Positions 1 through 64,000 of a stretch of DNA of 64,000 nucleotides are shown here, one piece after another; position 1 is the stretch's first letter, and each line of letters starts with the position of its first letter. The stretch comes from Dermatophilaceae bacterium Sec6.4. Its GTDB lineage: Bacteria > Actinomycetota > Actinomycetes > Actinomycetales > Dermatophilaceae. A model generated the notes under the pieces. It was not told the DNA's origin and ran no database searches. It was given only the letters and a program-made list of their open reading frames with translations. The stretch is taken from positions 372,001-436,000 of the forward strand of contig CP144172.1 of NCBI GenBank assembly GCA_039636865.1, read 5' to 3'. The position numbers were made by a program, and so were the translations under genes.

Positions 1-1335
1 TCACGCCATCCAGGGGATCCAACCGCAACCGGTGGTCGGCACCTGTTGGCCGCTCAACGCCGACACGATCCAGGACTGCGCCGGCAGTGCATCTGCGAGG
101 GCGGGTCCGATGTGATTCAGCGCGGTGCCGCCTGAGGGCAGCAACTGCGGCACGGGCACGTACTGCACCTTCGCGCCCTTACGGCACCAGTCCAGCGCCA
201 ATTGCCTGACCTGGGCGTGGTTGACGATGTCGTCCTGGGTGCCACTGGCGATACGCATCGGGACAGTCGGCGTGAGCTTGCCGATCTGCTGCGCGTCGAT
301 CACGGCCTGAGCAGCAGGGTTGGCCGCGACGATTGCACTGATCGACTGGCCGCTGTTGGTCCACGAGGATGTCTTGGCAAAACCGAAACTCAGGGCCGTG
401 TCGACGGTGCACTGCGTTGCCACCTTCGCCAGCGCGGCCCTGCCGGTCGCGTTGACATTGGCGTCGATGACGGCCTTGAGGGCCGGGTAGTCCGCGGTGA
501 AGCCGTTGATCGCGTAACCGATCGCGCCCGTCAGCGCTGTGCCGTCGATACCCGGCAGCACCTTCGTCAAATCGGCGGGTGGCGCACCGGCATACCCGGC
601 GACGAGGTTGAGGTCGGGGGCATAGGTCGGTGCGAGTTCCGCCGCCGCAGCTGAGGCCTCCCCACCCTGGGAGTACCCGTAGGTCGCCACGCGCGACTGC
701 GGGGTGACGCTGGCGCCGCTTACGTGGGTGGCGGCGCGCGCGGCATCGAGCACCGCGTGACCGGAGTCGAGCCGGTTGACGTAGGAGTGCACCCGATCGG
801 TGGTGCCGAGGCCGACGAGGTCGCTCACGACAACGGCGACGCCCTTGTTGAGCAAGCCGTAGATGTTGGGGATCTCGTAGTTCACGTTCAACGTCGACGA
901 TGTGACCGTCAGTGCCCTGGTGAGCGAAATTGACGGCGCGCATTGATCGCCCTGACCCTGGGTACCTTCGGCGAAGGTAACGAGCGGGCGCGGGCCACCG
1001 CCGATCCACCGCGTGGACGGCTCGAGATAGGTGCCGGTCACGGCTACCGGCTTGCCCGCGAAGTCGGTCGACTTGTACATGATGCGCGTCGCCGTGGCAG
1101 GCAGCGGACCGACGATGCCGGGGATGTTGAGACCGACGCCGAGAGTAACCGACTCACTACGGATGATCGTGCCGTTGGCGGTCGGCAGGGTCGCTGGTGG
1201 GTTGTAGAACGCAGGGATCGTCACCCCGCCGCTGACCTCGGCCTGCGCACTGGGTGCCAGCGCCGTCATACCGAGGGCGCTCGTGCCGACGCACAACGCC
1301 GTGACTGTGCCGACACAGCGACGGGAAACGTTCAT
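1..1335 (-). CDS. Secreted lipase of the LIP (secretory lipase) family
   Basis: A 444-residue exported alpha/beta hydrolase, probably acting on triacylglycerols or other esters outside the cell. The first about 32 residues form a signal peptide (two Arg after MNVS, hydrophobic core, cleavage near AQA-E). The nucleophile elbow reads GYSQGG, with the Ser as nucleophile, and later TQDDIV and the LNH segment near the C-terminus fit the Asp and His of the triad. The open frame extends about 170 codons upstream, but that extension crosses a promoter-like gap; the ATG at 1335 directly before the signal peptide is the sensible start. The stop codon is the first three bases of the window, so the gene is complete. 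It is divergent from the next gene. Confidence 0.85.
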   Translation of the reverse strand: MNVSRRCVGTVTALCVGTSALGMTALAPSAQAEVSGGVTIPAFYNPPATLPTANGTIIRSESVTLGVGLNIPGIVGPLPATATRIMYKSTDFAGKPVAVTGTYLEPSTRWIGGGPRPLVTFAEGTQGQGDQCAPSISLTRALTVTSSTLNVNYEIPNIYGLLNKGVAVVVSDLVGLGTTDRVHSYVNRLDSGHAVLDAARAATHVSGASVTPQSRVATYGYSQGGEASAAAAELAPTYAPDLNLVAGYAGAPPADLTKVLPGIDGTALTGAIGYAINGFTADYPALKAVIDANVNATGRAALAKVATQCTVDTALSFGFAKTSSWTNSGQSISAIVAANPAAQAVIDAQQIGKLTPTVPMRIASGTQDDIVNHAQVRQLALDWCRKGAKVQYVPVPQLLPSGGTALNHIGPALADALPAQSWIVSALSGQQVPTTGCGWIPWMA

Positions 1336-1461
1336 GGTGGTGCCTTTCGGGCGGTTATACCGGGCGTGACGTGGGGAGGGCGACATCACATTGGCCGATG
1401 TTACTGACGGGTTACCTCGTTGTCTACGGTTGAGTAACTTAGCTGGCGCTACCCTTTCGCG

Positions 1462-1854
1462 ATGGTGCACCCGCAGATGTACGACGATCGCGATCCGCTG
1501 CTGCATCGACTCAGCACGATGGCGCTGAGCTTCCCCGAAGCGCAGCAGAAGGTTGCACACGGGCGCCCGACGTTCTTCACCGTGAAGGTTTTCGCCTACT
1601 ACGGCGGGTCGATCAAGGGTGACCATACGTCGCAGTCGTTGTCTCGCGCGCTGCTCTTTCTCCCCGAGGAGGACGACCGCCAGGCGCTGCTCGAGGACGG
1701 TAGGTTCCTCGTACCGGCCTACCTGGGACCGACAGGCTGGCTGGGTCTGGACCTCGCTGCCGATACACCGGACTGGGACGAGGTGCGCGAGTTGCTGGAC
1801 GCCTCCTATCGCCGCACCGCGCCGCAACATCTCGTTGCCCAACTCGCAGGCTGA
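1462..1854 (+). CDS. MmcQ/YjbR-like (CyaY-fold) DNA-binding family protein
   Basis: A 130-residue cytoplasmic protein of the MmcQ/YjbR family, recognised from the SFPEA segment, the H-G-x-P-T-F-F block and the closing W-L-x-L-D-L part with a D-W-D-E-V helix. Members adopt a CyaY-like fold and are often called DNA binding; no enzymatic role is established. Length is normal for the family. It starts 126 bases from the divergent lipase start and is followed, 47 bases on, by the co-directional DUF1810 gene. Confidence 0.8.
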   Translation: MVHPQMYDDRDPLLHRLSTMALSFPEAQQKVAHGRPTFFTVKVFAYYGGSIKGDHTSQSLSRALLFLPEEDDRQALLEDGRFLVPAYLGPTGWLGLDLAADTPDWDEVRELLDASYRRTAPQHLVAQLAG

Positions 1855-1901
1855 ACTTCTCGAGCCTGGCCCGTCGGGTAAGCCCTCGGTACCCTCGTCG
1901 G

Positions 1902-2342
1902 ATGAGCGAGGGCCTGGACCAGTTCGACCTGGACCGTTTCGTCTGCGCGCAGGACGCTGACGGGATCTTCACCGTGGCGTTGGGAGAGTTACATGCCGGA
2001 GCAAAGCGCGGGCATTGGATGTGGTTCGTCTTTCCGCAGGTCGCGGGCCTGGGCAGCAGCCAGATGTCCCAGCGGTATGCGGTATCCGGTGTAGCGGAGG
2101 CCCGCGCCTACCTGGCTCATCCGCTCCTGCGGTCGCGGCTGCTGAAATCGGGTGAGGCGCTGCTGGGTCGGCACCGTAGATCCGCGACGGAGATCCTCGG
2201 CGAGGTCGACGCCGCGAAACTCCAGTCGTCGATGACACTCTTCGTGCGCGCCGACCCGGAACAGGTGCTCTTCACCCGGGTACTCGAGCGGTATTTCGAG
2301 GCCGAACTCGATCCACGCACGCAGGAGTTGCTGGGCAGTTAG
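1902..2342 (+). CDS. DUF1810 family protein
   Basis: A 146-residue protein with the DUF1810 signature: an F-V-x-A-Q-D start, then a G-x-K-x-x-H-W-M-W-F-V-F-P-Q core, an S-x-x-S-x-x-Y-A helix and a late D-x-x-K-L-x-S-S-M-T-L-F block. Function unknown; similar proteins are widespread in soil bacteria. No signal peptide or membrane segment. Its stop overlaps the stop of the convergent AIM24 gene (bases 2339-2342), leaving no room for an intergenic terminator. Confidence 0.82.
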   Translation: MSEGLDQFDLDRFVCAQDADGIFTVALGELHAGAKRGHWMWFVFPQVAGLGSSQMSQRYAVSGVAEARAYLAHPLLRSRLLKSGEALLGRHRRSATEILGEVDAAKLQSSMTLFVRADPEQVLFTRVLERYFEAELDPRTQELLGS

Positions 2343-3094
2343 TTCTGCAGCTGCGCCTGGATGCGGGACTGGATCTGCGCCAACCCACCCTGGGACATAC
2401 CCGGCAACTGTTGCTGGATCGAGCGCACGATGTCGCCGTCATCCCTGATCTTCTCGCTGGACTGGATCAGAACGGTTCCCGTGCCGGTGAAGTCGAACTG
2501 CTGCTCCTCACCACTGTTCACGCCCATCATCGCGGCACCGGCGGCCATGAACCCGTCGATCCAGTTCTGGTCGTAGTGCAGGCTCGGTGACGGGCAGTCG
2601 GCCCAGCCGACCAGCGCTTCGGGGTCCACCCTCAGCGGTGGCTCGGCGAACATCACTTCGCCGTTGGAGGACGCGAGGAATTTACCGGTCCCGATCAGGG
2701 TGAGGAAGCCGGGCACAATCGACTGGTTGAGCTGGATTCCCGGCTCGAAGGCCAGCAGATTGGCCGCGCGGACCGTCAGGTTGCCGTCATCCAGATCGTA
2801 GGAGTTGATCGAATACCCGCGGTCGCCGATGATCAGCAACCCACGCCCGTCCGCGACCACGAAGTCCTGCAGGTACATCGGGGCGCTGAACGAGCCGGAG
2901 ATCATCGATCGCAACTCGCCGCCGAGGCTCTGGGTGAGCGCTTGGAAACGCATCTCGCCGTAGTAGGCGATCATCGCGCCCTTAGACATGATCCAGGCTT
3001 TGCCGGGCCCATCGAGGTTGATGTAGTACGCGTATTCATTGCCGGGGATGTTGTCGTTACCCTGCAACGCAAGGGGATTGACCACGTCACTCAC
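2339..3094 (-). CDS. AIM24 family protein, paralogue 3
   Basis: A 251-residue AIM24-type (TRAP-like beta-barrel) protein. The GTG at 3094 is chosen because a GGAGGAG ribosome site lies 5 bases upstream and it overlaps the upstream stop as GTGA; the open frame upstream of it reads arginine-rich nonsense. Visible family traits are alternating Gly-rich beta strands, the G-K-A-W/K-G-A-M-I-A-Y-Y-G-E segment and the late G-T-G-T-V-L-I-Q-S-S strand. No signal peptide. It is the last of three tandem paralogues and the most divergent, being about 20-40 residues longer. AIM24 in yeast is mitochondrial; the bacterial role is unknown. Confidence 0.82.
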   Translation of the reverse strand: MSDVVNPLALQGNDNIPGNEYAYYINLDGPGKAWIMSKGAMIAYYGEMRFQALTQSLGGELRSMISGSFSAPMYLQDFVVADGRGLLIIGDRGYSINSYDLDDGNLTVRAANLLAFEPGIQLNQSIVPGFLTLIGTGKFLASSNGEVMFAEPPLRVDPEALVGWADCPSPSLHYDQNWIDGFMAAGAAMMGVNSGEEQQFDFTGTGTVLIQSSEKIRDDGDIVRSIQQQLPGMSQGGLAQIQSRIQAQLQN

Positions 3095-3777
3095 AGCTTC
3101 TCCTCCGATGCCTGCACGAGTACGACGCCCTGTCCGGTGCACTGCAACTGCATCGCCTCACCCGATCCACGCCCGACCGCATCGCGCCAACTCATCGCGG
3201 ATGCGAGTTTTGTCTGCACACTTCCGATGGTGCCGACGAATGCCTGCGGATCCACCACCACAGGCTCCTGGCCGACCTGCAACTCCATCACCTCGCCGTG
3301 CGCGACCACGACGACGACGCCCTGGCCCTGCAGCTGGGTGGTGAAGAGCCCGTTTCCGGTCAACGCGCCGGTCGCTGCGCCCCGTAGGGCTCCGCGTAGC
3401 CCGCCGCCACCACTGCTCTGCGACTGGGTAGAGACGATCGAGGCCTGCATGGATGCTGTGTAGCCGAGCATCCGGGACGCGTCGACGGTAACGGTGCCGC
3501 CCTGGCGTAGGTCGATGACGTGTACCGCGAGCCCCTTGAAGCCGTAGTGCACCTCGCCTTTGCCCTGCGCGATCATCGTGCGTTCGTGCTCGCCGCGCAC
3601 CATGCCGCCCGCCATACCGGCAAGACCGCCCATGCCCATCCCGCCGGCACCGGGGATCTGGTGGGGGGAGAAGGTGACGTGGCCGGTATAGAAGAGCATT
3701 GCCCCTCGCCGAGCGACGACCGGGCCGGTCAGACCGAGGTTGACCTTGACCACTTTGCTGTTGACTTTCTCAAACAT
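3091..3777 (-). CDS. AIM24 family protein, paralogue 2
   Basis: A 228-residue AIM24-type protein. The G-x-V-x-A-R-R-G-A-M-L-F-Y-T-G strand near residue 20 and the C-terminal G-R-G-S-G-E-A-M-Q-L-Q-C-x-G-x-G-V-V-L-V-Q-A-S-E strand are the family hallmarks and match those of the next paralogue. Residues about 40-60 form a Gly/Met-rich flexible loop, and a second Gly-rich stretch lies near 120. It starts 6 bases after the upstream paralogue stops and overlaps the downstream one by 4 bases, so the three are almost certainly co-translated. Confidence 0.85.
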   Translation of the reverse strand: MFEKVNSKVVKVNLGLTGPVVARRGAMLFYTGHVTFSPHQIPGAGGMGMGGLAGMAGGMVRGEHERTMIAQGKGEVHYGFKGLAVHVIDLRQGGTVTVDASRMLGYTASMQASIVSTQSQSSGGGGLRGALRGAATGALTGNGLFTTQLQGQGVVVVVAHGEVMELQVGQEPVVVDPQAFVGTIGSVQTKLASAMSWRDAVGRGSGEAMQLQCTGQGVVLVQASEEKL

Positions 3778-3783
3778 CGCCGA

Positions 3784-4407
3784 TCACCGCTCTGCGGGCT
3801 GGATCGAGACGACGCCGGTGCCGGACCAGCGCAACGAGAACGCCTCGCCACTGCCCTGACCGATCGCAGAACGCCAGGAGACATCCGTCACGAACGACTG
3901 CTGCAGCTGACCTTTGGCCGCCACGAACGCGTCCGGGTCGACGACGACCGGCAGGTTGGGATTGACCTCCAGGTGTATCAGCGGACCACCCGCGGAGAGC
4001 AACGCGACCTGGCCGGTTCCGCTCACCGTGGTGGTGAAAAGGCCCTGACCACTACTCATCCCGCCGAGGCCGGAGAACTGCACATTGGTCTGCAAAGCGC
4101 CGGCGAAGGCGAGAATCTGCTGCGATTCGACCCGCATCGACTCGTTGTTGAGGTCGAGCACGGTTACGTACTGGGCGTTGACCGCGAACTGGACGAGCCC
4201 GGTGCCGGTGCACTCCATCAGGGTGAGCGCCTCCCCGGTCGCTTTCTGCTTCAACCCGGCCATCACCCCCGCTCCGCCGCCGAACCCGGCGTTCTTGAAC
4301 GCGACGCTGCCCTGGTAGGACACCATCGCCCCGGTGACCGCGCGGACCGACGAGTTGTCCAGCCGCGCTTCCAGGATCCTCTTGGACCGCTGCGTCAATT
4401 GAGCCAT
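3784..4407 (-). CDS. AIM24 family protein, paralogue 1 (first of operon)
   Basis: A 207-residue AIM24-type protein, first gene of the trio. The N-terminal S-V-R-A-V-x-G-A-M-V-S-Y-Q-G strand and the C-terminal G-Q-G-S-G-E-A-F-S-L-R-W-S-G-x-G strand are typical. Its ATG has a strong site (GGGAGGTAACC), and that site lies inside the imperfect hairpin at 4406-4444. Three consecutive AIM24 copies suggest a hetero-oligomeric barrel assembly (inference). Function unknown. Confidence 0.85.
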   Translation of the reverse strand: MAQLTQRSKRILEARLDNSSVRAVTGAMVSYQGSVAFKNAGFGGGAGVMAGLKQKATGEALTLMECTGTGLVQFAVNAQYVTVLDLNNESMRVESQQILAFAGALQTNVQFSGLGGMSSGQGLFTTTVSGTGQVALLSAGGPLIHLEVNPNLPVVVDPDAFVAAKGQLQQSFVTDVSWRSAIGQGSGEAFSLRWSGTGVVSIQPAER

Positions 4408-4444
4408 CGGTTACCTCCCTGCTCTCATGCAGGAGGTTACCGAT
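4406..4444 (-). promoter_or_regulatory. Imperfect hairpin covering the ribosome site of the first AIM24 gene
   Basis: Bases 4406-4422 and 4429-4444 form an inverted repeat (one mismatch and one bulge over 17 positions) around a 6-base loop. On the transcribed minus strand the distal arm contains the GGAGGTAACC ribosome site and reaches the ATG. It lies between the stop of the Old Yellow Enzyme gene and AIM24. It could be a weak terminator for the former or a translation-control hairpin for the latter; there is no U-tract. Confidence 0.45.
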
Positions 4445-4452
4445 AAGGCAGG

Positions 4453-5547
4453 TCAGGCGGAGCGCTCTTCTTCCAGCTCGTCCAGTGTCGGGTAGTCGGT
4501 GTAGCCCTCGGCGCCGCCGCCGTAGAACGTCGCCGGGTTCGGCTCGTTCAGCTCGGCGCCGGTCTTCCAGCGCTCGGCGAGGTCGGGGTTGGCGATGAAT
4601 TCACGGCCTACAGCGACCGCGTCGGCGTAGTTGCGCTCGAGGATCTCGTTCACCTCATCCAGCGTGGTGACGCTGGAGAAGCCGGAGTTGGCAATGATCG
4701 GGCCGCCGAAACGGGTGCGCAGGTCCGCGACCAGCGGCAGAGCCGGGTCGGCCAGGATGCTGAGGTAGGCCATCCCGAGCGGCGCGATGCCGTCGACCAG
4801 GGCCTCGTACGTCGCGCGTGTGTCGGTCTCGTCCTGCTCCAGGACGCCCTGGATGTTGTGCGCGGGCGAGATGCGCATGCCGACGTGGTCGCCGCCGATT
4901 GCCTCGACGACGGCCTTCGCGACCTCAATCGTGAGGCGGGCGCGAGCAGCGGGCGAGCCGCCGTAAAGGTCGGTGCGCTCGTTGCTGGAGGGTGCGAGGA
5001 ACTGGTGCAGGATGTAACCGTTCGCGGCGTGGATCTCGACGCCGTCCAGGCCCGCCTTGATGGCGTTGCGCGACGCGGAGACGAAGTCCTCGATGATCCC
5101 GGCGACCTCGGAGGTCTCCAGAGCGCGGGGGGTGGGGTGCGGCACGCTACCGGTCGCTGTGACCATCTGGCCGGGTGCGGCGAGTGCGCTGGGAGCCACT
5201 GACTCCAGGCCGTTCTTGTTGTCCGGGTGAGCAATTCGACCGGCGTGCATCAACTGGATGACGATCTTGCCGCCACGCTCGTGCACGGCGTCGGCGACCT
5301 TGCGCCACCCCTGCACCTGGGCCTCGCTGTGGATACCGGGTGTATTCAGGTAGCCCTGGCCTACGGCGCTGGGCTGGCTGCCCTCGGTGATGATCAGCCC
5401 GGCGGTCGCGCGCTGCGCGTAGTACTCGACGTTGAGGTCGGCGGGGGCCATGCCCTCAGCGGCGCGGTTGCGGGTCAGCGGGGCCATCACGAAGCGCTGG
5501 GGTAGATCCCAGGCACCGATACGGATGGGGTCGAAAGCAGTAGGCAC
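4453..5547 (-). CDS. Old Yellow Enzyme family alkene reductase (NemA-like)
   Basis: A 364-residue FMN-dependent, NAD(P)H-using ene-reductase acting on activated C=C bonds or nitro-compounds. It shows the OYE barrel motifs in order: R-F-V-M-A-P-L-T-R-N-R near residue 18, G-L-I-I-T-E-G near 52, Q-L-M-H-A-G-R near 98, E-I-H-A-A-N-G-Y (substrate His/Asn pair) near 172, F-L-A-P-S-S-N-E-R-T-D-x-Y-G-G-S, and the FMN phosphate site G-R-E-F-I-A-N-P-D near 328. The start is GTG with GGAGGAAC upstream. A TetR gene lies 52 bases upstream on the same strand, so redox- or electrophile-responsive expression is plausible but not shown. Confidence 0.9.
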   Translation of the reverse strand: MPTAFDPIRIGAWDLPQRFVMAPLTRNRAAEGMAPADLNVEYYAQRATAGLIITEGSQPSAVGQGYLNTPGIHSEAQVQGWRKVADAVHERGGKIVIQLMHAGRIAHPDNKNGLESVAPSALAAPGQMVTATGSVPHPTPRALETSEVAGIIEDFVSASRNAIKAGLDGVEIHAANGYILHQFLAPSSNERTDLYGGSPAARARLTIEVAKAVVEAIGGDHVGMRISPAHNIQGVLEQDETDTRATYEALVDGIAPLGMAYLSILADPALPLVADLRTRFGGPIIANSGFSSVTTLDEVNEILERNYADAVAVGREFIANPDLAERWKTGAELNEPNPATFYGGGAEGYTDYPTLDELEEERSA

Positions 5548-5599
5548 GGGAGTTCCTCCGGAACGGATAGATAATCAAACCTTCTACGACCTGCCAACC

Positions 5600-6187
5600 T
5601 CAGAAGCACTCGCCGCATTCCCCGATCCCAGGATCCGGTCGGGGCAGGCCGAACATCCGCGTCGCTGCGCGCGACACTGCATCCGCCGTGTGGCCGCTGC
5701 TCCCGGACGGCTGCAGCATGTGACTGACGATCGCGCGCACGATCAGGTCCACCCCGTCGCGCAACTCCTCCTGCGCCAACTCCAGCCCGAAGCTGCTCAG
5801 CTGGGCGAGGACGACATCTTTGGCGCTCTGCAACAACAACCCGCTGTCGACCGTCAGCGGTGCCAACAGTTCATTTCCGGGGCCGCCGACCAACGCCGCA
5901 CCCAGTAGCGGATTCCGCTCGGCGTACTGCAGCACCGTCAACACGGCGGCCCGCACTGCTGCCGCCGCGTCCCCCGGATGAGCTGAGAATGCCGGCTCCA
6001 CACCGGCCAGCACCGAAGTCAGTTCGCGCATGACGATCGCTCGAGCGAGCGCGGGACGGGTGCCGAATTCGTTGTAGACCGTCTGCCGGGAGACGCCCGC
6101 ACGAGCGGCGACCTTGGTCATTGTCATGCCGGACCACCCGTCATTCACGATCAGCTCGGCGGTCGCGGACAGGATCCGCTCGGGCAT
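5600..6187 (-). CDS. TetR family transcriptional regulator of the alkane-type operon
   Basis: A 195-residue TetR regulator. The helix-turn-helix occupies about residues 8-50 (M-T-M-T-K-V-A-A-R-A-G-V-S-R-Q-T-V-Y-N-E-F). The C-terminal ligand domain has no recognised signature. I start it at the ATG of MPERIL; GTG codons 9 and 36 bases upstream and an ATG at 6259 that overlaps the reductase are alternatives. It is the distal gene after the alkB remnant, ferredoxin and reductase, the usual position of an AlkX-like autoregulator, and the perfect palindrome at 8397-8439 is its obvious candidate operator (inference). Confidence 0.82.
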   Translation of the reverse strand: MPERILSATAELIVNDGWSGMTMTKVAARAGVSRQTVYNEFGTRPALARAIVMRELTSVLAGVEPAFSAHPGDAAAAVRAAVLTVLQYAERNPLLGAALVGGPGNELLAPLTVDSGLLLQSAKDVVLAQLSSFGLELAQEELRDGVDLIVRAIVSHMLQPSGSSGHTADAVSRAATRMFGLPRPDPGIGECGECF

Positions 6188-6233
6188 CGGGGTCACCTGA
6201 TCCGGACGCTCCTGACTACGCACAGCGGCGACT

Positions 6234-7424
6234 CTAAGCGACGACGAGCGCCTGTACATCGGCTAGTTTCGTGCCCGCAAGGATCATCCGGCGCAGCTTC
6301 ATGATGTGCCGCCTGCCCTCGATAGCGACCGCACCGACGACCCGGTCACCACGCAGGTACACAGCGATCAGGCCCTCAGCCGCGGGCCGGATCACCCGCA
6401 CGTCATCGGCCAGGACACCGACGAACTGCAACCGCTCGCCGTACCAGTCGGTCCAGAAATACGGGATGCTCGTCAATTTCTGCGCCGCCACTGCTGCGGG
6501 GCGAACGGCGTTGCCCCCGGCGAGCGCACCCTGCTCCGCGGCGTTGATCCAGTGCTGGGTCCGCGACCACCCCGACGCCGCGAGCGAGCTTGGCACCCAG
6601 GCGACATCGCCCGCTGCATACACACCGGGAGCAGCGGACAGCGTCTCGTCGCAGACGATCCCGCCGTCCTGGTGAAGGGTGAGCCCGCTGTTGCGCAGCC
6701 AGTCGGTTGCGGGCACGGCCCCCACACCGAGGACTGCGAGATCAGCTGGCAGCAGCGACCCGTCATCGAGCTCGACCCCGGTCAATCGCCCGTCGATCGA
6801 TGCGAAACCACCTACCCCGACTCCGCATCGCAACGTGACTCCCGCGCGCTCGTGTGCACCCGACCAGTGAGCGCCGATGGAGGCACCCAAGGCCCGCTCG
6901 AGCGGCACCTGCGCCAGCTCCACGATCGTCACGTCCAGCCCCCGGGCGCGAGCAGCGGTCGCCACTTCACCGCCGATGAACCCCGCGCCGACGATCACCA
7001 CGCGGGCGCAGTCGTCCAGGGCGGCACGCACCGCGACGGCATCCTCCCAGGTGCGCAGCGCGTGTACCCCACCCAGTTCCGTGGCATCCGGCCACGGCAT
7101 CGCCGGAGTCGACCCGGTCGCAATGACCAGCGCGTCGTACGGGACGTCGCTGCCGCCGACGGACACGTTGCGGGTGACCACGTCGAGCCCGGTCGCGGGC
7201 GCGCCGAACATCGGCTCGACGCCCAGCTTCCCGAACTCCGCAAAGACCGGCAACTCCATTGCGGTGTCCGCGACCAGCAATGTTTTGGAGAGCGGCAGCC
7301 GGTCGTACGGGGGGTGCTGCTCGGCCCCGATCATCGTCACCGACCCGTCGAATCCAGCAGCGCGCGCAGCCTGGGCCGCATGCAGCCCGGCGAGCGAGGC
7401 GCCCACGATGACCAGTCGTTGCAC
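6234..7424 (-). CDS. Ferredoxin/rubredoxin reductase, FAD- and NAD(P)H-dependent
   Basis: A 396-residue pyridine-nucleotide-disulfide-type reductase that passes electrons from NAD(P)H via FAD to a small iron-sulfur protein. It shows the FAD-binding V-I-V-G-A-S-L-A-G-L-H-A at residues 4-15, P-Y-D-R-L-P-L-S-K near 40, the NAD(P)-binding V-I-V-G-A-G-F-I-G-G-E near 145, and the V-Y-A-A-G-D-V-A FAD site near 270. A C-terminal reductase domain follows. GTG start. The ferredoxin gene ends 4 bases upstream, so the two form an electron-transfer pair. Because the alkB gene ahead of them is broken, their present client may be a cytochrome P450 or other oxygenase encoded elsewhere. Confidence 0.9.
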   Translation of the reverse strand: MQRLVIVGASLAGLHAAQAARAAGFDGSVTMIGAEQHPPYDRLPLSKTLLVADTAMELPVFAEFGKLGVEPMFGAPATGLDVVTRNVSVGGSDVPYDALVIATGSTPAMPWPDATELGGVHALRTWEDAVAVRAALDDCARVVIVGAGFIGGEVATAARARGLDVTIVELAQVPLERALGASIGAHWSGAHERAGVTLRCGVGVGGFASIDGRLTGVELDDGSLLPADLAVLGVGAVPATDWLRNSGLTLHQDGGIVCDETLSAAPGVYAAGDVAWVPSSLAASGWSRTQHWINAAEQGALAGGNAVRPAAVAAQKLTSIPYFWTDWYGERLQFVGVLADDVRVIRPAAEGLIAVYLRGDRVVGAVAIEGRRHIMKLRRMILAGTKLADVQALVVA

Positions 7425-7428
7425 CGGA

Positions 7429-7623
7429 TCAGCCCCTCAACGTCAGCGCGAGCACCGGGCAGGCATCGACCGCGGCCTTGACGAACGGGCGGTCACTCTC
7501 CGGCGGACGATCGTCCAACACCTCGACCAGGTCGTCGTCCCCCACTTCGAACAGATCGGGCGCCATCGCCTCGCACATACCGAGGCCTTGGCACTTGGCG
7601 AGATCGGCAACGATCCGCATCAT
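7429..7623 (-). CDS. [3Fe-4S]-type ferredoxin
   Basis: A 64-residue ferredoxin. Cluster ligands are visible as C-Q-G-L-G-M-C near residues 11-17 and a C-P near residue 55. Three cysteines with the fourth position filled by a non-Cys residue is the pattern of [3Fe-4S] ferredoxins that serve P450s and related oxygenases. Two adjacent ATGs (7623 and 7620) are possible starts; the first overlaps the stop of the rubredoxin segment as ATGA. It is co-transcribed with the downstream reductase. Confidence 0.88.
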   Translation of the reverse strand: MMRIVADLAKCQGLGMCEAMAPDLFEVGDDDLVEVLDDRPPESDRPFVKAAVDACPVLALTLRG

Positions 7624-8380
7624 GCACCGATCTTACGTATCGGGACGAAGTTGAGCTTCTCGCGCACTCCGCAGTCCGGGCAGGTCCATGAGTCAGGCAC
7701 CTGCGCCCACGGGGTGCCGGGCCGGAAACCCTCACGCGGCGCGCCCATCGCTTCGTCGTAGATATATCCGCAGCCGGGGCACTGCTGATCGAGGATCTCG
7801 GCGGGATCCTCGATGACGTCGACCTGGGCGAGCAGAAGCGGGCGACGCGCTGCCGACTGCTCTACGACCACGGTCGCTGGTCCGGTGAGGGGGTAACCCT
7901 GTGCCAGAGCGACCTTGCAGAGCCAACGCTCGATGCTCTCCTTCTGGTGACACAACTCATGAGCGGTGTTGATGCCGATGCCGCCGATCGAGATGGCGAT
8001 GGCGACCTTGTCGGCCACGTCGAGCGACAGCCCGCCCCCGCTGATCGCGTACCTGGCGAGCAGAACCCCACGTACTGGATGGGCAGGTAGGCATAGACGA
8101 CCCTGCGGTAGTACCTGTCGTTCTCCAGCGCTTCGATCACGTTGTCCGGCGGGTTGCTTCGGTCCAGTCCGGTCAGTAGGTCGATGGCGGGCACGACGAT
8201 CAGAATCACCATCGGCCCCAGCCAGAACCACACGCCCCACCCGGTCGCCAGGTAGCCGACAAAGGCCACGAACACCAGGGACGGCACTACGAAGCCGATC
8301 AGCCACAGATAGCGCTTGCGATCGCGCCAGATCTGAGTCGACCCCTGCGGCACCGTCCCCAATGCTTCGTATGTCGTCAT
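7620..8380 (-). pseudogene. Broken alkane 1-monooxygenase-rubredoxin fusion gene (alkB-rubA type)
   Basis: The first about 105 codons from ATG 8380 read like AlkB: membrane segments, then Y-L-P-I-Q-Y-V-G-F. Near 8075-8085 the matching frame changes and continues as L-L-A-R-Y ... G-I-G-I-N-T-A-H-E-L-C-H-Q-K-E, the first His-motif region of AlkB. Soon after A-L-A-Q-G-Y the similarity stops and, after about 35 unrecognised residues, a complete rubredoxin domain follows (C-P-G-C-G-Y-I-Y-D-E and C-P-D-C-G). An intact fusion of this type is near 460-500 residues; only about 250 codons are present, so the later histidine motifs (HRGHH, NYxEHYG, LQRHSDHH) and several helices are missing. A frameshift plus a large internal deletion makes alkane hydroxylation impossible. 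The rubredoxin module itself looks intact. Confidence 0.85.
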
Positions 8381-8396
8381 GCTGGTGGCTCCCGTC

Positions 8397-8439
8397 ACAG
8401 TGAACTTTACAAAAAATGCTCTTTTGTAAAGTTCACTGT
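8397..8439. promoter_or_regulatory. Perfect 18-bp inverted repeat, likely TetR-type operator
   Basis: Bases 8397-8414 and 8422-8439 are exact reverse complements (ACAGTGAACTTTACAAAA) around a 7-base spacer. The site lies 16 bases upstream of the alkB start and just after the aldehyde dehydrogenase stop. A TTGACA-like -35 on the minus strand (8442-8437) overlaps its outer arm. No U-run follows the stem, which argues against a terminator. The linked TetR gene is the probable ligand. Confidence 0.65.
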
Positions 8440-8451
8440 CAAGGGCTATTC

Positions 8452-9816
8452 CTACTTACGGGCGCCGCGCACCAACTTCTTGTTGACGAACTCGTCCATG
8501 CCGTAGGACGCGAGCTCCCGGCCGTACCCGGAGCGCTTCACTCCACCGAACGGCAGATCGGGCGCCGTGGTGCCGTGCTCGTTGACGAATGCCATCCCGA
8601 CGTCCAGCCGCTGCGCCACGGCGCGACCCTTGTCCACGTCGCTGGTCCAGACCGATCCGCTCAACCCGAACTGCGATGCGTTGGCCGCTTCGACGGCCTC
8701 GTCGGCAGAGTCGACCTTGTAGACCACGGCCACCGGGCCGAACAGTTCCTCGGTAAAAGCGCGCATCTGCGGAGTGACGTCGGTCAGCACCGTGGGTTCC
8801 ATGAAATATCCGTCCCGGTCCAACCGCCCACCGCCGGTACGCACCGTCGCGCCCTTGTCGATGGCGTCCTTGACCTGCTCCTCCAGGCGGTCCAGCGCCT
8901 CCGAGGAGGACATCGGACCGACCAGCACCCCGTCCTCGAACGGGTCACCGACCCGCGTGCCCGCAAACTGCTGCGTCAAACCGTCGACGAACTCGTCGTA
9001 GAGATCGGCCATTACGAACATCCGCTTCGGGGAGTTGCAGGCCTGCCCACAGTTGGACAGCCGGGCCCGCGCCGCGACCTTCGTGGTCCGCGCCATGTCG
9101 GCCGAGTCCAGCACGATCATCGGATCGGAGCCGCCCAGCTCGAGCACGACCTTCTTCAGGTTGCGCCCAGCCGTCTCTGCGACTGCCGAACCGGCCCGCT
9201 CACTACCGGTCAGCGAGATGCCCTGCACCCGCGGGTCGGTCAACAGATCCGCGATCTGCTCGTTGCTGGCGAAAATGTTCTGGTACGCATCTGCCGGGAC
9301 CCCGGCTTCGTGCAGGATCTGCTCCATCAACAGGGCCGATGCAGCGCATATCGGCGCGTGCTTGAGCAGGATCGTGTTGCCCAGCAGCAGGTTCGGCGCT
9401 GCGAAACGGGCCACCTGGTAGTACGGGAAATTCCAGGGCATGATCCCGATCAACACCCCGACCGGCTCCTTGAGCACCACGGAGCGCTCGTCGAGAGTGT
9501 CCTGCTCCAGGCCCTTGCGGCCCTGCTCGGCGTAGTAGCGGTAGATCGAGGCGGCGAGCGCGACCTCGCCGGCCGCCTCCTTGACCGGCTTGCCCATCTC
9601 GGTGGCGATGGCCGAAGCCAGCTCATCGGAGCGCTGCTCGTAGAGGTCCGCCGTCCGGCTCAACGCTGCCGCGCGGTCTGCCGCGTCGGTGCGGCGCCAT
9701 GAAGCGAACCCGGTGTGTGCAGCATTCAACGCGGCCTGCACGCCTGCATCATCCAGTTCCTCGAAGGTGGCCAGGACCTTTCCGCTTGCAGGATTCTCAG
9801 TGCGGTAGTCAGTCAT
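8452..9816 (-). CDS. NAD(P)-dependent aldehyde dehydrogenase, succinate-semialdehyde dehydrogenase-like
   Basis: A 454-residue aldehyde dehydrogenase. It starts T-E-N-P-A-S-G-K-V as in the GabD/YneI group, has P-W-N-F-P near residue 138, the catalytic Glu in L-E-L-G-G-S-D-P near 235 and the catalytic Cys in C-G-Q-A-C-N near 270, and ends R-E-L-A-S-Y-G-M-D-E-F-V-N-K-K. Length matches the shorter SSADH subgroup. It is the gene upstream of the alkB remnant on the same strand. It could serve semialdehydes or fatty aldehydes; the substrate cannot be told from sequence. Confidence 0.9.
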   Translation of the reverse strand: MTDYRTENPASGKVLATFEELDDAGVQAALNAAHTGFASWRRTDAADRAAALSRTADLYEQRSDELASAIATEMGKPVKEAAGEVALAASIYRYYAEQGRKGLEQDTLDERSVVLKEPVGVLIGIMPWNFPYYQVARFAAPNLLLGNTILLKHAPICAASALLMEQILHEAGVPADAYQNIFASNEQIADLLTDPRVQGISLTGSERAGSAVAETAGRNLKKVVLELGGSDPMIVLDSADMARTTKVAARARLSNCGQACNSPKRMFVMADLYDEFVDGLTQQFAGTRVGDPFEDGVLVGPMSSSEALDRLEEQVKDAIDKGATVRTGGGRLDRDGYFMEPTVLTDVTPQMRAFTEELFGPVAVVYKVDSADEAVEAANASQFGLSGSVWTSDVDKGRAVAQRLDVGMAFVNEHGTTAPDLPFGGVKRSGYGRELASYGMDEFVNKKLVRGARK

Positions 9817-10160
9817 CGTGTACGCCTCTCGTCGGTCCGGGTGTCTCCTTCCTTTCTACCCCTCATCACCTGGCAGTCGTTGATCACCGTCACGACGACG
9901 TGGCCAAGGCTCGGACGCAGATCCGGAACACCGGCAGACCGAGACGTACGGCCTCATCGTCGCGGATCTTGGTGTGAATGTGCTGCCCGACCTGCTGGGA
10001 ATGGACCACTCGCTGCCGGTGGCGGAGCATTCGATGGGAGGGTTGCGCCGTGACCTGCTGGGCCACAGTGATTCCACCGGGCACGCCCAGGCCGACGAGC
10101 GAGAATGATCTTCACGTATTCGACAGCAAACCGACCCGCGGTGAAAGTGGTGGCTTCTTG
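9817..10160 (+). other. Gap with an unrecognised open stretch (about 9890-10108)
   Basis: No convincing gene. The plus-strand frame ending with TGA at 10108 stays open and reads protein-like (Y-G-L-I-V-A-D-L-G-V-N-V-L-P-D-L-L, then H-S-M-G-G-L-R-R-D-L-L-G). It has no good start or ribosome site. It may be the tail of a decayed gene or chance coding-like sequence; I do not recognise the family. Confidence 0.3.
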
Positions 10161-11039
10161 GTGCTCCCCCCAGTGAATGACCTGTCGTACTGGGCACGTA
10201 GCAACGGGCTACTCATCGTGCTGGTCGTTCTCGGTGTAGTCCTGCTCACCAGGTTCGTGGGCTGGCTCGGCGGGCGGATTACCGACCACGTCGACCAGAC
10301 CAGTAGCGACCTGGACGAGGTCGTGCGCTCCGAGCGGGCCAAGCACCGCCACTCGATGACCCAGGTGCTTACCTGGATGGTGGTCGCGATGCTCTACTGC
10401 GTCGCGACTGTCATGGTGATCAAGTTGTTGCAGATCCCGATCAGCGGATTCGTAGCGCCAGCGACCGTAGTCGGTGTCGCATTGGGGTTCGGTGCGCAAC
10501 AGATCGTGCAGGACCTACTGGCGGGATTCTTCTTGATCTCTGAGCACCAGTACGGGTACGGCGACGTGGTCCGGTTGAACGTTTTCGGGGTGAACACCCC
10601 GCCAATCAGTGGTTCTGTGGAGGAGGTGACATTGCGGGTCACCCGCGTACGCACCCTGGACGGTGAGATGGTCATCATCCGCAATGGGCTGATCCAACAG
10701 GTGGTCAACCTGTCACGAGACTGGGCCCGAGCCGTGGTCGATGTGCCCGTACCCACCTCCGTCGGGGTGCCCCTCGCGACGCAACTGCTGCACCAGGCCG
10801 GCCAAGCCACCTTCGCCGACCCGATACTGCACCCGCTGCTGTTCGACGAACCAACCGTCACCGGCATCGAATCCCTGGAAGTGGACCATTATTTGATCCG
10901 GGTCATTGCCCGCACCCAACCAGGTCGCCAGTTCGAAGTCAGCCGGGCCCTGCGCGCCCATATCACCGACGCCTTCGCCCAGGCCGGCGTGACCGTCTCA
11001 GCAGACGCCGGCCCAACCCCGGCCACGGAGGCAGGCTGA
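10161..11039 (+). CDS. MscS-family small-conductance mechanosensitive channel
   Basis: About 292 residues. After a short N-terminus there are three membrane helices (around residues 12-32, 75-95 and 98-125). The last is the pore-lining MscS helix ending G-V-A-L-G-F-G-A-Q-Q-I-V-Q-D-L-L-A-G-F-F, and the cytoplasmic beta domain contains G-S-V-E-E-V-T-L-R-V-T-R-V-R and G-E-M-V-I-I-R-N-G. It would release solutes on hypo-osmotic shock. The open frame begins at 9978 but its first 60 residues look non-coding; GTG 10161 or GTG 10173 are likelier starts. The stop overlaps the next gene by one base (TGATG). Confidence 0.85.
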   Translation: MLPPVNDLSYWARSNGLLIVLVVLGVVLLTRFVGWLGGRITDHVDQTSSDLDEVVRSERAKHRHSMTQVLTWMVVAMLYCVATVMVIKLLQIPISGFVAPATVVGVALGFGAQQIVQDLLAGFFLISEHQYGYGDVVRLNVFGVNTPPISGSVEEVTLRVTRVRTLDGEMVIIRNGLIQQVVNLSRDWARAVVDVPVPTSVGVPLATQLLHQAGQATFADPILHPLLFDEPTVTGIESLEVDHYLIRVIARTQPGRQFEVSRALRAHITDAFAQAGVTVSADAGPTPATEAG

Positions 11040-11428
11040 TGCGCTTACCCCCAGGCCTGTCAGGGCCGGATCTGTCGTGGCCGCGCCGGTCCACCATGGT
11101 ACTGCTGGTGGTATTTCTCGCCGTGTTCATGCTCTACCTGTGGGTGCGCCCGGCCCCACCGGCGACTCCAGGCCGCAGCCCAGCACAGCCCACCCACCAG
11201 TCAACCAGCCCCGGCACGCCACCACCCACAGTTCCCCGAACGCGCACGGGCGAACCGACACCATCATCGCAGTCGCCGACGAGTGGGCCATCGCTCACGA
11301 CCTCGACACCGAGTGGCCCTGTCCTTGCGCCCTCTCCCAGCACTACGGGTTCGGTGGCCCCGACGACGCCAAACACAACAAGCCCACCCCTGCCAAAGAC
11401 AACATCAGCAGGCCCCACCTCGCCCTGA
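11039..11428 (+). CDS. Single-pass membrane protein with Pro/Ser/Thr-rich tail
   Basis: 129 residues: a short cytoplasmic start, one membrane helix (about residues 20-36, V-L-L-V-V-F-L-A-V-F-M-L-Y-L), then about 90 residues of almost only Pro, Thr, Ser and Gly. Such tails are typical of wall-spanning or O-mannosylated regions in actinobacteria. It is translationally coupled to the MscS gene. No family is recognised; a channel accessory or a low-complexity stalk are possible (inference). Confidence 0.6.
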   Translation: MRLPPGLSGPDLSWPRRSTMVLLVVFLAVFMLYLWVRPAPPATPGRSPAQPTHQSTSPGTPPPTVPRTRTGEPTPSSQSPTSGPSLTTSTPSGPVLAPSPSTTGSVAPTTPNTTSPPLPKTTSAGPTSP

Positions 11429-11542
11429 ATCAAGTCGCCCACCGGCTCCCCCCGAGCCAGGTCACCCCTCCCGGCCCAGTCCTGACGTTGCGGCGCGTCG
11501 TGACATGCTCACGGCCCGCGTGATGGTTCTTTGCCGCCTCGG

Positions 11543-11835
11543 ATGGGGACCGAGTTTGTTGGAGACATCACTTGAACGCATACGTGGACCGGGTTCGTCC
11601 AGGTGGCCACGGTGATCGACTGTTACCCCAAGAAAGTGGTGGGGTGGTCGATCGCAGACCACATACGCACCGAGCTCGTTGCGGACGCGCTGGTGAACGC
11701 CGCCTTGACCACGAGGATCGAACCGTTGGCGATCTTCCATTCCGACAGAGGCAGCACTTACACCTCGGCTGATTACCGCGAGCTCATCAAGGATCTGGGG
11801 ATGCGTTCTTCGACGGGTAGAGCCGGGCCTGCGCC
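11543..11835 (+). pseudogene. IS3-family transposase (OrfB) remnant
   Basis: Part of an rve-type DDE integrase core: G-D-I-T (first catalytic Asp), then T-W-T-G-F-V-Q-V-A-T-V-I-D-C-Y-P-K-K-V-V-G-W-S and H-S-D-R-G-S-T-Y-T-S (second Asp). A TGA at 11573-11575 interrupts the frame right after G-D-I-T. The 5' half of the gene is absent, and after R-S-S-T-G-R-A-G the frame decays before the catalytic Glu. No terminal inverted repeats or target duplications were found, so this is an old scar, not a mobile element. The rest of the gap 11429-12023 shows nothing I recognise. Confidence 0.85.
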
Positions 11836-12023
11836 ATTTTGCGCTGGCTACAAACCGTCCCGACGACGTGCACTACGGTCACCTCCAGCCGGCAACGGCA
11901 ACGTAGAGAAACCCATCAAATCCGCTGTCCTAAATCACCGCAGCAGGCCAATAGGTCAAAGCCGCTCACCGACCGCCGGGTGGGGGCAGTGGATGAGCGG
12001 CTGTGTGGCCGGGGTGGGGTTGG

Positions 12024-13250
12024 TCAGTTGGAATTGACCCCGCGCGGGTAGACGTAGTGGCTGTCCGCAACGAACCCGGTGTTCTTAACCTTCGTCGCAG
12101 CGCACCCCAGGACCCCGTTGCTGGAGACGTGGCAGGGAATCCCGTCGACATTCAACGACCAGTTCGCGGGAACGATCGGCGCATTCACACCCGGGTCGAT
12201 CGGGAACTTGTAACGGGCAGCCCAAGCATTCGTTGCTGCGGTCGGCAGTACCTGCACATCGGTTGCGCAGTCCCACCTCCACGACGTAGCGCCCAGGACC
12301 ACTCCCTCCAAGGCAGCGTTGCCGCAGATCCGCTTGGCCGCAGCCGCCGACACGTTGTACGGCTGCGCGGAATGGAACATGCAGATGAGGCCGGCGGCCT
12401 GCGCCTGACACACGACACCTTTTTGTGCGGTGCTGAACGTGTCCCCGCTCCTGAGGAGCGCGACGGTGCCCGCCGCGCCGGCCGGAGCCGAAGCCGTCGG
12501 GCTGGTCGCACCCCACATGTAGGTGCCTTCTGCGTAAACGGCTCGGTACTGCCGGGCGGCGGCCGTTTTGTCCGTGTAATGCGCGGCGCCGCCGGAGTCG
12601 GTGGTGAACCTCGCCAGGTCGGTCCAGGTGCTGGTGCCCGGTGCCCGGTACTGGATGACGCCTGTGGTGCCCGTCAAGGCGATGTTGCGGTTCAGGCTGG
12701 TCGCGTAGCGCACCGCGCGGGTGTCGATAGTGACCGTGCCACCCGACCGGTTGGCCTGCAGACCGGCCCACGAGCCAACCTTGACGGTTGTCTGGGGGGC
12801 GTTCTGCTGGTAGGCAACCTTGCCAGTCACATCGACTGCGGCCCATCCATGCCAGGTTCGAGTGCCGAGCGGGGTGTCAGCGTAGAGATTCCAGTCGCCG
12901 TGGGTTACTCCGTCGAAGATCACCCCGTCACGCGACGTGTTCAAACTCGAACCGACATACCACAGTGCTTTCGACCCCGGATTCGCCGCGCAACTGCCGG
13001 TCATCTGAACGGGGACGGCGCGGGTTTCGCTGACGACCCGCGCCGTGCTGGGCGCCATCAGGTTGCAGTTACCGCCTGCAGTGGTGGCAGCTGCCGGATG
13101 AATGAGCGCGGCGGCTCGTTGTAAATTCTGCTGGACCGGCGATGGGGCGGGCGCCGCATGGGCGGCCCCGGCAGTAGCGATCCCAGCGGTGGCGATCCCC
13201 GTAACGCCAAGAGCGGGTATGACAGCGAGCATGGCAAGCCTACGAATCAT
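12024..13250 (-). CDS. Secreted protein of unknown family
   Basis: 408 residues with a clear signal peptide (M-I-R-R-L start, long Ala/Gly/Ile hydrophobic core, cleavage near A-H-A-A-P). The mature part is rich in beta-prone Thr/Gly/Ser segments. A middle section (about 175-250, with W-T-D-L-A-R-F-T-T-D and Y-R-A-V-Y-A-E-G) resembles the Ig/FnIII-like or choline-binding-type modules of secreted actinobacterial proteins, but I cannot name it. The C-terminal about 140 residues contain six cysteines that could form disulfides (C-Q-A, I-C-M, R-I-C-G, D-C-A, I-P-C-H, G-C-A). The start ATG has GAAGGA upstream. It borders the IS remnant. Confidence 0.75.
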   Translation of the reverse strand: MIRRLAMLAVIPALGVTGIATAGIATAGAAHAAPAPSPVQQNLQRAAALIHPAAATTAGGNCNLMAPSTARVVSETRAVPVQMTGSCAANPGSKALWYVGSSLNTSRDGVIFDGVTHGDWNLYADTPLGTRTWHGWAAVDVTGKVAYQQNAPQTTVKVGSWAGLQANRSGGTVTIDTRAVRYATSLNRNIALTGTTGVIQYRAPGTSTWTDLARFTTDSGGAAHYTDKTAAARQYRAVYAEGTYMWGATSPTASAPAGAAGTVALLRSGDTFSTAQKGVVCQAQAAGLICMFHSAQPYNVSAAAAKRICGNAALEGVVLGATSWRWDCATDVQVLPTAATNAWAARYKFPIDPGVNAPIVPANWSLNVDGIPCHVSSNGVLGCAATKVKNTGFVADSHYVYPRGVNSN

Positions 13251-13577
13251 GATGCGTTCCTTCGAAGGAGACGGCTCCCCACACTGTCGGCCGTCGATAG
13301 ATCGAAGAATAGCTACATTTGCTCACTATAAAAGAGGTGGATGGTCACCGTGGCCGAAACGTGACTGGACCCGTCATTCCGGGGAATATCGGCTGTCCGG
13401 ACATCCACCAGAACAGGTGCCAACCCGACGCACGACGCGGTCACAGAAGCCAGCACCTGGGAACAAGGTCGGCCTCGAACCTGCTGGTCAAGAGTTGGGA
13501 ACCCACACCTGACGGTCGCTACACCCTGCTTTGTGAACAGCCGCCTATGCCGCTGACGAGGCCGGCCCCTCAGCCGG
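13251..13577. other. Intergenic stretch without a recognisable gene
   Basis: Between the secreted-protein start and the stop of the amidotransferase gene. Open frames here are short and lack protein-like composition. A short AT-richer patch near 13310-13340 upstream of the secreted protein probably holds its promoter. I see no hairpin or repeat. Confidence 0.4.
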
Positions 13578-14411
13578 TCAGCCGGGCTTTGCCGGCGTGA
13601 ACGGACGCAGCTCCTCACGCCCTGCCCCGATGATCACGCAGCTGGACTGCGGAACCTCACGCCACTCTCCCTTGAGGTCACCCAGCGGCTCGGAGACCAC
13701 GAGGCGGGCATCATCGGACAGATCATGCAGAGCCGGGTTATCCGGGTACTGATGCTTCAACGTCGAAATGTCGGCACTGTGGAACAGCGTCCGCTGCGGA
13801 CCCTGAGTGGCGTAACGGAACGCCCACGTCGTCTGGCCGTCGGTGGTCGCGACAGTCATCTGCACCGGACTGGCCACGCCCCGGCGGCGCGCACAGTCCT
13901 CCACCAGGGCAACCATCCGGGCCACCGCCGCAGGCGGGTCGTCCACGAGACCGAGCGTGAGGGCGAGGTAAAACATGAGTTCGGAGTCGGTGCTGCCTTG
14001 AATCTTCGGAAACAGCGCCGGGTCGACGGCCAGCACCAGGTCGCGCTTCAGCTCAGCGAAGCCGTTGATGCCGCCGTTGTGCATCCACAACCATCGACCC
14101 TCACGGAACGGGTGGCAGTTGGTCAGCTGGACCGGCGAACCGCTCGAGGCCCGGACATGGGCAAAAATGCGTGTCGAGACGATATGCCCTGCCAGCTCAC
14201 GTAGATTCATGTCGTTCCACGCCGGTTCCGTGCTACGAAAAATGCCCGGCATCTCGCGATCGTCGTACCAACCGAGCCCGAACCCGTCGCCATTGGTCGT
14301 CTCGGCTCCCAACTGGGAATGCAGGCTCTGCACGACCAGGGAATGCGGGGGTTTGTACAGCAGGTCCTCCACCAGGACCGGAGATCCGGAATATGCGAGC
14401 CACCGGCACAT
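13578..14411 (-). CDS. Class II glutamine amidotransferase (EgtC/YafJ-like)
   Basis: 277 residues beginning M-C-R-W-L-A-Y, so Cys2 becomes the N-terminal nucleophile after Met removal. The GGAGGTACTT ribosome site before ATG 14411 fixes this start; the longer frame to 14477 would hide the nucleophile. Further Ntn-hydrolase motifs: N-G-D-G-F-G-L-G-W-Y near 41-50, F-A-H-V-R-A-S-S-G near 85 and H-N-G-G-I-N-G-F near 118. Members include EgtC, which cleaves gamma-glutamyl in ergothioneine synthesis, and YafJ of unknown substrate. No other egt genes are adjacent, so EgtC itself is not claimed. Confidence 0.88.
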   Translation of the reverse strand: MCRWLAYSGSPVLVEDLLYKPPHSLVVQSLHSQLGAETTNGDGFGLGWYDDREMPGIFRSTEPAWNDMNLRELAGHIVSTRIFAHVRASSGSPVQLTNCHPFREGRWLWMHNGGINGFAELKRDLVLAVDPALFPKIQGSTDSELMFYLALTLGLVDDPPAAVARMVALVEDCARRRGVASPVQMTVATTDGQTTWAFRYATQGPQRTLFHSADISTLKHQYPDNPALHDLSDDARLVVSEPLGDLKGEWREVPQSSCVIIGAGREELRPFTPAKPG

Positions 14412-14570
14412 AAGTACCTCCGATCCCTTTTCCCGTCCCAACCAAGCCAGCCCCATTCTCAACGCGAAGTCGACCATCTGTCACCAGGGGTCGCCAGGCA
14501 TCACCACAGAGCGACGAATTCCCAATCCATACACCTTCTTTACCGACCAGCCGCAGCTAGGCTTCCGAAG

Positions 14571-15401
14571 ATGGCGAAGCATGGACAGCAGAAGACCGGG
14601 GCCGCAACCAAATTGAAGGGCTCGGTTTACAACTCGGAGTTACTGCGACTGCAGGCGGAGATGGTGAAGGTCCAGGAGTGGGCCAAGGCCGAGCACCGGC
14701 GCATCGTGATCATCTTCGAAGGTCGCGACGCGGCGGGCAAGGGGGGCACCATCAAACGAATCACGCAGTACCTCAACCCGCGGGTGGCCCGGATTGCAGC
14801 GTTACCGGTGCCCAGTGAGCGCGAGCGCACCCAGTGGTATTTCCAGCGCTACGTGGAGCACCTGCCCGGTGCGGGGGAGATCGTCTTCTTCGACAGGTCC
14901 TGGTACAACCGAGCGGGCGTGGAGAAGGTCATGGGCCTGTGTACGCCCGCTGAATACAAGCGATTCATGCACCAGTGCCCGACGTTCGAGCAGTTGCTTC
15001 AGGAGGATGGCATCCTGCTGCGGAAATACTGGTTCTCAGTCAGTGACGAGGAGCAGCAACGCCGCTTCCATTCTCGCCTGGAGGATCCGCTTCGACAGTG
15101 GAAACTCTCGCCGATGGACCTGGAGTCGATTGCCCGTTGGGAGGACTACTCCCGCGCGAAGGACGAGATGATGCTGTACACCGACCTGCCCGAGTCGCCG
15201 TGGTTCGTCGTTGAGAGCGACAACAAGAAGCGCGCTCGACTCAACATGATGGCCCACCTGCTCTCGACCATCCCGTACACCGACGTGCCGCCGCCAGCTT
15301 TCGAGTTGCCGCCGCGCCCTCAGTCGCGAGGTTACGAACGACCGCCTCGCGAGCAGACCACCTACGTGCCGGACCACTGCGCCGAGCTGCTCCACCGCTA
15401 G
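14571..15401 (+). CDS. ppk2: Polyphosphate kinase 2
   Basis: 276 residues. PPK2 transfers phosphate between polyphosphate and nucleotides. Motifs seen are the Walker A E-G-R-D-A-A-G-K-G-G-T-I near residues 52-63, the lid-type Arg pair around P-S-E-R-E-R-T-Q-W-Y-F-Q-R-Y and the Walker B-like F-F-D-R-S-W-Y-N-R-A-G-V-E near 110-122. Length is that of a single-domain PPK2, and the sequence resembles class I (ADP/GDP-using) enzymes. ATG 14571 is chosen because the upstream frame is compositionally non-coding. Divergent from the amidotransferase (159-base gap). Confidence 0.92.
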   Translation: MAKHGQQKTGAATKLKGSVYNSELLRLQAEMVKVQEWAKAEHRRIVIIFEGRDAAGKGGTIKRITQYLNPRVARIAALPVPSERERTQWYFQRYVEHLPGAGEIVFFDRSWYNRAGVEKVMGLCTPAEYKRFMHQCPTFEQLLQEDGILLRKYWFSVSDEEQQRRFHSRLEDPLRQWKLSPMDLESIARWEDYSRAKDEMMLYTDLPESPWFVVESDNKKRARLNMMAHLLSTIPYTDVPPPAFELPPRPQSRGYERPPREQTTYVPDHCAELLHR

Positions 15402-15474
15402 CGGCCCGCTCGGTGATCTCAGATTCAGCCCGCCCTCTGCCTTCCTGCACTGCAGCCCAGTAGCCTTCCGGTTC

Positions 15475-16371
15475 ATGCGCACGATTCGACGATTCCCCCT
15501 ACTCGTAGTCGCCACCGGCCTGGTCCTGACGGGAGGCGTCGCCGGGTGCGGTGCACCGAAGAAGGATGCGGCTGCAGCCACCTCGAGCAGCGCCAGCGGG
15601 TCCGGATCCTCCTCCGCCGCGTCCTGCTCGCCGGCTTCGATGGCCACGGCCAGCAAGGGCAAGCTGACGATCGGCACCGACAACCCGGCCTACGGACCGT
15701 GGTTCGACAACAACAAGCCCGAGGACGGGAAAGGGTATGAATCGGCCGTCGGGTTCGCGATCGCCAAGAACCTGGGTTACGCAGCATCTGCTGTGAGCTG
15801 GATCCGGGTGCCGTTCACCAACGCGATCACCCCCGGCCCGAAGAAGTTCGACTTCGACCTGAACCAGGTTTCGATCAGCCCGGCGCGCGCGAAGGCCGTC
15901 GATTTCTCCAGCGGCTACTACGACGTCACCCAGGCCGTCGTGACCTACAAGGGGAGCAAGATCGCCGGCGCCAAGACCATCGCGGAACTCAAGGGTGCCA
16001 AGCTCGGCGCCCAGGTCGGCACCACCTCCTACACGGCCATCACCGATCAGATCAAGCCGTCCAACAAACCGGCCGTCTACGACAGCAATGACCTCGCCGT
16101 CCAGGCGTTGAAGAGCAAGCAGATCGATGGTCTGGTCGTGGACCTACCGACCGCTTTCTATGTCACCAGCGCCCAGTTGGACAACGGCGTGATCGTCGGC
16201 CAGCTGCCATCAGCGACCGGAAAACCCGAGCAGTTCGGCGCGGTACTGGCGAAGGGTTCCAGCCTGACCCCGTGCATCAGCAAGGCCGTGGACGCGCTGC
16301 GAGCGGACGGCACGCTGACCAAGCTGTCCGAGCAGTGGCTGACCGGCCAGGGCGCCCCGAAATTGTCGTGA
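15475..16371 (+). CDS. Amino-acid ABC transporter substrate-binding lipoprotein
   Basis: 298 residues. A lipoprotein signal ends in the lipobox V-A-G-C (Cys about residue 25), then a Ser/Ala-rich linker and a bacterial extracellular solute-binding family 3 domain (T-I-G-T-D-N-P-A-Y near 60, F-D-F-D-L-N-Q-V-S-I-S-P-A-R near 125, A-K-L-G-A-Q-V-G-T-T-S-Y). It captures a polar amino acid outside the membrane. Its TGA overlaps the permease GTG start (GTGA), making a three-gene operon with permease and ATPase. Confidence 0.9.
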   Translation: MRTIRRFPLLVVATGLVLTGGVAGCGAPKKDAAAATSSSASGSGSSSAASCSPASMATASKGKLTIGTDNPAYGPWFDNNKPEDGKGYESAVGFAIAKNLGYAASAVSWIRVPFTNAITPGPKKFDFDLNQVSISPARAKAVDFSSGYYDVTQAVVTYKGSKIAGAKTIAELKGAKLGAQVGTTSYTAITDQIKPSNKPAVYDSNDLAVQALKSKQIDGLVVDLPTAFYVTSAQLDNGVIVGQLPSATGKPEQFGAVLAKGSSLTPCISKAVDALRADGTLTKLSEQWLTGQGAPKLS

Positions 16372-17228
16372 CGGAGACCGCGGACTGGCAGCCCTCGAAG
16401 CTGCAGCAGGAACGGGATGCCTACCGCGAATCACGGCGACGGCGTTCCTACCTGATTGCCGGCGTTGCGACCATCGTCGTCCTCGCCGTCGTCATCCCCG
16501 CCATCACGACGAGCGCTGGTTGGCCAGCCTTCAGCCAGACCTACTTCTCGTGGTCGAAAGCCAAGTCTTCCTTCCGCCCCGTGCTGAGCGGCCTGGTCGT
16601 CAATATCGAGATCATGGTCGTCTGCGGAGTGATCATCGCGATCGCCTCCACGATTCTGGCCCTCCTGCGGACCTTGCGCGGACCGGTGTTCTTCCCGCTG
16701 CGGCTGGCCGCGACCTTCTACACAGACGTGCTGCGCGGACTACCCCAGATCCTGCTGATCCTGCTGCTGGGATTCGGGATGCCGTCGCTGCAGTTACAGG
16801 GCCTGCCCACCAGCGGACTCTTCTGGGGCGGCCTCGCGCTGGTCATGTCCTACTCCGCCTATGTCTCCGAAGTACTGCGCGCGGGCATCGAATCGGTGCA
16901 TCCCTCCCAGCGTCTGGCAGCCCGCGCTCTCGGGCTCAGCCATGTCAAGACGATGCAGTCGGTCGTGTTGCCTCAAGGCATCCGCCGAGTTCTGCCGGCG
17001 TTGATGAACGACCTGATCTCCCTCCAGAAGGACACCTCGCTGCTGTTCGTGGTCGGTACCGTGCAGGACGCGCTGCTGAACGCCAAGATCCAGGAATCGA
17101 TCGACTTCAACTTCACGCCCTACGTCATCGCGGGGGCGTTGTTCCTGCTGCTCACCATCCCGATGACCCGACTGACCGACTGGTACGCCAAAAAGCAGGG
17201 TTTCCAGGGAGTCGGTGGGCTGATATGA
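16368..17228 (+). CDS. Amino-acid ABC transporter permease (HisM/GlnP type)
   Basis: 286 residues from GTG 16368. A cytoplasmic basic N-terminus, a first helix near residues 25-45, then a cluster of about five helices; the EAA-loop for ATPase contact is seen in A-A-R-A-L-G-L-S-H-V-K-T-M-Q-S-V-V-L-P-Q-G-I. The N-terminal R-G-L-P-Q-I-L-L-I-L segment is typical of the family. One permease gene only, so a homodimer is likely. It overlaps both neighbours by 4 bases. Confidence 0.9.
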   Translation: MTETADWQPSKLQQERDAYRESRRRRSYLIAGVATIVVLAVVIPAITTSAGWPAFSQTYFSWSKAKSSFRPVLSGLVVNIEIMVVCGVIIAIASTILALLRTLRGPVFFPLRLAATFYTDVLRGLPQILLILLLGFGMPSLQLQGLPTSGLFWGGLALVMSYSAYVSEVLRAGIESVHPSQRLAARALGLSHVKTMQSVVLPQGIRRVLPALMNDLISLQKDTSLLFVVGTVQDALLNAKIQESIDFNFTPYVIAGALFLLLTIPMTRLTDWYAKKQGFQGVGGLI

Positions 17229-17956
17229 CGCTGCTGTCGGTGCAGAATCTACGGAAGTCCTTCGCTGACAACCTGGTGCTGCACGACGTCTCTTTCGACG
17301 TGCAGCAGGGCCAGTGCGTCGTACTGATCGGCGCCTCCGGTTCGGGTAAGTCCACTCTGCTGCGGTGCGTGAGCCTGCTGGAGCAGGTCGACGACGGCGT
17401 GGTGCTGCTCGAGGGTCAGGACATCACCGACCCGCGGGTCAACGGCGACAAGATTCGCGCCCGGATGGGCGTGGTGTTCCAGTCCTACAACCTGTTCCCA
17501 CACATGAGCGTGATCGACAACATCACCCTGGCACCGCGCCGGGTGCACGGCACTGGACGCGGCAAGGCACGTGAACGCGCGATGGACGCGCTACGCAAGG
17601 TCGGCCTGGAAGGCAAGGCGCAGGCTCGACCCGATGACCTGTCCGGCGGTCAGCAGCAGCGCGTAGCCATCGCGCGAGCGCTGGTGTCAGATCCGAAGCT
17701 GCTGCTGCTGGACGAGGTCACCTCGGCCCTGGACCCCGAACTCGTCGGCGAGGTGCTTGACCTCCTCGGAGAGTTGAAGAACGACGGCGTCACCATGATC
17801 CTCAACAACCACGAGATGGGCTTCGCCCGCTCGGTGGCCGATCACGTGTGCTTCCTGTCCGGTGGGACCATCCTCGAACGAGGCAGTGCCGAGGGGGTGC
17901 TCGATCACCCCACGCACGAGCGCACCCAGCGTTTCCTGTCGCGCATCCTGCACTGA
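17225..17956 (+). CDS. Amino-acid ABC transporter ATP-binding protein (GlnQ type)
   Basis: 243 residues. Walker A G-A-S-G-S-G-K-S-T near 36-44, Q-loop V-F-Q-S-Y-N-L-F-P near 86, signature L-S-G-G-Q-Q-Q-R near 140, Walker B L-L-L-L-D-E-V-T-S near 162 and an H-loop N-N-H-E-M-G-F-A. In the H-loop the usual Thr before His is Asn, but the switch His is kept. Powers import by the two preceding gene products. Its last five codons are duplicated just downstream (see 17942-17972). Confidence 0.93.
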   Translation: MTLLSVQNLRKSFADNLVLHDVSFDVQQGQCVVLIGASGSGKSTLLRCVSLLEQVDDGVVLLEGQDITDPRVNGDKIRARMGVVFQSYNLFPHMSVIDNITLAPRRVHGTGRGKARERAMDALRKVGLEGKAQARPDDLSGGQQQRVAIARALVSDPKLLLLDEVTSALDPELVGEVLDLLGELKNDGVTMILNNHEMGFARSVADHVCFLSGGTILERGSAEGVLDHPTHERTQRFLSRILH

Positions 17957-17972
17957 CCGCATCCTGCACTGA
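17942..17972 (+). repeat. 16-base-period tandem duplication over the ATPase stop
   Basis: CGCATCCTGCACTGA at 17942-17956 is repeated exactly at 17958-17972, with one extra base between. The first copy encodes the final R-I-L-H-stop; the second is non-coding. A simple slippage duplication. Confidence 0.9.
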
Positions 17973-17987
17973 AGGGCGCAGCCCGAC

Positions 17988-18251
17988 TCACTTCACTCGC
18001 GGACTCTTGTCCTGTAGCCGGTCGATGTGCTCGGAAGCCTGCGCCTTGGTGAGGTCGGCCGGTAGCTGCTCGCCCGATTCTTTGGCGAGGGTATCGAGGT
18101 AACTGCGCTGGGCAGCGGTCATGGGCTCGTCACCGGTAACCCAGTCGCTCGGATCGCGCTCCAGGCCCTCGGGCTGCTGGGGAGTGCTCGCACCGATCAT
18201 GTCTTCGGAGGTGTTCTGCTCAGGTGCGGCCTTGTCAGATAGTTCGCTCAT
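17988..18251 (-). CDS. DUF3072 family protein
   Basis: 87 residues starting MSELSDK. The C-terminal half holds the DUF3072 core: M-T-A-A-Q-R-S-Y-L-D-T-L-A, then L-T-K-A-Q-A-S-E-H-I-D-R-L-Q. The N-terminal half is acidic and disordered. It is a short actinobacterial protein with a SAP/HeH-like helical end and unknown role. The frame extends to 18377, but the added part reads unlike protein. Convergent with the ABC transporter operon. Confidence 0.78.
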   Translation of the reverse strand: MSELSDKAAPEQNTSEDMIGASTPQQPEGLERDPSDWVTGDEPMTAAQRSYLDTLAKESGEQLPADLTKAQASEHIDRLQDKSPRVK

Positions 18252-18411
18252 ATGTCCACAGTAGGCGCTCGCGCTGACATTCGCCGAGGTCGTCGCGTGG
18301 CGACGATCCAGCGGATGGCACGATGGAGTGCAGAGTTGGTATTCGACAGCTCGTCCCTCGGAGCCGGATGTGCGCACAGCGCGTCACGCCCTCAAGAATC
18401 GGAGATACCTC

Positions 18412-18789
18412 GTGTCGGACACGACGCCCGCCTCGACCGAAGAGCCCTCCCTGCCGCCGGGACAGATCACCGTCAGCAACCAGTTCGCTGAGCGGATCGG
18501 TCCGGATGGCGTCCAGCGGTGGGCAGCGATCATCCAGAGTGTCGCGCACGATTCGCAGGGCTGGACCCCGGACAAGGTCGAAGAACTCCTCGTCGAGCGC
18601 CTGGACGCGGAAGGGCTGGCCGGGCCTCCCGTGGAGATGCGCAGCCTGGCTGAGATCCTGGCCGTCCACCCGAACAACGAGTTCGCCTTCGTCGACGGGA
18701 TGAACAAGCCGCTCTTCGGACCCACACCAGAGCCGGGGTTTCCCGCGCATCTGGACCCCGAGGCGAAAGCACGACCCCGGTACTCCTGA
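18412..18789 (+). CDS. Conserved hypothetical protein
   Basis: 125 residues from GTG 18412, chosen because GGAGA lies upstream. The sequence is acidic, soluble and mostly helical in the middle (W-A-A-I-I-Q-S-V-A-H-D-S-Q-G-W, then K-V-E-E-L-L-V-E-R-L-D-A-E-G-L). I do not recognise the family. It is divergent from the DUF3072 gene with 160 bases between, and convergent with the GT2 gene whose stop is 6 bases away. Confidence 0.55.
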   Translation: MSDTTPASTEEPSLPPGQITVSNQFAERIGPDGVQRWAAIIQSVAHDSQGWTPDKVEELLVERLDAEGLAGPPVEMRSLAEILAVHPNNEFAFVDGMNKPLFGPTPEPGFPAHLDPEAKARPRYS

Positions 18790-18794
18790 CCGCT

Positions 18795-19466
18795 CTAGTT
18801 CGCGCGTAGATATCCGGCGAAGCCGTCCGGGGTACGCCCCACCATGCGCGCGGAAGTCAGCACCGGTAGACCGGCGGTGGCAACCCACTGCAACCCTGCA
18901 GCCTTTACCCGGTCGGCCAGATCCACGTCCTCATGTACCGCAAGGGCTCGGAACCCGCCGGTCACCTCCAGTGCACGTCTGCTGAAGCCGAGATTTGCTC
19001 CATACACGTGTCCGTGCCCGTCCGCATTGCTGTGTGCCTGCTCCCAGCGGGTCAGCCGGCCCGGTGAGATCTCCTTTCCGTCCGGTATCACCGTGCCCAG
19101 GACGAGGTCGGCCCCATCGGACCCGATCTGGACCTGACGCTGTAGCCAGTCGCCCGGTACCGCAGAGTCCGCATCAGTGACTGCGAACCAGTCCGGGTCC
19201 AACGTGCGGGCCAAATGGTCCACCCCGACCTGCCGGGCCGCGCCGACGATGCCGACGGTCGTCGCGGTCGCCGCGACCCCCGGATGGCGGCGCACGATCT
19301 CGGCACTGTCATCGGTGCAGGAATCGAGCACCACCACGATCTGCAACTCGATGCCCGGACTCGCCGCGCGCAGGTGATCGCCGGCCACCGCCAACGCGGA
19401 CAGGCAGCGCGGCAGCAGACGGGATTCGTCGCGGGCGGGTACGACCACGCCGACCCGGGTGATCAC
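18795..19466 (-). CDS. Glycosyltransferase family 2
   Basis: 223 residues. GT-A fold motifs: V-V-V-P-A-R-D-E-S-R-L-L-P near the start, V-V-L-D-S-C-T-D-D-S near 50, and the metal-binding V-T-D-A-D-S-A-V-P near 100 with D-W-L after it. The later E-x-V-D-L-A-D-R-V segment is a usual acceptor-side Asp block. Short for a GT2, with no membrane helices. GTG 19466 gives a GTGA overlap with the upstream deacetylase gene; GTG 19472 is an alternative. It is the last gene of the catalase-ACAD-PIG-L-GT2 operon, so it probably glycosylates or elongates the product of that set (inference). Confidence 0.85.
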   Translation of the reverse strand: MITRVGVVVPARDESRLLPRCLSALAVAGDHLRAASPGIELQIVVVLDSCTDDSAEIVRRHPGVAATATTVGIVGAARQVGVDHLARTLDPDWFAVTDADSAVPGDWLQRQVQIGSDGADLVLGTVIPDGKEISPGRLTRWEQAHSNADGHGHVYGANLGFSRRALEVTGGFRALAVHEDVDLADRVKAAGLQWVATAGLPVLTSARMVGRTPDGFAGYLRAN

Positions 19467-20791
19467 GGGCACGGTCCGAATACCTCAAGAAGCACATCCA
19501 CGTCGGTATGCCGACCGTGCAGCGGCAGGTCCAGGCGTTCGGCAGCACGCGCATGCACCGCAGGTCCGTCCAACTCCCACCCGTCGATCGGGTGCGCCCA
19601 ATGACACAGCAGCACATAGCCGCCCGCACTCAGGCTGGTCCGGGCACGATGCAGCACATCGTCCAATGCGCCGCTCGACAAGAAGTACCCGACCTCGGAC
19701 AGCACGATCAGGTCGAAGTCCCCGTCCGGCCAGTCCTGCGGCATGCTCCCGTGCAGGGCCTGCACCTGCGGCCACTGCGCCAGGCGGACCCGGGCGGCCT
19801 GCACTGCGGTCTCACTCAGGTCCTGCACCACGAGCGCATCGCACCGTGGTGCCAGCGCCGCGCTCAGCTCGCCGATCGAGCAGCCGGGCTCATACGCGCG
19901 CCTAAAACGCGGCAGCGGCAACATGGCGAGCGTCAGGTCACGTTTACGACGCTCGTAAACGCTGCCCCGCACCCCCCAGGGGTCGACGTGCCCCGCATAC
20001 AGCCGCTCGAAGACGTCCATCCGAGCGCGCTCGGCCGTGTCGAGGAAGGTCTCGAACGGGCGGTCGAAATGAGCGAGCATCCCAGCGTTCAGCAGCACCT
20101 CGTCACCGGGCGCATCCGACAGCGGCCGTACCTGGGTGACGTGGGTCGCGAGCGCAGCCTGCTTGGCAGCGTGCGCCGCCTCGCTCAGATCGAGCACCGT
20201 GAGTTGGCTCCACGGAGTGTCCTCCGGCGTCCCTGCGTGCCACCACCAGATCGGGTACTCCAGCAGGAGGGCACCGGTCTGCGCCGCGACGGTGGCAGCG
20301 AGCGCACCGAGCGCGTCATGGTCAGGATGCCCGTCGAGGCGCCACGGTGCGGCGAGGATCACCCCTACTCCCAGATCGGCGACCGCATGGCGAACGACCG
20401 TCGACAGCTGCTGCACGCAGGATGCGAGTTCGCCATCGGGCAGTCCCAGGTGGAGCTGCGTTGCATCGGGGGCGAGTGCTGCGACTGCAGCCGTCACCTC
20501 CGCTCGGCGCAGCTGCGCCAGATCGGCCCGGCTGTGGGTCGGCGAATGCGGATGGGACGCCTCACCATCGGAGGCGATGATCACCTCGACCGGGATGCCT
20601 GCGGCGGCACAGGTCTGCAGCAAACCCCCGGCCCCCAGGGTCTCGTCGTCGGGGTGCGCCGCCAACAGGACCAGTTTGCGCAGGCCCCGGCCCGCCTCGA
20701 TACGCAGCCGCGGCAGTTGCGACCAGCGGTGATCGGCCGCCCACGACTGCTCGGGATACCCGTCGTCGAGGTGGTCGAAGGGCGCCGTCAC
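19463..20791 (-). CDS. PIG-L family deacetylase fused to a SAM-dependent methyltransferase
   Basis: 442 residues, two domains. The N-terminal PIG-L/LmbE zinc deacetylase (about 30-230) shows A-A-H-P-D-D-E-T-L-G near 44-53 and the second metal His in D-G-H-P-D-H-D near 150. This family removes N-acetyl from GlcNAc-containing substrates. The C-terminal class I methyltransferase (about 270-440) has E-P-G-C-S-I-G-E-L-S near 300, then V-V-Q-D-L-S-E-T-A and D-L-I-V-L-S-E-V-G-Y-F (NodS-like). The fusion suggests deacetylation followed by N-methylation of the same sugar (inference). It overlaps both neighbours by 4 bases. Confidence 0.88.
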   Translation of the reverse strand: MTAPFDHLDDGYPEQSWAADHRWSQLPRLRIEAGRGLRKLVLLAAHPDDETLGAGGLLQTCAAAGIPVEVIIASDGEASHPHSPTHSRADLAQLRRAEVTAAVAALAPDATQLHLGLPDGELASCVQQLSTVVRHAVADLGVGVILAAPWRLDGHPDHDALGALAATVAAQTGALLLEYPIWWWHAGTPEDTPWSQLTVLDLSEAAHAAKQAALATHVTQVRPLSDAPGDEVLLNAGMLAHFDRPFETFLDTAERARMDVFERLYAGHVDPWGVRGSVYERRKRDLTLAMLPLPRFRRAYEPGCSIGELSAALAPRCDALVVQDLSETAVQAARVRLAQWPQVQALHGSMPQDWPDGDFDLIVLSEVGYFLSSGALDDVLHRARTSLSAGGYVLLCHWAHPIDGWELDGPAVHARAAERLDLPLHGRHTDVDVLLEVFGPCP

Positions 20792-21852
20792 GACCCCGGA
20801 CCGGATGCCATGAGCGCGGCGCCGAGAGCCGCGAGGTCCCGCTCGCCATGGTCCTGGCGCACGTAGACCGACAGGTCCGCGACCCGACGGGAGTGCTCTT
20901 CTTCCAAGGTGAGCGGCGCCGGCCCACAGGCACGGGCAGTGATGGCGAGTACCTCGTCCACGGTGCTACGGGTCAGCGCGCGAGCTCGTCGCGCGAGCAC
21001 CTCGCCGTGATCCTGCCCTGCGTCGTCAACACACGAAGCGGCCTCGCCGAGAGCCGCCCGCACGGCATACAGGAGGGTGTCCGCTTGGCCGAGCTGCAGG
21101 TGGGCGATCTGGTCCGGTGCGCGCCTACTGCCCGGCTTCGGCGCGAGGCGTCTCGCCACGCCGGCCACCCCGCCGTACCAGCAGGCCGCGACACCGATAC
21201 CGCCCCACCAGAAACCGGGACGCACCAGATACCACCCCTCACCGCCGACCGGCGCCGCCCTCACACCTTTGAACTCGGCCGGAGCTGAGGGGATTTCGAT
21301 CAGGCCGCGACTGGCCCAGGCATCAGTTCGAGGGACCACGTCGGGCCCGAGAGCGACCGCGAAGAGCTGGCGGGTCGTCTCCGACGTCCAGGCAGTCACG
21401 AGCGCGTGCGAGAGACGCCCCGCCAACGAGCACCACGGCTTGACCCCGTCCAGCACCCATTCGCCCGCAATTTCCCGGGCCGTCAGCCGCCCGTCCGGAC
21501 CCTCAGCAGCGAATACTCCCCAGGTCGATCGCCCGTCAGCGCCGATCTCCGACAGGTCCAGCCCGGTCCGGGCCAGCCGCGCCTCAGACAGGATCGCCAG
21601 GGCGTCGACATGCGGTTCGAGGGTTCGCGCGACGGTCAGGTCGTACGCCGCGACCCTGGACAGCACGTCCCACAGCACCAGGGTCTGACCGCCGCCGGGC
21701 ATCGGCAGCCTCCCGGAAAGGCTCGCCGCGAGTTCCAGCGCGAAGTCGACCCGCCGCTGCGGGACCTTTCGGGGCAGGCCCAGCGCAATCTGCTGCTGCG
21801 GGTCGCACAGCTGACCCGCACCGACCGTCTCGGTCCAGGACGTGTCGCTCAT
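20788..21852 (-). CDS. Acyl-CoA dehydrogenase-like flavoprotein
   Basis: 354 residues. The middle beta domain (G-E-W-V-L-D-G-V-K-P-W-C-S-L-A near 130-145) and the helical C-terminus match the acyl-CoA dehydrogenase fold. It is short for the family (usually about 380), the first helices are reduced, and I cannot place the catalytic Glu. A true dehydrogenase or a flavin mono-oxygenase-like relative are both possible. ATG 21852 overlaps the catalase stop as ATGA. The consistent coupling to a PIG-L/methyltransferase and a GT2 points to a tailoring step on a sugar or lipid intermediate, not fatty-acid oxidation (inference). Confidence 0.78.
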   Translation of the reverse strand: MSDTSWTETVGAGQLCDPQQQIALGLPRKVPQRRVDFALELAASLSGRLPMPGGGQTLVLWDVLSRVAAYDLTVARTLEPHVDALAILSEARLARTGLDLSEIGADGRSTWGVFAAEGPDGRLTAREIAGEWVLDGVKPWCSLAGRLSHALVTAWTSETTRQLFAVALGPDVVPRTDAWASRGLIEIPSAPAEFKGVRAAPVGGEGWYLVRPGFWWGGIGVAACWYGGVAGVARRLAPKPGSRRAPDQIAHLQLGQADTLLYAVRAALGEAASCVDDAGQDHGEVLARRARALTRSTVDEVLAITARACGPAPLTLEEEHSRRVADLSVYVRQDHGERDLAALGAALMASGPGS

Positions 21853-23975
21853 CAGACCCCGGTCTCGAACCGGTCCCAACTGCGGTGCCCGGCCAGCAGG
21901 GTGAGGACGTCCTGCCCGACCTGGGCAGCGTCGCCGACGCTCACTCCGAGCCCGTCGGCGGGCACACCGGCAGCCGCGAGCGCCTGATCGGCACCGATAC
22001 CGCCGACCGCCTTGCTGTGCCGCCAGGCCTCCTGCAGCAGCTTGACGACCCTCGGGTCGGTGCTGTCGCTGTCGGCGGCACCGGCCTTCGCGTCAGCATG
22101 CACCTTCGCGTCCGGCCCGGGAGGTGTCGCACTCACGACGACAAGCGCGTCGAACTGGACCGATGCGGCTGCCGCGTAGACCTCCTGCACTGCGAAACCC
22201 GCGACCTTCCCGCCGTGTGGAGCAACGATCATTGCCACGACGCCCTGCCCGTCCAGCAATGCCTGCAAGGCCTTCACCTGCTTCACGTCGGGGTCTGCGC
22301 CGATGACGATGCCGACCTGACGCCCGGCGACCGGCCACGAACCGCCCACCTGTGTCAGGGCCGCACTCGGCTCGGCCTGTGCGACATCGACATCCGCCTT
22401 CGGCGCGGACTCGCCCAGGCCCTGCGCCACCTTTTCGCACAGACCGGAGTCGATGTTCGCGAGCGCCTGCAGCTGACGGGCGCGGACCTGCTGCTGCAGG
22501 CACTTGGACAACTCGAACGTGTAGGCAGCGATGATGTGGTCCTGCTCGACCGGGCTCATCGAACGGTAGAAGAGGCCGGCCTGGGAGAAGTGGTCGTCGA
22601 AGGTGGCCGGGTGCTCGCGTACTTTGCGAGACTGGTCGACGGTTACCGGTATGTCGACGTACGCCCCGTCACCGTCGCCCGCCATCACCGGGCAGCCACC
22701 TCCGAGCGAATTCCTGCGGTACGGCGCAATCCCGGTGTGTACGGCGCCCTGGTGGAAGCCGTCGCGCAGGTTGTCGTTGACCGGCGCATGGGTGCGGTTG
22801 ATCGGGATCTGGTTCCAGTTCGGCCCACCGAGGCGGGTTATCTGGGTGTCCAGGTAGGAGAACAACCGGGCCTGCAGCAGCGGGTCGTTGGTGACGTCGA
22901 TCCCGTCGACCAGGTTGGAGGGGTTGAAGGCCACCTGTTCGGTCTCAGCGAAATAATTGACCGGGTTCGCATTCAACGTCATGGTGCCGAGCAACTGGAC
23001 CGGCGCCAACTCCTCCGGTACGAACTTGGTCGGGTCCAGCAAGTCGATGCCCTCAAACATCGAGTCGTTGTCATCGGGCATCACCTGCACGCCCAGATCC
23101 CACTGCGGGTGCGCACCGGCCTCGATCGCGTCGGAAAGGTCGCGCCGGTGGAAGTCCGGGTCGACACCGTTGGTGATGAGGGCCTCCTCCCATGTCACCG
23201 AGTGCACACCCTGGCGCGGCTTCCAGTGGAACTTGACCAGGTGGGTGGCGCCCTCGTCATCCATCAAGCGGAAGGTGTGAACCCCGAAACCTTCCATTGT
23301 CCGCAGCGAACGAGGCACTCCGCGGTCACTCATGTTCCACATGGTGTGGGCCTGGGCCTCGGTGTGCAGCGAGACGAAATCCCAGAAGGTGTCGTGCGCG
23401 CTCTGCGCCTGCGGGATCTCCCGGTCAGGATGCGGCTTGGCTGCGTGCACGATGTCGGGGAACTTGATGCCGTCCTGGATGAAGAAGACCGGCATGTTGT
23501 TGCCGACCAGGTCGTAGTTGCCCTGCTGCGTGTAGAACCTGGTGGCGAAGCCGCGGGTATCGCGTGCCAGGTCGGCCGAGCCGCGCGACCCCAAAACGGT
23601 CGAGAACCTCACGAAGACAGGGGTTTCGACATCCTTCTTCAAGAACTCCGCGCGGCAGATCGACCCTGCGGCACCGTTGGCGACGAAGCTGCCGTGTGCG
23701 GCTGCGCCTCTGGCGTGCACCACCCGCTCGGGGATGCGCTCGTGGTCGAAGTGGCTGATCTTCTCCCGCAGGTGGTGGTCCTGCAGCAGTGTCGGACCGC
23801 GCGTGCCCGCCCGCAGCGAATGGTCGGTATCGCGCAGCCGTGCGCCGTGTGCGGTGGTGAGGAACTCCCCCTGTTGGCCCATGACCGAGCCGTCGAGACC
23901 CGTCGCGGCGCCGGTCGGTGTGACCGTTTCCGGTCCTTGCTGGTTCGCCAAGTCATTGGCCTCAGAATTTGTCAT
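21852..23975 (-). CDS. katE: Large-subunit (clade II) catalase, KatE type
   Basis: 707 residues, a monofunctional haem catalase with the long C-terminal DJ-1/PfpI-like domain (about 550-700). Catalytic His lies in V-V-H-A-R-G-A-A-A-H-G near 85-95, Asn in V-G-N-N-M-P-V-F-F-I near 160, and the proximal haem Tyr in A-R-L-F-S-Y-L-D-T-Q near 375. It destroys H2O2 in the cytoplasm. A GGAGGTAACG site precedes ATG 23975. It is translationally coupled to the acyl-CoA-dehydrogenase-like gene, which is not a usual partner. Confidence 0.95.
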   Translation of the reverse strand: MTNSEANDLANQQGPETVTPTGAATGLDGSVMGQQGEFLTTAHGARLRDTDHSLRAGTRGPTLLQDHHLREKISHFDHERIPERVVHARGAAAHGSFVANGAAGSICRAEFLKKDVETPVFVRFSTVLGSRGSADLARDTRGFATRFYTQQGNYDLVGNNMPVFFIQDGIKFPDIVHAAKPHPDREIPQAQSAHDTFWDFVSLHTEAQAHTMWNMSDRGVPRSLRTMEGFGVHTFRLMDDEGATHLVKFHWKPRQGVHSVTWEEALITNGVDPDFHRRDLSDAIEAGAHPQWDLGVQVMPDDNDSMFEGIDLLDPTKFVPEELAPVQLLGTMTLNANPVNYFAETEQVAFNPSNLVDGIDVTNDPLLQARLFSYLDTQITRLGGPNWNQIPINRTHAPVNDNLRDGFHQGAVHTGIAPYRRNSLGGGCPVMAGDGDGAYVDIPVTVDQSRKVREHPATFDDHFSQAGLFYRSMSPVEQDHIIAAYTFELSKCLQQQVRARQLQALANIDSGLCEKVAQGLGESAPKADVDVAQAEPSAALTQVGGSWPVAGRQVGIVIGADPDVKQVKALQALLDGQGVVAMIVAPHGGKVAGFAVQEVYAAAASVQFDALVVVSATPPGPDAKVHADAKAGAADSDSTDPRVVKLLQEAWRHSKAVGGIGADQALAAAGVPADGLGVSVGDAAQVGQDVLTLLAGHRSWDRFETGV

Positions 23976-24437
23976 GTTCGTTACCTCCGTAGTGTCCCGT
24001 CGTACTCAGCACATCTGTTCTCAGCGAATCACGTTCCGCTGACGCGCGCACCTGGCCGGTCCAGGGCAGGGCCGCTGTCCACAACGACACCACCACGATG
24101 CGGACCCGCTCCACGAGAGCGACATCGGCACCCACGAGTAGCAATGCGAGGTCGGCCAGCCCACGCAGTCCGACCAGTCCGCTCACGGTGTAACCGACCA
24201 GAAGCTGACGCAGCACACCCGTGACACCCCGATCAGTACCCACCCCATTGCCGGGCGGCTGTCCTGCCGGACGGAGAGGCCGCGCAGACCCCGCCGGCAC
24301 AGCGCCGCCAACGCGATCAGCAGAACTCCGGCCACGGCGTCCGAGGCGCGGTACACGAGTGCGGCAAGTACCCCGACGACCCGTGGTGCCGGACGACGAT
24401 CTCTCACCTGTCGGTCGCTCGACACCGGGTTGGTCAC
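23962..24437 (-). pseudogene. Small membrane protein gene with a probable frameshift
   Basis: The frame from ATG 24437 reads D-R-R-P-A-P-R-V-V-G-V-L-A-A-L-V-Y-R-A-S-D-A-V-A-G-V-L-L and ends at 24183 in an unlikely tail. Near 24215 the overlapping frame takes over with V-L-R-Q-L-L-V-G-Y-T-V-S-G-L-V-G-L and V-E-R-V-R-I-V-V-V-S-L-W-T-A and runs to 23962, overlapping the catalase start. Joined, the two give about 155 residues with three or four hydrophobic segments. Either a frameshifted gene or a sequencing slip. Function unrecognised. The remaining gap to 24556 shows nothing else. Confidence 0.4.
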
Positions 24438-24556
24438 ATCGTGGCTTTACCCACTCAGCCGGTCGATCACACATTGCATCGACCACAGGGGGGTTGGGAA
24501 CCCCCCTCGCCGGGGTACTGGACAGGGAACAGAACCCATCACCGACAGGAGCGACC

Positions 24557-24994
24557 ATGCCCGCCGCAGAACGTACGTTCACCGTGACACCGCCGCCCGA
24601 GACAGTGCTGAACTACCTCAAGGACTTCAGCAACGCGCAGGAGTGGGATCCGGGCACCGAAAAATGCCTTCAGAACGGTACCGGCCCGGTCGAGGTCGGC
24701 ACGACCTGGCACAACGAGTCGAAGCTCGCGGGGAACACCACCGAGTTGACCTACACCCTCACCGAACTCACCTCGGACCGCATCGTGTTCGTCGGTAAGA
24801 ACGACACGGTCACGATGACCGACACCATCGACGTCACCCCGGCCGGCACCGGCAGCCAGGTGCGTTACCACGCGGACATGGACCTGCAGGGTGCAGCGAA
24901 ACTGGCCGCACCCGTCGCGAAGCTGGGCCTGGAGAAGCTGGGCAATGACACCGAGAAGATGCTCACCGACGCCCTGAACGCCCTGGCCAGTTGA
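24557..24994 (+). CDS. SRPBCC (START/Bet v1-like) family protein
   Basis: 145 residues, polyketide-cyclase/START fold: F-T-V-T-P-P-P-E-T-V-L-N-Y-L-K-D-F near the start, W-D-P-G-T near 30, V-G-T-T-W-H, and a long C-terminal helix. Such proteins bind hydrophobic ligands; no catalytic residues can be assigned. GACAGGAG precedes ATG 24557. It is convergent with the WcbI gene: the stops are 2 bases apart. Confidence 0.83.
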   Translation: MPAAERTFTVTPPPETVLNYLKDFSNAQEWDPGTEKCLQNGTGPVEVGTTWHNESKLAGNTTELTYTLTELTSDRIVFVGKNDTVTMTDTIDVTPAGTGSQVRYHADMDLQGAAKLAAPVAKLGLEKLGNDTEKMLTDALNALAS

Positions 24995-24996
24995 GC

Positions 24997-25944
24997 TCAG
25001 AGCCGAAGGACTCGCACCAGTTCGGCGTGCCGCTGCAGACCCAGCGTGACCGCCTCGGGATGCTCGGCATACCAGCGCAGCTGCTCTTCGGCGATGTCCT
25101 GCTCGCTGACCTGCTCACCGCGCACCGACCACTGCGCGCGGGGCGTGCCCTCGATCCCCAGGGCTTGCAGAGTCTTGGGATACACCGGAGCTCGTAGGTC
25201 ACCCAGCAGCACCCGCCCGGGGTCGACGACGACGCCGCGGAGGCCGAGAGCCGCCAGGATCGCCTGCGCCACTTCGCGCAGCACGTAGTTGTGCGGGTGG
25301 TTGATCACCCAGCCGGTGTCGGCGCCGGCCCTTTCCAGGATGGTCGCGGCGTCGACGGTGCCGTGCCGCTCCTGTCGGGCGCGCAGTTGGGCCGCCGAGT
25401 CGTCGCGTACCGCGCGCACCCCGTCGGGGTGGACAGGGTCGAACGAGGGACGCACACCGTTGGCTGCCGCCAGCAGCACCCTCAGATCGTGATGCGGCAC
25501 GACCGGTGGATCTCCCACGCCCGGCACCCGCACGATGACCTGGGTCGGGAAGAGTGCCGCCCATCGGAGCGAGGGAAATCGGGCGATCACCGCTTTCTCA
25601 GGCAGCAGGTCAGCGATCTCGCGGGTGCCCAGTGGCAGGTCCCGATACTCGTCGACGACCGGTTGCGCGACCAGGTAGGTCGTGTCCGCAAGCACCGCGC
25701 GAAGGTAGGGCAGATCGGCGGCTTCGAGCTCATGCACCGGGGGCATCCGAACGGTGCGCCACCGCTGGTCTGCGGCACTGTCGAGCAGGATGCGGGTGGC
25801 TTCAGCCTGACAATTTCCGTAGACGATCAGCAACGGAAGATCGGGCTGCTCGGCGGCGTGCAGGCCGTAGAACTGCCCGTAGTGCTCACGTCGGCCCTGA
25901 TCGACCGGTTGCGCTGCGGTGTCGTCCGTCGAGGTGTCATCCAT
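24997..25944 (-). CDS. WcbI-family polysaccharide biosynthesis putative acetyltransferase
   Basis: 315 residues. The WcbI fold is indicated by L-L-I-V-Y-G-N-C-Q-A-E-A-T-R near residues 39-52 and by F-P-S-L-R-W-A-A-L-F-P after about 130. WcbI of Burkholderia capsule clusters binds CoA and is thought to acetylate sugars; activity is not established for this branch. No signal peptide. Last gene of a leftward three-gene operon with two glycosyltransferases; it overlaps the upstream GT by 8 bases. Confidence 0.78.
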   Translation of the reverse strand: MDDTSTDDTAAQPVDQGRREHYGQFYGLHAAEQPDLPLLIVYGNCQAEATRILLDSAADQRWRTVRMPPVHELEAADLPYLRAVLADTTYLVAQPVVDEYRDLPLGTREIADLLPEKAVIARFPSLRWAALFPTQVIVRVPGVGDPPVVPHHDLRVLLAAANGVRPSFDPVHPDGVRAVRDDSAAQLRARQERHGTVDAATILERAGADTGWVINHPHNYVLREVAQAILAALGLRGVVVDPGRVLLGDLRAPVYPKTLQALGIEGTPRAQWSVRGEQVSEQDIAEEQLRWYAEHPEAVTLGLQRHAELVRVLRL

Positions 25945-27154
25945 CGCGTGCCGCCTTTCCCATCATCTGCTCGAGTCCTTCGTCCGGCAGCTCGTGCACC
26001 CAACCGGGGGCTGGAGTCGGCGCGGGTGCGGGTAGGCCGAGGGCCAGCTGCCGGGTGCTTCGTATCTGCAGTATCCCCGCCACGTGGATCTCACCCGCGG
26101 CGCAGGCGTCGATGAGCGGGCAGGACAGTTGCAGCGGCGCCCACACGTCGACCTGGTACCGCCCGCGCCCGCTCACCCGGCTCGGCGGCGACCCGACATG
26201 CACCCGTGGGTCGGCGGTCAACGCGGCCGGAACCGCGGCGTGATCGACCCACCATACCCCGACGTCGCTGCGGCGCAGCAGTGCGAGCGCCGTCGCGAAC
26301 ACCTGCGCATCGTTGTGCTGCCCGTGCACCCGCACGACGATGTCGGGCAGCTCCCAGATCAGTCCCCGGCCGCGCACACTCGGGAGGGTGATGCGCTCGG
26401 CGAGGGCGAGGGATTCGGCGTCCTTGACGGCGCGCGACGCGCTGCGGTCGCCGGTCCGGGCCACGGCCTCCGGCCCGTCGTGCCAGGCGAGCGCGGCCGG
26501 CACATATCGCATCCGGGCTCCGAGTAACCGGCACCGCCAGGCCAGCTCCCAGTCCTCACCGCCGTAGCCGGTCATACTCTCGTCGAAACCGCCGGAGCGG
26601 GCCAAGAGTTCGCGATCCAGGGCGAGCACGGCAGAGATCACCAGCCGGAAATCCTCATCGCCTGCCTCCCTCAGATCGTCGGTGCGTCGGTAACCGTCGG
26701 CGAGCCACCACGGCGCCGGCAGCACGCGGGCAGCGGGCGGCCCCTCGCGCACCCACGTCGACACCTGCGCGGCGCTGCATCCCTCGAAGTCCGCGTGCAG
26801 GCGCCTACCGACGCCGAGAAAGCCGGGTCCGACCTGCTCGTAGGCAGTCGCCATGGCCGTCAGGTAGTCGGGCGAGGGAATCGTGTCGCCGTCGAGAAAC
26901 ACGACGAGATCACCATCTACGTGCGCAGCACCTAGATTTCGTGCAGCGGCGGCGCGGAAGCCGAGGTCCTCCTGTCGCACCAGGTCGATGCGGTAGGGCA
27001 GCTCGGGCAGCGCCGGGGCATGGGCCGAGCCGTCATCCGCAACGACAACGTGCAGGTCGGCCATTACGCAGGTCTGCGTGGCAAGGGCAAGCAGCACCCA
27101 CGACAGCCGCCGTTCGTCCTCGAAGTAAGGGACGACAACCCCGATAGCGCTCAT
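25937..27154 (-). CDS. Glycosyltransferase family 2 with galactosyltransferase-like C-terminal motif
   Basis: 405 residues. GT-A core: V-V-P-Y-F-E-D-E-R-R-L near the start, V-V-V-A-D-D-G-S near 37, the metal-binding F-L-D-G-D-T-I-P-S near 90, and G-Y-G-G-E-D-W-E-L-A-W-R near 195, the GT7-C galactosyltransferase motif. The last about 130 residues are extra and unrecognised. Cytoplasmic. Overlaps the upstream GT gene by 4 bases (ATGA). Confidence 0.88.
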   Translation of the reverse strand: MSAIGVVVPYFEDERRLSWVLLALATQTCVMADLHVVVADDGSAHAPALPELPYRIDLVRQEDLGFRAAAARNLGAAHVDGDLVVFLDGDTIPSPDYLTAMATAYEQVGPGFLGVGRRLHADFEGCSAAQVSTWVREGPPAARVLPAPWWLADGYRRTDDLREAGDEDFRLVISAVLALDRELLARSGGFDESMTGYGGEDWELAWRCRLLGARMRYVPAALAWHDGPEAVARTGDRSASRAVKDAESLALAERITLPSVRGRGLIWELPDIVVRVHGQHNDAQVFATALALLRRSDVGVWWVDHAAVPAALTADPRVHVGSPPSRVSGRGRYQVDVWAPLQLSCPLIDACAAGEIHVAGILQIRSTRQLALGLPAPAPTPAPGWVHELPDEGLEQMMGKAARDG

Positions 27155-28179
27155 GCCGGGCTCACTATCGGGCCGAGCGCGTCAATGGCGGCGAGCTGCA
27201 GGGCAGCAGCGCGTCGGGTGTCCGGCAAGGCTGCGTCATCCCACTGCGCCTCGGTGATCCAGGTCGAGGCCGGGTCACCCAGGGCTGCCGCGATAGCCGC
27301 CGGCAGATCCGGTGCCACCGTCACTGCCCAGGGTGCCCGCTGCGCCAACTCTGCGACGTACCGTCCCGGGGTCACGATCGGGCGGCGGCCACTACTGATC
27401 CAGCGGTTGATGGACCCGGACGCCGAGATATGGGTATGCGCGCATACCGGCACCACCGCCCGCCTGGCCCATTTTTCCAACTCCGCATCCGAGACGTACC
27501 CGGTGCACTCGAAGCGTCGCCCCTGACCGGCGGCGTCGCGCTCGAGCTGCGTCAGCAGATCATCGTGCCCACTGGATGCAGCACCGACTGCGATCAGCGG
27601 TATCGACGGCGGCAGCGCGCGCATTGCCAGCAGAGTCTGCTCATGGCCCTTTCCGGGATAGACGAAGCCGAGCACGACGACGTCAGGAGTGCCGCGGGCT
27701 CTACCAGCGTCGCGGGCCTCCGCCCGGGTCGCCCACCGCGCCGGCCGATCGACCGGCAACGGCACCACCGCCACCGGGGGCAGGGCGCCGACTCCTGCGG
27801 CCCGCCAGGTCTGCTGTAGTAGCTCGCGCTCGTGCGCGCTGCTGACCTGGATGCCGCACGCCAGCGACGCCACCCGGGCGTACCCCGCTTGCCTGCGCTG
27901 CATACCCGGCCCGTCGGAAGCCTGCGGGAGGTCGTGCAGGGTCACCGTCATCGCCCGGCCCTGCAGGATGTGGCGGACGCGTTCGGCAGCCTCGACGGCG
28001 TTTGATCCGAAGAGTGCGTCGGTGAAGTGCAGGTGCACCCGCGAGGTGGTCAACTCGGGTAGCTGTCCGTCGACGATGTTTACCGAGACGGCCCGGGGGG
28101 TATGACTTAACAGGGCTTCAGCGTGCAGCCGCACCCCGTGTCGGGGTGGCCCGGCCAGCGCCAACGTAAGGTCCCTCAT
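27151..28179 (-). CDS. Glycosyltransferase (GT-B type)
   Basis: 342 residues from ATG 28179. The C-terminal half is GT-B-like: V-V-V-L-G-F-V-Y-P-G-K-G-H-E-Q-T-L (phosphate-side loop), then F-E-C-T-G-Y-V-S-D-A-E-L near 235 and G-S-I-N-R-W-I-S-S-G-R-R-P-I-V-T-P near 275. The N-terminal acceptor domain is degenerate. The frame runs to 28299, but that would overlap the ribosome site of the divergent GT4 gene. First gene of the leftward trio; 42 bases separate it from the divergent operon, so the two promoters must overlap. Confidence 0.75.
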   Translation of the reverse strand: MRDLTLALAGPPRHGVRLHAEALLSHTPRAVSVNIVDGQLPELTTSRVHLHFTDALFGSNAVEAAERVRHILQGRAMTVTLHDLPQASDGPGMQRRQAGYARVASLACGIQVSSAHERELLQQTWRAAGVGALPPVAVVPLPVDRPARWATRAEARDAGRARGTPDVVVLGFVYPGKGHEQTLLAMRALPPSIPLIAVGAASSGHDDLLTQLERDAAGQGRRFECTGYVSDAELEKWARRAVVPVCAHTHISASGSINRWISSGRRPIVTPGRYVAELAQRAPWAVTVAPDLPAAIAAALGDPASTWITEAQWDDAALPDTRRAAALQLAAIDALGPIVSPA

Positions 28180-28221
28180 TGCATCAACGCTAAGCCAGTT
28201 TGCGAGTCGAAGGAGGTGAGC

Positions 28222-29388
28222 GTGTCTCATCTGCAGCAGGTCCCCACGTCGCTCGGGAGACGTGAGCACCGAAAACGGTCCCGAGGGCACCGCGACCATC
28301 AGCGGATCGCGATGATCGCTCCGTCACGCCACTGCATCAGCCCCCCATTCGCCGGCGGACTGGAATCACTGGTGTGGGACCTGCGCACCCGCCTGGAAGC
28401 TGACGGCCACGACGTCACTCTGATTGCACGCGAGGGATCGGACGGTGTCGATCCACAGTGGGAAATCGGCGGGGGTCGTTGGGCGCCCAGCGATCTGGCA
28501 TCGCGCGACCAGTCGATGCCGGCTGCGGAGTTCATGGCCGAGCACCACGACTACCTGCAGGTCATGCACCGACTCGCGCAGATCGGCCACCACCATTTCG
28601 ACGTCATCCACAACCATTCGTTGCACTATCTGCCGGTATCGCTCGCCAGCACCTGCGAGGTGCCGATGCTCACCACCCTGCACACCCCTCCGACGCCGTG
28701 GCTGGAGTCGGCCATCAGCGCTTCCCGGGGACCGGTCGGGTCGTTCACGGCCGTCAGCGGTTTCACTGCCCGGTCATGGACGGCACTACCGCAGCCTGCG
28801 ACCGTCATCCACAACGGCGTCGACCTGGACTGGTGGCGACCGGGACCTGGGGGCGACCACCTGTGGTGGTCCGGTCGCATCACCCCCGAGAAGGCGCCCC
28901 ACCTGGCGATCGATGCCGCGCGACATGCGGGGTACGACCTCGACTTCGCAGGACCGATCAGCGACCCGGCCTATTTTCGCGCCGAGGTGCGACCACGACT
29001 GGGACCGGGGGTGCGCTACCTCGGTCATCTGGCGGGCGCAGCCCAGGTGGAGCAGGTGCGCACGGCGCGGGCCGTGCTCGTGACCCCTACCTGGGACGAA
29101 CCGTTCGGGTTGGTCGTCATCGAAGCGCTTGCGTGCGGGACCCCGGTGGTCGCCTTCGGTAGGGGCGGCATCCCCGACATCCTGTCCTCACCCGAGGTGG
29201 GGACACTGGTGCCGTCCGGGGACACTCTCGCGATGGGTCACGCTGCGGTTGCCGCTGCCGGTATCTCGCGTGCGCGGGTGCGGCAGTTCGCCGAGCAGCA
29301 TTTCTCGCTCGACCGAATGACGGCCGCATATGTCGACCTTTACGCAACGCTGACCGAGCCCGGGTTGGATCGGGCCGTTGGCCCCTGA
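28222..29388 (+). CDS. Glycosyltransferase family 4
   Basis: 388 residues. N-terminal acceptor side begins R-I-A-M-I-A-P-S and has F-A-G-G-L-E-S-L-V-W; the donor side has W-S-G-R-I-T-P-E-K-A-P-H-L-A near 220 and the nucleotide-sugar E-x7-E pattern in W-D-E-P-F-G-L-V-V-I-E-A-L-A-C-G-T-P near 300. The start is GTG 28222 because a very strong AAGGAGGTGA site sits 5 bases upstream; ATG 28312 would match the usual family N-terminus and is an alternative. First gene of the five-gene rightward operon. Confidence 0.85.
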   Translation: MSHLQQVPTSLGRREHRKRSRGHRDHQRIAMIAPSRHCISPPFAGGLESLVWDLRTRLEADGHDVTLIAREGSDGVDPQWEIGGGRWAPSDLASRDQSMPAAEFMAEHHDYLQVMHRLAQIGHHHFDVIHNHSLHYLPVSLASTCEVPMLTTLHTPPTPWLESAISASRGPVGSFTAVSGFTARSWTALPQPATVIHNGVDLDWWRPGPGGDHLWWSGRITPEKAPHLAIDAARHAGYDLDFAGPISDPAYFRAEVRPRLGPGVRYLGHLAGAAQVEQVRTARAVLVTPTWDEPFGLVVIEALACGTPVVAFGRGGIPDILSSPEVGTLVPSGDTLAMGHAAVAAAGISRARVRQFAEQHFSLDRMTAAYVDLYATLTEPGLDRAVGP

Positions 29389-30427
29389 CCGCGACACCGT
29401 CCGTAGTGCCACCGTCCGTGTTGCGACCGTCCCGGGTCGCCATCCGTATGTGGACCGTTGCCTGGCCGGTGCCGACGGCATCGTGCACGCGCCCGACCCG
29501 GTGGGCAACGTCTCCTACGGTGATCCCTGGAGGCCCTCACCCGCGCTGGAACCCTCATGGGTGCATGCGCATTCCGAGGAGGTCGACGTTGTTCACCTGC
29601 ATTTCGGCTTCGAGCACCGGTCACCTGATCAGCTGCGCGAATGGACGCGTGCGCTGGCCGTCGCACGAGTGCCACTCGTCGTGACCGTGCATGACCTGGA
29701 CAACCCGCACCTGCGCGATCAGCACCTGCATCACGAGTCATTGGGCATTCTGACCGGCGCGGCTGCCGAGGTCATCACGCTGACCGATGGCGCCGCGAAA
29801 GAAGTCGGTTCACGATATGGAGTGACACCACACGTCATTTCGCACCCTCACCAGTTCGACCTGGACCTCGTTGGTTCCAGACACCGTGCGCGTTGCGCAG
29901 AACACCCGTTGATCGGCCTCAACCTGCGCTCACCGAGGCAGAATATCGACGCGGAAGGCGGCCTGGACGTACTGAGCGGCCTTCCCCCCACCTGGAGCGC
30001 CGTCGTGCGCGTGTCATCGCACCAGCAGATCCCACCTCGGGTGGCTGCGGGTGCACGGGACGGTCGGTGGGAGGTCCAGGTCGTGCCGGGCTGGTGCGAC
30101 GAGCGGGATCTCTGGAAATTCGTGTCCGGTCTGGACGCGCTGTTACTGCCATACCGCTGGGGAACGCACTCGGGGTGGGTCGAGTCCTGCTGGGATGTGG
30201 GAACGGATGTCGTCGCACCGCCGGTCGGGTACTACGGCGACCAGCACCCGGTCATCATGCTGCCGCTGAACGCCGACTCGGAAACGGTCCACCGCACCCT
30301 GCACGACATCACAGCCACCACGGTCGTACCCGAGGCCGAACTCGCGACCCGCAGGGAGCAACGACATGTCGAACAACTCGGTGTCGCAGCCACCCATGCC
30401 CAGCTCTACCGCGCCGTGCTTCGATGA
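29378..30427 (+). CDS. Probable glycosyltransferase, GT-B type
   Basis: 349 residues from TTG 29378, the only start in frame near the previous stop (11-base overlap). It resembles a GT4 relative: V-V-H-L-H-F-G-F-E near 72, V-P-L-V-V-T-V-H-D-L-D-N-P near 100, and a C-terminal part with L-W-K-F-V-S-G-L-D-A-L-L-L-P-Y-R-W-G-T-H-S-G-W-V-E. The standard E-x7-E pair is not obvious, the position being G-T-H-S-G-W-V-E-S. It may use an unusual donor or be non-canonical. Overlaps the next gene by 4 bases. Confidence 0.72.
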   Translation: MAPDRDTVRSATVRVATVPGRHPYVDRCLAGADGIVHAPDPVGNVSYGDPWRPSPALEPSWVHAHSEEVDVVHLHFGFEHRSPDQLREWTRALAVARVPLVVTVHDLDNPHLRDQHLHHESLGILTGAAAEVITLTDGAAKEVGSRYGVTPHVISHPHQFDLDLVGSRHRARCAEHPLIGLNLRSPRQNIDAEGGLDVLSGLPPTWSAVVRVSSHQQIPPRVAAGARDGRWEVQVVPGWCDERDLWKFVSGLDALLLPYRWGTHSGWVESCWDVGTDVVAPPVGYYGDQHPVIMLPLNADSETVHRTLHDITATTVVPEAELATRREQRHVEQLGVAATHAQLYRAVLR

Positions 30428-31425
30428 TCGGGTACTACGTGCACCACCAGGGGGCCGGCCACCTGCAACGGCTGCAGACCGTCGCCGCGCATCTTCAGAC
30501 ACCCGTTACCGGCCTCAGTTCGCTTGCGGCACCGAACGACTGGCCGGGTCACTGGGTCGGGCTGGATCACGATGACCGTCCCGCACCATTGCCGAACGCC
30601 GATATCGACGCGCACGGCCGACTGCACTGGGCTCCGCTGAACCACGAGGGGTACCGTGCCCGGATGGTTGCCATTGCAGCGTGGCTCGGCACGGCCCGGC
30701 CGCACCTGATGGTGGTGGATGTGTCCGTCGAGGTCGCCGTCCTCGCGCGGACCCTTGGTGTACCGGTAGCCGTCGTCGCGATGCGTGGTGACCGCCGGGA
30801 CGCTGGGCACGAACTGGCCTACGACCTCGCCACGAGGCTGCTGGCACCCTGGCCGGCGGACCTGGCCGAACCCGGGTGGCCGGATCGGTGGACCGCGAAA
30901 ACCTTTCACAGCGGTGCGTTCTCACGCTTCGACGAGATCGCTGCGCGGCCCGCGCCGACCCCCACCGGCGTCCTACCCCGGTCGGTCACCTGCCTGCTCG
31001 GCTCCGGCGGCAGCGGGTTGTCCGTGCGCGACGCCGAGGCCATCGCAGAGGCCACCCCGACATGGACCTGGACCTTCTGCGGTGCCGATTTCGGCCCATC
31101 GCGCGAACCGTTGCCAGACCTGCTGGCCCGGTCGCAGGTCGTGGTCACGCACGCCGGTCAGAACGCCGTGGCCGAGGTTGCCGCCTTGCGCCGACCGGCC
31201 GTGGTCGTCGCCCAGGATCGCCCGCACGGTGAGCAACGCGCCACCGCGCAGGCCCTGGACCGCGGCGGTATCGCGGTGACCTGCAATGGGTGGCCGCCCG
31301 TGACGGAGTGGCCCTCGTTGCTGGATCAGGCGCTCGAACGCGGCGGTTCGCGGTGGGGATCATGGAACGATCGGGCCGCAGCGCCCCGTTTCGCCGCCGA
31401 GCTGGACCGGCTGGCGCGGCAGTGA
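30424..31425 (+). CDS. MurG/UGT-like glycosyltransferase
   Basis: 333 residues from ATG 30424 (ATGA overlap). It starts I-G-Y-Y-V-H-H-Q-G-A-G-H-L-Q-R, the Gly-rich acceptor loop of GT28/GT1 enzymes, and has a C-terminal donor site with V-V-T-H-A-G-Q-N-A-V-A-E-V-A-A-L-R-R-P and D-R-P-H-G-E-Q near residue 250. The annotated frame extends 177 codons upstream through the previous gene in another frame; that part is a shadow. Probably transfers a sugar from a nucleotide donor to a lipid or glycan. Confidence 0.85.
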   Translation: MIGYYVHHQGAGHLQRLQTVAAHLQTPVTGLSSLAAPNDWPGHWVGLDHDDRPAPLPNADIDAHGRLHWAPLNHEGYRARMVAIAAWLGTARPHLMVVDVSVEVAVLARTLGVPVAVVAMRGDRRDAGHELAYDLATRLLAPWPADLAEPGWPDRWTAKTFHSGAFSRFDEIAARPAPTPTGVLPRSVTCLLGSGGSGLSVRDAEAIAEATPTWTWTFCGADFGPSREPLPDLLARSQVVVTHAGQNAVAEVAALRRPAVVVAQDRPHGEQRATAQALDRGGIAVTCNGWPPVTEWPSLLDQALERGGSRWGSWNDRAAAPRFAAELDRLARQ

Positions 31426-32294
31426 CTGCACCGATCACCACTGCACCGATCACCACTGCCCTGATCACTATTGCGCACGGTCGGCATGCTCATCTGACCG
31501 AGCAGGTGCGCCACGTTGACCGCGGCAGCAGCCGGCCGGATCACCACGTGGTCGTGGCCATGGGAGATGAGTCGATCCGTCCTCTGCTGGCCGATCACCC
31601 AGGTGTTGACGTGATCGATCTGGCGGCCGACCCAGCAGCCCTCCCACTCGCGGCAGCACGCAACCTGGGCGCTCAGATTGCACTCGAACACGGAGCGGAC
31701 ACGTTGATCTTTTTGGACGTGGACTGCCTGCCTGGTATCGACCTCGTACAGCGATACGCGCAGGTCACCGGTGCTGTGGCGAACGAGCCGCAGTTGTGGT
31801 GCGGGCCGGTGCACTACCTACCGCCGCTGACGACGGGTCGCCCTGGATACGACGACGGCGACCTGCTCGCCTCCCATCCGCACCCGGCCCGCCCCGCTCC
31901 GGCCCGGGGCGAGCTCATTCGCGAGCCGAGGCTGGAGTTGTTCTGGTCGCTGTCCTTCGCGATCAGTGCATTGCACTGGCGACAGCTCGGCGGATTCTGC
32001 GAGAACTACGTCGGGTACGGGGCAGAGGACACCGACTTCGCGCGCACTGCCGACGCGGCTGGGGGTGTGATGACCTGGGTCGGCGGTGCCACGGCTTACC
32101 ACCAGTACCACCCGACCAGCTCCCCGCCGGTGCAGCACCTCACCGATATCGTGCGCAACGCCAATCTCTTCCACCGCCGGTGGGGCGAATACCCGATGCT
32201 GGGATGGCTGGCGGAATTCCAGGCCCGCGGCCTGGCCGGCCGCGACCCGCACACCGGCAACTGGGAAGTCACACCCAACGCGTCACCGCACTAG
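31422..32294 (+). CDS. Glycosyltransferase family 2 with galactosyltransferase-like motif
   Basis: 290 residues from GTG 31422 (GTGA overlap). After a repetitive T-A-P-I-T N-terminus it has the GT-A blocks A-A-A-R-N-L-G-A-Q near 70, F-L-D-V-D-C-L-P-G near 90 (metal site) and G-Y-G-A-E-D-T-D-F-A near 205 (GT7-C motif), as in the GT2 at 25937-27154. The classic first-strand P-x-y-N segment is weak here. It is the fourth GT of the operon. Confidence 0.85.
   Translation: MTAPITTAPITTALITIAHGRHAHLTEQVRHVDRGSSRPDHHVVVAMGDESIRPLLADHPGVDVIDLAADPAALPLAAARNLGAQIALEHGADTLIFLDVDCLPGIDLVQRYAQVTGAVANEPQLWCGPVHYLPPLTTGRPGYDDGDLLASHPHPARPAPARGELIREPRLELFWSLSFAISALHWRQLGGFCENYVGYGAEDTDFARTADAAGGVMTWVGGATAYHQYHPTSSPPVQHLTDIVRNANLFHRRWGEYPMLGWLAEFQARGLAGRDPHTGNWEVTPNASPH
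31425..31469 (+). repeat. Three 15-bp tandem repeats at the GT2 N-terminus
   Basis: ACTGCACCGATCACC occurs at 31425-31439 and 31440-31454 exactly and at 31455-31469 with four changes. It encodes T-A-P-I-T, T-A-P-I-T, T-A-L-I-T. Being a whole number of codons it keeps the frame. Copy number could vary between strains. Confidence 0.85.
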
Positions 32295-32311
32295 AGGATG
32301 AGAGCTGTCTG

Positions 32312-32845
32312 ATGGCCTACCAATCGTTGGACCTGACACTCAGCCCCGACGGCGATGACGCCATCCGGGCCGGCTGGGAGGCGGTCACCGCACTGGGAGT
32401 GCCGTCCGAAGGCGGGCGCACGAGCGACAGCCACCGCCCGCACCTCACCCTGCTCGCCGCGCCGACGATGGGTCCTGAACTGCTGGATCTGGCTGTCCGC
32501 CGGATACGCCCCCTCCTGCCGCTGCGCATCGCGCTCGGTGCGGGCGTGGTGTTCGGCCACGGGCCGTTCGTTGCCGCGCACCTCGCGGTCATACCGCCAT
32601 CGCTCGGGCTGATCGCGCAGGAGCTACGACAGCACCAATTGCCCCGGCAGACCGGTGCGCAATCCGACGGTTCCGGGCAGCCGGCGCGCGACTGGATAGC
32701 CCACCTGACCCTGTCCAAGAAGGTGCCGATCGACCAACTGGGCGAGGTGATGCAGGCCGTGCGCCAGCATCGCCCAAATTTCGTGCAGATCGATCATCTG
32801 CGACATTGGGATCCAGCCTGTCGGGTTGTCACAACTCTTGTGTGA
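32312..32845 (+). CDS. 2'-5' RNA ligase/LigT-like phosphodiesterase
   Basis: 177 residues with the two hallmark H-x-T/S-L motifs: H-L-T-L-L near residue 45 and H-L-T-L-S near 131, giving the paired catalytic histidines of the 2H phosphoesterase superfamily. Members open 2',3'-cyclic phosphates or ADP-ribose cyclic phosphates. ATG 32312 follows the GT2 stop by 17 bases in the same operon. Its presence after four GT genes is unexpected. Confidence 0.83.
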   Translation: MAYQSLDLTLSPDGDDAIRAGWEAVTALGVPSEGGRTSDSHRPHLTLLAAPTMGPELLDLAVRRIRPLLPLRIALGAGVVFGHGPFVAAHLAVIPPSLGLIAQELRQHQLPRQTGAQSDGSGQPARDWIAHLTLSKKVPIDQLGEVMQAVRQHRPNFVQIDHLRHWDPACRVVTTLV

Positions 32846-32922
32846 CGTCCCGGGCGCGAACGATGTCGCGAGCGTCTTCGCTCGCGCCACGACCTTGGGT
32901 GACCTTGCGTGGGGATCTCGGC

Positions 32923-33087
32923 TCAGATGCTGCGATCCGCGCGGTAGTCGCGGGGCGCGCCGTCTGCCTCGGTCTGTGAGTCTTCAGCGGGGGGCACACC
33001 GTCGTCGGTGCCGGGAGTGGAGTCGGCGCCACCGCCAGGGGTCATCTGCGAGACCTCCGACACCTGCTTCTCGTCATCATCGCTCAT
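32923..33087 (-). CDS. Small acidic hypothetical protein
   Basis: 54 residues from ATG 33087: M-S-D-D-D-E-K-Q-V-S-E-V then Gly, Asp, Glu and Pro rich and probably disordered, ending D-Y-R-A-D-R-S-I. Short acidic proteins of this kind are common in actinobacteria near stress genes. No family is recognised. The open frame extends to 33228 but would overlap the promoter of the divergent SDR gene. Confidence 0.55.
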   Translation of the reverse strand: MSDDDEKQVSEVSQMTPGGGADSTPGTDDGVPPAEDSQTEADGAPRDYRADRSI

Positions 33088-33166
33088 CTGGGAAGTATGC
33101 GCCGCGCCGGATGACGCAGGGCAGGCGGATGCCCGGCAGCCCTGCACCGCGCCGTACCGTTGAGAC

Positions 33167-34228
33167 GTGACTGACTCTGCACGTGTCCTCGTTACCGGCG
33201 CCAGCGGATATGTCGGCGGTCGGCTCATCCCCGAACTGCTGCGGCGCGGCCATCACGTCGCAGGGGCGTTCACCGACGCCGCTAAGGCGCAGCGCTACTG
33301 GTGGTCCGATCAGATCGACGTCGTCGAGTTCGACGTATCGGATGAGCAGAGCGTCACGGACGGACTGCAGGGCGTGCACACCGCCTACTACCTGATCCAC
33401 GGTCTCGGTGGCGAGGACTTCATGGAGAAGGACGCTCAGGGCGCGCGTAACTTTGCGCGCAGCGCCCAGCAGACCGGGGTGCGCCGGATCGTCTACCTGT
33501 CCGGAATCGTCCCGCCGGTCGAGCAGGACGAACTGTCGCACCACATCGCCTCCCGGCTGCAGGTCGAGCAGATCCTGACCGAGTCAGGCATCCCGACCTA
33601 CTCTCTGCGTGCCGCCATCCTGCTCGGCAGCGGCTCCACCTCTTTCGAGATCGTCCGACAACTGTCCGAGCGACTACCCGTGCACACCGTGCCCACCTGG
33701 ATGCAGTCGCAGGTGCAGCCGATTGCCGTGGTCGACGCCGTGCAGGCACTTGCCGGCTGCATGGAGCACACGGGTGAGTCCCGCTCCTACGACATCGGCG
33801 GCCCGGACACGATGGCCTACGCCGAACTCCTGAAACTGTTCACTGCGACTGCAGGCCTGACCAGACCCGAGATCGACGTGCCGCTGCTGCCGACGGGTCT
33901 CGTGGGCGCGCTCGCGGGCTCGATCGCCGACGTTCCGAAGTCCACCGTCGAATCGTTGGTCGAGAGCCTGCACGAGGACATGGTCTGCAACGAAACGGAC
34001 TTCCGCACCGATCTGATGCCGAAGGGCTATGAGCTGATCGGTGTCGAAGAGGCCTTCGAGCGCGCGTTGCAGGTACCCGACGAGGGCACCGACCCCGCCA
34101 CCCTCGATCCGATCGGGCCCTGGCCACAGGATCCGAACTGGGCCGGCGGCGCCATCGAACGCGATGACGACGGTGACACACACAACACCGGAATCGTGCG
34201 CTCTTTGGTGGACCGCTTCCGCAACTGA
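33167..34228 (+). CDS. NmrA-like NAD(P)-binding SDR protein
   Basis: 353 residues from GTG 33167. The nucleotide-binding G-A-S-G-Y-V-G-G near 11-18 is followed by an atypical SDR domain (D-A-V-Q, Y-L-S-G-I-V-P near 110, then T-Y-S-L-R-A-A-I-L-L-G). The usual Y-x-x-x-K triad is not evident, which fits NmrA-type or atypical SDRs that may only sense NAD(P). An acidic C-terminal extension of about 50 residues follows. It is divergent from the small acidic protein gene. Confidence 0.8.
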   Translation: MTDSARVLVTGASGYVGGRLIPELLRRGHHVAGAFTDAAKAQRYWWSDQIDVVEFDVSDEQSVTDGLQGVHTAYYLIHGLGGEDFMEKDAQGARNFARSAQQTGVRRIVYLSGIVPPVEQDELSHHIASRLQVEQILTESGIPTYSLRAAILLGSGSTSFEIVRQLSERLPVHTVPTWMQSQVQPIAVVDAVQALAGCMEHTGESRSYDIGGPDTMAYAELLKLFTATAGLTRPEIDVPLLPTGLVGALAGSIADVPKSTVESLVESLHEDMVCNETDFRTDLMPKGYELIGVEEAFERALQVPDEGTDPATLDPIGPWPQDPNWAGGAIERDDDGDTHNTGIVRSLVDRFRN

Positions 34229-34305
34229 ACCGCTGCCGCGCGCCGTGTACCGTGGAAATCCCTACGTCACACGGCGTCAGGCCCTGCGCGCAGAAGGAGT
34301 TCGTC

Positions 34306-34857
34306 ATGGCCGTGCATTACACAGTCCCCGGAATGTCAGTTCAGGACAGCGAGACCCTGGTGCTGTCGCTGCAGAAGCGCCTCAGTGCCTACAACGACCT
34401 GCACCTGACCCTCAAGCACGTGCACTGGAACGTCGTCGGACCGCACTTCATCGCCGTCCACGAGATGATCGACCCGCAGGTGGAACTGGTCCGCGGATAC
34501 GCCGACGAGGTCGCCGAGCGGATAGCGACCATGGGCGGCTCACCCGCGGGCACCCCCGGCGCCATCGAGAGGGATCGCACCTGGAGTGACTACTCCATTG
34601 GTCGCGACACCGTGCTCGCGCACCTCGGCGCGCTCGACAAGGTGTACGACGGTGTGGTCGAAGACAACCGCAAGGCCATCACCGACGCCGGCGAGGTCGA
34701 CCCGATCACCGAGGACATGCTCATCGGTCAGACCGCGCAGCTGGAGAAGTTCCAGTGGTTCGTTCGTGCGCACCTGGAAGACCTCGGCGGTCGGCTCTCC
34801 GATGCTGACGCGACCTCGGAGAAGGAAGCGGCCGACACCGCCCGTACTGACGGCTGA
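34306..34857 (+). CDS. dps: Dps family DNA-protection ferritin-like protein
   Basis: 183 residues. Ferroxidase-site pattern typical of Dps: H-V-H-W-N-V-V-G-P-H-F near residues 38-48, then H-E-M-I-D near 52 and E-V-A-E-R-I-A near 68. A 12-mer would oxidise and store iron with H2O2 and bind DNA. The tail (E-K-E-A-A-D-T-A-R-T-D-G) is charged but lacks the Lys-rich N-terminus of E. coli Dps. AGAAGGAG precedes ATG 34306. Confidence 0.92.
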   Translation: MAVHYTVPGMSVQDSETLVLSLQKRLSAYNDLHLTLKHVHWNVVGPHFIAVHEMIDPQVELVRGYADEVAERIATMGGSPAGTPGAIERDRTWSDYSIGRDTVLAHLGALDKVYDGVVEDNRKAITDAGEVDPITEDMLIGQTAQLEKFQWFVRAHLEDLGGRLSDADATSEKEAADTARTDG

Positions 34858-34877
34858 CACAAGCATCAAGAACACCT

Positions 34878-34953
34878 CGCCGAGTGGCAGGGATAAGCCT
34901 CGACCGGCGTACTCATAAGTACGCCGGTCGAGTTGGTTCCCTGCCACTCGGCG
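34878..34953. terminator. Large nested hairpin, bidirectional terminator
   Basis: Outer arms 34878-34893 and 34938-34953 are exact complements, and inner arms start near 34899 (CTCGACCGGCGTAC) and pair with 34919-34932 around TCATAA. Together they form a stem of about 30 pairs interrupted by short internal loops. GTTTTGTCTTGTT follows on the plus strand. It lies between the convergent dps and DinB genes and would stop transcription from both. Confidence 0.8.
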
Positions 34954-34968
34954 GTTTTGTCTTGTTAG

Positions 34969-35490
34969 TCAGGCTCTGCGCTCGAGCAGCCCGCGTACGT
35001 ATGCCGCCTGACCGACGTGCTGGCTGATGTCGCCGAGTACCGAGACCACCCGTGCACCGAGGGTTACCGGCGGGTCGTACCGGTCGTCGACCACCCGCCC
35101 GTAATCCTGCGGTGAGAAAGTCTGCAGCGCAGCGAGAGTGGCAGCGTGAACTGCCGCGTGGTACCCGGTCAACAGCGTCGGTTCATCGACGGTGAACTGA
35201 CCCACCTCCGGGCCGGACTGACCGAACCCGATCGAATCGTCGGGGTAGGACAGCGAGAACCTGCCGGCCCACCCGTCTTTGAGCCAGATTTGTTCCTGCC
35301 CGGTCAAGGTGGCGAAATGGTCGTCCTGGACTCGAGTCAGGTGCCAGACCAGCCAACCGATGGAGTTGGCCTCCGTATCCGGTTGCCACTCCAACTCCGC
35401 GCTGTCGAGTCCGCCGATGACCTCGGGGACGAGCTCATGCACCCGCTCGAACGCGTCGGTCAGCAGGATGGATGTCGTGTTGTCTGCCAT
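34969..35490 (-). CDS. DinB/DUF664 family protein (mycothiol-transferase-like fold)
   Basis: 173 residues, four-helix DinB fold. The metal-binding histidines are seen as W-H-L-T-R-V near residue 49, H-A-A-V-H-A near 110 and H-V-G-Q-A-A-Y-V-R near 158. In actinobacteria this group includes mycothiol- and bacillithiol-dependent transferases and enzymes of unknown substrate. Soluble. Convergent with dps across the hairpin. Confidence 0.83.
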   Translation of the reverse strand: MADNTTSILLTDAFERVHELVPEVIGGLDSAELEWQPDTEANSIGWLVWHLTRVQDDHFATLTGQEQIWLKDGWAGRFSLSYPDDSIGFGQSGPEVGQFTVDEPTLLTGYHAAVHAATLAALQTFSPQDYGRVVDDRYDPPVTLGARVVSVLGDISQHVGQAAYVRGLLERRA

Positions 35491-35527
35491 GGCTCACCTT
35501 CCCATGCGAGCTGGTCCATCGAAATGG

Positions 35528-37189
35528 TCAGGAACCGAGCGCGTCCAGCCAGACCGCGATCGCCACCGCGCCAGGGTCCGGGTGCCCCTTGACCCGGTCA
35601 CCGAGATAACTGGAGCGGCCGCGTCGGGCGACGCGGTCCGCTGTGCCGTCCGCGCCCCGGTGCGCTGCCTGCTGGGCTGCCGCGAGCCCGTCGCCGGCTG
35701 CTGCGGCAGCGGGCGCAAGCGCATCAACCATGGTTCGGTCGCCTTCGGCAGCGCCGCCGAGCTCCTGCACGCCCTCGCTACCCGCTCGTAGTGCTGCGGC
35801 CCAGTCGCCCCCGGCACGGACGGCTTCGGCAGCGCGTAGCAGACCCGCCGCGTAGAGCGGCCCCGAGGTGCCACCCACTTCACGACGCACGACGCCGGAC
35901 AGCGCCCGCAGCTGATGCGCTGCCCCACCACTTACCGGGTCGGCCAGCCAGGCACGGGCCCCACGGGCGAGGGCTGTGCCGAGATCACCGTCCCCGACGA
36001 CCTTGTCCATCTGGGTCAGCTCGTCTTCGGCGTCCAGCAGGGCCTTGCAGGCGCGCTCGATGGCGGCGCTGCACTGCTCGTCGGTTGCGTTGCCTTCGCC
36101 TGCCTCGTCGTCGGTCAACTCCGGGCCGGCCGGTACATCGACCTGCGTCAACCCGGGGGCCTGCGCAACGCCGTGACCAGGCCAACTGAGTGACCCCGTG
36201 GGCGCATCCAACAGATCCAGCAGACCGTCGTGGGTATCCGTCGCCAAGAGGGACACCGAGCATCCGGCCATCTCGAGACTCGTCATCACCAGTCCCTGGT
36301 AGAGCCGATCGACCTCAATGCCCCTGTCCTGCAACAACTTCACCACAGCGCGCGAAATAATCGACAACTCCATCGGTGGCGTACCGCCAGTGGAGTTGAT
36401 GAGAGCAACCACGCGTGCACCCGAGCCGTACTGCCGGTCGGACACGATGGTGTCGACGAGGCGGGCGGCGAGCTCGTCGGCAGGCGCCATATCAATGGAC
36501 AGCACCCCTGGTTCGCCGTGGATGCCGAGACCGAGCTCGGCGCCCTCGGCCGCAATCTCTGCCCCAGGCTCGTCCGACCCGGGCACGATGCACGGAGTCA
36601 GACCCAGGCCCATCGTGCCGACCGCAGCGGCGACCGCTCGAGCCACCGCGGCGACGTCGTCGAGGCAGCCGCTCTGCTCTGCGAGCGCTCCGGCGCTCTT
36701 GTGCACCAGGACGGTGCCGGCCAGTCCGCGCCGACCCGCATTGTCGTCATCGTCAGCGAGCGCGACGTCATCGCCGACGACGACCATCCGCACGTCATAG
36801 CCTTCGGAGCGGGCCAGCTCGGCAGCCAGCCCGAAGTTCAGGCGATCACCCGTGTAGGACTTCACGATCAACAGCGCGCCGCCGGTGCCGGTGACGGCTC
36901 TGATCCCGTCGAGCACGGCATCGACACTGGGCGAGGAGAAAACCGCACCACTGACGGCGGCTGTCAGCATTCCGCTCGCGACATATCCGGCGTGCGCCGG
37001 CTCATGCCCTGCCCCTCCGCCGGAGATCAACGCGACCGGCAGATCGGTGGTCGGGCCGTGGCTGACCCGGTCGGCTCGCACGACGATTGTGCGGTCGCGC
37101 AGAATCGCGGTGCCGGGTTGGGTGAGCACCACTCCTTCCATTGACTCACGGACGACGTCGAGCGGGTCGTTGATCAGCTTCTTGACCAT
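35528..37189 (-). CDS. dhaK: Dihydroxyacetone kinase, fused DhaK-DhaL
   Basis: 553 residues combining a DhaK (DAK1) domain (about 1-330) and a DhaL (DAK2) domain (about 345-553). DhaK has S-G-G-G-A-G-H-E-P-A-H-A-G-Y-V near 45-60 and the His that binds dihydroxyacetone covalently in L-G-L-G-I-H-G-E-P-G near 215. DhaL has V-V-G-D-G-D-L-G-T-A near 400, matching the ADP/Mg loop. Single-chain DAKs usually use ATP directly. Frame extends to 37309, but that overlaps the pterin dehydratase gene; MVKKLIN at 37189 is the family start. Confidence 0.92.
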   Translation of the reverse strand: MVKKLINDPLDVVRESMEGVVLTQPGTAILRDRTIVVRADRVSHGPTTDLPVALISGGGAGHEPAHAGYVASGMLTAAVSGAVFSSPSVDAVLDGIRAVTGTGGALLIVKSYTGDRLNFGLAAELARSEGYDVRMVVVGDDVALADDDDNAGRRGLAGTVLVHKSAGALAEQSGCLDDVAAVARAVAAAVGTMGLGLTPCIVPGSDEPGAEIAAEGAELGLGIHGEPGVLSIDMAPADELAARLVDTIVSDRQYGSGARVVALINSTGGTPPMELSIISRAVVKLLQDRGIEVDRLYQGLVMTSLEMAGCSVSLLATDTHDGLLDLLDAPTGSLSWPGHGVAQAPGLTQVDVPAGPELTDDEAGEGNATDEQCSAAIERACKALLDAEDELTQMDKVVGDGDLGTALARGARAWLADPVSGGAAHQLRALSGVVRREVGGTSGPLYAAGLLRAAEAVRAGGDWAAALRAGSEGVQELGGAAEGDRTMVDALAPAAAAAGDGLAAAQQAAHRGADGTADRVARRGRSSYLGDRVKGHPDPGAVAIAVWLDALGS

Positions 37190-37202
37190 CGCAGGTGCCG
37201 GC

Positions 37203-37523
37203 CTAGATCTCGTAGGTGGCGTCGTGCTGCGCGCTGCGACCCTGCGCCGCGGCGAGCCGGCTGATCTCAGCCGCCAGATCCAGATCCTTCTGGGTGACGA
37301 CTGTCCCATCGTCGTGCGAGCACAGCGTCAGGTCGAGCGTGCCGTAGGTCAGGCTCAGGTCCGGGTGGTGCACTGCTGACTCCGCCGCTTCGGCGATCGC
37401 CGTGATGAACGTCGCGGCGGCGCGGTAATCGGGCACTTCAAAGCTGGCGTGCAGTGTGTTCGGGGCCTTGTGCCAGTCGGGGAGGTTGGCGTCGCGGAAC
37501 TGCTGATCGGTAACGGTATCCAT
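37203..37523 (-). CDS. Pterin-4a-carbinolamine dehydratase-like protein
   Basis: 106 residues of the PCD/DCoH fold. The H-H-P-D-L near 52-56 and T-L-C-S-H-D-D-G near 67-74 match the three catalytic histidines (two adjacent plus a distal His). In bacteria lacking aromatic hydroxylases these proteins may serve folate or molybdopterin metabolism. It ends 13 bases before the DhaK start, so the two are probably co-transcribed. Confidence 0.85.
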   Translation of the reverse strand: MDTVTDQQFRDANLPDWHKAPNTLHASFEVPDYRAAATFITAIAEAAESAVHHPDLSLTYGTLDLTLCSHDDGTVVTQKDLDLAAEISRLAAAQGRSAQHDATYEI

Positions 37524-37615
37524 CCCTCCACTGTGGCATCAGCCACCGACGATGGCATCCCGGATCGACGAATCGCTCATGTGCGACATTCAGGCGCGCG
37601 GCGTACGGTTTAAAT

Positions 37616-38620
37616 ATGGACTTTCGATACTTAGGTAACAGCGGACTGAAGATCTCAGAGATCACCTACGGCAACTGGCTCACCCACGGCAGCCAGGTCG
37701 AGGACGACATGGCTGTGCGCTGCGTGCGCGCCGCGCTCGACTCCGGCATCACCACCTTCGACACGGCGGACGTCTACGCGAACGGAGCTGCCGAGTCTGT
37801 ACTCGGGCGCGCACTCGCCGGTGAATCGCGCGAATCGGTGGAAATCTTCACCAAGGTCTACTTCCCGACCGGCCGTAAGCAGCACAACGACACCGGGCTG
37901 TCCCGCAAGCACATCCACGATTCGATTGATGCATCACTGCGTCGGCTGCGCACCGATTACGTCGACCTTTACCAGGCACACCGCTACGACTACGAAACCC
38001 CGCTGGAAGAGACGATGCAGGCATTCGCCGACGTCGTGCGGTCCGGCAAGGCGCTCTACATCGGCGTCAGCGAATGGACCGCAGACCAGCTCCGCGCGGG
38101 TCACGCGCTCGCGACCGAACTGGGTGTCCAGCTCATCTCCAACCAGCCGCAGTACTCGATGCTCTGGCGGGTCATCGAAGGCGAAGTGGTGCCGACCAGC
38201 AAAGACCTCGGCATCTCCCAGATCGTCTGGAGCCCGATCGCGCAAGGCATCCTGACCGGCAAGTACAAGCCGGGGGAACAGCCGCCGGCCGACAGTCGCG
38301 CCGCCGACGACAAGGGCGGAGCGGACATGATCAGCCGCTTCATGAACGACACGACCCTGACCGCTGTTCAGAAGCTCGCGCCGATCGCCGAGGACCTGAA
38401 CCTCACGATGGCGCAGCTCGCCGTCGCATGGGTGCTGGCCAATGACAACGTCGCGGCGGCCCTGGTCGGCGCTTCCAAGCCGGAGCAGGTCACCAGCAAC
38501 GCCGAAGCTGCGGGCGTCAAGCTCGACGCCGACGTGATGAAGAAGGTCGATGCGGCCCTGGGCGACCTACCCGACACCGACCCGGCCAAGACGAAGTCGC
38601 CGGACAAGCGCCTCGTCTGA
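37616..38620 (+). CDS. Aldo/keto reductase (voltage-gated K+ channel beta subunit-like)
   Basis: 334 residues. The AKR barrel starts M-D-F-R-Y-L-G-N-S-G-L, then F-D-T-A-D-V-Y near 46-52 (catalytic Asp and Tyr), the Lys in F-T-K-V-Y near 82, the His in Y-Q-A-H-R-Y-D near 121, and S-P-I-A-Q-G near 206, with the NADPH-side S-K-P-E-Q-V near 286. Family members reduce aldehydes and quinones. ATG 37616 is downstream of an AT-richer promoter-like region. Confidence 0.9.
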   Translation: MDFRYLGNSGLKISEITYGNWLTHGSQVEDDMAVRCVRAALDSGITTFDTADVYANGAAESVLGRALAGESRESVEIFTKVYFPTGRKQHNDTGLSRKHIHDSIDASLRRLRTDYVDLYQAHRYDYETPLEETMQAFADVVRSGKALYIGVSEWTADQLRAGHALATELGVQLISNQPQYSMLWRVIEGEVVPTSKDLGISQIVWSPIAQGILTGKYKPGEQPPADSRAADDKGGADMISRFMNDTTLTAVQKLAPIAEDLNLTMAQLAVAWVLANDNVAAALVGASKPEQVTSNAEAAGVKLDADVMKKVDAALGDLPDTDPAKTKSPDKRLV

Positions 38621-38633
38621 CGTCCCACCACCG

Positions 38634-38681
38634 AGTTGTGTGAACGGGTGCGCCCCATAGAGCGCACCCGTTCACACAACT
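38634..38681. terminator. Perfect 20-bp inverted repeat after the aldo/keto reductase
   Basis: Bases 38634-38653 and 38662-38681 are exact complements (AGTTGTGTGAACGGGTGCGC) with an 8-base spacer. No U-tract follows. Placed 14 bases after the aldo/keto reductase stop and 56 bases from the end of the convergent membrane-protein gene, so a U-less bidirectional terminator is the simplest view; a protein site is possible. Confidence 0.65.
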
Positions 38682-38736
38682 TATGGCGCTGGCCTGATCG
38701 ACATCAATATCCTGACTGACGGACGTTGCTGCGGAT

Positions 38737-39120
38737 CTAACGTGAGTGGTGACGCCGCCTTGTCGCGATGAAGCCGGCGAGCGCGCCACCCGCAAGCACC
38801 GACGCGATAGCCGCACCGAGGATCGAACTGCCGGATATCGACCAGAGCAGTTGACTCATGATCAACAGGACGCCGACCAACGCAGCAGCTGACATCACTG
38901 TGTCGATGCGCGCCCATGGTGCCCGACCTGGGCGACCGCTCTCCCAGAGCAGGACCACCTGGACAACGGCGTAGAACACCACAGCCCAGATCACTGCGGA
39001 CGATGTCGTCGGCCTGGTCGCTGCTACGAGCGGCCCGCCGACCACCAGTGCCAGGACACCGGCGCCGGCCACGGCGAAATCTCGTGTTCCGAGATGGCGG
39101 CCAGTAGGCGATTGTGTCAT
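38737..39120 (-). CDS. Small membrane protein, unknown family
   Basis: 127 residues with four hydrophobic helices (about 16-33, 40-58, 76-93, 97-115) and a basic C-terminus (R-R-R-H-H-S-R). Start codon is ATG 39120, abutting the GntR stop at 39121, so it is probably the last gene of that unit. No recognised domain. Confidence 0.7.
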   Translation of the reverse strand: MTQSPTGRHLGTRDFAVAGAGVLALVVGGPLVAATRPTTSSAVIWAVVFYAVVQVVLLWESGRPGRAPWARIDTVMSAAALVGVLLIMSQLLWSISGSSILGAAIASVLAGGALAGFIATRRRHHSR

Positions 39121-39786
39121 TCAGAGGACCGTCCGGATGCGGCTCTCGAAGTCGCGCATGTGCTCCAGCATCAGCTGCTCAGCTCGCGCTTCGTCGCCGG
39201 CGAGCACAGCGTCGATCAAGTCGACGAGCCCAATGACATGCGCCCCGATATCGGCCAGGCGCGGGGCTGCAACCGACCAGATACGGGTCGCGAGGTTGCC
39301 GTAACGGGTCAGTGCCGTCTGCAGGTGTTCGTTGTGGCAGGCCCGGTAGAGCGCCCGGTGCACGTGCAGGTCCCAGTCCATGTGGTCCCGCGCCGAGGTG
39401 TCAACGGGAAGCGCGCGCAGCGATGTTTGTAGCTGCTGCAACGCATTCCGGTCAACCATGTCCAGACGCCCGCTGGCCAGTCCGGCCGCGAGCGGTTCGA
39501 GGGACTGACGGATCTCGGAGATCTCGCTCAGCGCGGTGATGTCGACCGAACTGGCAAACGTGCCGCGCCGTGGATAGGTGACCACGAGGTGGTCGGACTC
39601 GAGCCGTTTCAACGCCTCCCGCAGCGGTGTGCGCCCGATGCCGAGCTCCTTGGACAGCCCCTGCTCGTTGATCGGCGCACCCGGCGGGATGTCGAGCAGC
39701 ACCAGCCGGGACCGCAGCGATTCGTACGCGGTATCGGTGAGGGAAGCGACCGGAGCTCCAGAGGCGCCTTCGACGACGGCCGTCAT
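39121..39786 (-). CDS. GntR (FCD) family regulator of the sarcosine operon
   Basis: 221 residues. The winged helix (about 15-80) has E-Q-G-L-S-K-E-L-G-I-G-R-T-P-L-R-E-A-L-K-R-L, and the FCD domain has D-W-D-L-H-V-H-R-A-L-Y-R-A near 137 with metal-ligand-type H-x-x-H elements. It is divergent from soxB with 116 bases between and a perfect TGATATATCA palindrome in the gap, so it probably controls the sox operon and itself (inference). GGAGG precedes ATG 39786. Confidence 0.9.
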   Translation of the reverse strand: MTAVVEGASGAPVASLTDTAYESLRSRLVLLDIPPGAPINEQGLSKELGIGRTPLREALKRLESDHLVVTYPRRGTFASSVDITALSEISEIRQSLEPLAAGLASGRLDMVDRNALQQLQTSLRALPVDTSARDHMDWDLHVHRALYRACHNEHLQTALTRYGNLATRIWSVAAPRLADIGAHVIGLVDLIDAVLAGDEARAEQLMLEHMRDFESRIRTVL

Positions 39787-39843
39787 CTACTCCTCCGTAG
39801 GGGTTGACAGTGTTCGACGGTTCACGCCAAGGTTATCCGACAA

Positions 39844-39855
39844 CTGATATATCAG
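39844..39855. promoter_or_regulatory. TGATATATCA palindrome, candidate GntR operator
   Basis: CTGATATATCAG at 39844-39855 is a perfect 12-bp palindrome in the divergent gap between the GntR gene and soxB, in otherwise AT-poor sequence. FCD-type GntR proteins bind short palindromes of this kind, and position fits control of both promoters. Confidence 0.55.
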
Positions 39856-39902
39856 AAGAGGGATTCCCGTTCCGTGCCCGGAACCTCTGAAGGAGCCGCC
39901 CA

Positions 39903-41123
39903 ATGAGCCAGCGCGACTTGCCCCAGCATCCGAAGTTCCTGTGGCACAACCCCGAGCCGGCCCGTCACTACGACGCGATCATCGTCGGCGGTGGTGGTCA
40001 CGGGCTCGCAACGGCGTACTACCTCGCCAAGAACCACGGCATCACCCGCGTCGCGGTGCTCGAACGTGGCTGGCTCGCGGGCGGCAATATGGCCCGCAAC
40101 ACCACCATCATCCGCAGCAACTACCTGTGGGACGAGTCGGCAGCGATGTACGAAACGTCACTCAAGCTGTGGGAGGGCCTCGAAAACGAGCTCGACTACG
40201 AGATCTTCTTCTCCCAGCGCGGCGTACTCAACCTTGCGCACACCCTGCAGGATGTGCGCGAGTCGGTACGCCGGGTCGAGGCCAATCGGTTGAACGGGAT
40301 CGACGCCGAGTGGGTCGACCCGCAGCAGGTCAAGGAACTGTGCCCGATCATCAATATCGGGCAGGAGATCCGCTACCCGGTGATGGGCGCTACCTACCAG
40401 GCCCGTGCAGGCATCGCCAAGCACGACTGGGTGGCCTGGGCGTATGCCCGCCGCGCCAGTGAGATGGGTGTCGACCTGATCCAGAACTGCGAGGTGCAGG
40501 GCTTCGTGATGGACGGCGACAAGGTCACCGGTGTCAAGACCAATCGCGGCACGATCTATTCGGACAAGGTCGGGCTGGCAGCCGCCGGGCATACCTCAGT
40601 GCTGACGCAGCTGGCCGGGTTCCGGGTGCCGATCCAGTCCCACCCGCTGCAGGCGCTGGTCTCGGAGCTGCACGACATCATCCATCCGACCGTGGTCATG
40701 TCGAACCACGTACATGTCTACGTTTCGCAGGCACACAAAGGCGAGCTGGTGATGGGAGCCGGTGTCGACCCCTACAACGGCTACGGCCAACGCGGGTCCT
40801 TCCACATCATCGAGCAGCAGATGTCCGCCGCCGTCGAACTCTTCCCAGCGTTCGCGCGCGCTCACCTGCTGCGCACCTGGGGCGGCATCGTTGACGTCAC
40901 CCTCGACGCCTCACCGATCATGGGACTGACCCCGGTACAGGGCATGTACGTCAACTGCGGGTGGGGCACCGGCGGCTTCAAGGCCGTCCCCGGCGCAGGT
41001 ACGGCCTTCGCGCACACCATCGCCCACGACGAGCCGCACCCACTCAACGAACCGTTCGCACTCGACCGGTTCGAGACCGGTGCGCTCATCGACGAGCACG
41101 GCGCCTCAGCCGTCGCCCACTGA
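39903..41123 (+). CDS. soxB: Sarcosine oxidase subunit beta
   Basis: 406 residues, a DAO-family flavoprotein. FAD-binding [11 protein letters not shown] near 26-36, followed by G-G-N-M-A-R-N. His174 in A-K-H-D-W lies where heterotetrameric sarcosine oxidases attach FMN covalently (reported at about position 173-175). With subunits alpha, gamma and delta it converts sarcosine to glycine, making 5,10-methylene-THF and H2O2. GAAGGAG precedes the ATG. First gene of soxB-D-A-G-sdaA. Confidence 0.95.
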
Positions 41124-41138
41124 CCGGGAGGAACTTCC

Positions 41139-41402
41139 ATGTTGATCATCGAGTGTCCCTACTGCGGGAAACGCACCGAAGACGAATTCGGCTACGGCGG
41201 GCAGGCCCACGTCCCCTACCCCGAGGACCCGCACGCACTGAGCGACGCGCAGTGGGCGCAGTACCTCTTCTACCGCGACAATCCCAAGGGCTCGTACCGC
41301 GAGCGCTGGGTGCACAGCGCGGGCTGCCGGAAGTGGTTCAACGCGGTACGCGACACCCGCACCTACGAGATCACCTCGACGTACCTGGGGGCCGGCTCAT
41401 GA
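41139..41402 (+). CDS. soxD: Sarcosine oxidase subunit delta
   Basis: 87 residues. Zinc site typical of SoxD: C-P-Y-C-G near residue 6-10, plus the C-terminal H-S-A-G-C-R-K-W-F near 59-67 that supplies His and Cys. It stabilises the heterotetramer. Its stop overlaps the soxA start (ATGA). Confidence 0.94.
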   Translation: MLIIECPYCGKRTEDEFGYGGQAHVPYPEDPHALSDAQWAQYLFYRDNPKGSYRERWVHSAGCRKWFNAVRDTRTYEITSTYLGAGS

Positions 41403-44287
41403 CTGCTGCCCGCCTCGACACGGGTGGCGCGATCGACCGCGACACCACCTTGACGTTTACCCTCGACGACGCGAACTACACCGGCCACGCAGGTGACACG
41501 GTCGCCTCCGCCGCACTCGCGAACGGGGTGCGTCGGGTGGGTGACTCGATCTACCTGGGCAGACCGCGCGGCATCATGACCGCAGGTGTCGAGGAACCCA
41601 ACGCGGTCGTCCGGATGAACGGTGGCTACGGCGAATCCCAGCTGCCCGCAACCACACTCGAGCTTGCCGACGGGATGCAGCTGACCTGGGAGGACGGCAT
41701 CGGCACCCTCGATGAGTCGGTCGACACCGCGGAATACGACCGGATGCACGTGCACACCGATATTGCCGTGATCGGCGCCGGCCCGGCCGGTCTCGCAGCA
41801 GCGCGCACGGCGATGTCGACCGGCGCGCGCGTCACGCTGATAGAGCAGGACTTCGAACTGGGCGGCAGCCTGCTCGGGCGACCGGGTGAAAAGATCGAGG
41901 GCCAACCCGCTACGCAGTGGATCGCATCCGTGCGCGCAGAGCTGGAGGCCTCAACCGACTGCCACATCCTGACCCGGACGTGCGTTTTCGGCAGTTACGA
42001 CAACAACTATCTGGTGGCGCTGGAGAAGCGTAGCCAGCACGCCATGCGGGCCGGCGTCTCGCGTCAGCGGGTCTGGCACATCACGGCCGGCCGAGTCATC
42101 CTCGCCACGGGGGCGTTCGAGCGCACGCTCGTCTTCGCCGGTAACGACTGCCCCGGCGTGATGCTCGCGTCGGCGGTACAGAGCTATCTGGGTCGGTGGG
42201 CGACGCTGGCCGGGCGAGAGGTCGTCGTGCTGACCACCAACGATTCGGCATACGGCGTCGCGAAGGCGTTGCACACGGCAGGAGCGGCGGTACGGATCGT
42301 CGACACCCGCGTCGACTCTGTGGCCACGGCGCCGGAGGGGGTGACCGTGCAGCGCGGCTGCGTGGTCGTCGGTGTCGACGGTGCCGAATCAGTGAACGCT
42401 GTCCGCATCGCCGAGCTGGGCGCCGATCCGTCGACAGCAGAACGTGTTTCATGCGACCTACTCGCTGTGTCCGGCGGCTGGTCGCCCAATGTCAGCCTGC
42501 ACTCCCAACGCCAGGGCGCGTTGCGGTGGGACTATCAACTGATGGGTTTCGTGCCGTCGGGCGCGGTGCGCGACCAGCAGGCCATCGGCGCAGCAGCCGG
42601 CACCTACTGGACGACCGGCTGCGTCGCCGAGGGCAACGTCGCCGGCGCCGATCCGTCGGCCACCGGCCTGACGACCGCCGAGCGACGGTCCCACTCGGGT
42701 ACGACGCACGCACTGTGGATGATCCCGGGTGCAGATGGAGACCTGTCGACCCATTTCGTGGACCCGCACCGCGACGAGACAGCGGCGAACGTCATTCGCG
42801 CAACGGGCGCCGGGATGCGGTCGGTCGAACATGTCAAGCGCTACACCTCGATCAGCACCGGCCTGGATCAGGGCAAGATCGGCGGTGTCCTCACCATCGG
42901 TCTACTGACCCAGCTACTCGGCGAGCAGGACATGGCCGCGATGCCCACCGGCCAGCCGGGACAGCATCCGAGCAGCACGCAGCAGACCACCCTTGGCGCG
43001 CTGGGCACCACCACCTACCGCGCGCCGTTCACCCCGGTTGCCTTCGTGGCGCTCGCGGGTCGCGCGCGCGGGCAGCTCTACGACCCGGCGCGGCTCACCT
43101 CGGTGCACGGGCGACATGAGGCGTTAGGCGCGAAATTCGAGGACGTCGGTCAGTGGAAGCGTCCGCGGTTCTACCCTCGCGACGGCGAGGACATGGACGC
43201 AGCGGTCGCCCGCGAATGCCGTGCGGCGCGGGAGAATGTCGCATACATGGACGCGACGACACTCGGCAAGATTGAGATCCGCGGCGCCGACGCACCCGTC
43301 TTCCTGAATCGGATCTACACCAACGCGTTCGCCAAGCTCGCCGTCGGCAGGCAGCGCTACGGGGTGATGTGTGGCCCCGACGGAATGGTGCTCGACGACG
43401 GGGTCAGCTTCCGGTTGGCCGCTGACAGGTTCCTCATGACGACGACTACCGGCGGCGCCGCCAAGGTGCTCGAGTGGCTTGAGGAGTGGAGCCAGACGGA
43501 ATGGCCGGAGCTGGACGTGTGGTTCACCTCGGTCACCGAGCAGTGGACGACGATCGCCGTCGTCGGACCCCACTCCCGCGAGGTTGTCGGCGCACTCGCG
43601 CCCGACCTGGATGTGTCGAAGGAGGGCTTTGAGTTCATGACCCACGTCGACACCATCCTCGCCAGCGGCATCCCCGCCCGGGTCGCGCGCGTCACCTTCT
43701 CCGGCGAGCTCGCCTACGAGATCAACGTCAGCGGTTGGTACGGCGAAGCACTCTGGCAGGACGTGACCGCCGCCGGCGCCGAGCTGGACATCACCCCCTA
43801 CGGCACCGAGACCATGCATGTTCTGCGAGCCGAGAAGGCCTTCCCGATCGTCGGGCAGGACACCGACGGCACCGTCACGCCGCAGGACCTCGGGATGGAC
43901 TGGGTCGTCTCCAAGGCCAAGGACTTCATCGGCAAACGGTCCTTTGCACGGGCCTCGCACCACCAGCCCGGACGTCGGCAACTGGTCAGTCTGCTGCCCG
44001 TCGACCGGTCGTTGCGGTTACCCGAAGGAGCCCAGATCGTGCTCGCGTCGGACGCGCCGTCGCAACCGCTGACCGGGCCGGCGTCTACCCCGATCCCGAT
44101 GATCGGGCACGTCACGTCGAGTTACCACAGTCAGGCCCTGGAGCGCAGTTTCGCGCTCGCCCTCGTCAAGGACGGGCGCGAACGCATCGGACAGCAGGTC
44201 ATGGCATCCTTCGGCGGGCAGTTCGTGCCGGTCGAAATCGCCGATGCCGTCCTCTACGACAAAGAAGGAGCCCGACGCGATGGCTGA
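41399..44287 (+). CDS. soxA: Sarcosine oxidase subunit alpha
   Basis: 962 residues. N-terminal 2Fe-2S-like fold without cluster, then a dinucleotide site A-V-I-G-A-G-P-A-G-L-A near 122-132, and a C-terminal glycine-cleavage T-type aminomethyltransferase domain (about 600-960) that binds tetrahydrofolate. The split between NAD and folate halves is typical. The open frame begins much earlier (40961), inside soxB in a different frame; that part is spurious. Confidence 0.94.
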   Translation: MTAARLDTGGAIDRDTTLTFTLDDANYTGHAGDTVASAALANGVRRVGDSIYLGRPRGIMTAGVEEPNAVVRMNGGYGESQLPATTLELADGMQLTWEDGIGTLDESVDTAEYDRMHVHTDIAVIGAGPAGLAAARTAMSTGARVTLIEQDFELGGSLLGRPGEKIEGQPATQWIASVRAELEASTDCHILTRTCVFGSYDNNYLVALEKRSQHAMRAGVSRQRVWHITAGRVILATGAFERTLVFAGNDCPGVMLASAVQSYLGRWATLAGREVVVLTTNDSAYGVAKALHTAGAAVRIVDTRVDSVATAPEGVTVQRGCVVVGVDGAESVNAVRIAELGADPSTAERVSCDLLAVSGGWSPNVSLHSQRQGALRWDYQLMGFVPSGAVRDQQAIGAAAGTYWTTGCVAEGNVAGADPSATGLTTAERRSHSGTTHALWMIPGADGDLSTHFVDPHRDETAANVIRATGAGMRSVEHVKRYTSISTGLDQGKIGGVLTIGLLTQLLGEQDMAAMPTGQPGQHPSSTQQTTLGALGTTTYRAPFTPVAFVALAGRARGQLYDPARLTSVHGRHEALGAKFEDVGQWKRPRFYPRDGEDMDAAVARECRAARENVAYMDATTLGKIEIRGADAPVFLNRIYTNAFAKLAVGRQRYGVMCGPDGMVLDDGVSFRLAADRFLMTTTTGGAAKVLEWLEEWSQTEWPELDVWFTSVTEQWTTIAVVGPHSREVVGALAPDLDVSKEGFEFMTHVDTILASGIPARVARVTFSGELAYEINVSGWYGEALWQDVTAAGAELDITPYGTETMHVLRAEKAFPIVGQDTDGTVTPQDLGMDWVVSKAKDFIGKRSFARASHHQPGRRQLVSLLPVDRSLRLPEGAQIVLASDAPSQPLTGPASTPIPMIGHVTSSYHSQALERSFALALVKDGRERIGQQVMASFGGQFVPVEIADAVLYDKEGARRDG

Positions 44288-44295
44288 GGTAACCA

Positions 44296-44919
44296 ATGCC
44301 GAGGAAAACAATGGTTGAGCGCAGCACTCTCCTGGACCGGCGACGTAGCCCGCTGCACCGGCTGACAGCTGAGTTGACGGCCGGCAGCAGCGACGGCGCG
44401 GCACTGCGCGAGGTGCCGTTCCTGACCCAGATCGGACTTCGAGCCCGGCCGGGTAGCGCGTCGGCACGTGTGTTGGAGTCGGCGTTGGGCGGTCCGTTGC
44501 CGTCCGGTGTCGGCGTCGTGACTGCGCTGCCGGCTGATCGGCACGTGCTCTGGCTCGGACCCGATGAATTCCTGGCCATTGCGCCCGATGAATCCGGTGG
44601 CGGCCCCGATCCCATGCGACTCACCGCCGATCTGGCCCACGCGCTCGGAGACCTGCCCGGCCAGGTCGTCGACCTGTCGGCCAACCGCACCACGCTGCAG
44701 TTGTCCGGGCCGCACGCACGGGACGTACTGCAGAAGTCCTGCCGGCTGGACCTGCACCCCCGGGTCTTCCTGCCCGGCCGCGCGGTCTCGACCTTGCTCG
44801 AAGGCGTCGGGATCCTCCTGTGGCGGGTCGACGAGCAGACCTGGCGCGTGATGCCACGCTCCTCGTTCGCGATCCACGTGGCCCGTTGGTTGCTCGACGG
44901 AATGCGCGAGTACGTCTGA
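44296..44919 (+). CDS. soxG: Sarcosine oxidase subunit gamma
   Basis: 207 residues. Family features: S-P-L-H-R-L near 18, V-L-W-L-G-P-D-E-F-L near 82, V-V-D-L-S-A-N-R-T-T-L-Q-L-S-G-P near 122, and a closing Y-V. It is distantly related to aminomethyltransferase folds. ATG 44296 has GAGGT upstream; ATG 44311 with GAGGA is an alternative. Its stop overlaps the sdaA start by one base (TGATG). Confidence 0.9.
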   Translation: MPRKTMVERSTLLDRRRSPLHRLTAELTAGSSDGAALREVPFLTQIGLRARPGSASARVLESALGGPLPSGVGVVTALPADRHVLWLGPDEFLAIAPDESGGGPDPMRLTADLAHALGDLPGQVVDLSANRTTLQLSGPHARDVLQKSCRLDLHPRVFLPGRAVSTLLEGVGILLWRVDEQTWRVMPRSSFAIHVARWLLDGMREYV

Positions 44920-46319
44920 TGTCCCTCTCCGTCCTCGACCTCTTCTCGATCGGCATCGGACCGTCCTCATCACACACGGTCGGGCCGATGCGCGCCGGTC
45001 ATCGCTTCGTCGGACAACTTCGCGCAAGCGACTCGCTGCCGCAGGTCACCCGGGTACAGGTCGAGCTCTTCGGCTCCCTCGCCGCGACCGGCGCCGGGCA
45101 CGGCACCGACCGCGCCGTCGTCCTCGGCCTGGAGGGCGCGGAGCCCGAAACCGTCGATGTCGGCCATGCCCTCGCGAGGTACGAGGAGATCCGCACCTCG
45201 CAGGTCCTACGCCTCGGCAACGAGATAGCCGTCCCGTTTGACACCGCCACCGACCTGCTACTGCACCTCAAGAAGCTGCCTCGGCATCCGAACGGTATGC
45301 GGTTCGCCGCCTACGACGCATCCGGCTCCACCATCCACACTGCCGAGTTCTACTCTGTCGGTGGTGGATTCGTCGTCGCGGCCGATGAGGACGAGCTGGT
45401 CAGCGATGCCCCCTCGGTGCCGCACCCGTTCCTGACAGCGACTGAGTTGCTCGCCATCTGCCACGCCCGGGACATGACGATCGCCGGGGTGATGCAGGCA
45501 AACGAGGCGGCGTTCCGTCCGTGGGATCAGACCCGCGCCGCCCTGCTGCAGATCTGGTCCGTGATGCAGGAGTGCGTCACCAACGGATGCGAGCGCACCG
45601 AGGAGTTCCTGCCGGGAAGGCTGCAGGTGCGACACCGTGCTCCCCGGCTCAAACGACGCCTTTGCGAGCAGGAGGCCGTCGCCCGGGCCAAGGGAGGCGA
45701 ACCGACCGACGCGCTCTGGGCCATGGAGTGGGTCAATCTCTACGCGCTGGCCGTCAACGAGGAGAACGCCTCCGGTGGCCGCGTCGTGACCGCACCGACC
45801 AACGGCGCGGCGGGCATCGTGCCCGCGGTGCTGCATTACTACATGCGTTTCGTCGACGGCCAGTACGAGGAGGCGGGCGACGACGCGGTGGTGACCTTCC
45901 TGCTCACCGCCGCAGCACTCGGCATTCTCTTCAAGGAGGGTGCCTCCATCTCCGGAGCCGAGGTCGGTTGTCAGGGCGAGGTCGGCTCCGCATGCTCGAT
46001 GGCTGCCGGCGCGTTGTGTGCCGTCATCGGCGGGAGCCCCGAGCAGATCGAGAACGCGGCCGAAATCGGCATCGAGCACAACCTCGGACTGACCTGCGAC
46101 CCGGTCGGCGGACTGGTGCAGGTGCCGTGCATCGAACGCAACGCCATTGCCTCGGTCAAGGCCATCAACGCCGCACGCCTCGCGGTACACGGCGACGGTA
46201 CCCACCGGGTGGGTCTGGACGACGCCATCCGCACGATGCGCCAGACCGGCGCCGACATGAACGACAAGTACAAGGAGACTTCGCGCGGCGGCCTCGCCGT
46301 GAACGTCATCGAGTGTTGA
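44919..46319 (+). CDS. sdaA: L-serine ammonia-lyase, iron-sulfur type
   Basis: 466 residues with the beta-domain start [17 protein letters not shown] and the C-terminal cluster-binding block [12 protein letters not shown] near 350. It deaminates serine to pyruvate. In the sarcosine operon it would drain the serine made from sarcosine-derived glycine and methylene-THF by glycine hydroxymethyltransferase, which is not encoded here. Start ATG 44919 overlaps soxG. Confidence 0.94.
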
Positions 46320-46358
46320 CCTGGTGCACCGACCGACATGCAGCTGGCTGACCTGACT

Positions 46359-46392
46359 CTGGACAAACCCCGTCATTGTGGGGTTTGTCCAG
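46359..46392. terminator. Bidirectional hairpin terminator after sdaA
   Basis: CTGGACAAACCCC at 46359-46371 pairs exactly with 46380-46392 across an 8-base loop. It stands 40 bases after the sdaA stop, and the stop of the convergent FUSC gene falls in its loop. No clear U-run. Confidence 0.7.
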
Positions 46393-48226
46393 GCTCGTCC
46401 GGCGAGAGTGCAGGTCCGTCGCTGCGAAGCTGGGCGCTATCGGCACCGACCCAGCCGGCGAGCCGCACAAAGTCGGGAATCTCCAGGTTCTGTGCCTGAT
46501 CGGATACCTCGCACAATGCATCGGCTGCCATGTCGAGGGTCGTCGCCGACAGCCGCCCCTCGCGCGCTTCGATGAGTCCGACGATCGCGAGCGTCTCAAG
46601 CTTCGTGGCGAGCGCCGCGAAATCGGCGCTGCTCACGCCCTGCCGTTCGTCGGTTCGATGCATCGGAGATCGGAGATTCATCACCTCGGTGCGCACTGCA
46701 TAAAATGGCTGGACCAACTCGCTCACGTCCACGATCCGCGCCCCCGCTACAGATGAGTCCGGCACCAACTGCGCGGTGCGGCGCAGCAAGTCCTGCACCG
46801 CCTGTCTGGCGCGACGTACCCGTTCCTCGGCTCGGTCGGGTTCCAGATGTGGCACCACGACGAACCCGCACAGCAGACCAATGGTGACCCCTGCCAACAG
46901 CAAACCAATGTACTCGAGCAGGGTCCGGGTGGGATCCAGACCACGCGTGACGACATTCATACCGACGGAGACGATGACGAAACTGCCGATGGACAGCACC
47001 TGATTGCTGGCGATCAGCCACAGGCCGCAGAAGGCAGCGACCAATGCGAACGGCAGCAGCCACTCTTTCGGTAGCAGCCACAGCGCCACCGCGAGCAGCG
47101 CTGCCCCACCGGCGACACCAAGCAGTCGTTGTTTCGCCTTGAACAGTGTCTGGCTCCAGCTGATCTGCAGAATCGCGAACGCAGCCGTGGCCATCGAGGT
47201 GACCAATGGGTCGCGGGGACCGACGGTGGCCCAGGCCAGCAGGAAGGTCAGCACGACCCCGAGCACTGTGCGCAGCGCGTGCCGCAGGATCTGCGAGCGC
47301 CGCACCAGCACGGCCCGCACCGATGCTCGCCCGAACACCCAACGAGTCGCCGCCGCACCCTCCACCAGGTCGGCGTTGCGGCGTTGCGCCAGGTGCTCGA
47401 TGCGGTCCAGCGCCTGCATCGCAAGGTTGAGCGCCGAGCCGCCCGGTGGCGCCGGTTCATCCGGTGGCGCCAGTTCATCCGGTGACTCGGCCACGTTGGG
47501 CGGACCAGGCTCAGCCATCGGGTGTTGTGCTGCCACGATGACGGCGACCGCTGCAGCGCGATCATCGGCGGACGACGCCTCATCGCCACTCAGCGTGCCG
47601 CGCAGCGTGCGATAGCCGACAGCTGCCTGCAGCACCTCATCGATCCAGCGGACTGGCTTGTCCCGCAACCACATCGTGTACGCCTGCTCGAAGCCCGGAT
47701 CGGGTTGGGTCAGCGTTTCGGCAGCGAGCTGTCGGGTGACGTCGCTGGGATCGCGGAACTTCAGCAGGATTCGCAGCAACACGACGAAGACGACGCCCAC
47801 AAAGGCCGCACCCACGGTCTGCGTGGCGGATCCGGTGTCGGATTGCAGGGCGAATCCCAGCACCGTGCCGATCCCGAGCCCGAGCCCGGCCTGCTCGTAG
47901 TTACGACCGAGCGCGGGCAGTAATCCCGCCAGGAAGATGACGGCCGCCACCATGACCAGCGCGACGCCGAGCTGATAGTCGGCGACAATCCGCGGGAGCG
48001 ACACCGCAAGCGCCATCAACGGGCCGTACCACGCGGCTTTGCGTAGGTCGGCGCGCAACGATCCGCCGCCGATACCGAGTGTGAAGAAGATTGCGGTGAA
48101 ACCGGCGAGGATGATCCCCGGGCCGACCCCCAACTGCGCGGAGATGAGCATCGCGCCGCCCATCACCACGATGACGACGACGATCAGCCCGATGTTCGCG
48201 GAGTATCTGCCCGCGGTGCTCGGCAC
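46373..48226 (-). CDS. FUSC-family membrane protein
   Basis: 617 residues. An N-terminal block of about five to six helices (residues 1-155), a long cytoplasmic region (about 160-330, with an acidic Pro/Glu repeat near 255), a second helix block (about 335-445) with W-A-T-V-G-P-R, then a soluble C-terminus of about 170 residues. This duplicated 6-TM plus soluble layout is that of FUSC proteins linked to aromatic-acid or fusaric-acid efflux. GTG 48226 overlaps the SDR stop by one base. Confidence 0.82.
   Translation of the reverse strand: MPSTAGRYSANIGLIVVVIVVMGGAMLISAQLGVGPGIILAGFTAIFFTLGIGGGSLRADLRKAAWYGPLMALAVSLPRIVADYQLGVALVMVAAVIFLAGLLPALGRNYEQAGLGLGIGTVLGFALQSDTGSATQTVGAAFVGVVFVVLLRILLKFRDPSDVTRQLAAETLTQPDPGFEQAYTMWLRDKPVRWIDEVLQAAVGYRTLRGTLSGDEASSADDRAAAVAVIVAAQHPMAEPGPPNVAESPDELAPPDEPAPPGGSALNLAMQALDRIEHLAQRRNADLVEGAAATRWVFGRASVRAVLVRRSQILRHALRTVLGVVLTFLLAWATVGPRDPLVTSMATAAFAILQISWSQTLFKAKQRLLGVAGGAALLAVALWLLPKEWLLPFALVAAFCGLWLIASNQVLSIGSFVIVSVGMNVVTRGLDPTRTLLEYIGLLLAGVTIGLLCGFVVVPHLEPDRAEERVRRARQAVQDLLRRTAQLVPDSSVAGARIVDVSELVQPFYAVRTEVMNLRSPMHRTDERQGVSSADFAALATKLETLAIVGLIEAREGRLSATTLDMAADALCEVSDQAQNLEIPDFVRLAGWVGADSAQLRSDGPALSPDEPGQTPQ
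47443..47490 (-). repeat. 18-bp tandem repeats inside the FUSC gene
   Basis: CCGGTGGCGCCGGTTCAT (47443-47460) is repeated with one change at 47461-47478 and partly at 47479-47490. It encodes the D-E-L-A-P-P-D-E-P-A-P-P-G-G linker. In-frame, so copy number could vary without breaking the gene. Confidence 0.8.
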
Positions 48227-49065
48227 TAGACGATCCAGGTCGCCGTCTGGCCGAGGACGGCGCTACCGTCCAGGTCCGCGAGCGACATCCCGACGAACGC
48301 AGATGCGCCGGGGGAAGTCTGCCAACGGAACTTCGGCTCGCTGGTCGTTGCTGCTTCGATAATGATCGCCGCCGCCCCGCGTGCGTCCTGGGCGTTCGCG
48401 AAGGCCGCCCCGCTGCGCTTGAGGTACGCGGCGCGTAATTCGCCGTACGGGTCGCCCTCGACACCGGAGCGATCCTGTACGTCGGCATTGGTCACGAAGT
48501 CGCTCGCCACGGCAGCGGGCTCGACGACGGCCACGCCGATACCGAACGGGGCAACTACCGGGGCCAGTGACTGCATCAGCCCCTCGACCGCGAATTTGGC
48601 GCCGCAGTAGGCATCGGCGAATGGCTGCCCGACCGCGCCACCGACACTCGTCACCGTCACGATGCGGCCACGACCAAGGGTGCGCATCCCCGGGAGCACT
48701 GCGCGGGTCAGCGCCGCGACGCCGAGGTAGTTGACGTCCAGCTGCTGCTGCAGGGTGGCGTCGTCGATCTGCTCCAAAGTCCCTACCGAGCCCCGACCCG
48801 CGTTGTTGACAAGCACCTCGATCTCACCGAGATCCGCGCGGATGCCGTCCAGACACGCCGCCGTTCCGGCCCGGTCCGTGACATCAAGTGCCCGAACGTC
48901 GACCTCAACGCCTGCGTCGGTCGCCGCCGCCCGCAACCGGTCGGCGCGCCCCACATCACGCATGGTGGCCACGACGTGCAGACCCCGCTGGGCGAGGCCC
49001 ACCGCCGTCCACAAACCCATTCCGCTGGAGGTACCGGTCACGAGAGCTACGGGTTCCGTCGTCAT
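48226..49065 (-). CDS. Short-chain dehydrogenase/reductase
   Basis: 279 residues. Cofactor loop T-G-T-S-S-G-M-G near 11-18, N-N-A-G near 87-90, Ser in V-T-S-V-G-G near 140 and the Y-C-G-A-K of the Y-x-x-x-K pair near 154-158 make a classical SDR. The substrate is unknown. ATG 49065 (MTTEPVAL) is the start; the frame to 49293 overlaps the desaturase promoter. Adjacent to FUSC on the same strand. Confidence 0.9.
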   Translation of the reverse strand: MTTEPVALVTGTSSGMGLWTAVGLAQRGLHVVATMRDVGRADRLRAAATDAGVEVDVRALDVTDRAGTAACLDGIRADLGEIEVLVNNAGRGSVGTLEQIDDATLQQQLDVNYLGVAALTRAVLPGMRTLGRGRIVTVTSVGGAVGQPFADAYCGAKFAVEGLMQSLAPVVAPFGIGVAVVEPAAVASDFVTNADVQDRSGVEGDPYGELRAAYLKRSGAAFANAQDARGAAAIIIEAATTSEPKFRWQTSPGASAFVGMSLADLDGSAVLGQTATWIV

Positions 49066-49133
49066 ACCCGCAGTCTCTCGCGGAACTCCTCGGTAGCTCG
49101 CGGTCTCACCCGAGATCGGCGTAATGTCTGAAT

Positions 49134-50084
49134 ATGAGCCCAGCAGCAGCCCACCTTCTGGAAGAACTCGAACCGGTCGTCGCCGAGAACCTCGACCGGC
49201 ACATGAGGATCGCCAAGGAGTGGCACCCGCACGACTACATCCCGTACGACCAGGGGCGTAATTTCGCGGCGATGGGTGGCACGGACTGGGCACCCGAGGA
49301 CTCCAAGCTGTCCGAGACGGCGAAGGCCGCGATGTTCACCAACCTGCTCACAGAGGACAACCTGCCCTCGTATCACCGCGAGATAGCCACCCGATTCGGC
49401 CGGGACGGCGCGTGGGGTACCTGGGTCGGGCGTTGGACCGCCGAGGAGAACCGGCACGGCATCGTGATGCGCGACTACCTCGTGGTAACCCGCGGCGTTG
49501 ATCCCGTGGAGCTCGAGCGCGCCCGGATGGACTACATGACCTCCGGTTACGACTCCGGCGACAAGACCGCCCTCGAGGCCGTCACCTACGTCTCGTTCCA
49601 GGAGCTCGCAACCCGCGTTTCGCACCGCAACACCGGCCGGGTGACCGAAGATCCGGTCGCCGACAAGATGCTCGCGCGGATCTCCAAGGACGAAAACTTG
49701 CACATGATCTTCTACCGCAACATCGTGGAGGCAGCATTGAAGATCGCCCCCGACGAGACGCTGCAGGCCATCCTCAAAGAGGTGAAGGGCTTCGAGATGC
49801 CGGGCGCCACGATGGCCGGTTTCCGGCGCAGCTCGATGCTGATCGCCAAGGCCGGTGTCTACGACCAGCGGCTGCACCACGACGAGGTCATCATGCCGAT
49901 CCTGAAGTACTGGGACATCTTCAACATGACCGGTCTGGGCGCCGAGGGCGAGCAGGCACGCGTGGAGTTGGCCGAGTTCATGAAGGGCCTGGACGAGCAG
50001 GCCTCCCGCTTCGTGGAACGCCGTGCCGAGGGTCGGGCCCGTGAGGAAGCCAAGACGGGCAAGACAGCGTTCTTCGTCAGCTGA
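49134..50084 (+). CDS. Acyl-ACP desaturase (type 2, diiron)
   Basis: 316 residues. Diiron ligands fit E-E-N-R-H near residues 102-106 and D-E-N-L-H near 186-190, with further Glu in the first helices (E-D-N-L-P-S-Y). Such enzymes (DesA-type) introduce a double bond in ACP-bound acyl chains using ferredoxin electrons and O2. Length fits the actinobacterial family. It is divergent from the SDR gene (68 bases). Confidence 0.9.
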   Translation: MSPAAAHLLEELEPVVAENLDRHMRIAKEWHPHDYIPYDQGRNFAAMGGTDWAPEDSKLSETAKAAMFTNLLTEDNLPSYHREIATRFGRDGAWGTWVGRWTAEENRHGIVMRDYLVVTRGVDPVELERARMDYMTSGYDSGDKTALEAVTYVSFQELATRVSHRNTGRVTEDPVADKMLARISKDENLHMIFYRNIVEAALKIAPDETLQAILKEVKGFEMPGATMAGFRRSSMLIAKAGVYDQRLHHDEVIMPILKYWDIFNMTGLGAEGEQARVELAEFMKGLDEQASRFVERRAEGRAREEAKTGKTAFFVS

Positions 50085-50098
50085 GCCGAACACGCCCG

Positions 50099-50135
50099 TC
50101 AAGATCGCATCAAGACGCGTGAAGGATGGATCAAG
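50099..50135 (+). promoter_or_regulatory. Phased TCAAG direct repeats upstream of kdp
   Basis: TCAAG at 50099, 50110 and 50131 plus TGAAG at 50120 are spaced 11, 10 and 11 bases, that is one helical turn apart, just before kdpF. An array of this shape fits cooperative binding by a response regulator dimer pair. KdpE is the natural candidate (inference). Confidence 0.55.
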
Positions 50136-50175
50136 GCGACCTGAGAGAGCGCGCGACCGGCATTGACTGCCGGGT

Positions 50176-50262
50176 ATGGCTGAATACGTCGCAGCGGGCG
50201 CCATCGCCCTGGCACTGCTCGGATACCTGATCTACGCGCTCGTCCACCCGGACAAATTCTGA
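50176..50262 (+). CDS. kdpF: KdpF small membrane subunit
   Basis: 28 residues (M-A-E-Y-V-A-A-G ... L-I-Y-A-L-V-H-P-D-K-F), a single membrane helix ending in the typical P-D-K-F. It stabilises the Kdp complex. Too short for most gene finders. Its TGA overlaps the kdpA ATG by one base. Confidence 0.9.
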   Translation: MAEYVAAGAIALALLGYLIYALVHPDKF

Positions 50263-51908
50263 TGGGCGACATCCCCGCAGGGCTGCTGACGATCCTGACG
50301 CTCGTCGCGATCCTCGCCCTGACGCATGTCCCCCTGGGCGACTACATCGCGCGCACCTTCACCAGTGAGAAGGATCTGCGCGTCGAGCGGGCGATCTACC
50401 GCGTGTGCGGAGTCTCCCCACGCTCGCAACAGCGCTGGACGACGTACGCCGTCTCGGTCATCGCCTTCTCGATCGTCAGTTTTGCGGCGTTGTTCGCGCT
50501 CTGCCTCGCACAGCCGTACCTGCCCCTCGCGCGCGGCGCAAAAATGGACGTCAGCACCTCGTTCAACACCGCGATCTCCTTCGTCACCAACACCAACTGG
50601 CAGAGCTACGGTGGTGAATCCGGCGCCTCACCGGTCCTGCAGACCCTCGGCCTGACGATTCAGAACTTCGCCTCGGCCGCCGTCGGGCTGGCCGTCGTGG
50701 TTGCGCTGATCCGCGGGCTGGCCCGCGCGGAGTCCGGCACTGTCGGCAACTTCTGGGTCGATCTCGTGCGCGGCACCGTGCGGATCCTGTTCCCATTGGC
50801 CCTCATCGGCGCCATCGTGCTACTCGCCAGCGGCGTCATCCAGGATCTTTCCGCACCGCAGGTGGTGCATACCCTCGGCGGGGGTACCCAGACCATCCAG
50901 TCCGGCCTGGTCGCCAGCCAGGAGGCCATCAAGGAGCTCGGCACCAACGGCGGTGGTTACTTCAACGCCAACTCAGCGCACCCCTTCGAGAACCCGAACG
51001 CCTTCACCAACATCGTCGAGATCCTGATGCTGCTGCTCATCCCGTTCGCGCTGCCCCGTGCCTACGGGCGGATGGTCGGCGACCGTCGCCAGGGGTACGC
51101 CGTGCTGGGCTTCATGGCCACCCTCTGGGCGGCCGGCGTCGCGATCATCACCTGGGCCGAAGCATCGTCCGCGACCAACGCGCTGGGCGCGATGGAAGGC
51201 AAAGAGGTCCGCTTCGGAGTCTGGAGCTCGGCGCTCTTCGCGGGCTCCACGACCAGCACATCCACCGGCGCGGTGAACTCGCTGCACGAGAGTTACAGCC
51301 CGCTGGGCGGCGGTACCGCGATCATCAATATGGCGCTCGGTGAAGTCTCGCCAGGCGGGGTCGGATCGGGTCTGTACGGCGCGCTCATCATCGCGATCCT
51401 CGCGGTCTTCATCGCGGGCCTGATGGTCGGTCGTACCCCTGAGTTGCTGGGCAAGTCGATCGGCCGCAAGGAGATCACCTACGCGGCGCTCTACACCGTG
51501 GTAACGCCCGCGCTGGTCCTGGTCGGCACCGGGGCCGCACTCGCCCTGAGCACTGCCCGCAAGGGTCTGCTCGCCACCGGGCCACACGGGCTCAGCGAGA
51601 TGCTCTACGCCTACACCTCGGCTTCCAACAACAACGGGTCCGCCTTTGCGGGCCTCAGCGCCGACCAGCCCTATCTGAACACGACGCTCGGCGTAGCAAT
51701 GGCGCTCGGCCGGTTCGTGCCCCTTGTCTTCGTCCTCGCGTTGGCCGGCTCTCTTGCCGCGCAACGCAAGCGGCCACCGAACGACGGCACGATGCCCACC
51801 CATACGACCCTGTTCGCCGGGTTGATGGTCGGTGTCGCCCTGCTCGTCACCGGCTTGACCTTCCTACCTGCACTCGCGCTCGGCCCTCTCGCGGAGGCTC
51901 TTTCATGA
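50262..51908 (+). CDS. kdpA: Potassium-transporting ATPase, K+-binding subunit
   Basis: 548 residues, a K+ channel-like transporter subunit with many helices. Selectivity-loop segments include [10 protein letters not shown] near 107-116 and [12 protein letters not shown] near 226-237, and N-N-N-G-S-A-F-A near 455. High-affinity uptake under K+ limitation. Overlaps kdpB by 4 bases. Confidence 0.96.
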
Positions 51909-53932
51909 CCACCCAGTCCAGCACGCTCATCCGGAGCGCCGGCAGTTCGCTGCCGGACGCGCTGCGCAAATTCCACCCGGCCCACCTCTTCCGCTCACCG
52001 GTGATGTTCGTCGTCGGTGTCGGCTCGGTCGTGACCACGGTGTTCGCCGTGGTGAACCCCTCGTTCTTCGCGTGGAGCATCACCGTCTGGCTCTGGGCCA
52101 CCATCCTGTTCGCCAACCTGGCCGAGGCCATCGCCGAGGGTCGCGGCAAGGCCCAGGCCGACTCACTACGCAAGACGCGCACCACCACCTCCGCGCGCCG
52201 GTTGGCTGCCGATCGCAGCTCCGAAGAGCAGGTCGCGGCCGCCGATCTGCAACTGCACGATCTGGTGGTGGTCGAGGCAGGTCAGGTGATCCCCGGTGAC
52301 GGTGACGTGATCGAGGGCATCGCCACCGTGGACGAGTCGGCAATCACCGGTGAGTCCGCGCCCGTCATCCGGGAGGCGGGTGGCGACCGGTGCGCGGTCA
52401 CCGGCGGCACCACGGTGCTCTCGGACCGGATCGTCGTAGAGATCACCTCCAAACCGGGTGAAACCTTCATCGATCGGATGATCGCGCTGGTCGAAGGCGC
52501 CGAACGCAAGAAGACGCCCAACGAGATCGCGCTCGGAATCCTGCTGGTCGTCCTGACGATCATCTTCCTGCTTGCCGTCGCGACGATCCCGCCGCTCGCC
52601 AACTTCACCGGTAAATCACCCACGATCGTGGTCCTGGTCGCGCTACTCGTCTGCCTCATCCCGACCACGATCGGCGCCCTGTTGTCGGCCATCGGCATCG
52701 CCGGTATGGACCGGCTGGTGCAGCGCAACGTGCTGGCGATGTCCGGTCGAGCGGTGGAAGCCGCCGGCGATATCTCGACGCTACTGCTGGACAAGACCGG
52801 CACCATCACCCTCGGGAACCGGCAGGCCGACGACATCCGGGTGCTGTCCGGACGCGAGACGCACGACGTACACAGCTGGGCACAGTTGTCCTCGCTGGCC
52901 GATGAGACCCCCGAGGGTCGCTCGATCGTCACCTGGACCGCTGCCACCCTCGGTGCGACGGCCGCCTCACCGACCGACGCGGTCGTGATCCCGTTCACGG
53001 CGCAGACCAGGATGAGTGGTCTGGATCTGAGCGACGGCACCCAACTACGCAAGGGCGCGGCCGGATCGGTATGCCGGTGGGTCACCGAGACCGGCGGCAC
53101 CGGGGTCGATGAAGCCATGCGCGCAGCCGACGAGATCGGCGCGCTCGGCGGGACCCCGCTGGTGATCGCGGTCCGTCAGGGCGAGGCACCGGCAGCAGCC
53201 GTCGGCGTCATCTACCTCAAGGACGTCATCAAGCCCGGCATGGTCGAGCGCTTCGCCGAGCTACGCCGGATGGGCATCCGCACGGTGATGATCACCGGCG
53301 ACAACCCGCTGACCGCCAAGGCCATCGCGGAGGAGGCCGGCGTGGATGACTTCCTCGCCGAAGCCACCCCCGAGGACAAGATGCGCCTGATCAAGGAGGA
53401 GCAGCAGGGCGGCCGGCTGGTCGCGATGACCGGCGACGGCACGAATGACGCGCCTGCGCTGGCGCAGGCCGATGTCGGCGTCGCAATGAACACCGGTACG
53501 TCGGCCGCGAAAGAGGCCGGCAACATGGTCGACCTCGACAGCGACCCGACGAAACTGATCGAAATCGTGGCAATCGGGAAACAGTTGCTGATCACCCGTG
53601 GCGCGCTGACGACGTTCTCGATCGCCAACGACCTGGCGAAGTACTTCGCGATCATCCCCGCGATGTTCCTGACGCTCTACCCGGGTCTGAACAGCCTGAA
53701 CATCATGCGGCTGCACTCGCCGAACTCGGCGATCCTGTCGGCCGTCATCTTCAACGCGCTGGTCATCCTCGCGCTGATCCCGCTGTCGCTCAAGGGCGTC
53801 AAATACCGACCGATGCGCGCCGATCAGATGCTCGCACGCAACCTGTTGATCTACGGCCTCGGCGGCGTCATCGCACCGTTCATCGGCATCAAGATCATCG
53901 ACCTGATCGTCCAACTCCTCCCGGGAATGTGA
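51905..53932 (+). CDS. kdpB: Potassium-transporting P-type ATPase subunit
   Basis: 675 residues. The phosphorylated Asp is in D-K-T-G-T-I-T near 298-304, with T-G-E-S-A near 148 and [10 protein letters not shown] near 510, and a seven-helix pattern. Couples ATP hydrolysis to K+ import through KdpA. Overlaps kdpA. Confidence 0.97.
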
Positions 53933-53938
53933 CCTGTT

Positions 53939-54529
53939 ATGGCTTCCTCATCTCTGCCCTTGTCATCCCTGGGTCGCCAGACCCTGGCCGCCTTACGCAT
54001 GCTCATCGTCTTCACACTTGTCCTGGGCATCGGCTACCCCGCCGTGGTCTGGGGGGTGGGCCGCGTCGCATTCCACGACCAGGCGACCGGCTCGATCCTG
54101 CAGCACGACGGACGCGCCGTCGGGTCCTCGCTACTGGGCCAGAAGTTCACCGGGCCCACCTGGTTCCACGGCCGGATGTCGGCCTCGGACTACGCCGGTG
54201 ACACCAGTGGCGGCAGCAACCTGCCCGAATCCGACGCGCGGCTGACCAAGGCCGTCGCAGCCGCCCGCAAAGCCGCCGGCCCGATCGGTAGCCGGCTACC
54301 GCCGGACGCGCTGACCAGTAGCGCCAGCGGGCTGGACCCGCACATCTCCCCGGCGTACGCAGCCCTGCAGGCTGCCGGCATTGCGGCTGCCCGCAAGGTG
54401 CCGGTCGCGACCGTGCAACGGCTGATCGCGGCGAACACCTCGGGGCGGGTGCTGGGCTACCTCGGAGAGCCGCGCGTCAACGTGCTGCAGCTCAACCTGG
54501 CCCTGACGAAACTCCCCAACGCGGGATAA
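53939..54529 (+). CDS. kdpC: Potassium-transporting ATPase C subunit
   Basis: 196 residues with one N-terminal membrane helix (about 20-40) and a periplasmic-side domain with Q-K-F-T-G-P-T-W-F-H near 70, S-N-L-P-E-S-D near 93, then L-P-P-D-A-L-T-S-S-A-S-G-L-D-P-H-I-S near 122. Typical KdpC. Starts 6 bases after kdpB. Confidence 0.95.
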   Translation: MASSSLPLSSLGRQTLAALRMLIVFTLVLGIGYPAVVWGVGRVAFHDQATGSILQHDGRAVGSSLLGQKFTGPTWFHGRMSASDYAGDTSGGSNLPESDARLTKAVAAARKAAGPIGSRLPPDALTSSASGLDPHISPAYAALQAAGIAAARKVPVATVQRLIAANTSGRVLGYLGEPRVNVLQLNLALTKLPNAG

Positions 54530-54536
54530 TCAGGCT

Positions 54537-57008
54537 GTGTCACAAGGCAAACTACGCATCTACCTGGGCGCCGCGCCCGGTGTCGGCAAGACCGTCCGGA
54601 TGCTGCAGGAGGGCGCCCGCCGCCGCGATCGCGGCACGGACGTCGTGATCGGGCTGGTCGAAACCCATGGCCGGACCTATACGACCGAGCAGGTGGGCGG
54701 TCTGGAGACCATCCCGCGCCTACGGGTCGCGCACGGCGACACGACCCTGGAAGAGCTTGATGTGGACGCGATCATCGCTCGCCGACCCGAGGTCGCGCTC
54801 GTCGACGAGTTGGCGCACAGCAATGCCTCAGGTTCGCGGCACAAACGCCGGTGGCAGGACATTCAGGAGCTGCTCGACCACGGGATCGACGTCATCTCCA
54901 CCGTCAACGTGCAGCACCTGGAATCGCTCAACGACGTGGTCCAGGAGATCACCGGCATCAAGCAGCGCGAGACCGTGCCGGATGCCGTGGTGCGCGCCGC
55001 AGACCAGATCGAACTCATCGACATGACACCGGAGGCGCTGCGTCGCCGCCTTGCACACGGCAACGTGTACGGGCCGGACAAGGTCGACGCGGCGCTTTCC
55101 AACTACTTCCGGCCGGGCAACCTCTCAGCCCTTCGCGAGCTGGCGTTGCTGTGGACGGCCGATCGGGTCGATGAGGGTCTGCTGCGCTACCGCGCGGAGC
55201 ACGACATCGACAGCACCTGGGCGGCCCGCGAGCGCGTCGTGGTCGCCCTGACCGGGGGTCCCGAGCAGGAGATCCTGCTGCGGCGGGGCGCCCGGGTCGC
55301 CAGCCGCGGTGCCGGTGGCGAGCTGATCGCCGTGCAGGTCGTGTCGGAGTCCGGACTACGTGAGATCCCGCCCGAGTCCGCACGAGCCGCACGGAATCTC
55401 ACCGAAGAACTGGGCGGTGAGTTCCACACGGTCAGCGGCGAGGACATCGGCGGTGCGATCCTGCACTTCGCGCGGGGCGTCAACGCCTCCCAGATCATCG
55501 TCGGTGCCAGCCGTCGCTCCCGGCTGCAGCAGCTGCTCGGCCGCGGAGTCGGCGAGACCGTCGTCGACGGCTCCGGTGAGATCGACGTACTGATGGTGAC
55601 GCACTCACGTATCCGCAGCGGCCGGTCATCGGGCCTCGTGCTGCCGGCACTCGGGCGCCGCCGCACCATCCTCGGTTGGCTGCTCGCGACCGCCGGGGTT
55701 GCCCTGCTGACGGTGTTGCTGGATGCCACGACCGATTACCACTCGCTGCCGCTGGAGGTCCTGGTCTACCTCGCGTTGACCGTCCTCGTGGCGATCGTCG
55801 GTGGTCTGTGGCCCGCAGTGACCTGCGCGGTGATCGCGAGTCTGGTGCTGAACTGGTACTTCACCCAGCCAACAGGGACCTTCACCATCGGCCAGCCGCA
55901 GAACGTTGCCGCACTGGTGCTCTTCGTGCTCGTCGCCGTGGCGGTGGCGGGCGTTGTGCACCTGACGGCACGCAGCAGTGCACAGGCGTCGGCGTTCGGG
56001 CGGGATGCCCAGTTACTGGCAGCACTCGCGCACTCGCTGCTGGACGCCGACGAACAACTTCCAGCCCTGCTCGAACAGGCCCGCGACACCTTCACCGTCC
56101 CCGGAGCGGCGCTGCTGAACACTGCAGACGGTTCGGTCCTTGCGACCAGCGGCAGCATCGAGCTGAGTGACCCGGACCGGTTGACATCCGCGCGGGTCGG
56201 CAAGAAACACAGTCTCGTGCTCGCCACCCGTGGCATCGATGCCCGCCAGCGGCGTCTGGTCGAGGCCTACGCCGATCACGCCGAAGCCATCCTGCACCGC
56301 GAAAGCCTCGCGCTCGCGGCGGCCGGAGCGGACGCGCTGGCGAAGGACAACCAGTACCGCACCGCGCTGCTCGCCGCGGTATCGCACGACCTGCGTACGC
56401 CGCTGTCCTCGATCAAGGCAGGGGTGTCCGGGCTGCGTAGTACCGACATCGAGCTGTCCCAGGAGGATCAGGACGAGTTGCTCGAGACCGTCGAGGAGTC
56501 TGCTGACCGGCTCGATGCGCTGATCGAGAATCTGCTGGACATGTCGCGTATCCAGTCCGGCAACCTGACGATCCGCGCGGATGAATCCCTCGCTGCCGAC
56601 CTGATCGAGGCCGCTCTGCACACCGTCACCGATCGCGACCGCGTGACGGTGCAGCTACCCGACCCGCATCTGACGTGTCGGACCGACCCGGGTCTGACCG
56701 AACGGGTGCTCGCCAACCTGATCGAGAATGCGCTGCGTCATACCCCGCCCGGCACGTCGGTGACCGTCAGCGCCGAGGCCACCGACGGGCACGTCGAGCT
56801 GCGGGTCATCGACTGCGGTCCGGGCGTGCCGGCAGACCAGCGTGCGGGGATCTTCGAACCCTTCCAGCGGTATGGGGATGCACCCCGCGGCAGCGGAGTC
56901 GGCCTGGGGCTCGCCGTTGCCAAGGGCCTCACCGAGGCTATGGGCGGCACGGTCAACGCCGACGACACCCCCGGCGGCGGACTGACAATGACGGTGTCGC
57001 TGCTGTGA
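54537..57008 (+). CDS. kdpD: K+-sensing histidine kinase
   Basis: 823 residues from GTG 54537. N-terminal KdpD domain with Walker A G-A-A-P-G-V-G-K-T near 11-19, then a Usp-like domain (about 230-360), four membrane helices (about 375-480), a GAF-like segment, the phosphorylated His in A-V-S-H-D-L-R-T-P near 615 and an ATPase domain ending G-S-G-V-G-L-G-L-A. Senses low K+ or ionic strength. Overlaps kdpE. Confidence 0.95.
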   Translation: MSQGKLRIYLGAAPGVGKTVRMLQEGARRRDRGTDVVIGLVETHGRTYTTEQVGGLETIPRLRVAHGDTTLEELDVDAIIARRPEVALVDELAHSNASGSRHKRRWQDIQELLDHGIDVISTVNVQHLESLNDVVQEITGIKQRETVPDAVVRAADQIELIDMTPEALRRRLAHGNVYGPDKVDAALSNYFRPGNLSALRELALLWTADRVDEGLLRYRAEHDIDSTWAARERVVVALTGGPEQEILLRRGARVASRGAGGELIAVQVVSESGLREIPPESARAARNLTEELGGEFHTVSGEDIGGAILHFARGVNASQIIVGASRRSRLQQLLGRGVGETVVDGSGEIDVLMVTHSRIRSGRSSGLVLPALGRRRTILGWLLATAGVALLTVLLDATTDYHSLPLEVLVYLALTVLVAIVGGLWPAVTCAVIASLVLNWYFTQPTGTFTIGQPQNVAALVLFVLVAVAVAGVVHLTARSSAQASAFGRDAQLLAALAHSLLDADEQLPALLEQARDTFTVPGAALLNTADGSVLATSGSIELSDPDRLTSARVGKKHSLVLATRGIDARQRRLVEAYADHAEAILHRESLALAAAGADALAKDNQYRTALLAAVSHDLRTPLSSIKAGVSGLRSTDIELSQEDQDELLETVEESADRLDALIENLLDMSRIQSGNLTIRADESLAADLIEAALHTVTDRDRVTVQLPDPHLTCRTDPGLTERVLANLIENALRHTPPGTSVTVSAEATDGHVELRVIDCGPGVPADQRAGIFEPFQRYGDAPRGSGVGLGLAVAKGLTEAMGGTVNADDTPGGGLTMTVSLL

Positions 57009-57682
57009 CCCGTATTTTGGTCGTCGATGACGAGCCGAGCCTGGTGCGCACGCTCAGCATCAACCTGAGAGCACGCGGTTATGAGGTGGAGCGCGCGTTC
57101 GACGGTCGATCGGCGGTGCAGAGCATTGTCGACTCGGTCCCCGACTTGGTGATCCTCGACCTCGGGCTTCCCGATATCGATGGTGTCGAAGTGATCCGGC
57201 AGGTACGCAGGACCAGCGAGGTGCCGATCATCGTATTGTCCGCACGCCATGATTCCGACGACAAGGTCGAGGCACTCGACGAAGGCGCCGACGATTTCGT
57301 CACCAAGCCGTTCGGGATGGACGAGCTGTTGGCGCGGGTACGTTCCGCCGTACGTCGCTCCAGTTCGGACGCCGCCCACGCGGCGCCCATCGTGACCGAC
57401 GACTTCTCGCTCGACTTCGTGGAACGCAATGCCACCCGTGACGGTGTGACGATCAGACTGACCCCCACCGAATGGTCCTTCCTCGAGCGTCTCGCGCTAC
57501 ATCCGGGCCACCTGGTGGGTCAGGCCGAGCTGCTGCGCGCAGTGTGGGGTCCGGGATATGAGCGGGAGACCCACTACCTGCGCGTCTACGCGGCGGGAAT
57601 TCGCCGCAAACTCGAACCGGCGCCCGGTCGACCGCGGTACCTGCTCACCGATCCCGGGCAGGGATACCGTCTGCGGACCTGA
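57005..57682 (+). CDS. kdpE: Kdp response regulator
   Basis: 225 residues from GTG 57005 (GTGA overlap with kdpD). Receiver with D-D-E near 9-11, phospho-Asp in L-V-I-L-D-L-G-L-P near 52, and K in T-K-P near 101; then an OmpR-type winged helix (L-T-P-T-E-W-S-F-L-E near 155). Likely activates the kdp promoter from the TCAAG repeats upstream of kdpF (inference). Confidence 0.95.
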   Translation: MTRILVVDDEPSLVRTLSINLRARGYEVERAFDGRSAVQSIVDSVPDLVILDLGLPDIDGVEVIRQVRRTSEVPIIVLSARHDSDDKVEALDEGADDFVTKPFGMDELLARVRSAVRRSSSDAAHAAPIVTDDFSLDFVERNATRDGVTIRLTPTEWSFLERLALHPGHLVGQAELLRAVWGPGYERETHYLRVYAAGIRRKLEPAPGRPRYLLTDPGQGYRLRT

Positions 57683-57688
57683 CCGCGA

Positions 57689-58084
57689 CTACGAGCCCTG
57701 CCCGGTGTCCGGCCACTCGCTGATGCCTGCCACAAAATCAGCGGGGCCCGCAGCGATGACCAGCCGGGCGAACTCGGCGCCGGGATTGGTCACCGACACC
57801 GCCTCCTGTTGCCGCACCAGCACGGCGTCACCGGTATTCACGACGAGGACCTCGTTGGCCTGAGCGATGTTCACCGTCCCGATGATGGGCATAACAACGA
57901 TGTCGGATCCGGAGTGCCGGTGCTGCGGCATCGCGGTACCGGCCGGCACATCTACCGTGATCAGCGCGATCGCGGGTCCGTCCGGCTCGCCACCGAAGAT
58001 GATCCGCACCGTCGGGACGTTCCGTGCCGCGGGTGCGCCCACCGATGCATCGTTCAATTGGCGTAGTTCCATCTCGCTGCTCAC
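57689..58084 (-). CDS. Cupin-domain protein
   Basis: 131 residues with a small cupin barrel: metal-site P-Q-H-R-H-S-G near 52-58, then G-T-V-N-I and P-G-A-E-F near the second cupin box. Enzyme or sensor; the substrate is unknown. It follows the hemerythrin gene by 8 bases on the same strand and is convergent with kdpE, the stops being 6 bases apart. Confidence 0.8.
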   Translation of the reverse strand: MSSEMELRQLNDASVGAPAARNVPTVRIIFGGEPDGPAIALITVDVPAGTAMPQHRHSGSDIVVMPIIGTVNIAQANEVLVVNTGDAVLVRQQEAVSVTNPGAEFARLVIAAGPADFVAGISEWPDTGQGS

Positions 58085-58092
58085 CCCCCGCG

Positions 58093-58614
58093 TCAGAGGT
58101 AGGTGAAGCGGGAGTCGTAGTTCGTGGCCATCGCCACGACCATCCCGTCGAGAAGATCCGACACGTTGAGGCCCGCAGCCTGCATAGCGGGGATCAGGAC
58201 GGTCTCCTCCTTCTCGATGAGTAGGCCGACCAGGGTCACCAGGGCACGCCCGGCCAGGGCAATCTGCAGCACGTTCTCAGAGCGTTCGATGTCCGTCACC
58301 AGCTTCATCAGGAAGCGGCGGTCGAGTTCCAGGGCAGCGACGAGCGCGTCCAGCCCGGCCGCGCGTGCGGCCGAATACAGGATCTGCTCCTCGGTGCGCA
58401 GATGGGCCAGGACGTCCCCGTGTAGGAAATCGAGCAGTCTGTCCCGCAGCTGACGGTCCTCAAGGCCGGGATCGGCGCTCGCGGCCGCGACCACCGCGTC
58501 GACCCGCCGGATCAACACCGACCACAGTCCGGCGTGATGATCATCGGAGACCCGGCTGTTCGCCCCTACCGACTGGTCACGATGCAGGTCAGTAATTCTG
58601 GATGAAGTGTTCAT
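58093..58614 (-). CDS. Hemerythrin-domain protein
   Basis: 173 residues, a four-helix bundle. Candidate diiron ligands are H-H near residue 26-27, H-x-x-x-E in H-L-R-T-E-E near 70-75, and E-K-E-E-T near 133. It may sense or handle O2, NO or iron. The perfect palindrome at 58617-58646 sits directly upstream of its ATG, so it is probably regulated by the HTH protein encoded just beyond. Confidence 0.83.
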   Translation of the reverse strand: MNTSSRITDLHRDQSVGANSRVSDDHHAGLWSVLIRRVDAVVAAASADPGLEDRQLRDRLLDFLHGDVLAHLRTEEQILYSAARAAGLDALVAALELDRRFLMKLVTDIERSENVLQIALAGRALVTLVGLLIEKEETVLIPAMQAAGLNVSDLLDGMVVAMATNYDSRFTYL

Positions 58615-58616
58615 AC

Positions 58617-58646
58617 CTATTAATACAGTTACCCCTGTATTAATAG
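58617..58646. promoter_or_regulatory. Operator palindrome, site 1 (TACAG-N6-CTGTA core)
   Basis: CTATTAATACAG (58617-58628), six bases, then its exact complement (58635-58646). It lies in the 44-base gap between the regulator stop and the hemerythrin start. The core TACAG-N6-CTGTA recurs at 59488-59503. Confidence 0.65.
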
Positions 58647-58658
58647 CAACCCCCAGGG

Positions 58659-59369
58659 TCAGGTCGGATCATCCTGGCCGGGTTGCCTGTCTGAGCGCAC
58701 GTCTGAGCGCAGTGCGAGGTGGGCAACACACAACGACGGCTGCATGAATGGCTCGAGTCGATCCACAGAGAGCGGAGAGTCCATTTCTTCCAGCGCCCCC
58801 TGCATCAGACCCAGATGAATCGTGCACGTGATCTGTGGTTGAGACGTAGCCACCTCACGAAATGGACAGTTGCGTAGGTGCAGCGGCTGTAGCGGGCCGG
58901 CATGCCCAGGCGTACGCACCTCATCGCGATCGGGCTCGAAGCCGACCTCTTCCAGCATGTCCTGCAGCCGACCGCGCGTCTGCTCGGCATCCACCGGCTC
59001 GTAGGGAACTGGCCGTTGCGAAAGATAACGCCCCCACGCCCGCCCAGCTTCGAGGGAGACACCCTCCGGATCCGGCACAGACCTGGCCACCAGGCTGGTG
59101 AGAATTGTGGACAACATCGGAAAGTTGCGCCGCCCGACGTGCGGCCCCGCGGCCACTGCGGCGTAAACCGTACGCGGCCGTCCTGCAGCAGCCAGCTTTT
59201 CTTGTTGCGGTGCTGCCAAACCCTCCTCGACGAGACCGACGAGATGAGTTCGCGCAGTGTTGGGATGCACCTCGAGCAGCTCAGCGACCTCGCGGACGCC
59301 GAGGGGCCGGCCGCTGTCGCGTAGCGCTCGCAGCACTCGCGCCCGACGTGCCTTCTGCATCTCCGGCAC
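58659..59369 (-). CDS. HTH transcriptional regulator with Cys-rich C-terminus (SufR/ArsR-like)
   Basis: 236 residues. N-terminal winged HTH (L-G-V-R-E-V-A-E-L-L-E-V-H-P-N-T-A-R-T-H-L near 23-43). The C-terminal region has Cys in R-N-C-P-F, T-C-T-I-H-L and S-L-C-V-A-H-L, spaced as in SufR-type proteins that hold an iron-sulfur cluster. It may therefore sense O2, NO or redox state. The following hemerythrin and cupin genes and the divergent 341-residue gene carry matching palindromes, so it is their probable regulator (inference). Confidence 0.78.
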   Translation of the reverse strand: MPEMQKARRARVLRALRDSGRPLGVREVAELLEVHPNTARTHLVGLVEEGLAAPQQEKLAAAGRPRTVYAAVAAGPHVGRRNFPMLSTILTSLVARSVPDPEGVSLEAGRAWGRYLSQRPVPYEPVDAEQTRGRLQDMLEEVGFEPDRDEVRTPGHAGPLQPLHLRNCPFREVATSQPQITCTIHLGLMQGALEEMDSPLSVDRLEPFMQPSLCVAHLALRSDVRSDRQPGQDDPT

Positions 59370-59486
59370 CTCTCGTCCGCGCGAGGATTTCCTCGCATTC
59401 TGCAGCAGATATTACTGGAAACAGGGGTATCCATAGACATCTCAAACAATATTAAACGATTTTAGTTGTTAAAATCTCCGTCGAGA

Positions 59487-59504
59487 GTACAGTATTGGCT
59501 GTAC
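59487..59504. promoter_or_regulatory. Operator palindrome, site 2 (GTACAG-N6-CTGTAC)
   Basis: GTACAG at 59487-59492 pairs with CTGTAC at 59499-59504 across six bases, the same core and spacing as site 1. It sits 34 bases upstream of ATG 59538, in an AT-rich stretch. Suggests shared control of both flanking genes. Confidence 0.6.
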
Positions 59505-59537
59505 GGCGACCCGACGGCACGCCGAAAAGAGGCCCTG

Positions 59538-60563
59538 ATGATCAACCAGCCGACCGGTAGTTCCCCGGAACGAACTGTCTGCAGCCACGCGCAACTGGCC
59601 GAACGGGTAACCGATGCCATCTGGGAGTTGCATCAGGCCCGCCTGACCGAGGTAAACGTCGAAGCAGCTCGCGCGCAACTCGAAGACCTGTTGGTCCGGC
59701 AGCTGCTACCGGTTCTGAATACGGAGGATCGCGCCCTTCAATCGTGCGGGACTGATCGCCACCTCGTTCGGCGGATGAAGCAACGCTCCGAACGACGGCA
59801 CCACCGGCAGCTGCGCGAGCACCGCAGGATGATCGAAGCAGTGCATGACGTACAGCGCGCCCACACTTCGATGCTGGCCCTGAATCACGCGGAGCGGGTG
59901 AGCGCGCTACTCACCGCACACCTCATCGGAGAGGACCGCGAGCTTGCCGCGGCGCCGGAGTCTGAGCGGGACCACGGCGCGCTGACCGCTGAACTGCAGG
60001 AGCTGGTGCACCACGACCACGCGCGGATCACCCAGGCAATGGTTGCCGCCCGGCTCGCCGCGACGAACCGATCCGAGGATGAACTGGGATCCTTCGATCG
60101 GGTTGTCTCCGCCGTATCCCATCACGCAGTGGTGATGACGACGCGCGCCTACCCGATGCTGCGGTCAGCCGACTCAGAGCTCGGACCTGCCTGCACGGCC
60201 TCCATGCTCAGCGAATTGCGCTCGATCGAACACACCATCAGAGCATTGAACAACCTCCTGCGCGGCGGTGCGGGTGGCAATCCCTCCGTGCAGCGGCGTC
60301 TACAACTCTGGAGTGAGATCGAGCAGTCGTGGGCGCGGCACACCACCGATGAGGAAACGCTGGTCCACCATGCGGGCGCCGAGCTAGGTCCGCAACGAGC
60401 GGCCCGGCTGATCACCTTGCTGCGTCGACCGATCGGGCATTCGCTCACCCGAGCCCACCCACGCCTCCTGGGAGGCGGACGGCCCACGAGGGTGGCGATC
60501 ATTTTTCAAGGCCGACTGGACCGCGCCCGCGATGAAATGGACAACAGGTCGACCTGGTCCTGA
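59538..60563 (+). CDS. Hemerythrin-like two-lobed protein, unknown function
   Basis: 341 residues, almost all alpha-helical, His/Arg/Glu rich. Two lobes can be seen, each with H-x-x-x-E/D-type elements: an N-terminal lobe (E-H-R-R-M-I-E-A near 98 and H-L-I-G-E-D near 135) and a C-terminal lobe (F-D-R-V-V-S-A-V-S-H-H-A near 187-200, W-A-R-H-T-T-D-E-E-T near 268-278). This looks like a duplicated hemerythrin-like fold, but not all ligands can be placed. The start is ATG 59538; the longer frame begins inside the operator region. Confidence 0.65.
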   Translation: MINQPTGSSPERTVCSHAQLAERVTDAIWELHQARLTEVNVEAARAQLEDLLVRQLLPVLNTEDRALQSCGTDRHLVRRMKQRSERRHHRQLREHRRMIEAVHDVQRAHTSMLALNHAERVSALLTAHLIGEDRELAAAPESERDHGALTAELQELVHHDHARITQAMVAARLAATNRSEDELGSFDRVVSAVSHHAVVMTTRAYPMLRSADSELGPACTASMLSELRSIEHTIRALNNLLRGGAGGNPSVQRRLQLWSEIEQSWARHTTDEETLVHHAGAELGPQRAARLITLLRRPIGHSLTRAHPRLLGGGRPTRVAIIFQGRLDRARDEMDNRSTWS

Positions 60564-60621
60564 GCAACGTCGCGGCACCCCGGGCTCATTGAGTCAGAGG
60601 CGGGACGCGCACGATGGGCGG

Positions 60622-61563
60622 GTGGTAGCGACCCTCCAGCAGTTGAAAGACAACACCCGGAACGCGTTCCGTAGCCGCGTATCGGGCGACCCGACCGGCG
60701 CACCGGACTGGGTGCGCGCCATCGCGACGGTCGGTGAGGGGCCCGGTCTTTTCGAACCGGACGGCGTTGTCTGGCGGGTGCACGGCGACCTGTCGACCCT
60801 GGCCGGAGGAGTCGCTGCGCTGCTGGGGCAGGCCGCGCATCCTCTCGCCCTGGCGGGGGTGCAGGGCCACTCGGACTACACCGAAGACCCGTGGGCGCGC
60901 CTCGCGGGCACCGCGCGGTGGCTGGTGGTCAGCACCTTCGGCTCGGAGAAGCTCGCCGAGCGCGAATCAGCTCGCGTGCGCGGCATGCACCGGAAGGTCA
61001 AAGGCTTCGCGCCGGACGGGCGGGCGTACGCAGCGGGAGATCCGGACCTGCTGCGGTGGGTACACCTGGCCTTCACCGACGCATTCCTGGCCGCGCAGCT
61101 GGCGGTCGGCACGGACTTGAAGCCGCGATTCGGGCCGCGCTGGCCGGACCAGTACGTTTCCCAATGGGCGATCAGTGCCACCAAGCTCGGAGCGACCGAC
61201 CTGCCGGACACTCAGGCTGAACTCGCCGACGCGCTCGCGGTCTACCAGCCGATACTCGAACCGGTGCCCGATGACCTGCGGGCATTTTTAGCCGGTCCGC
61301 CCGGTCTGAGTGTGGCGGAGCGCCTCGGTTACCGAGGTCTCGCGGGCGGCGCAGGCCTGCTGGTGTCGCCGGTCATGGCTCCACTGGCCGGGGTGCGGGG
61401 GCGCGGTCACTACAGCGCAGCCGACCGGGCGCGACTACAGCTGACCAAAACGCTGCTGCGCGGCCTGCTCGCGTCGTTGGGTCAGTCATACAGCCCCTCG
61501 GAGGAAGCTGCCCGTTGGCGAATCGGCGTCGGAACCAGGCCATTCTGGATGGAACCCGCCTGA
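60622..61563 (+). CDS. MpaB/DUF2236 family oxygenase-like protein
   Basis: 313 residues from GTG 60622 (upstream frame overlaps the previous gene). DUF2236/MpaB features: G-P-G-L-F near 35, V-H-G-D near 47, H-P-L-A-L-A-G-V near 68, the conserved R-x-x-x-x-H in R-V-R-G-M-H-R-K-V-K-G near 115, and a helical membrane-associated tail. Fungal MpaB is an oxygenase; bacterial members are unassigned. Confidence 0.8.
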   Translation: MVATLQQLKDNTRNAFRSRVSGDPTGAPDWVRAIATVGEGPGLFEPDGVVWRVHGDLSTLAGGVAALLGQAAHPLALAGVQGHSDYTEDPWARLAGTARWLVVSTFGSEKLAERESARVRGMHRKVKGFAPDGRAYAAGDPDLLRWVHLAFTDAFLAAQLAVGTDLKPRFGPRWPDQYVSQWAISATKLGATDLPDTQAELADALAVYQPILEPVPDDLRAFLAGPPGLSVAERLGYRGLAGGAGLLVSPVMAPLAGVRGRGHYSAADRARLQLTKTLLRGLLASLGQSYSPSEEAARWRIGVGTRPFWMEPA

Positions 61564-61583
61564 CCCCGGGAGGTGATCCTTCG

Positions 61584-62954
61584 TCAGTCCTCAGCGGCTG
61601 CGGTGTGGGGATCGGGTGAACGTGTTCGGTCGGGTGGATCTGGTGGGTCGCCGGTTCCGCCGGCGAGGATCCAGAGTTTTCGGCGGTCGCGTGTGGTGGC
61701 GGGGGTGGGGTTGGGGGCGAACCGTACCCATGCGAGGTGTAGTGCTTGCCCGGATGCGCCCCGGTAGGGGGTGGTCTGCGGGTCTGGTTCGTTGGTGGTG
61801 GGCGTTCGGCGTTCGATGGGGCCCAGGGGTGCTCCGCCGCGATCGAGGAATCTGTAGTGGCCCGGGTGTGCGGGGAGGGGTTCGATGGTGAAGTCACCGG
61901 TGTGGTGTCGGTCGTGGTGGTAGGGGCACAGACTGATCAGGTTTTCGACATTGGTGGGTCCGCCGTCGGCCCAGTGGGTGATGTGGTGGCATTCCAGGTG
62001 CCCGGTGGCGCCGCAGCCGGGATGGGCGCACCCGCCGTCGCGGTCTTCGATCAGGCGTCGGGTGCGGGCGGGCACGATGCGTTGGGCGCGTCCGACGTTG
62101 ACCGGTGGCCCGCTCGTTTCCCACACGGGGTTGACCAGCCCGTTGCAGGTCCATTGACGCAGTAGGTGCGGGGGTAGCGCGCCACTGTTGGTGATCCACC
62201 CGTGTCCGCTGGTGTCCAGGTGCAGGTAGATGCGGAACGTGTTCGATCGGCCGGTGGACAGGTCAGTCCCTTGTTGCAGTGATCGGGTCGCGACTTCCAG
62301 TAGCGCCTCACCCATGGTGACGTGTGGGTGGCCGGCCAGGAACAGGGCGTCTTTGGCCTCTACTACTGCCTGGTGGACCAGGGCCCCGATGTCGGCGGGC
62401 GCGTCGTAGGTCAGGTGGAATCGTCCGTCCTGGGTGTGCATGTGTACCTGGGCCCGCTGCACGGTCGGGTCGAACTCATCCAACCGTTCGACCGTCGCGG
62501 CGGTGGTGGCGGCAGTAGCGGCGGCGGCGGGCGTGGGGCTGAATTCGTATTTGCTCAGTGCCCGGCGTAGTTGGGGCACGCTCGCGTGTCGGGCCAGTTC
62601 AACGACGTCGGTGTCGAAGTTGTCGGGGGTGTAACGGGCGATGACCGAGGCTTGTCCGATCGACAGGTCACCACCGGTCAGGCCCTGCGCCAGCGCGGGC
62701 AGGGCCCCAGACCTTTCCGCGATCCGGACAATGTCAGTCGCGACCGCGTGCGAGAGGCCCGCGTAACACGTCAACCAGTGTTGCGGTGAGCGGATCCCCC
62801 CGATCACCCATGACTGATCCGCGAGCACCTGCGTCACGAGCGTGACCAGTTCGGCGTGTGCCGCGTTGAGCCGACCCACCACGTGCGACAGCGCCGTCCG
62901 CGGATCCGGTGGTGTCAGGGCCGGGGTATCAACCCAGGCGGTGTTCGAACTCAT
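61584..62954 (-). CDS. DUF222 protein with HNH endonuclease domain (13E12 type)
   Basis: 456 residues. An N-terminal DUF222 helical region (about 20-250) and a C-terminal HNH nuclease: G-C-A-H-P-G-C near 330, E-C-H-H-I-T-H-W near 343 and the closing L-C-P-Y-H-H-D-R-H-H near 365. Zn ligands and the catalytic His are visible. Common, often multicopy, in actinobacteria and some linked to mobile DNA. ATG 62954 is preceded by weak ribosome sites; the frame to 63086 is an extension. Proline-rich tail. Confidence 0.86.
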   Translation of the reverse strand: MSSNTAWVDTPALTPPDPRTALSHVVGRLNAAHAELVTLVTQVLADQSWVIGGIRSPQHWLTCYAGLSHAVATDIVRIAERSGALPALAQGLTGGDLSIGQASVIARYTPDNFDTDVVELARHASVPQLRRALSKYEFSPTPAAAATAATTAATVERLDEFDPTVQRAQVHMHTQDGRFHLTYDAPADIGALVHQAVVEAKDALFLAGHPHVTMGEALLEVATRSLQQGTDLSTGRSNTFRIYLHLDTSGHGWITNSGALPPHLLRQWTCNGLVNPVWETSGPPVNVGRAQRIVPARTRRLIEDRDGGCAHPGCGATGHLECHHITHWADGGPTNVENLISLCPYHHDRHHTGDFTIEPLPAHPGHYRFLDRGGAPLGPIERRTPTTNEPDPQTTPYRGASGQALHLAWVRFAPNPTPATTRDRRKLWILAGGTGDPPDPPDRTRSPDPHTAAAED

Positions 62955-63100
62955 GTCTTCATACAAGCACCGACCACCGACAGCCCCCCTTGAACAGAGC
63001 ATCAGCCCCGGGAAGGAAGAAGGTGCTTCGTTGGCAACCCGGATCAGCAGCGACGAGGTCGGTAGAATTCCCGGCATCGCACGCACGACGTTGGAGGCTC

Positions 63101-64000
63101 ATGTTCGTCCTGCACGGATTCTGGTCGTCCTCGATCGGACTGCTCCTCTGGGCGGAGGACTCAGAACTCACCGTGAAGAGTCCCAGTCAAGCGCTGAGCA
63201 CCGCCCGATCCCACCCCTTCGCAGCGCCGGCGCACGTTGTCTCCGCCATCGCCGGTGTTGGTGGGGGCGCGGAAGCCAGCGCGACGCTCCTACTCCCCTC
63301 GCTGCAGTCAGCGCCGCTGGATTCCCCAGAACTGATCCGCATCGCCCCACGACCCGCGCCTCGTTCGCAGCCGCGGCTGCTGGCGTGGACCGTCCCGGTC
63401 GTGGTACTCAACGCCGCGCAGGCGTGGGCCGTCCTGGAGGACCCGCCCGACGATGTCCGACTCGGCGCATCGGTGGACTACCTGTACGACCTCGCTGACT
63501 TCGCCGAGGACCTACTCGAACGAGGGCGCGTCGTTCCCGCAGTCATCCGGGACGCTCAGGGCACGCGGGCGTCATGGCGGCCAGTGCTACACAGCCACGA
63601 CCTGCTGACGCTGACCTCCCTGTGCGCCAGCATGCCGCCGGTATGCCGTGCCGAACCGAACGCCGCACCGGCGCAGATGCTCGGGTCCTGCGCTCTGGCT
63701 GCGCTGGTGGATGCTGCTGCGCGACGCGCCCTGGCGGCCGCCTATCCCGCGGGGACCGATCTCATGGCGCCCCGCCGGGGTCGTCGGCCCAAACGACAAC
63801 CCGCTCAGGAAGCGTGGCTCGCCGCCCTGACGGCACCTGACGGGGAATTCGAGGCGGACCCCGACGACGTCCAGGCGCTCGCGCAGGCGTTGGCTCCGTG
63901 GGACGAGGTGGCGACGGCGCCGACGGGTCCGGCGCGGGCGACCTTCCGTCTCAGCGAACTCGAGGTAGAGGTAGACGCCGATACCGAGGTAGCAGGCCCG
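63101..64000 (+). CDS. SNF2-type DEAD/DEAH helicase, N-terminal part (cut by window)
   Basis: 300 codons open to the window edge, from ATG 63101 with TTGGAGG upstream. It begins M-F-V-L-H-G-F-W, the normal start of the actinobacterial SNF2 helicase-associated protein. The visible part is the helicase-associated N-terminal region; the ATPase motifs would lie beyond 64000. The frame has no stop. Confidence 0.8.
   Translation, partial: MFVLHGFWSSSIGLLLWAEDSELTVKSPSQALSTARSHPFAAPAHVVSAIAGVGGGAEASATLLLPSLQSAPLDSPELIRIAPRPAPRSQPRLLAWTVPVVVLNAAQAWAVLEDPPDDVRLGASVDYLYDLADFAEDLLERGRVVPAVIRDAQGTRASWRPVLHSHDLLTLTSLCASMPPVCRAEPNAAPAQMLGSCALAALVDAAARRALAAAYPAGTDLMAPRRGRRPKRQPAQEAWLAALTAPDGEFEADPDDVQALAQALAPWDEVATAPTGPARATFRLSELEVEVDADTEVAGP

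Follow-up and report, generated by a model that had tools for sequence, protein, structure and literature searches.

Genes of the locus

The window is a 64,000 nt stretch of the genome of Dermatophilaceae bacterium Sec6.4, probably a member of Allobranchiibius. At positions 18795–32845 it carries seven glycosyltransferases (GTs), a fusion of a PIG-L deacetylase with a NodS-like methyltransferase, a protein with the acyl-CoA-dehydrogenase (ACAD) fold and one protein each of the WcbI and LigT-like types, as seen in Pfam and NCBIfam scans and, for C and F, in fold comparisons (Table 1). A preliminary description had named all of these and all are found, but its list lacked katE and the SRPBCC gene, which are also encoded here.

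Table 1. Predicted genes at positions 18795–32845 of the window
Gene	Positions	Strand	Predicted product	Support
A	18795–19472	−	GT2 glycosyltransferase, final gene of katE-C-B-A	PF00535, 45.2 bits
B	19463–20791	−	PIG-L deacetylase fused to NodS-like SAM methyltransferase	PF02585, 78.4 bits; PF05401, 39.9 bits
C	20788–21852	−	ACAD-superfamily flavoprotein-like enzyme	ACAD fold; Pfam ACAD, 20.5 bits (cut-off 33.3)
katE	21852–23975	−	Large-subunit catalase	PF00199, 535.9 bits
SRPBCC gene	24557–24994	+
D	24997–25944	−	WcbI-type putative O-acyltransferase	PF18588, 192.5 bits (cut-off 29.2)
E	25937–27154	−	GT2 with GT7C domain	PF13641, 61.2 bits
F	27151–28230	−	GT-B glycosyltransferase, no Pfam family	Model pLDDT 87.5
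G	28312–29388	+	GT4 glycosyltransferase, GT-module core	PF13439, 65.5 bits
H	29378–30427	+	GT4-like glycosyltransferase	PF13439, 29.2 bits (barely above cut-off 28.5)
I	30424–31425	+	GT28 C-terminal/GT1-like glycosyltransferase, GT-module core	PF04101, 28.4 bits
J	31422–32294	+	GT2/galactosyltransferase-like, GT-module core	PF10111, 28.0 bits; PF02709, 24.6 bits
K	32312–32845	+	LigT/2'-5' RNA ligase-like protein, inferred start	PF13563, 29.2 bits (cut-off 27)

The first operon has the order katE-C-B-A. Overlaps on the minus strand are 1 bp (katE/C), 4 bp (C/B), 10 bp (B/A), 4 bp (F/E) and 8 bp (E/D), and on the plus strand 11 bp (G/H), 4 bp (H/I) and 4 bp (I/J). The genes do overlap as had been described, but by exactly 4 bp in just four of the eight overlaps measured. 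J and K show zero overlap if the first ATG is taken as the K start. The interval had also been described as free of sugar-nucleotide, polymerase and transporter genes, and none is present among the genes scanned inside it; no flippase or polymerase family is recognised among the scanned genes of the window. A to K display no clear transmembrane segment (highest 19-residue Kyte-Doolittle mean, 1.86). Just outside the interval, positions 33167–34228 (+) encode an NAD(P)-binding protein (PF13460, 61.2 bits; PF01370, epimerase/dehydratase family, 44.0 bits), by its sequence a possible sugar enzyme. The window copy adjoins a ferritin/Dps-like gene.

A carries DxD motifs and G an EX7E motif. E matches chondroitin synthase 2z87 (E-value = 2e-19), G matches UDP-glucose:tetrahydrobiopterin glucosyltransferase 5zer (E-value = 4e-28) and D gives a weak match to the solved capsule protein 4bqn (E-value = 0.04). 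F is counted as a GT through its structural model, the rest through Pfam. In Foldseek the F model matches the GT-B enzymes PimB', SenB, HepE and BshA, and the count of seven GTs is therefore right; a profile match to Alr3699 (4xso) is also found (E-value = 1e-4).

The PIG-L half of B displays the HxDD+H motif (H46, D48, D49, H158), the zinc and base motif of PIG-L/LmbE deacetylases as described in PMC4101496, kept in 30–31 of 33 aligned rows. The methyltransferase half keeps its G-C..G positions in 32 of the 33 rows and matches the solved structure 4isc_A (E-value = 7.9e-41). B scores 50.1 bits against the curated NodS model with a cut-off of 300, and from its sequence the second half is NodS-like and not a NodS.

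C has a confident match to the ACAD fold, though its Pfam score is below the cut-off. The ACAD catalytic Glu sites, which we take to be the C-terminal xEGT position or the IVD-type helix G position, were located by aligning the C profile with seven of the 19 proteins that match the ACAD family in the same genome. No xEGT-like motif is present in C proteins (0/31). The xEGT site aligns with the invariant His334, or in an ungapped reading with the variable position 333 (Glu in 3/20), with a local alignment confidence of 0–1; E336, Glu in 16/20 rows, is situated two residues past the aligned site, where alignment confidence is near zero. The helix G site aligns with the invariant Gly216. Since the aligned catalytic positions carry no conserved Glu in this weak alignment, C may be an oxygenase. 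C shares its fold, at about 17% identity, with the aminosugar N-oxygenases KijD3, DnmZ and the Micromonospora nitrososynthase 3mxl (the C profile matches 3mxl weakly, E-value = 1.9e-4). True dehydrogenases match C equally well, so that the fold does not decide, and an N-oxygenase is quite unlikely.

Two modules and their co-occurrence

Genes C, B and A are all present and share one orientation in 78 of 80 named loci; the other two are short contigs. The GTs form a separate cluster with a G-I-J core and additions of H, E/F and D. These are nested stepwise: all D genomes lie within the F genomes (23/23) and nearly all F genomes within the I genomes (26/27), with D, F, I and C in 23, 27, 34 and 40 of 97 relatives, respectively. 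I is found in 15 of 296 Actinomycetota genomes. Of 52 relative neighbourhoods, 21, each from a different genome, have all six GTs E–J in a span of 20 kb. Seven of eight distant clusters have H alongside G, I and J, and J is near G and I in both Actinomycetota and Alphaproteobacteria. K had been listed as part of the pathway but is not core: among 20-kb neighbourhoods, as opposed to whole genomes, it is detected in the window and two congeners, and in 0/30 others and 0/20 of a second set.

Conserved co-occurrence had been set beforehand as the check on a shared pathway. I and C occur together in 27 of the 97 relatives where 14 are expected (Fisher p = 2e-8) and in 9 of the 296 Actinomycetota where 1.5 are expected (p = 1e-6); six Actinomycetota genomes outside the family of the window hold both (p = 2e-4). 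These p-values are too small because the genomes are related to one another. In 17 of the 27 relatives I and C are no more than 20 kb apart, and one locus (L062) has the interleaved order A-E-F-D-B-C-katE. Thus the idea of a common pathway leading to a modified amino-sugar product holds up. The three operons first described do co-occur, but the grouping is one of two separable modules, a tailoring module (C-B-A) and a GT module. Among the 97 relatives, C is missing from 7 of the 34 genomes with I, and I from 13 of the 40 with C.

Within the set, too, members can be separated, as seen from three kinds of loci. In a divergent actinobacterial group a Pyr_redox_2-type reductase adjoins the methyltransferase in 10/10 loci (two of them Pfam-scanned) and lies between the methyltransferase and A in nine, the tenth being cut by a contig end; the stretches fetched for these ten contain no PIG-L. 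Another locus (L203) has C and PIG-L with methyltransferase and A not nearby, and in Methylobacterium one C homologue occurs by itself. C homologues alone are also found under Pseudomonas, Paraburkholderia and Myxococcaceae names.

In two congeners no katE separates D from C, and only 8 of the 80 named loci have katE nearby; its position is lineage-specific. A SigB-type promoter motif is not enriched upstream of C (6/73 vs. 3.4 in shuffles). No further gene family is found in most of 20 GT-module or 80 C loci, and none that recurs across the clusters compared is recognised as a lipid-carrier or flippase family; the gene finder used is crude and recovered C itself in only 66 of 80 loci. An ABC-transporter ATPase-like family, judged from the sequence start, is present in 12 of the 80 C loci.

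Links to stress and disaccharide genes

The tailoring module recurs on proteobacterial plasmids. Five Novosphingobium/Sphingobium plasmid loci show one operon, G-A-I-C-PIG-L-MT-J (MT, methyltransferase), which follows katE directly in L153, L158 and L224 and is divergent from it in L227; no katE is seen at L233. The sphingomonad copies are situated in stress islands with katE, DUF3072, Hsp20, Ku or LigD.

Such islands could have gathered unrelated genes, with co-occurrence then reflecting shared regulation or horizontal transfer and not one product. The finding of either module without the other fits this, as do the sphingomonad islands, the ferritin/Dps-like neighbour in the window and the p-values inflated by relatedness. 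The single operon in the five plasmid loci, the interleaved order in L062 and co-occurrence in other classes of the phylum, mostly without linkage, argue otherwise, and such a gathering of unrelated genes appears very unlikely. That the modules form one coupled pathway is very probable, and its association with stress is likely.

Two Comamonas plasmids carry otsA-C-PIG-L-MT-GT2-otsB. otsA is near the tailoring module in 3/3 Acinetobacter loci fetched, otsB and GH65 are near that of Legionella lytica, and a maltosyltransferase and maltokinase are near that of Cupriavidus. A sucrose-phosphate synthase (SPS)-like gene is beside I and J in 8/8 fetched alphaproteobacterial plasmid loci with I and without C (the S6PP domain was scanned in two of the eight). 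In Actinomycetota none of the 80 named loci has an otsA match above 60 bits close to C-B-A; a partial OtsA match is seen in L054. Annotations in Pandoraea and Kitasatospora likewise show no trehalose gene close to the set. The window genome has an OtsA (454 bits) about 585 kb from the locus; it shows only a weak partial S6PP-family match (29.2 bits), which makes a sucrose acceptor unlikely here.

In Acinetobacter baumannii, ACICU_02432-02435 (GT, SAM methyltransferase, LmbE and ACAD-related, labelled one operon) is the unfused C-B-A equivalent by annotation. Its expression is down 31–62-fold in two colistin-dependent mutants, in parallel with otsA/otsB and a catalase, down 12–50-fold (PMC5660220, Table 2); these are lipid A synthesis mutants and do not represent stress as such. 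The parts of PMC5660220 bearing on the operon report no GT module alongside and give no function.

The product had been proposed to be a modified amino-sugar glycolipid or small glycoside. The amino-sugar part stands but the glycolipid is weaker, since katE, otsA/otsB, sucrose-phosphate synthase and stress genes as neighbours in other lineages point to a soluble glycoside. The glycolipid would belong to an unlikely alternative, in which the product is a glycoconjugate of the cell envelope (a glycolipid or a glycan of wall or capsule), its lipid-carrier and export genes lie elsewhere and D is the O-acetylating enzyme. The WcbI family name refers to polysaccharide biosynthesis, and WcbI is thought to O-acetylate in a capsule locus, as D might. 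E matches chondroitin synthase, and F resembles HepE, which has a role in heterocyst envelope polysaccharide. The number of GTs, seven, is high for a small solute, and the ABC-transporter ATPase-like family and the epimerase/dehydratase-like gene just past K also fit an envelope product. Against it are the lack of a recognised flippase or polymerase family among the scanned window genes, of an added gene family in most of the loci compared (crude finder) and of transmembrane segments in A–K, as well as the trehalose, sucrose-phosphate and katE partners in other lineages.

Proposed pathway and related systems

The reading preferred here is one stress-associated pathway of two modules with a soluble aminosugar product (probability about 0.5). 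In the GT module, G, I and J would form the core, with H, E, F and the WcbI-type D as extensions; working in the cytoplasm, the module would draw on common sugar nucleotides to assemble a short oligosaccharide. The acceptor is probably small and soluble; a non-reducing disaccharide of the trehalose or sucrose type is a tentative and somewhat unlikely candidate. The tailoring module would add an aminosugar and then modify it: GT2 A may attach a sugar bearing an N-acetyl group, to be removed by the PIG-L half of B, and the NodS-like half may then methylate the freed amine. C may oxidise the amine or a position next to it, with an NAD(P)H reductase as a possible electron donor; the Pyr_redox_2-type reductase of the divergent actinobacterial group is a candidate redox partner. 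D may O-acylate the product. The chances that this product is a soluble aminosugar oligosaccharide appear about even; it would act as a protectant or glycoside under oxidative or desiccation stress.

In Nod factor synthesis (NodC, NodB, NodS, NodA) a GlcNAc unit is deacetylated and then N-methylated. The pairing here of a NodS-like methyltransferase with a deacetylase and a GT2 suggests, by analogy, the same chemistry. However, the locus uses PIG-L where the Nod system has a NodB-type deacetylase, it adds C, and its scores are far below the curated models (NodS as above; the best NodC score, of E, is 20.2 of 550 bits).

In mycothiol and bacillithiol synthesis (MshA/B, BshA/B), too, a GlcNAc-glycoside is acted on successively by GT4-type transferases and a PIG-L deacetylase, whereas the locus adds a methyltransferase and an ACAD-like protein and is under all curated cut-offs. 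Membership in these pathways was rejected on MshB (23.6 of 224.35 bits) and BshB2 (43.9 of 195.25 bits) scores. More generally, the modules could serve to produce, or to attach sugar to, a redox compound of low molecular weight, either a thiol of this type or a glycosylated cofactor such as mycofactocin. PIG-L enzymes deacetylate GlcNAc-inositol and GlcNAc-malate, as described in PMC4101496. A and E weakly match the mycofactocin GT MftF (43.4 and 85.2 bits, where 280 is needed), G resembles the tetrahydrobiopterin glucosyltransferase and katE sometimes adjoins. Such a compound is nevertheless highly improbable, as no cysteine ligase or mycofactocin gene is recognised among the scanned window genes and up to seven GTs exceed what those pathways generally hold.

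Trehalose (OtsA/OtsB) and sucrose (SPS/SPP) synthesis is linked to the modules in the Comamonas and alphaproteobacterial plasmid operons but lacks their several GTs and amine chemistry. Most speculative, and rated remote, is a new class of widespread intracellular protectants, trehalose- or sucrose-capped oligosaccharides with an N-methyl, N-oxidised aminosugar (hydroxylamine/nitrone type), made by a four-enzyme cassette of GT2, PIG-L, NodS-like methyltransferase and a proposed ACAD-fold N-oxygenase. If so, the N-oxidised group could act as a radical quencher in its own right, and this would account for catalase recurring beside these genes in two phyla and on plasmids.

The four-protein cassette spans Actinomycetota and Alpha-, Beta- and Gammaproteobacteria, is carried on plasmids and has no product assigned in the literature searched. 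Its likely A. baumannii equivalent shifts expression with trehalose synthesis and catalase (PMC5660220, Table 2). If the product is an aminosugar stress protectant, genes known only as 'LmbE, methyltransferase, acyl-CoA dehydrogenase-related, glycosyltransferase' would gain a function, and amine chemistry would join compatible-solute biology.

Gene layout of the locus in the window and in two congeners

The locus lies in a genome of 3.79 Mb. The gene order in the window is katE-C-B-A on the reverse strand, an SRPBCC gene on the forward strand, F-E-D on the reverse strand and G-H-I-J-K on the forward strand. A and E are GT2 glycosyltransferases, B is a fusion of a PIG-L deacetylase with a NodS-like methyltransferase, C is an acyl-CoA dehydrogenase (ACAD)-like protein and D is a WcbI-type putative O-acyltransferase. 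F (GT-B), G and H (GT4-type), I (GT28/GT1-like) and J (GT2-like) are further glycosyltransferases and K is a LigT-like protein. The gene list of the preliminary description was right, with katE and the SRPBCC gene to be added to it. The katE and C coding regions overlap by one base, which makes translational coupling of C to the catalase probable in the window species. In the two congeners (L038 and L039) A-B-C-D-E-F are grouped together and no match to katE or the SRPBCC gene is found between C and D. The placement of these two genes would be either a gain in the window lineage or a loss in the congeners. K as a core member was rejected from comparison of the relatives' neighbourhoods.

Features of the locus and its surroundings in window coordinates
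Feature	Positions	Strand	Observation
DUF3072 gene	17988-18254		Adjoins the locus
katE	21852-23975	-	
NAD(P)-binding protein gene	33167-34228		Directly past K; epimerase/dehydratase match PF01370, 44.0 bits
Ferredoxin reductase-like gene adjoining a small ferredoxin-like gene (translation judged by eye)	6234-7623		About 11 kb from A

Homologues of the NAD(P)-binding protein, a possible extra sugar enzyme, adjoin K in both congeners too. A DUF3072 gene is also found near the katE, glycosyltransferase and C-B-A genes of a Novosphingobium plasmid (L227). The ferredoxin reductase-like and ferredoxin-like pair is a possible redox partner of C.

The tailoring module C-B-A

A pattern scan for C of a collection with one genome per species (84,980 species) gave at least 475 confirmed relatives, and the 80 best of them became the named loci. 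A, B and C are found together on the same strand in 78 of these 80, and the two exceptions (L087 and L092) are on contigs of only 6.2 and 8.5 kb. All three are also present in 31 of 32 first neighbourhoods, all selected by a B match, the exception (L059) being cut by a contig edge. The window and the first relatives supplied the sequences for the A-K profiles, and matches there are therefore partly by construction; the named loci, the plasmids and the phylum sample are independent of profile building. Among the 97 relatives, C is found in 40 (E <= 1e-10), a set that takes in six weaker matches (G015, G037, G043 and G044 at 57-85 bits, G063 and G083 at 113-116 bits).

In the phylum sample of 296 genomes, 30 carry C and the neighbourhoods of 20 were taken, leaving out G000, G034, G037, G063, G276, G308, G328, G349, G360 and G370. 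C, PIG-L, methyltransferase and A are all present in nine of the 20, and L203 shows C and PIG-L only. A divergent actinobacterial variant (ten loci, L213-L222) has C with the methyltransferase, and A in nine, L214 being cut off by the end of its contig. All ten have a Pyr_redox_2-type NAD(P)H reductase next to the methyltransferase, and no PIG-L was found within the stretches taken. Homologues of this reductase are situated directly upstream of C in L049 and L090 (both probably one species) and adjoin A on the opposite strand in the two congeners. The plasmid versions from Acinetobacter, Cupriavidus, Kitasatospora, Embleya, Comamonas, Pandoraea, Novosphingobium, Sphingobium and Legionella lytica are unfused. 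The separate PIG-L gene of Cupriavidus basilensis is on the far side of katE, and C is solitary in Methylobacterium sp. FF17.

B retains both the PIG-L and the methyltransferase motif. Its methyltransferase half is a close homologue of a solved structure (PDB 4isc, 164 residues), labelled just 'Methyltransferase'. The same half shows a similarity to mads_2 (51.8 bits), the sole one that bears on a reading as anti-phage defence; the other nine proteins display none and this reading was rejected.

The fold of C is that of an ACAD, and dehydrogenases and monooxygenases (KijD3, TdsC, DszC, MsuC) score closely. The profile alignment places an invariant His instead of Glu at the C-terminal catalytic position, with near-zero local confidence and a frequent Glu two residues further; the residue aligned with the helix G position is always Gly. 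As judged from the sequences, the catalytic base is likely lost in C. A role of C as an ordinary fatty-acid dehydrogenase is disfavoured.

The glycosyltransferase module and its linkage to C-B-A

With the same threshold (E <= 1e-10), I is found in 34 of the 97 relatives, F in 27 and D in 23. Presence is nested, as all 23 genomes with D carry F and 26 of the 27 with F carry I. A 20-kb span takes in all six glycosyltransferases E-J in 21 of the 52 neighbourhoods of relatives (5/32 centred on B, 16/20 centred on the glycosyltransferase module), each from a different genome, and their order varies. In the phylum sample I is present in 15 genomes, and eight strong and two weak I loci were examined. 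G, I and J are mutually near in each of the eight distant actinobacteria that match I strongly, and H is with them in seven. One of these loci, L238, has katE after J. In another of the eight, L244, D, E and F are present besides the core glycosyltransferases and the genome gives no C match. The weak-I genomes (L246 and L247) show no G-I-J cluster of this type. Streptomyces names form a large share of the 120 proteins listed of 1,779 in the I search. Among solved structures G is nearest to an unnamed glycosyltransferase and UDP-glucose:tetrahydrobiopterin glucosyltransferase, F in its fold to PimB', SenB and HepE, and E to chondroitin synthase; no solved structure related to A or J was found with the limits applied.

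I and C occur together in 27 of the 97 relatives vs 14 expected (p 2e-8, too small because of kinship of the genomes), and in 17 of the 27 both are within 20 kb. The 27 genomes with both become 24 once the six weaker C matches are dropped. In the phylum sample the pair occurs in 9 of 296 genomes vs 1.5 expected (p 1e-6) and six of the nine are outside the window's family (p 2e-4), both p values being too small as genomes are related. In these six, I and C are on separate contigs or hundreds of kb apart. In another phylum, five Novosphingobium/Sphingobium plasmid loci have the order G-A-I-C-PIG-L-MT-J (MT, methyltransferase), with weak A matches of 68-92 bits. katE is immediately before this set in L153, L158 and L224 and divergent in L227; it was not seen in L233, where I is in two pieces. 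L062 displays A-E-F-D-B-C-katE, all on one strand. The locus, put forward earlier as a candidate, is real and conserved.

Matches to I were found in 33 plasmid records, of which 13 places were examined, plus L153 and L158. In all eight examined alphaproteobacterial plasmid loci that have I without C (L225, L226, L229-L232, L234 and L235), a sucrose-phosphate synthase (SPS)-like gene adjoins I and J, and G is also close. The SPS-like gene is fused to S6PP in both loci scanned (PF05116, 154 and 152 bits), and in L232 its length is insufficient for such a fusion. A sulfotransferase gene is near the set in L226, L229, L231 and L234. This SPS-like and I/J/G set is apparently a separate oligosaccharide operon. 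G, I and J are also present on one Arthrobacter and one Rhodococcus plasmid, with no annotated SPS-like gene.

Neighbouring genes and the proposed pathway

In Comamonas antarctica and C. endophytica C-B-A is flanked by otsA on one side and otsB on the other. otsA is also found near it in Acinetobacter haemolyticus, towneri and soli, and the first two of these have katE nearby as well. In Cupriavidus basilensis the neighbours are maltosyltransferase, maltokinase and katE, and in Legionella lytica otsB and a GH65 gene are followed by C-B-A. No such trehalose-type, maltosyl or katE gene is annotated near C-B-A in Pandoraea and Kitasatospora; two plasmid records carried no annotation for neighbour reading. 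The window genome has OtsA, approximately 585 kb from the locus, and no clear SPP was found in it.

Three Acinetobacter plasmids (L150, L160 and L161) hold C-B-A and otsA, and two of the three also have otsB, catalase, DUF421 and DUF2171 nearby, gene company that resembles a stress island.

The A. baumannii equivalent of C-B-A, matched by annotation, is ACICU_02432-02435. In two colistin-dependent mutants its expression was down 31- to 62-fold, and otsA/otsB and a catalase fell alongside (PMC5660220 Table 2). The accessible part of a 2026 paper on Acinetobacter desiccation (PMC13130816) does not name a C-B-A-type set; there catalases are not prominent and several acyl-CoA dehydrogenases decreased.

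A SigB/SigF-type promoter (GTTT-N13-18-GGGTA) shows no enrichment upstream of C. At least 8/9 matches were found in 6 of 73 loci vs a shuffled mean of 3.4 (maximum 6) and 4 on the reverse strand; the scan left out seven of the 80 C loci (L087, L092, L096, L111, L112, L117 and L122). Clustering of predicted genes across 20 glycosyltransferase-module and 80 C loci gave no additional family in a majority of loci. Recurrent families in the 80 C loci, named by eye from sequence starts, are alcohol dehydrogenase-like and SDR-like (14 loci each), ABC ATPase-like and aldo-keto reductase-like (12 each), and Dps-like (11 by clustering, 4 by direct search). Two more gene clusters (25 and 18 loci) lie on the strand opposite C-B-A, overlapping it, and look like spurious open reading frames.

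In the proposed pathway G, I and J (plus H, E and F) would glycosylate a small soluble acceptor, A would then attach an N-acetyl sugar, and B would deacetylate and methylate the sugar added by A. C may perform an oxidation and D an acylation. This chain of steps is the parsimonious reading; its chemistry is predicted from enzyme families, and the gene-level statements are direct observations. A soluble protectant is suggested as the product because trehalose-type, sucrose-type and katE genes are found in the neighbourhood of the modules and because no recognised membrane or export genes are in the interval. The literature searched, with most subscription papers outside its scope, gave no recognised description of C-B-A or G-I-J as a pathway. 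The locus is a new combination of known kinds of enzymes, including C, whose function is only putative.
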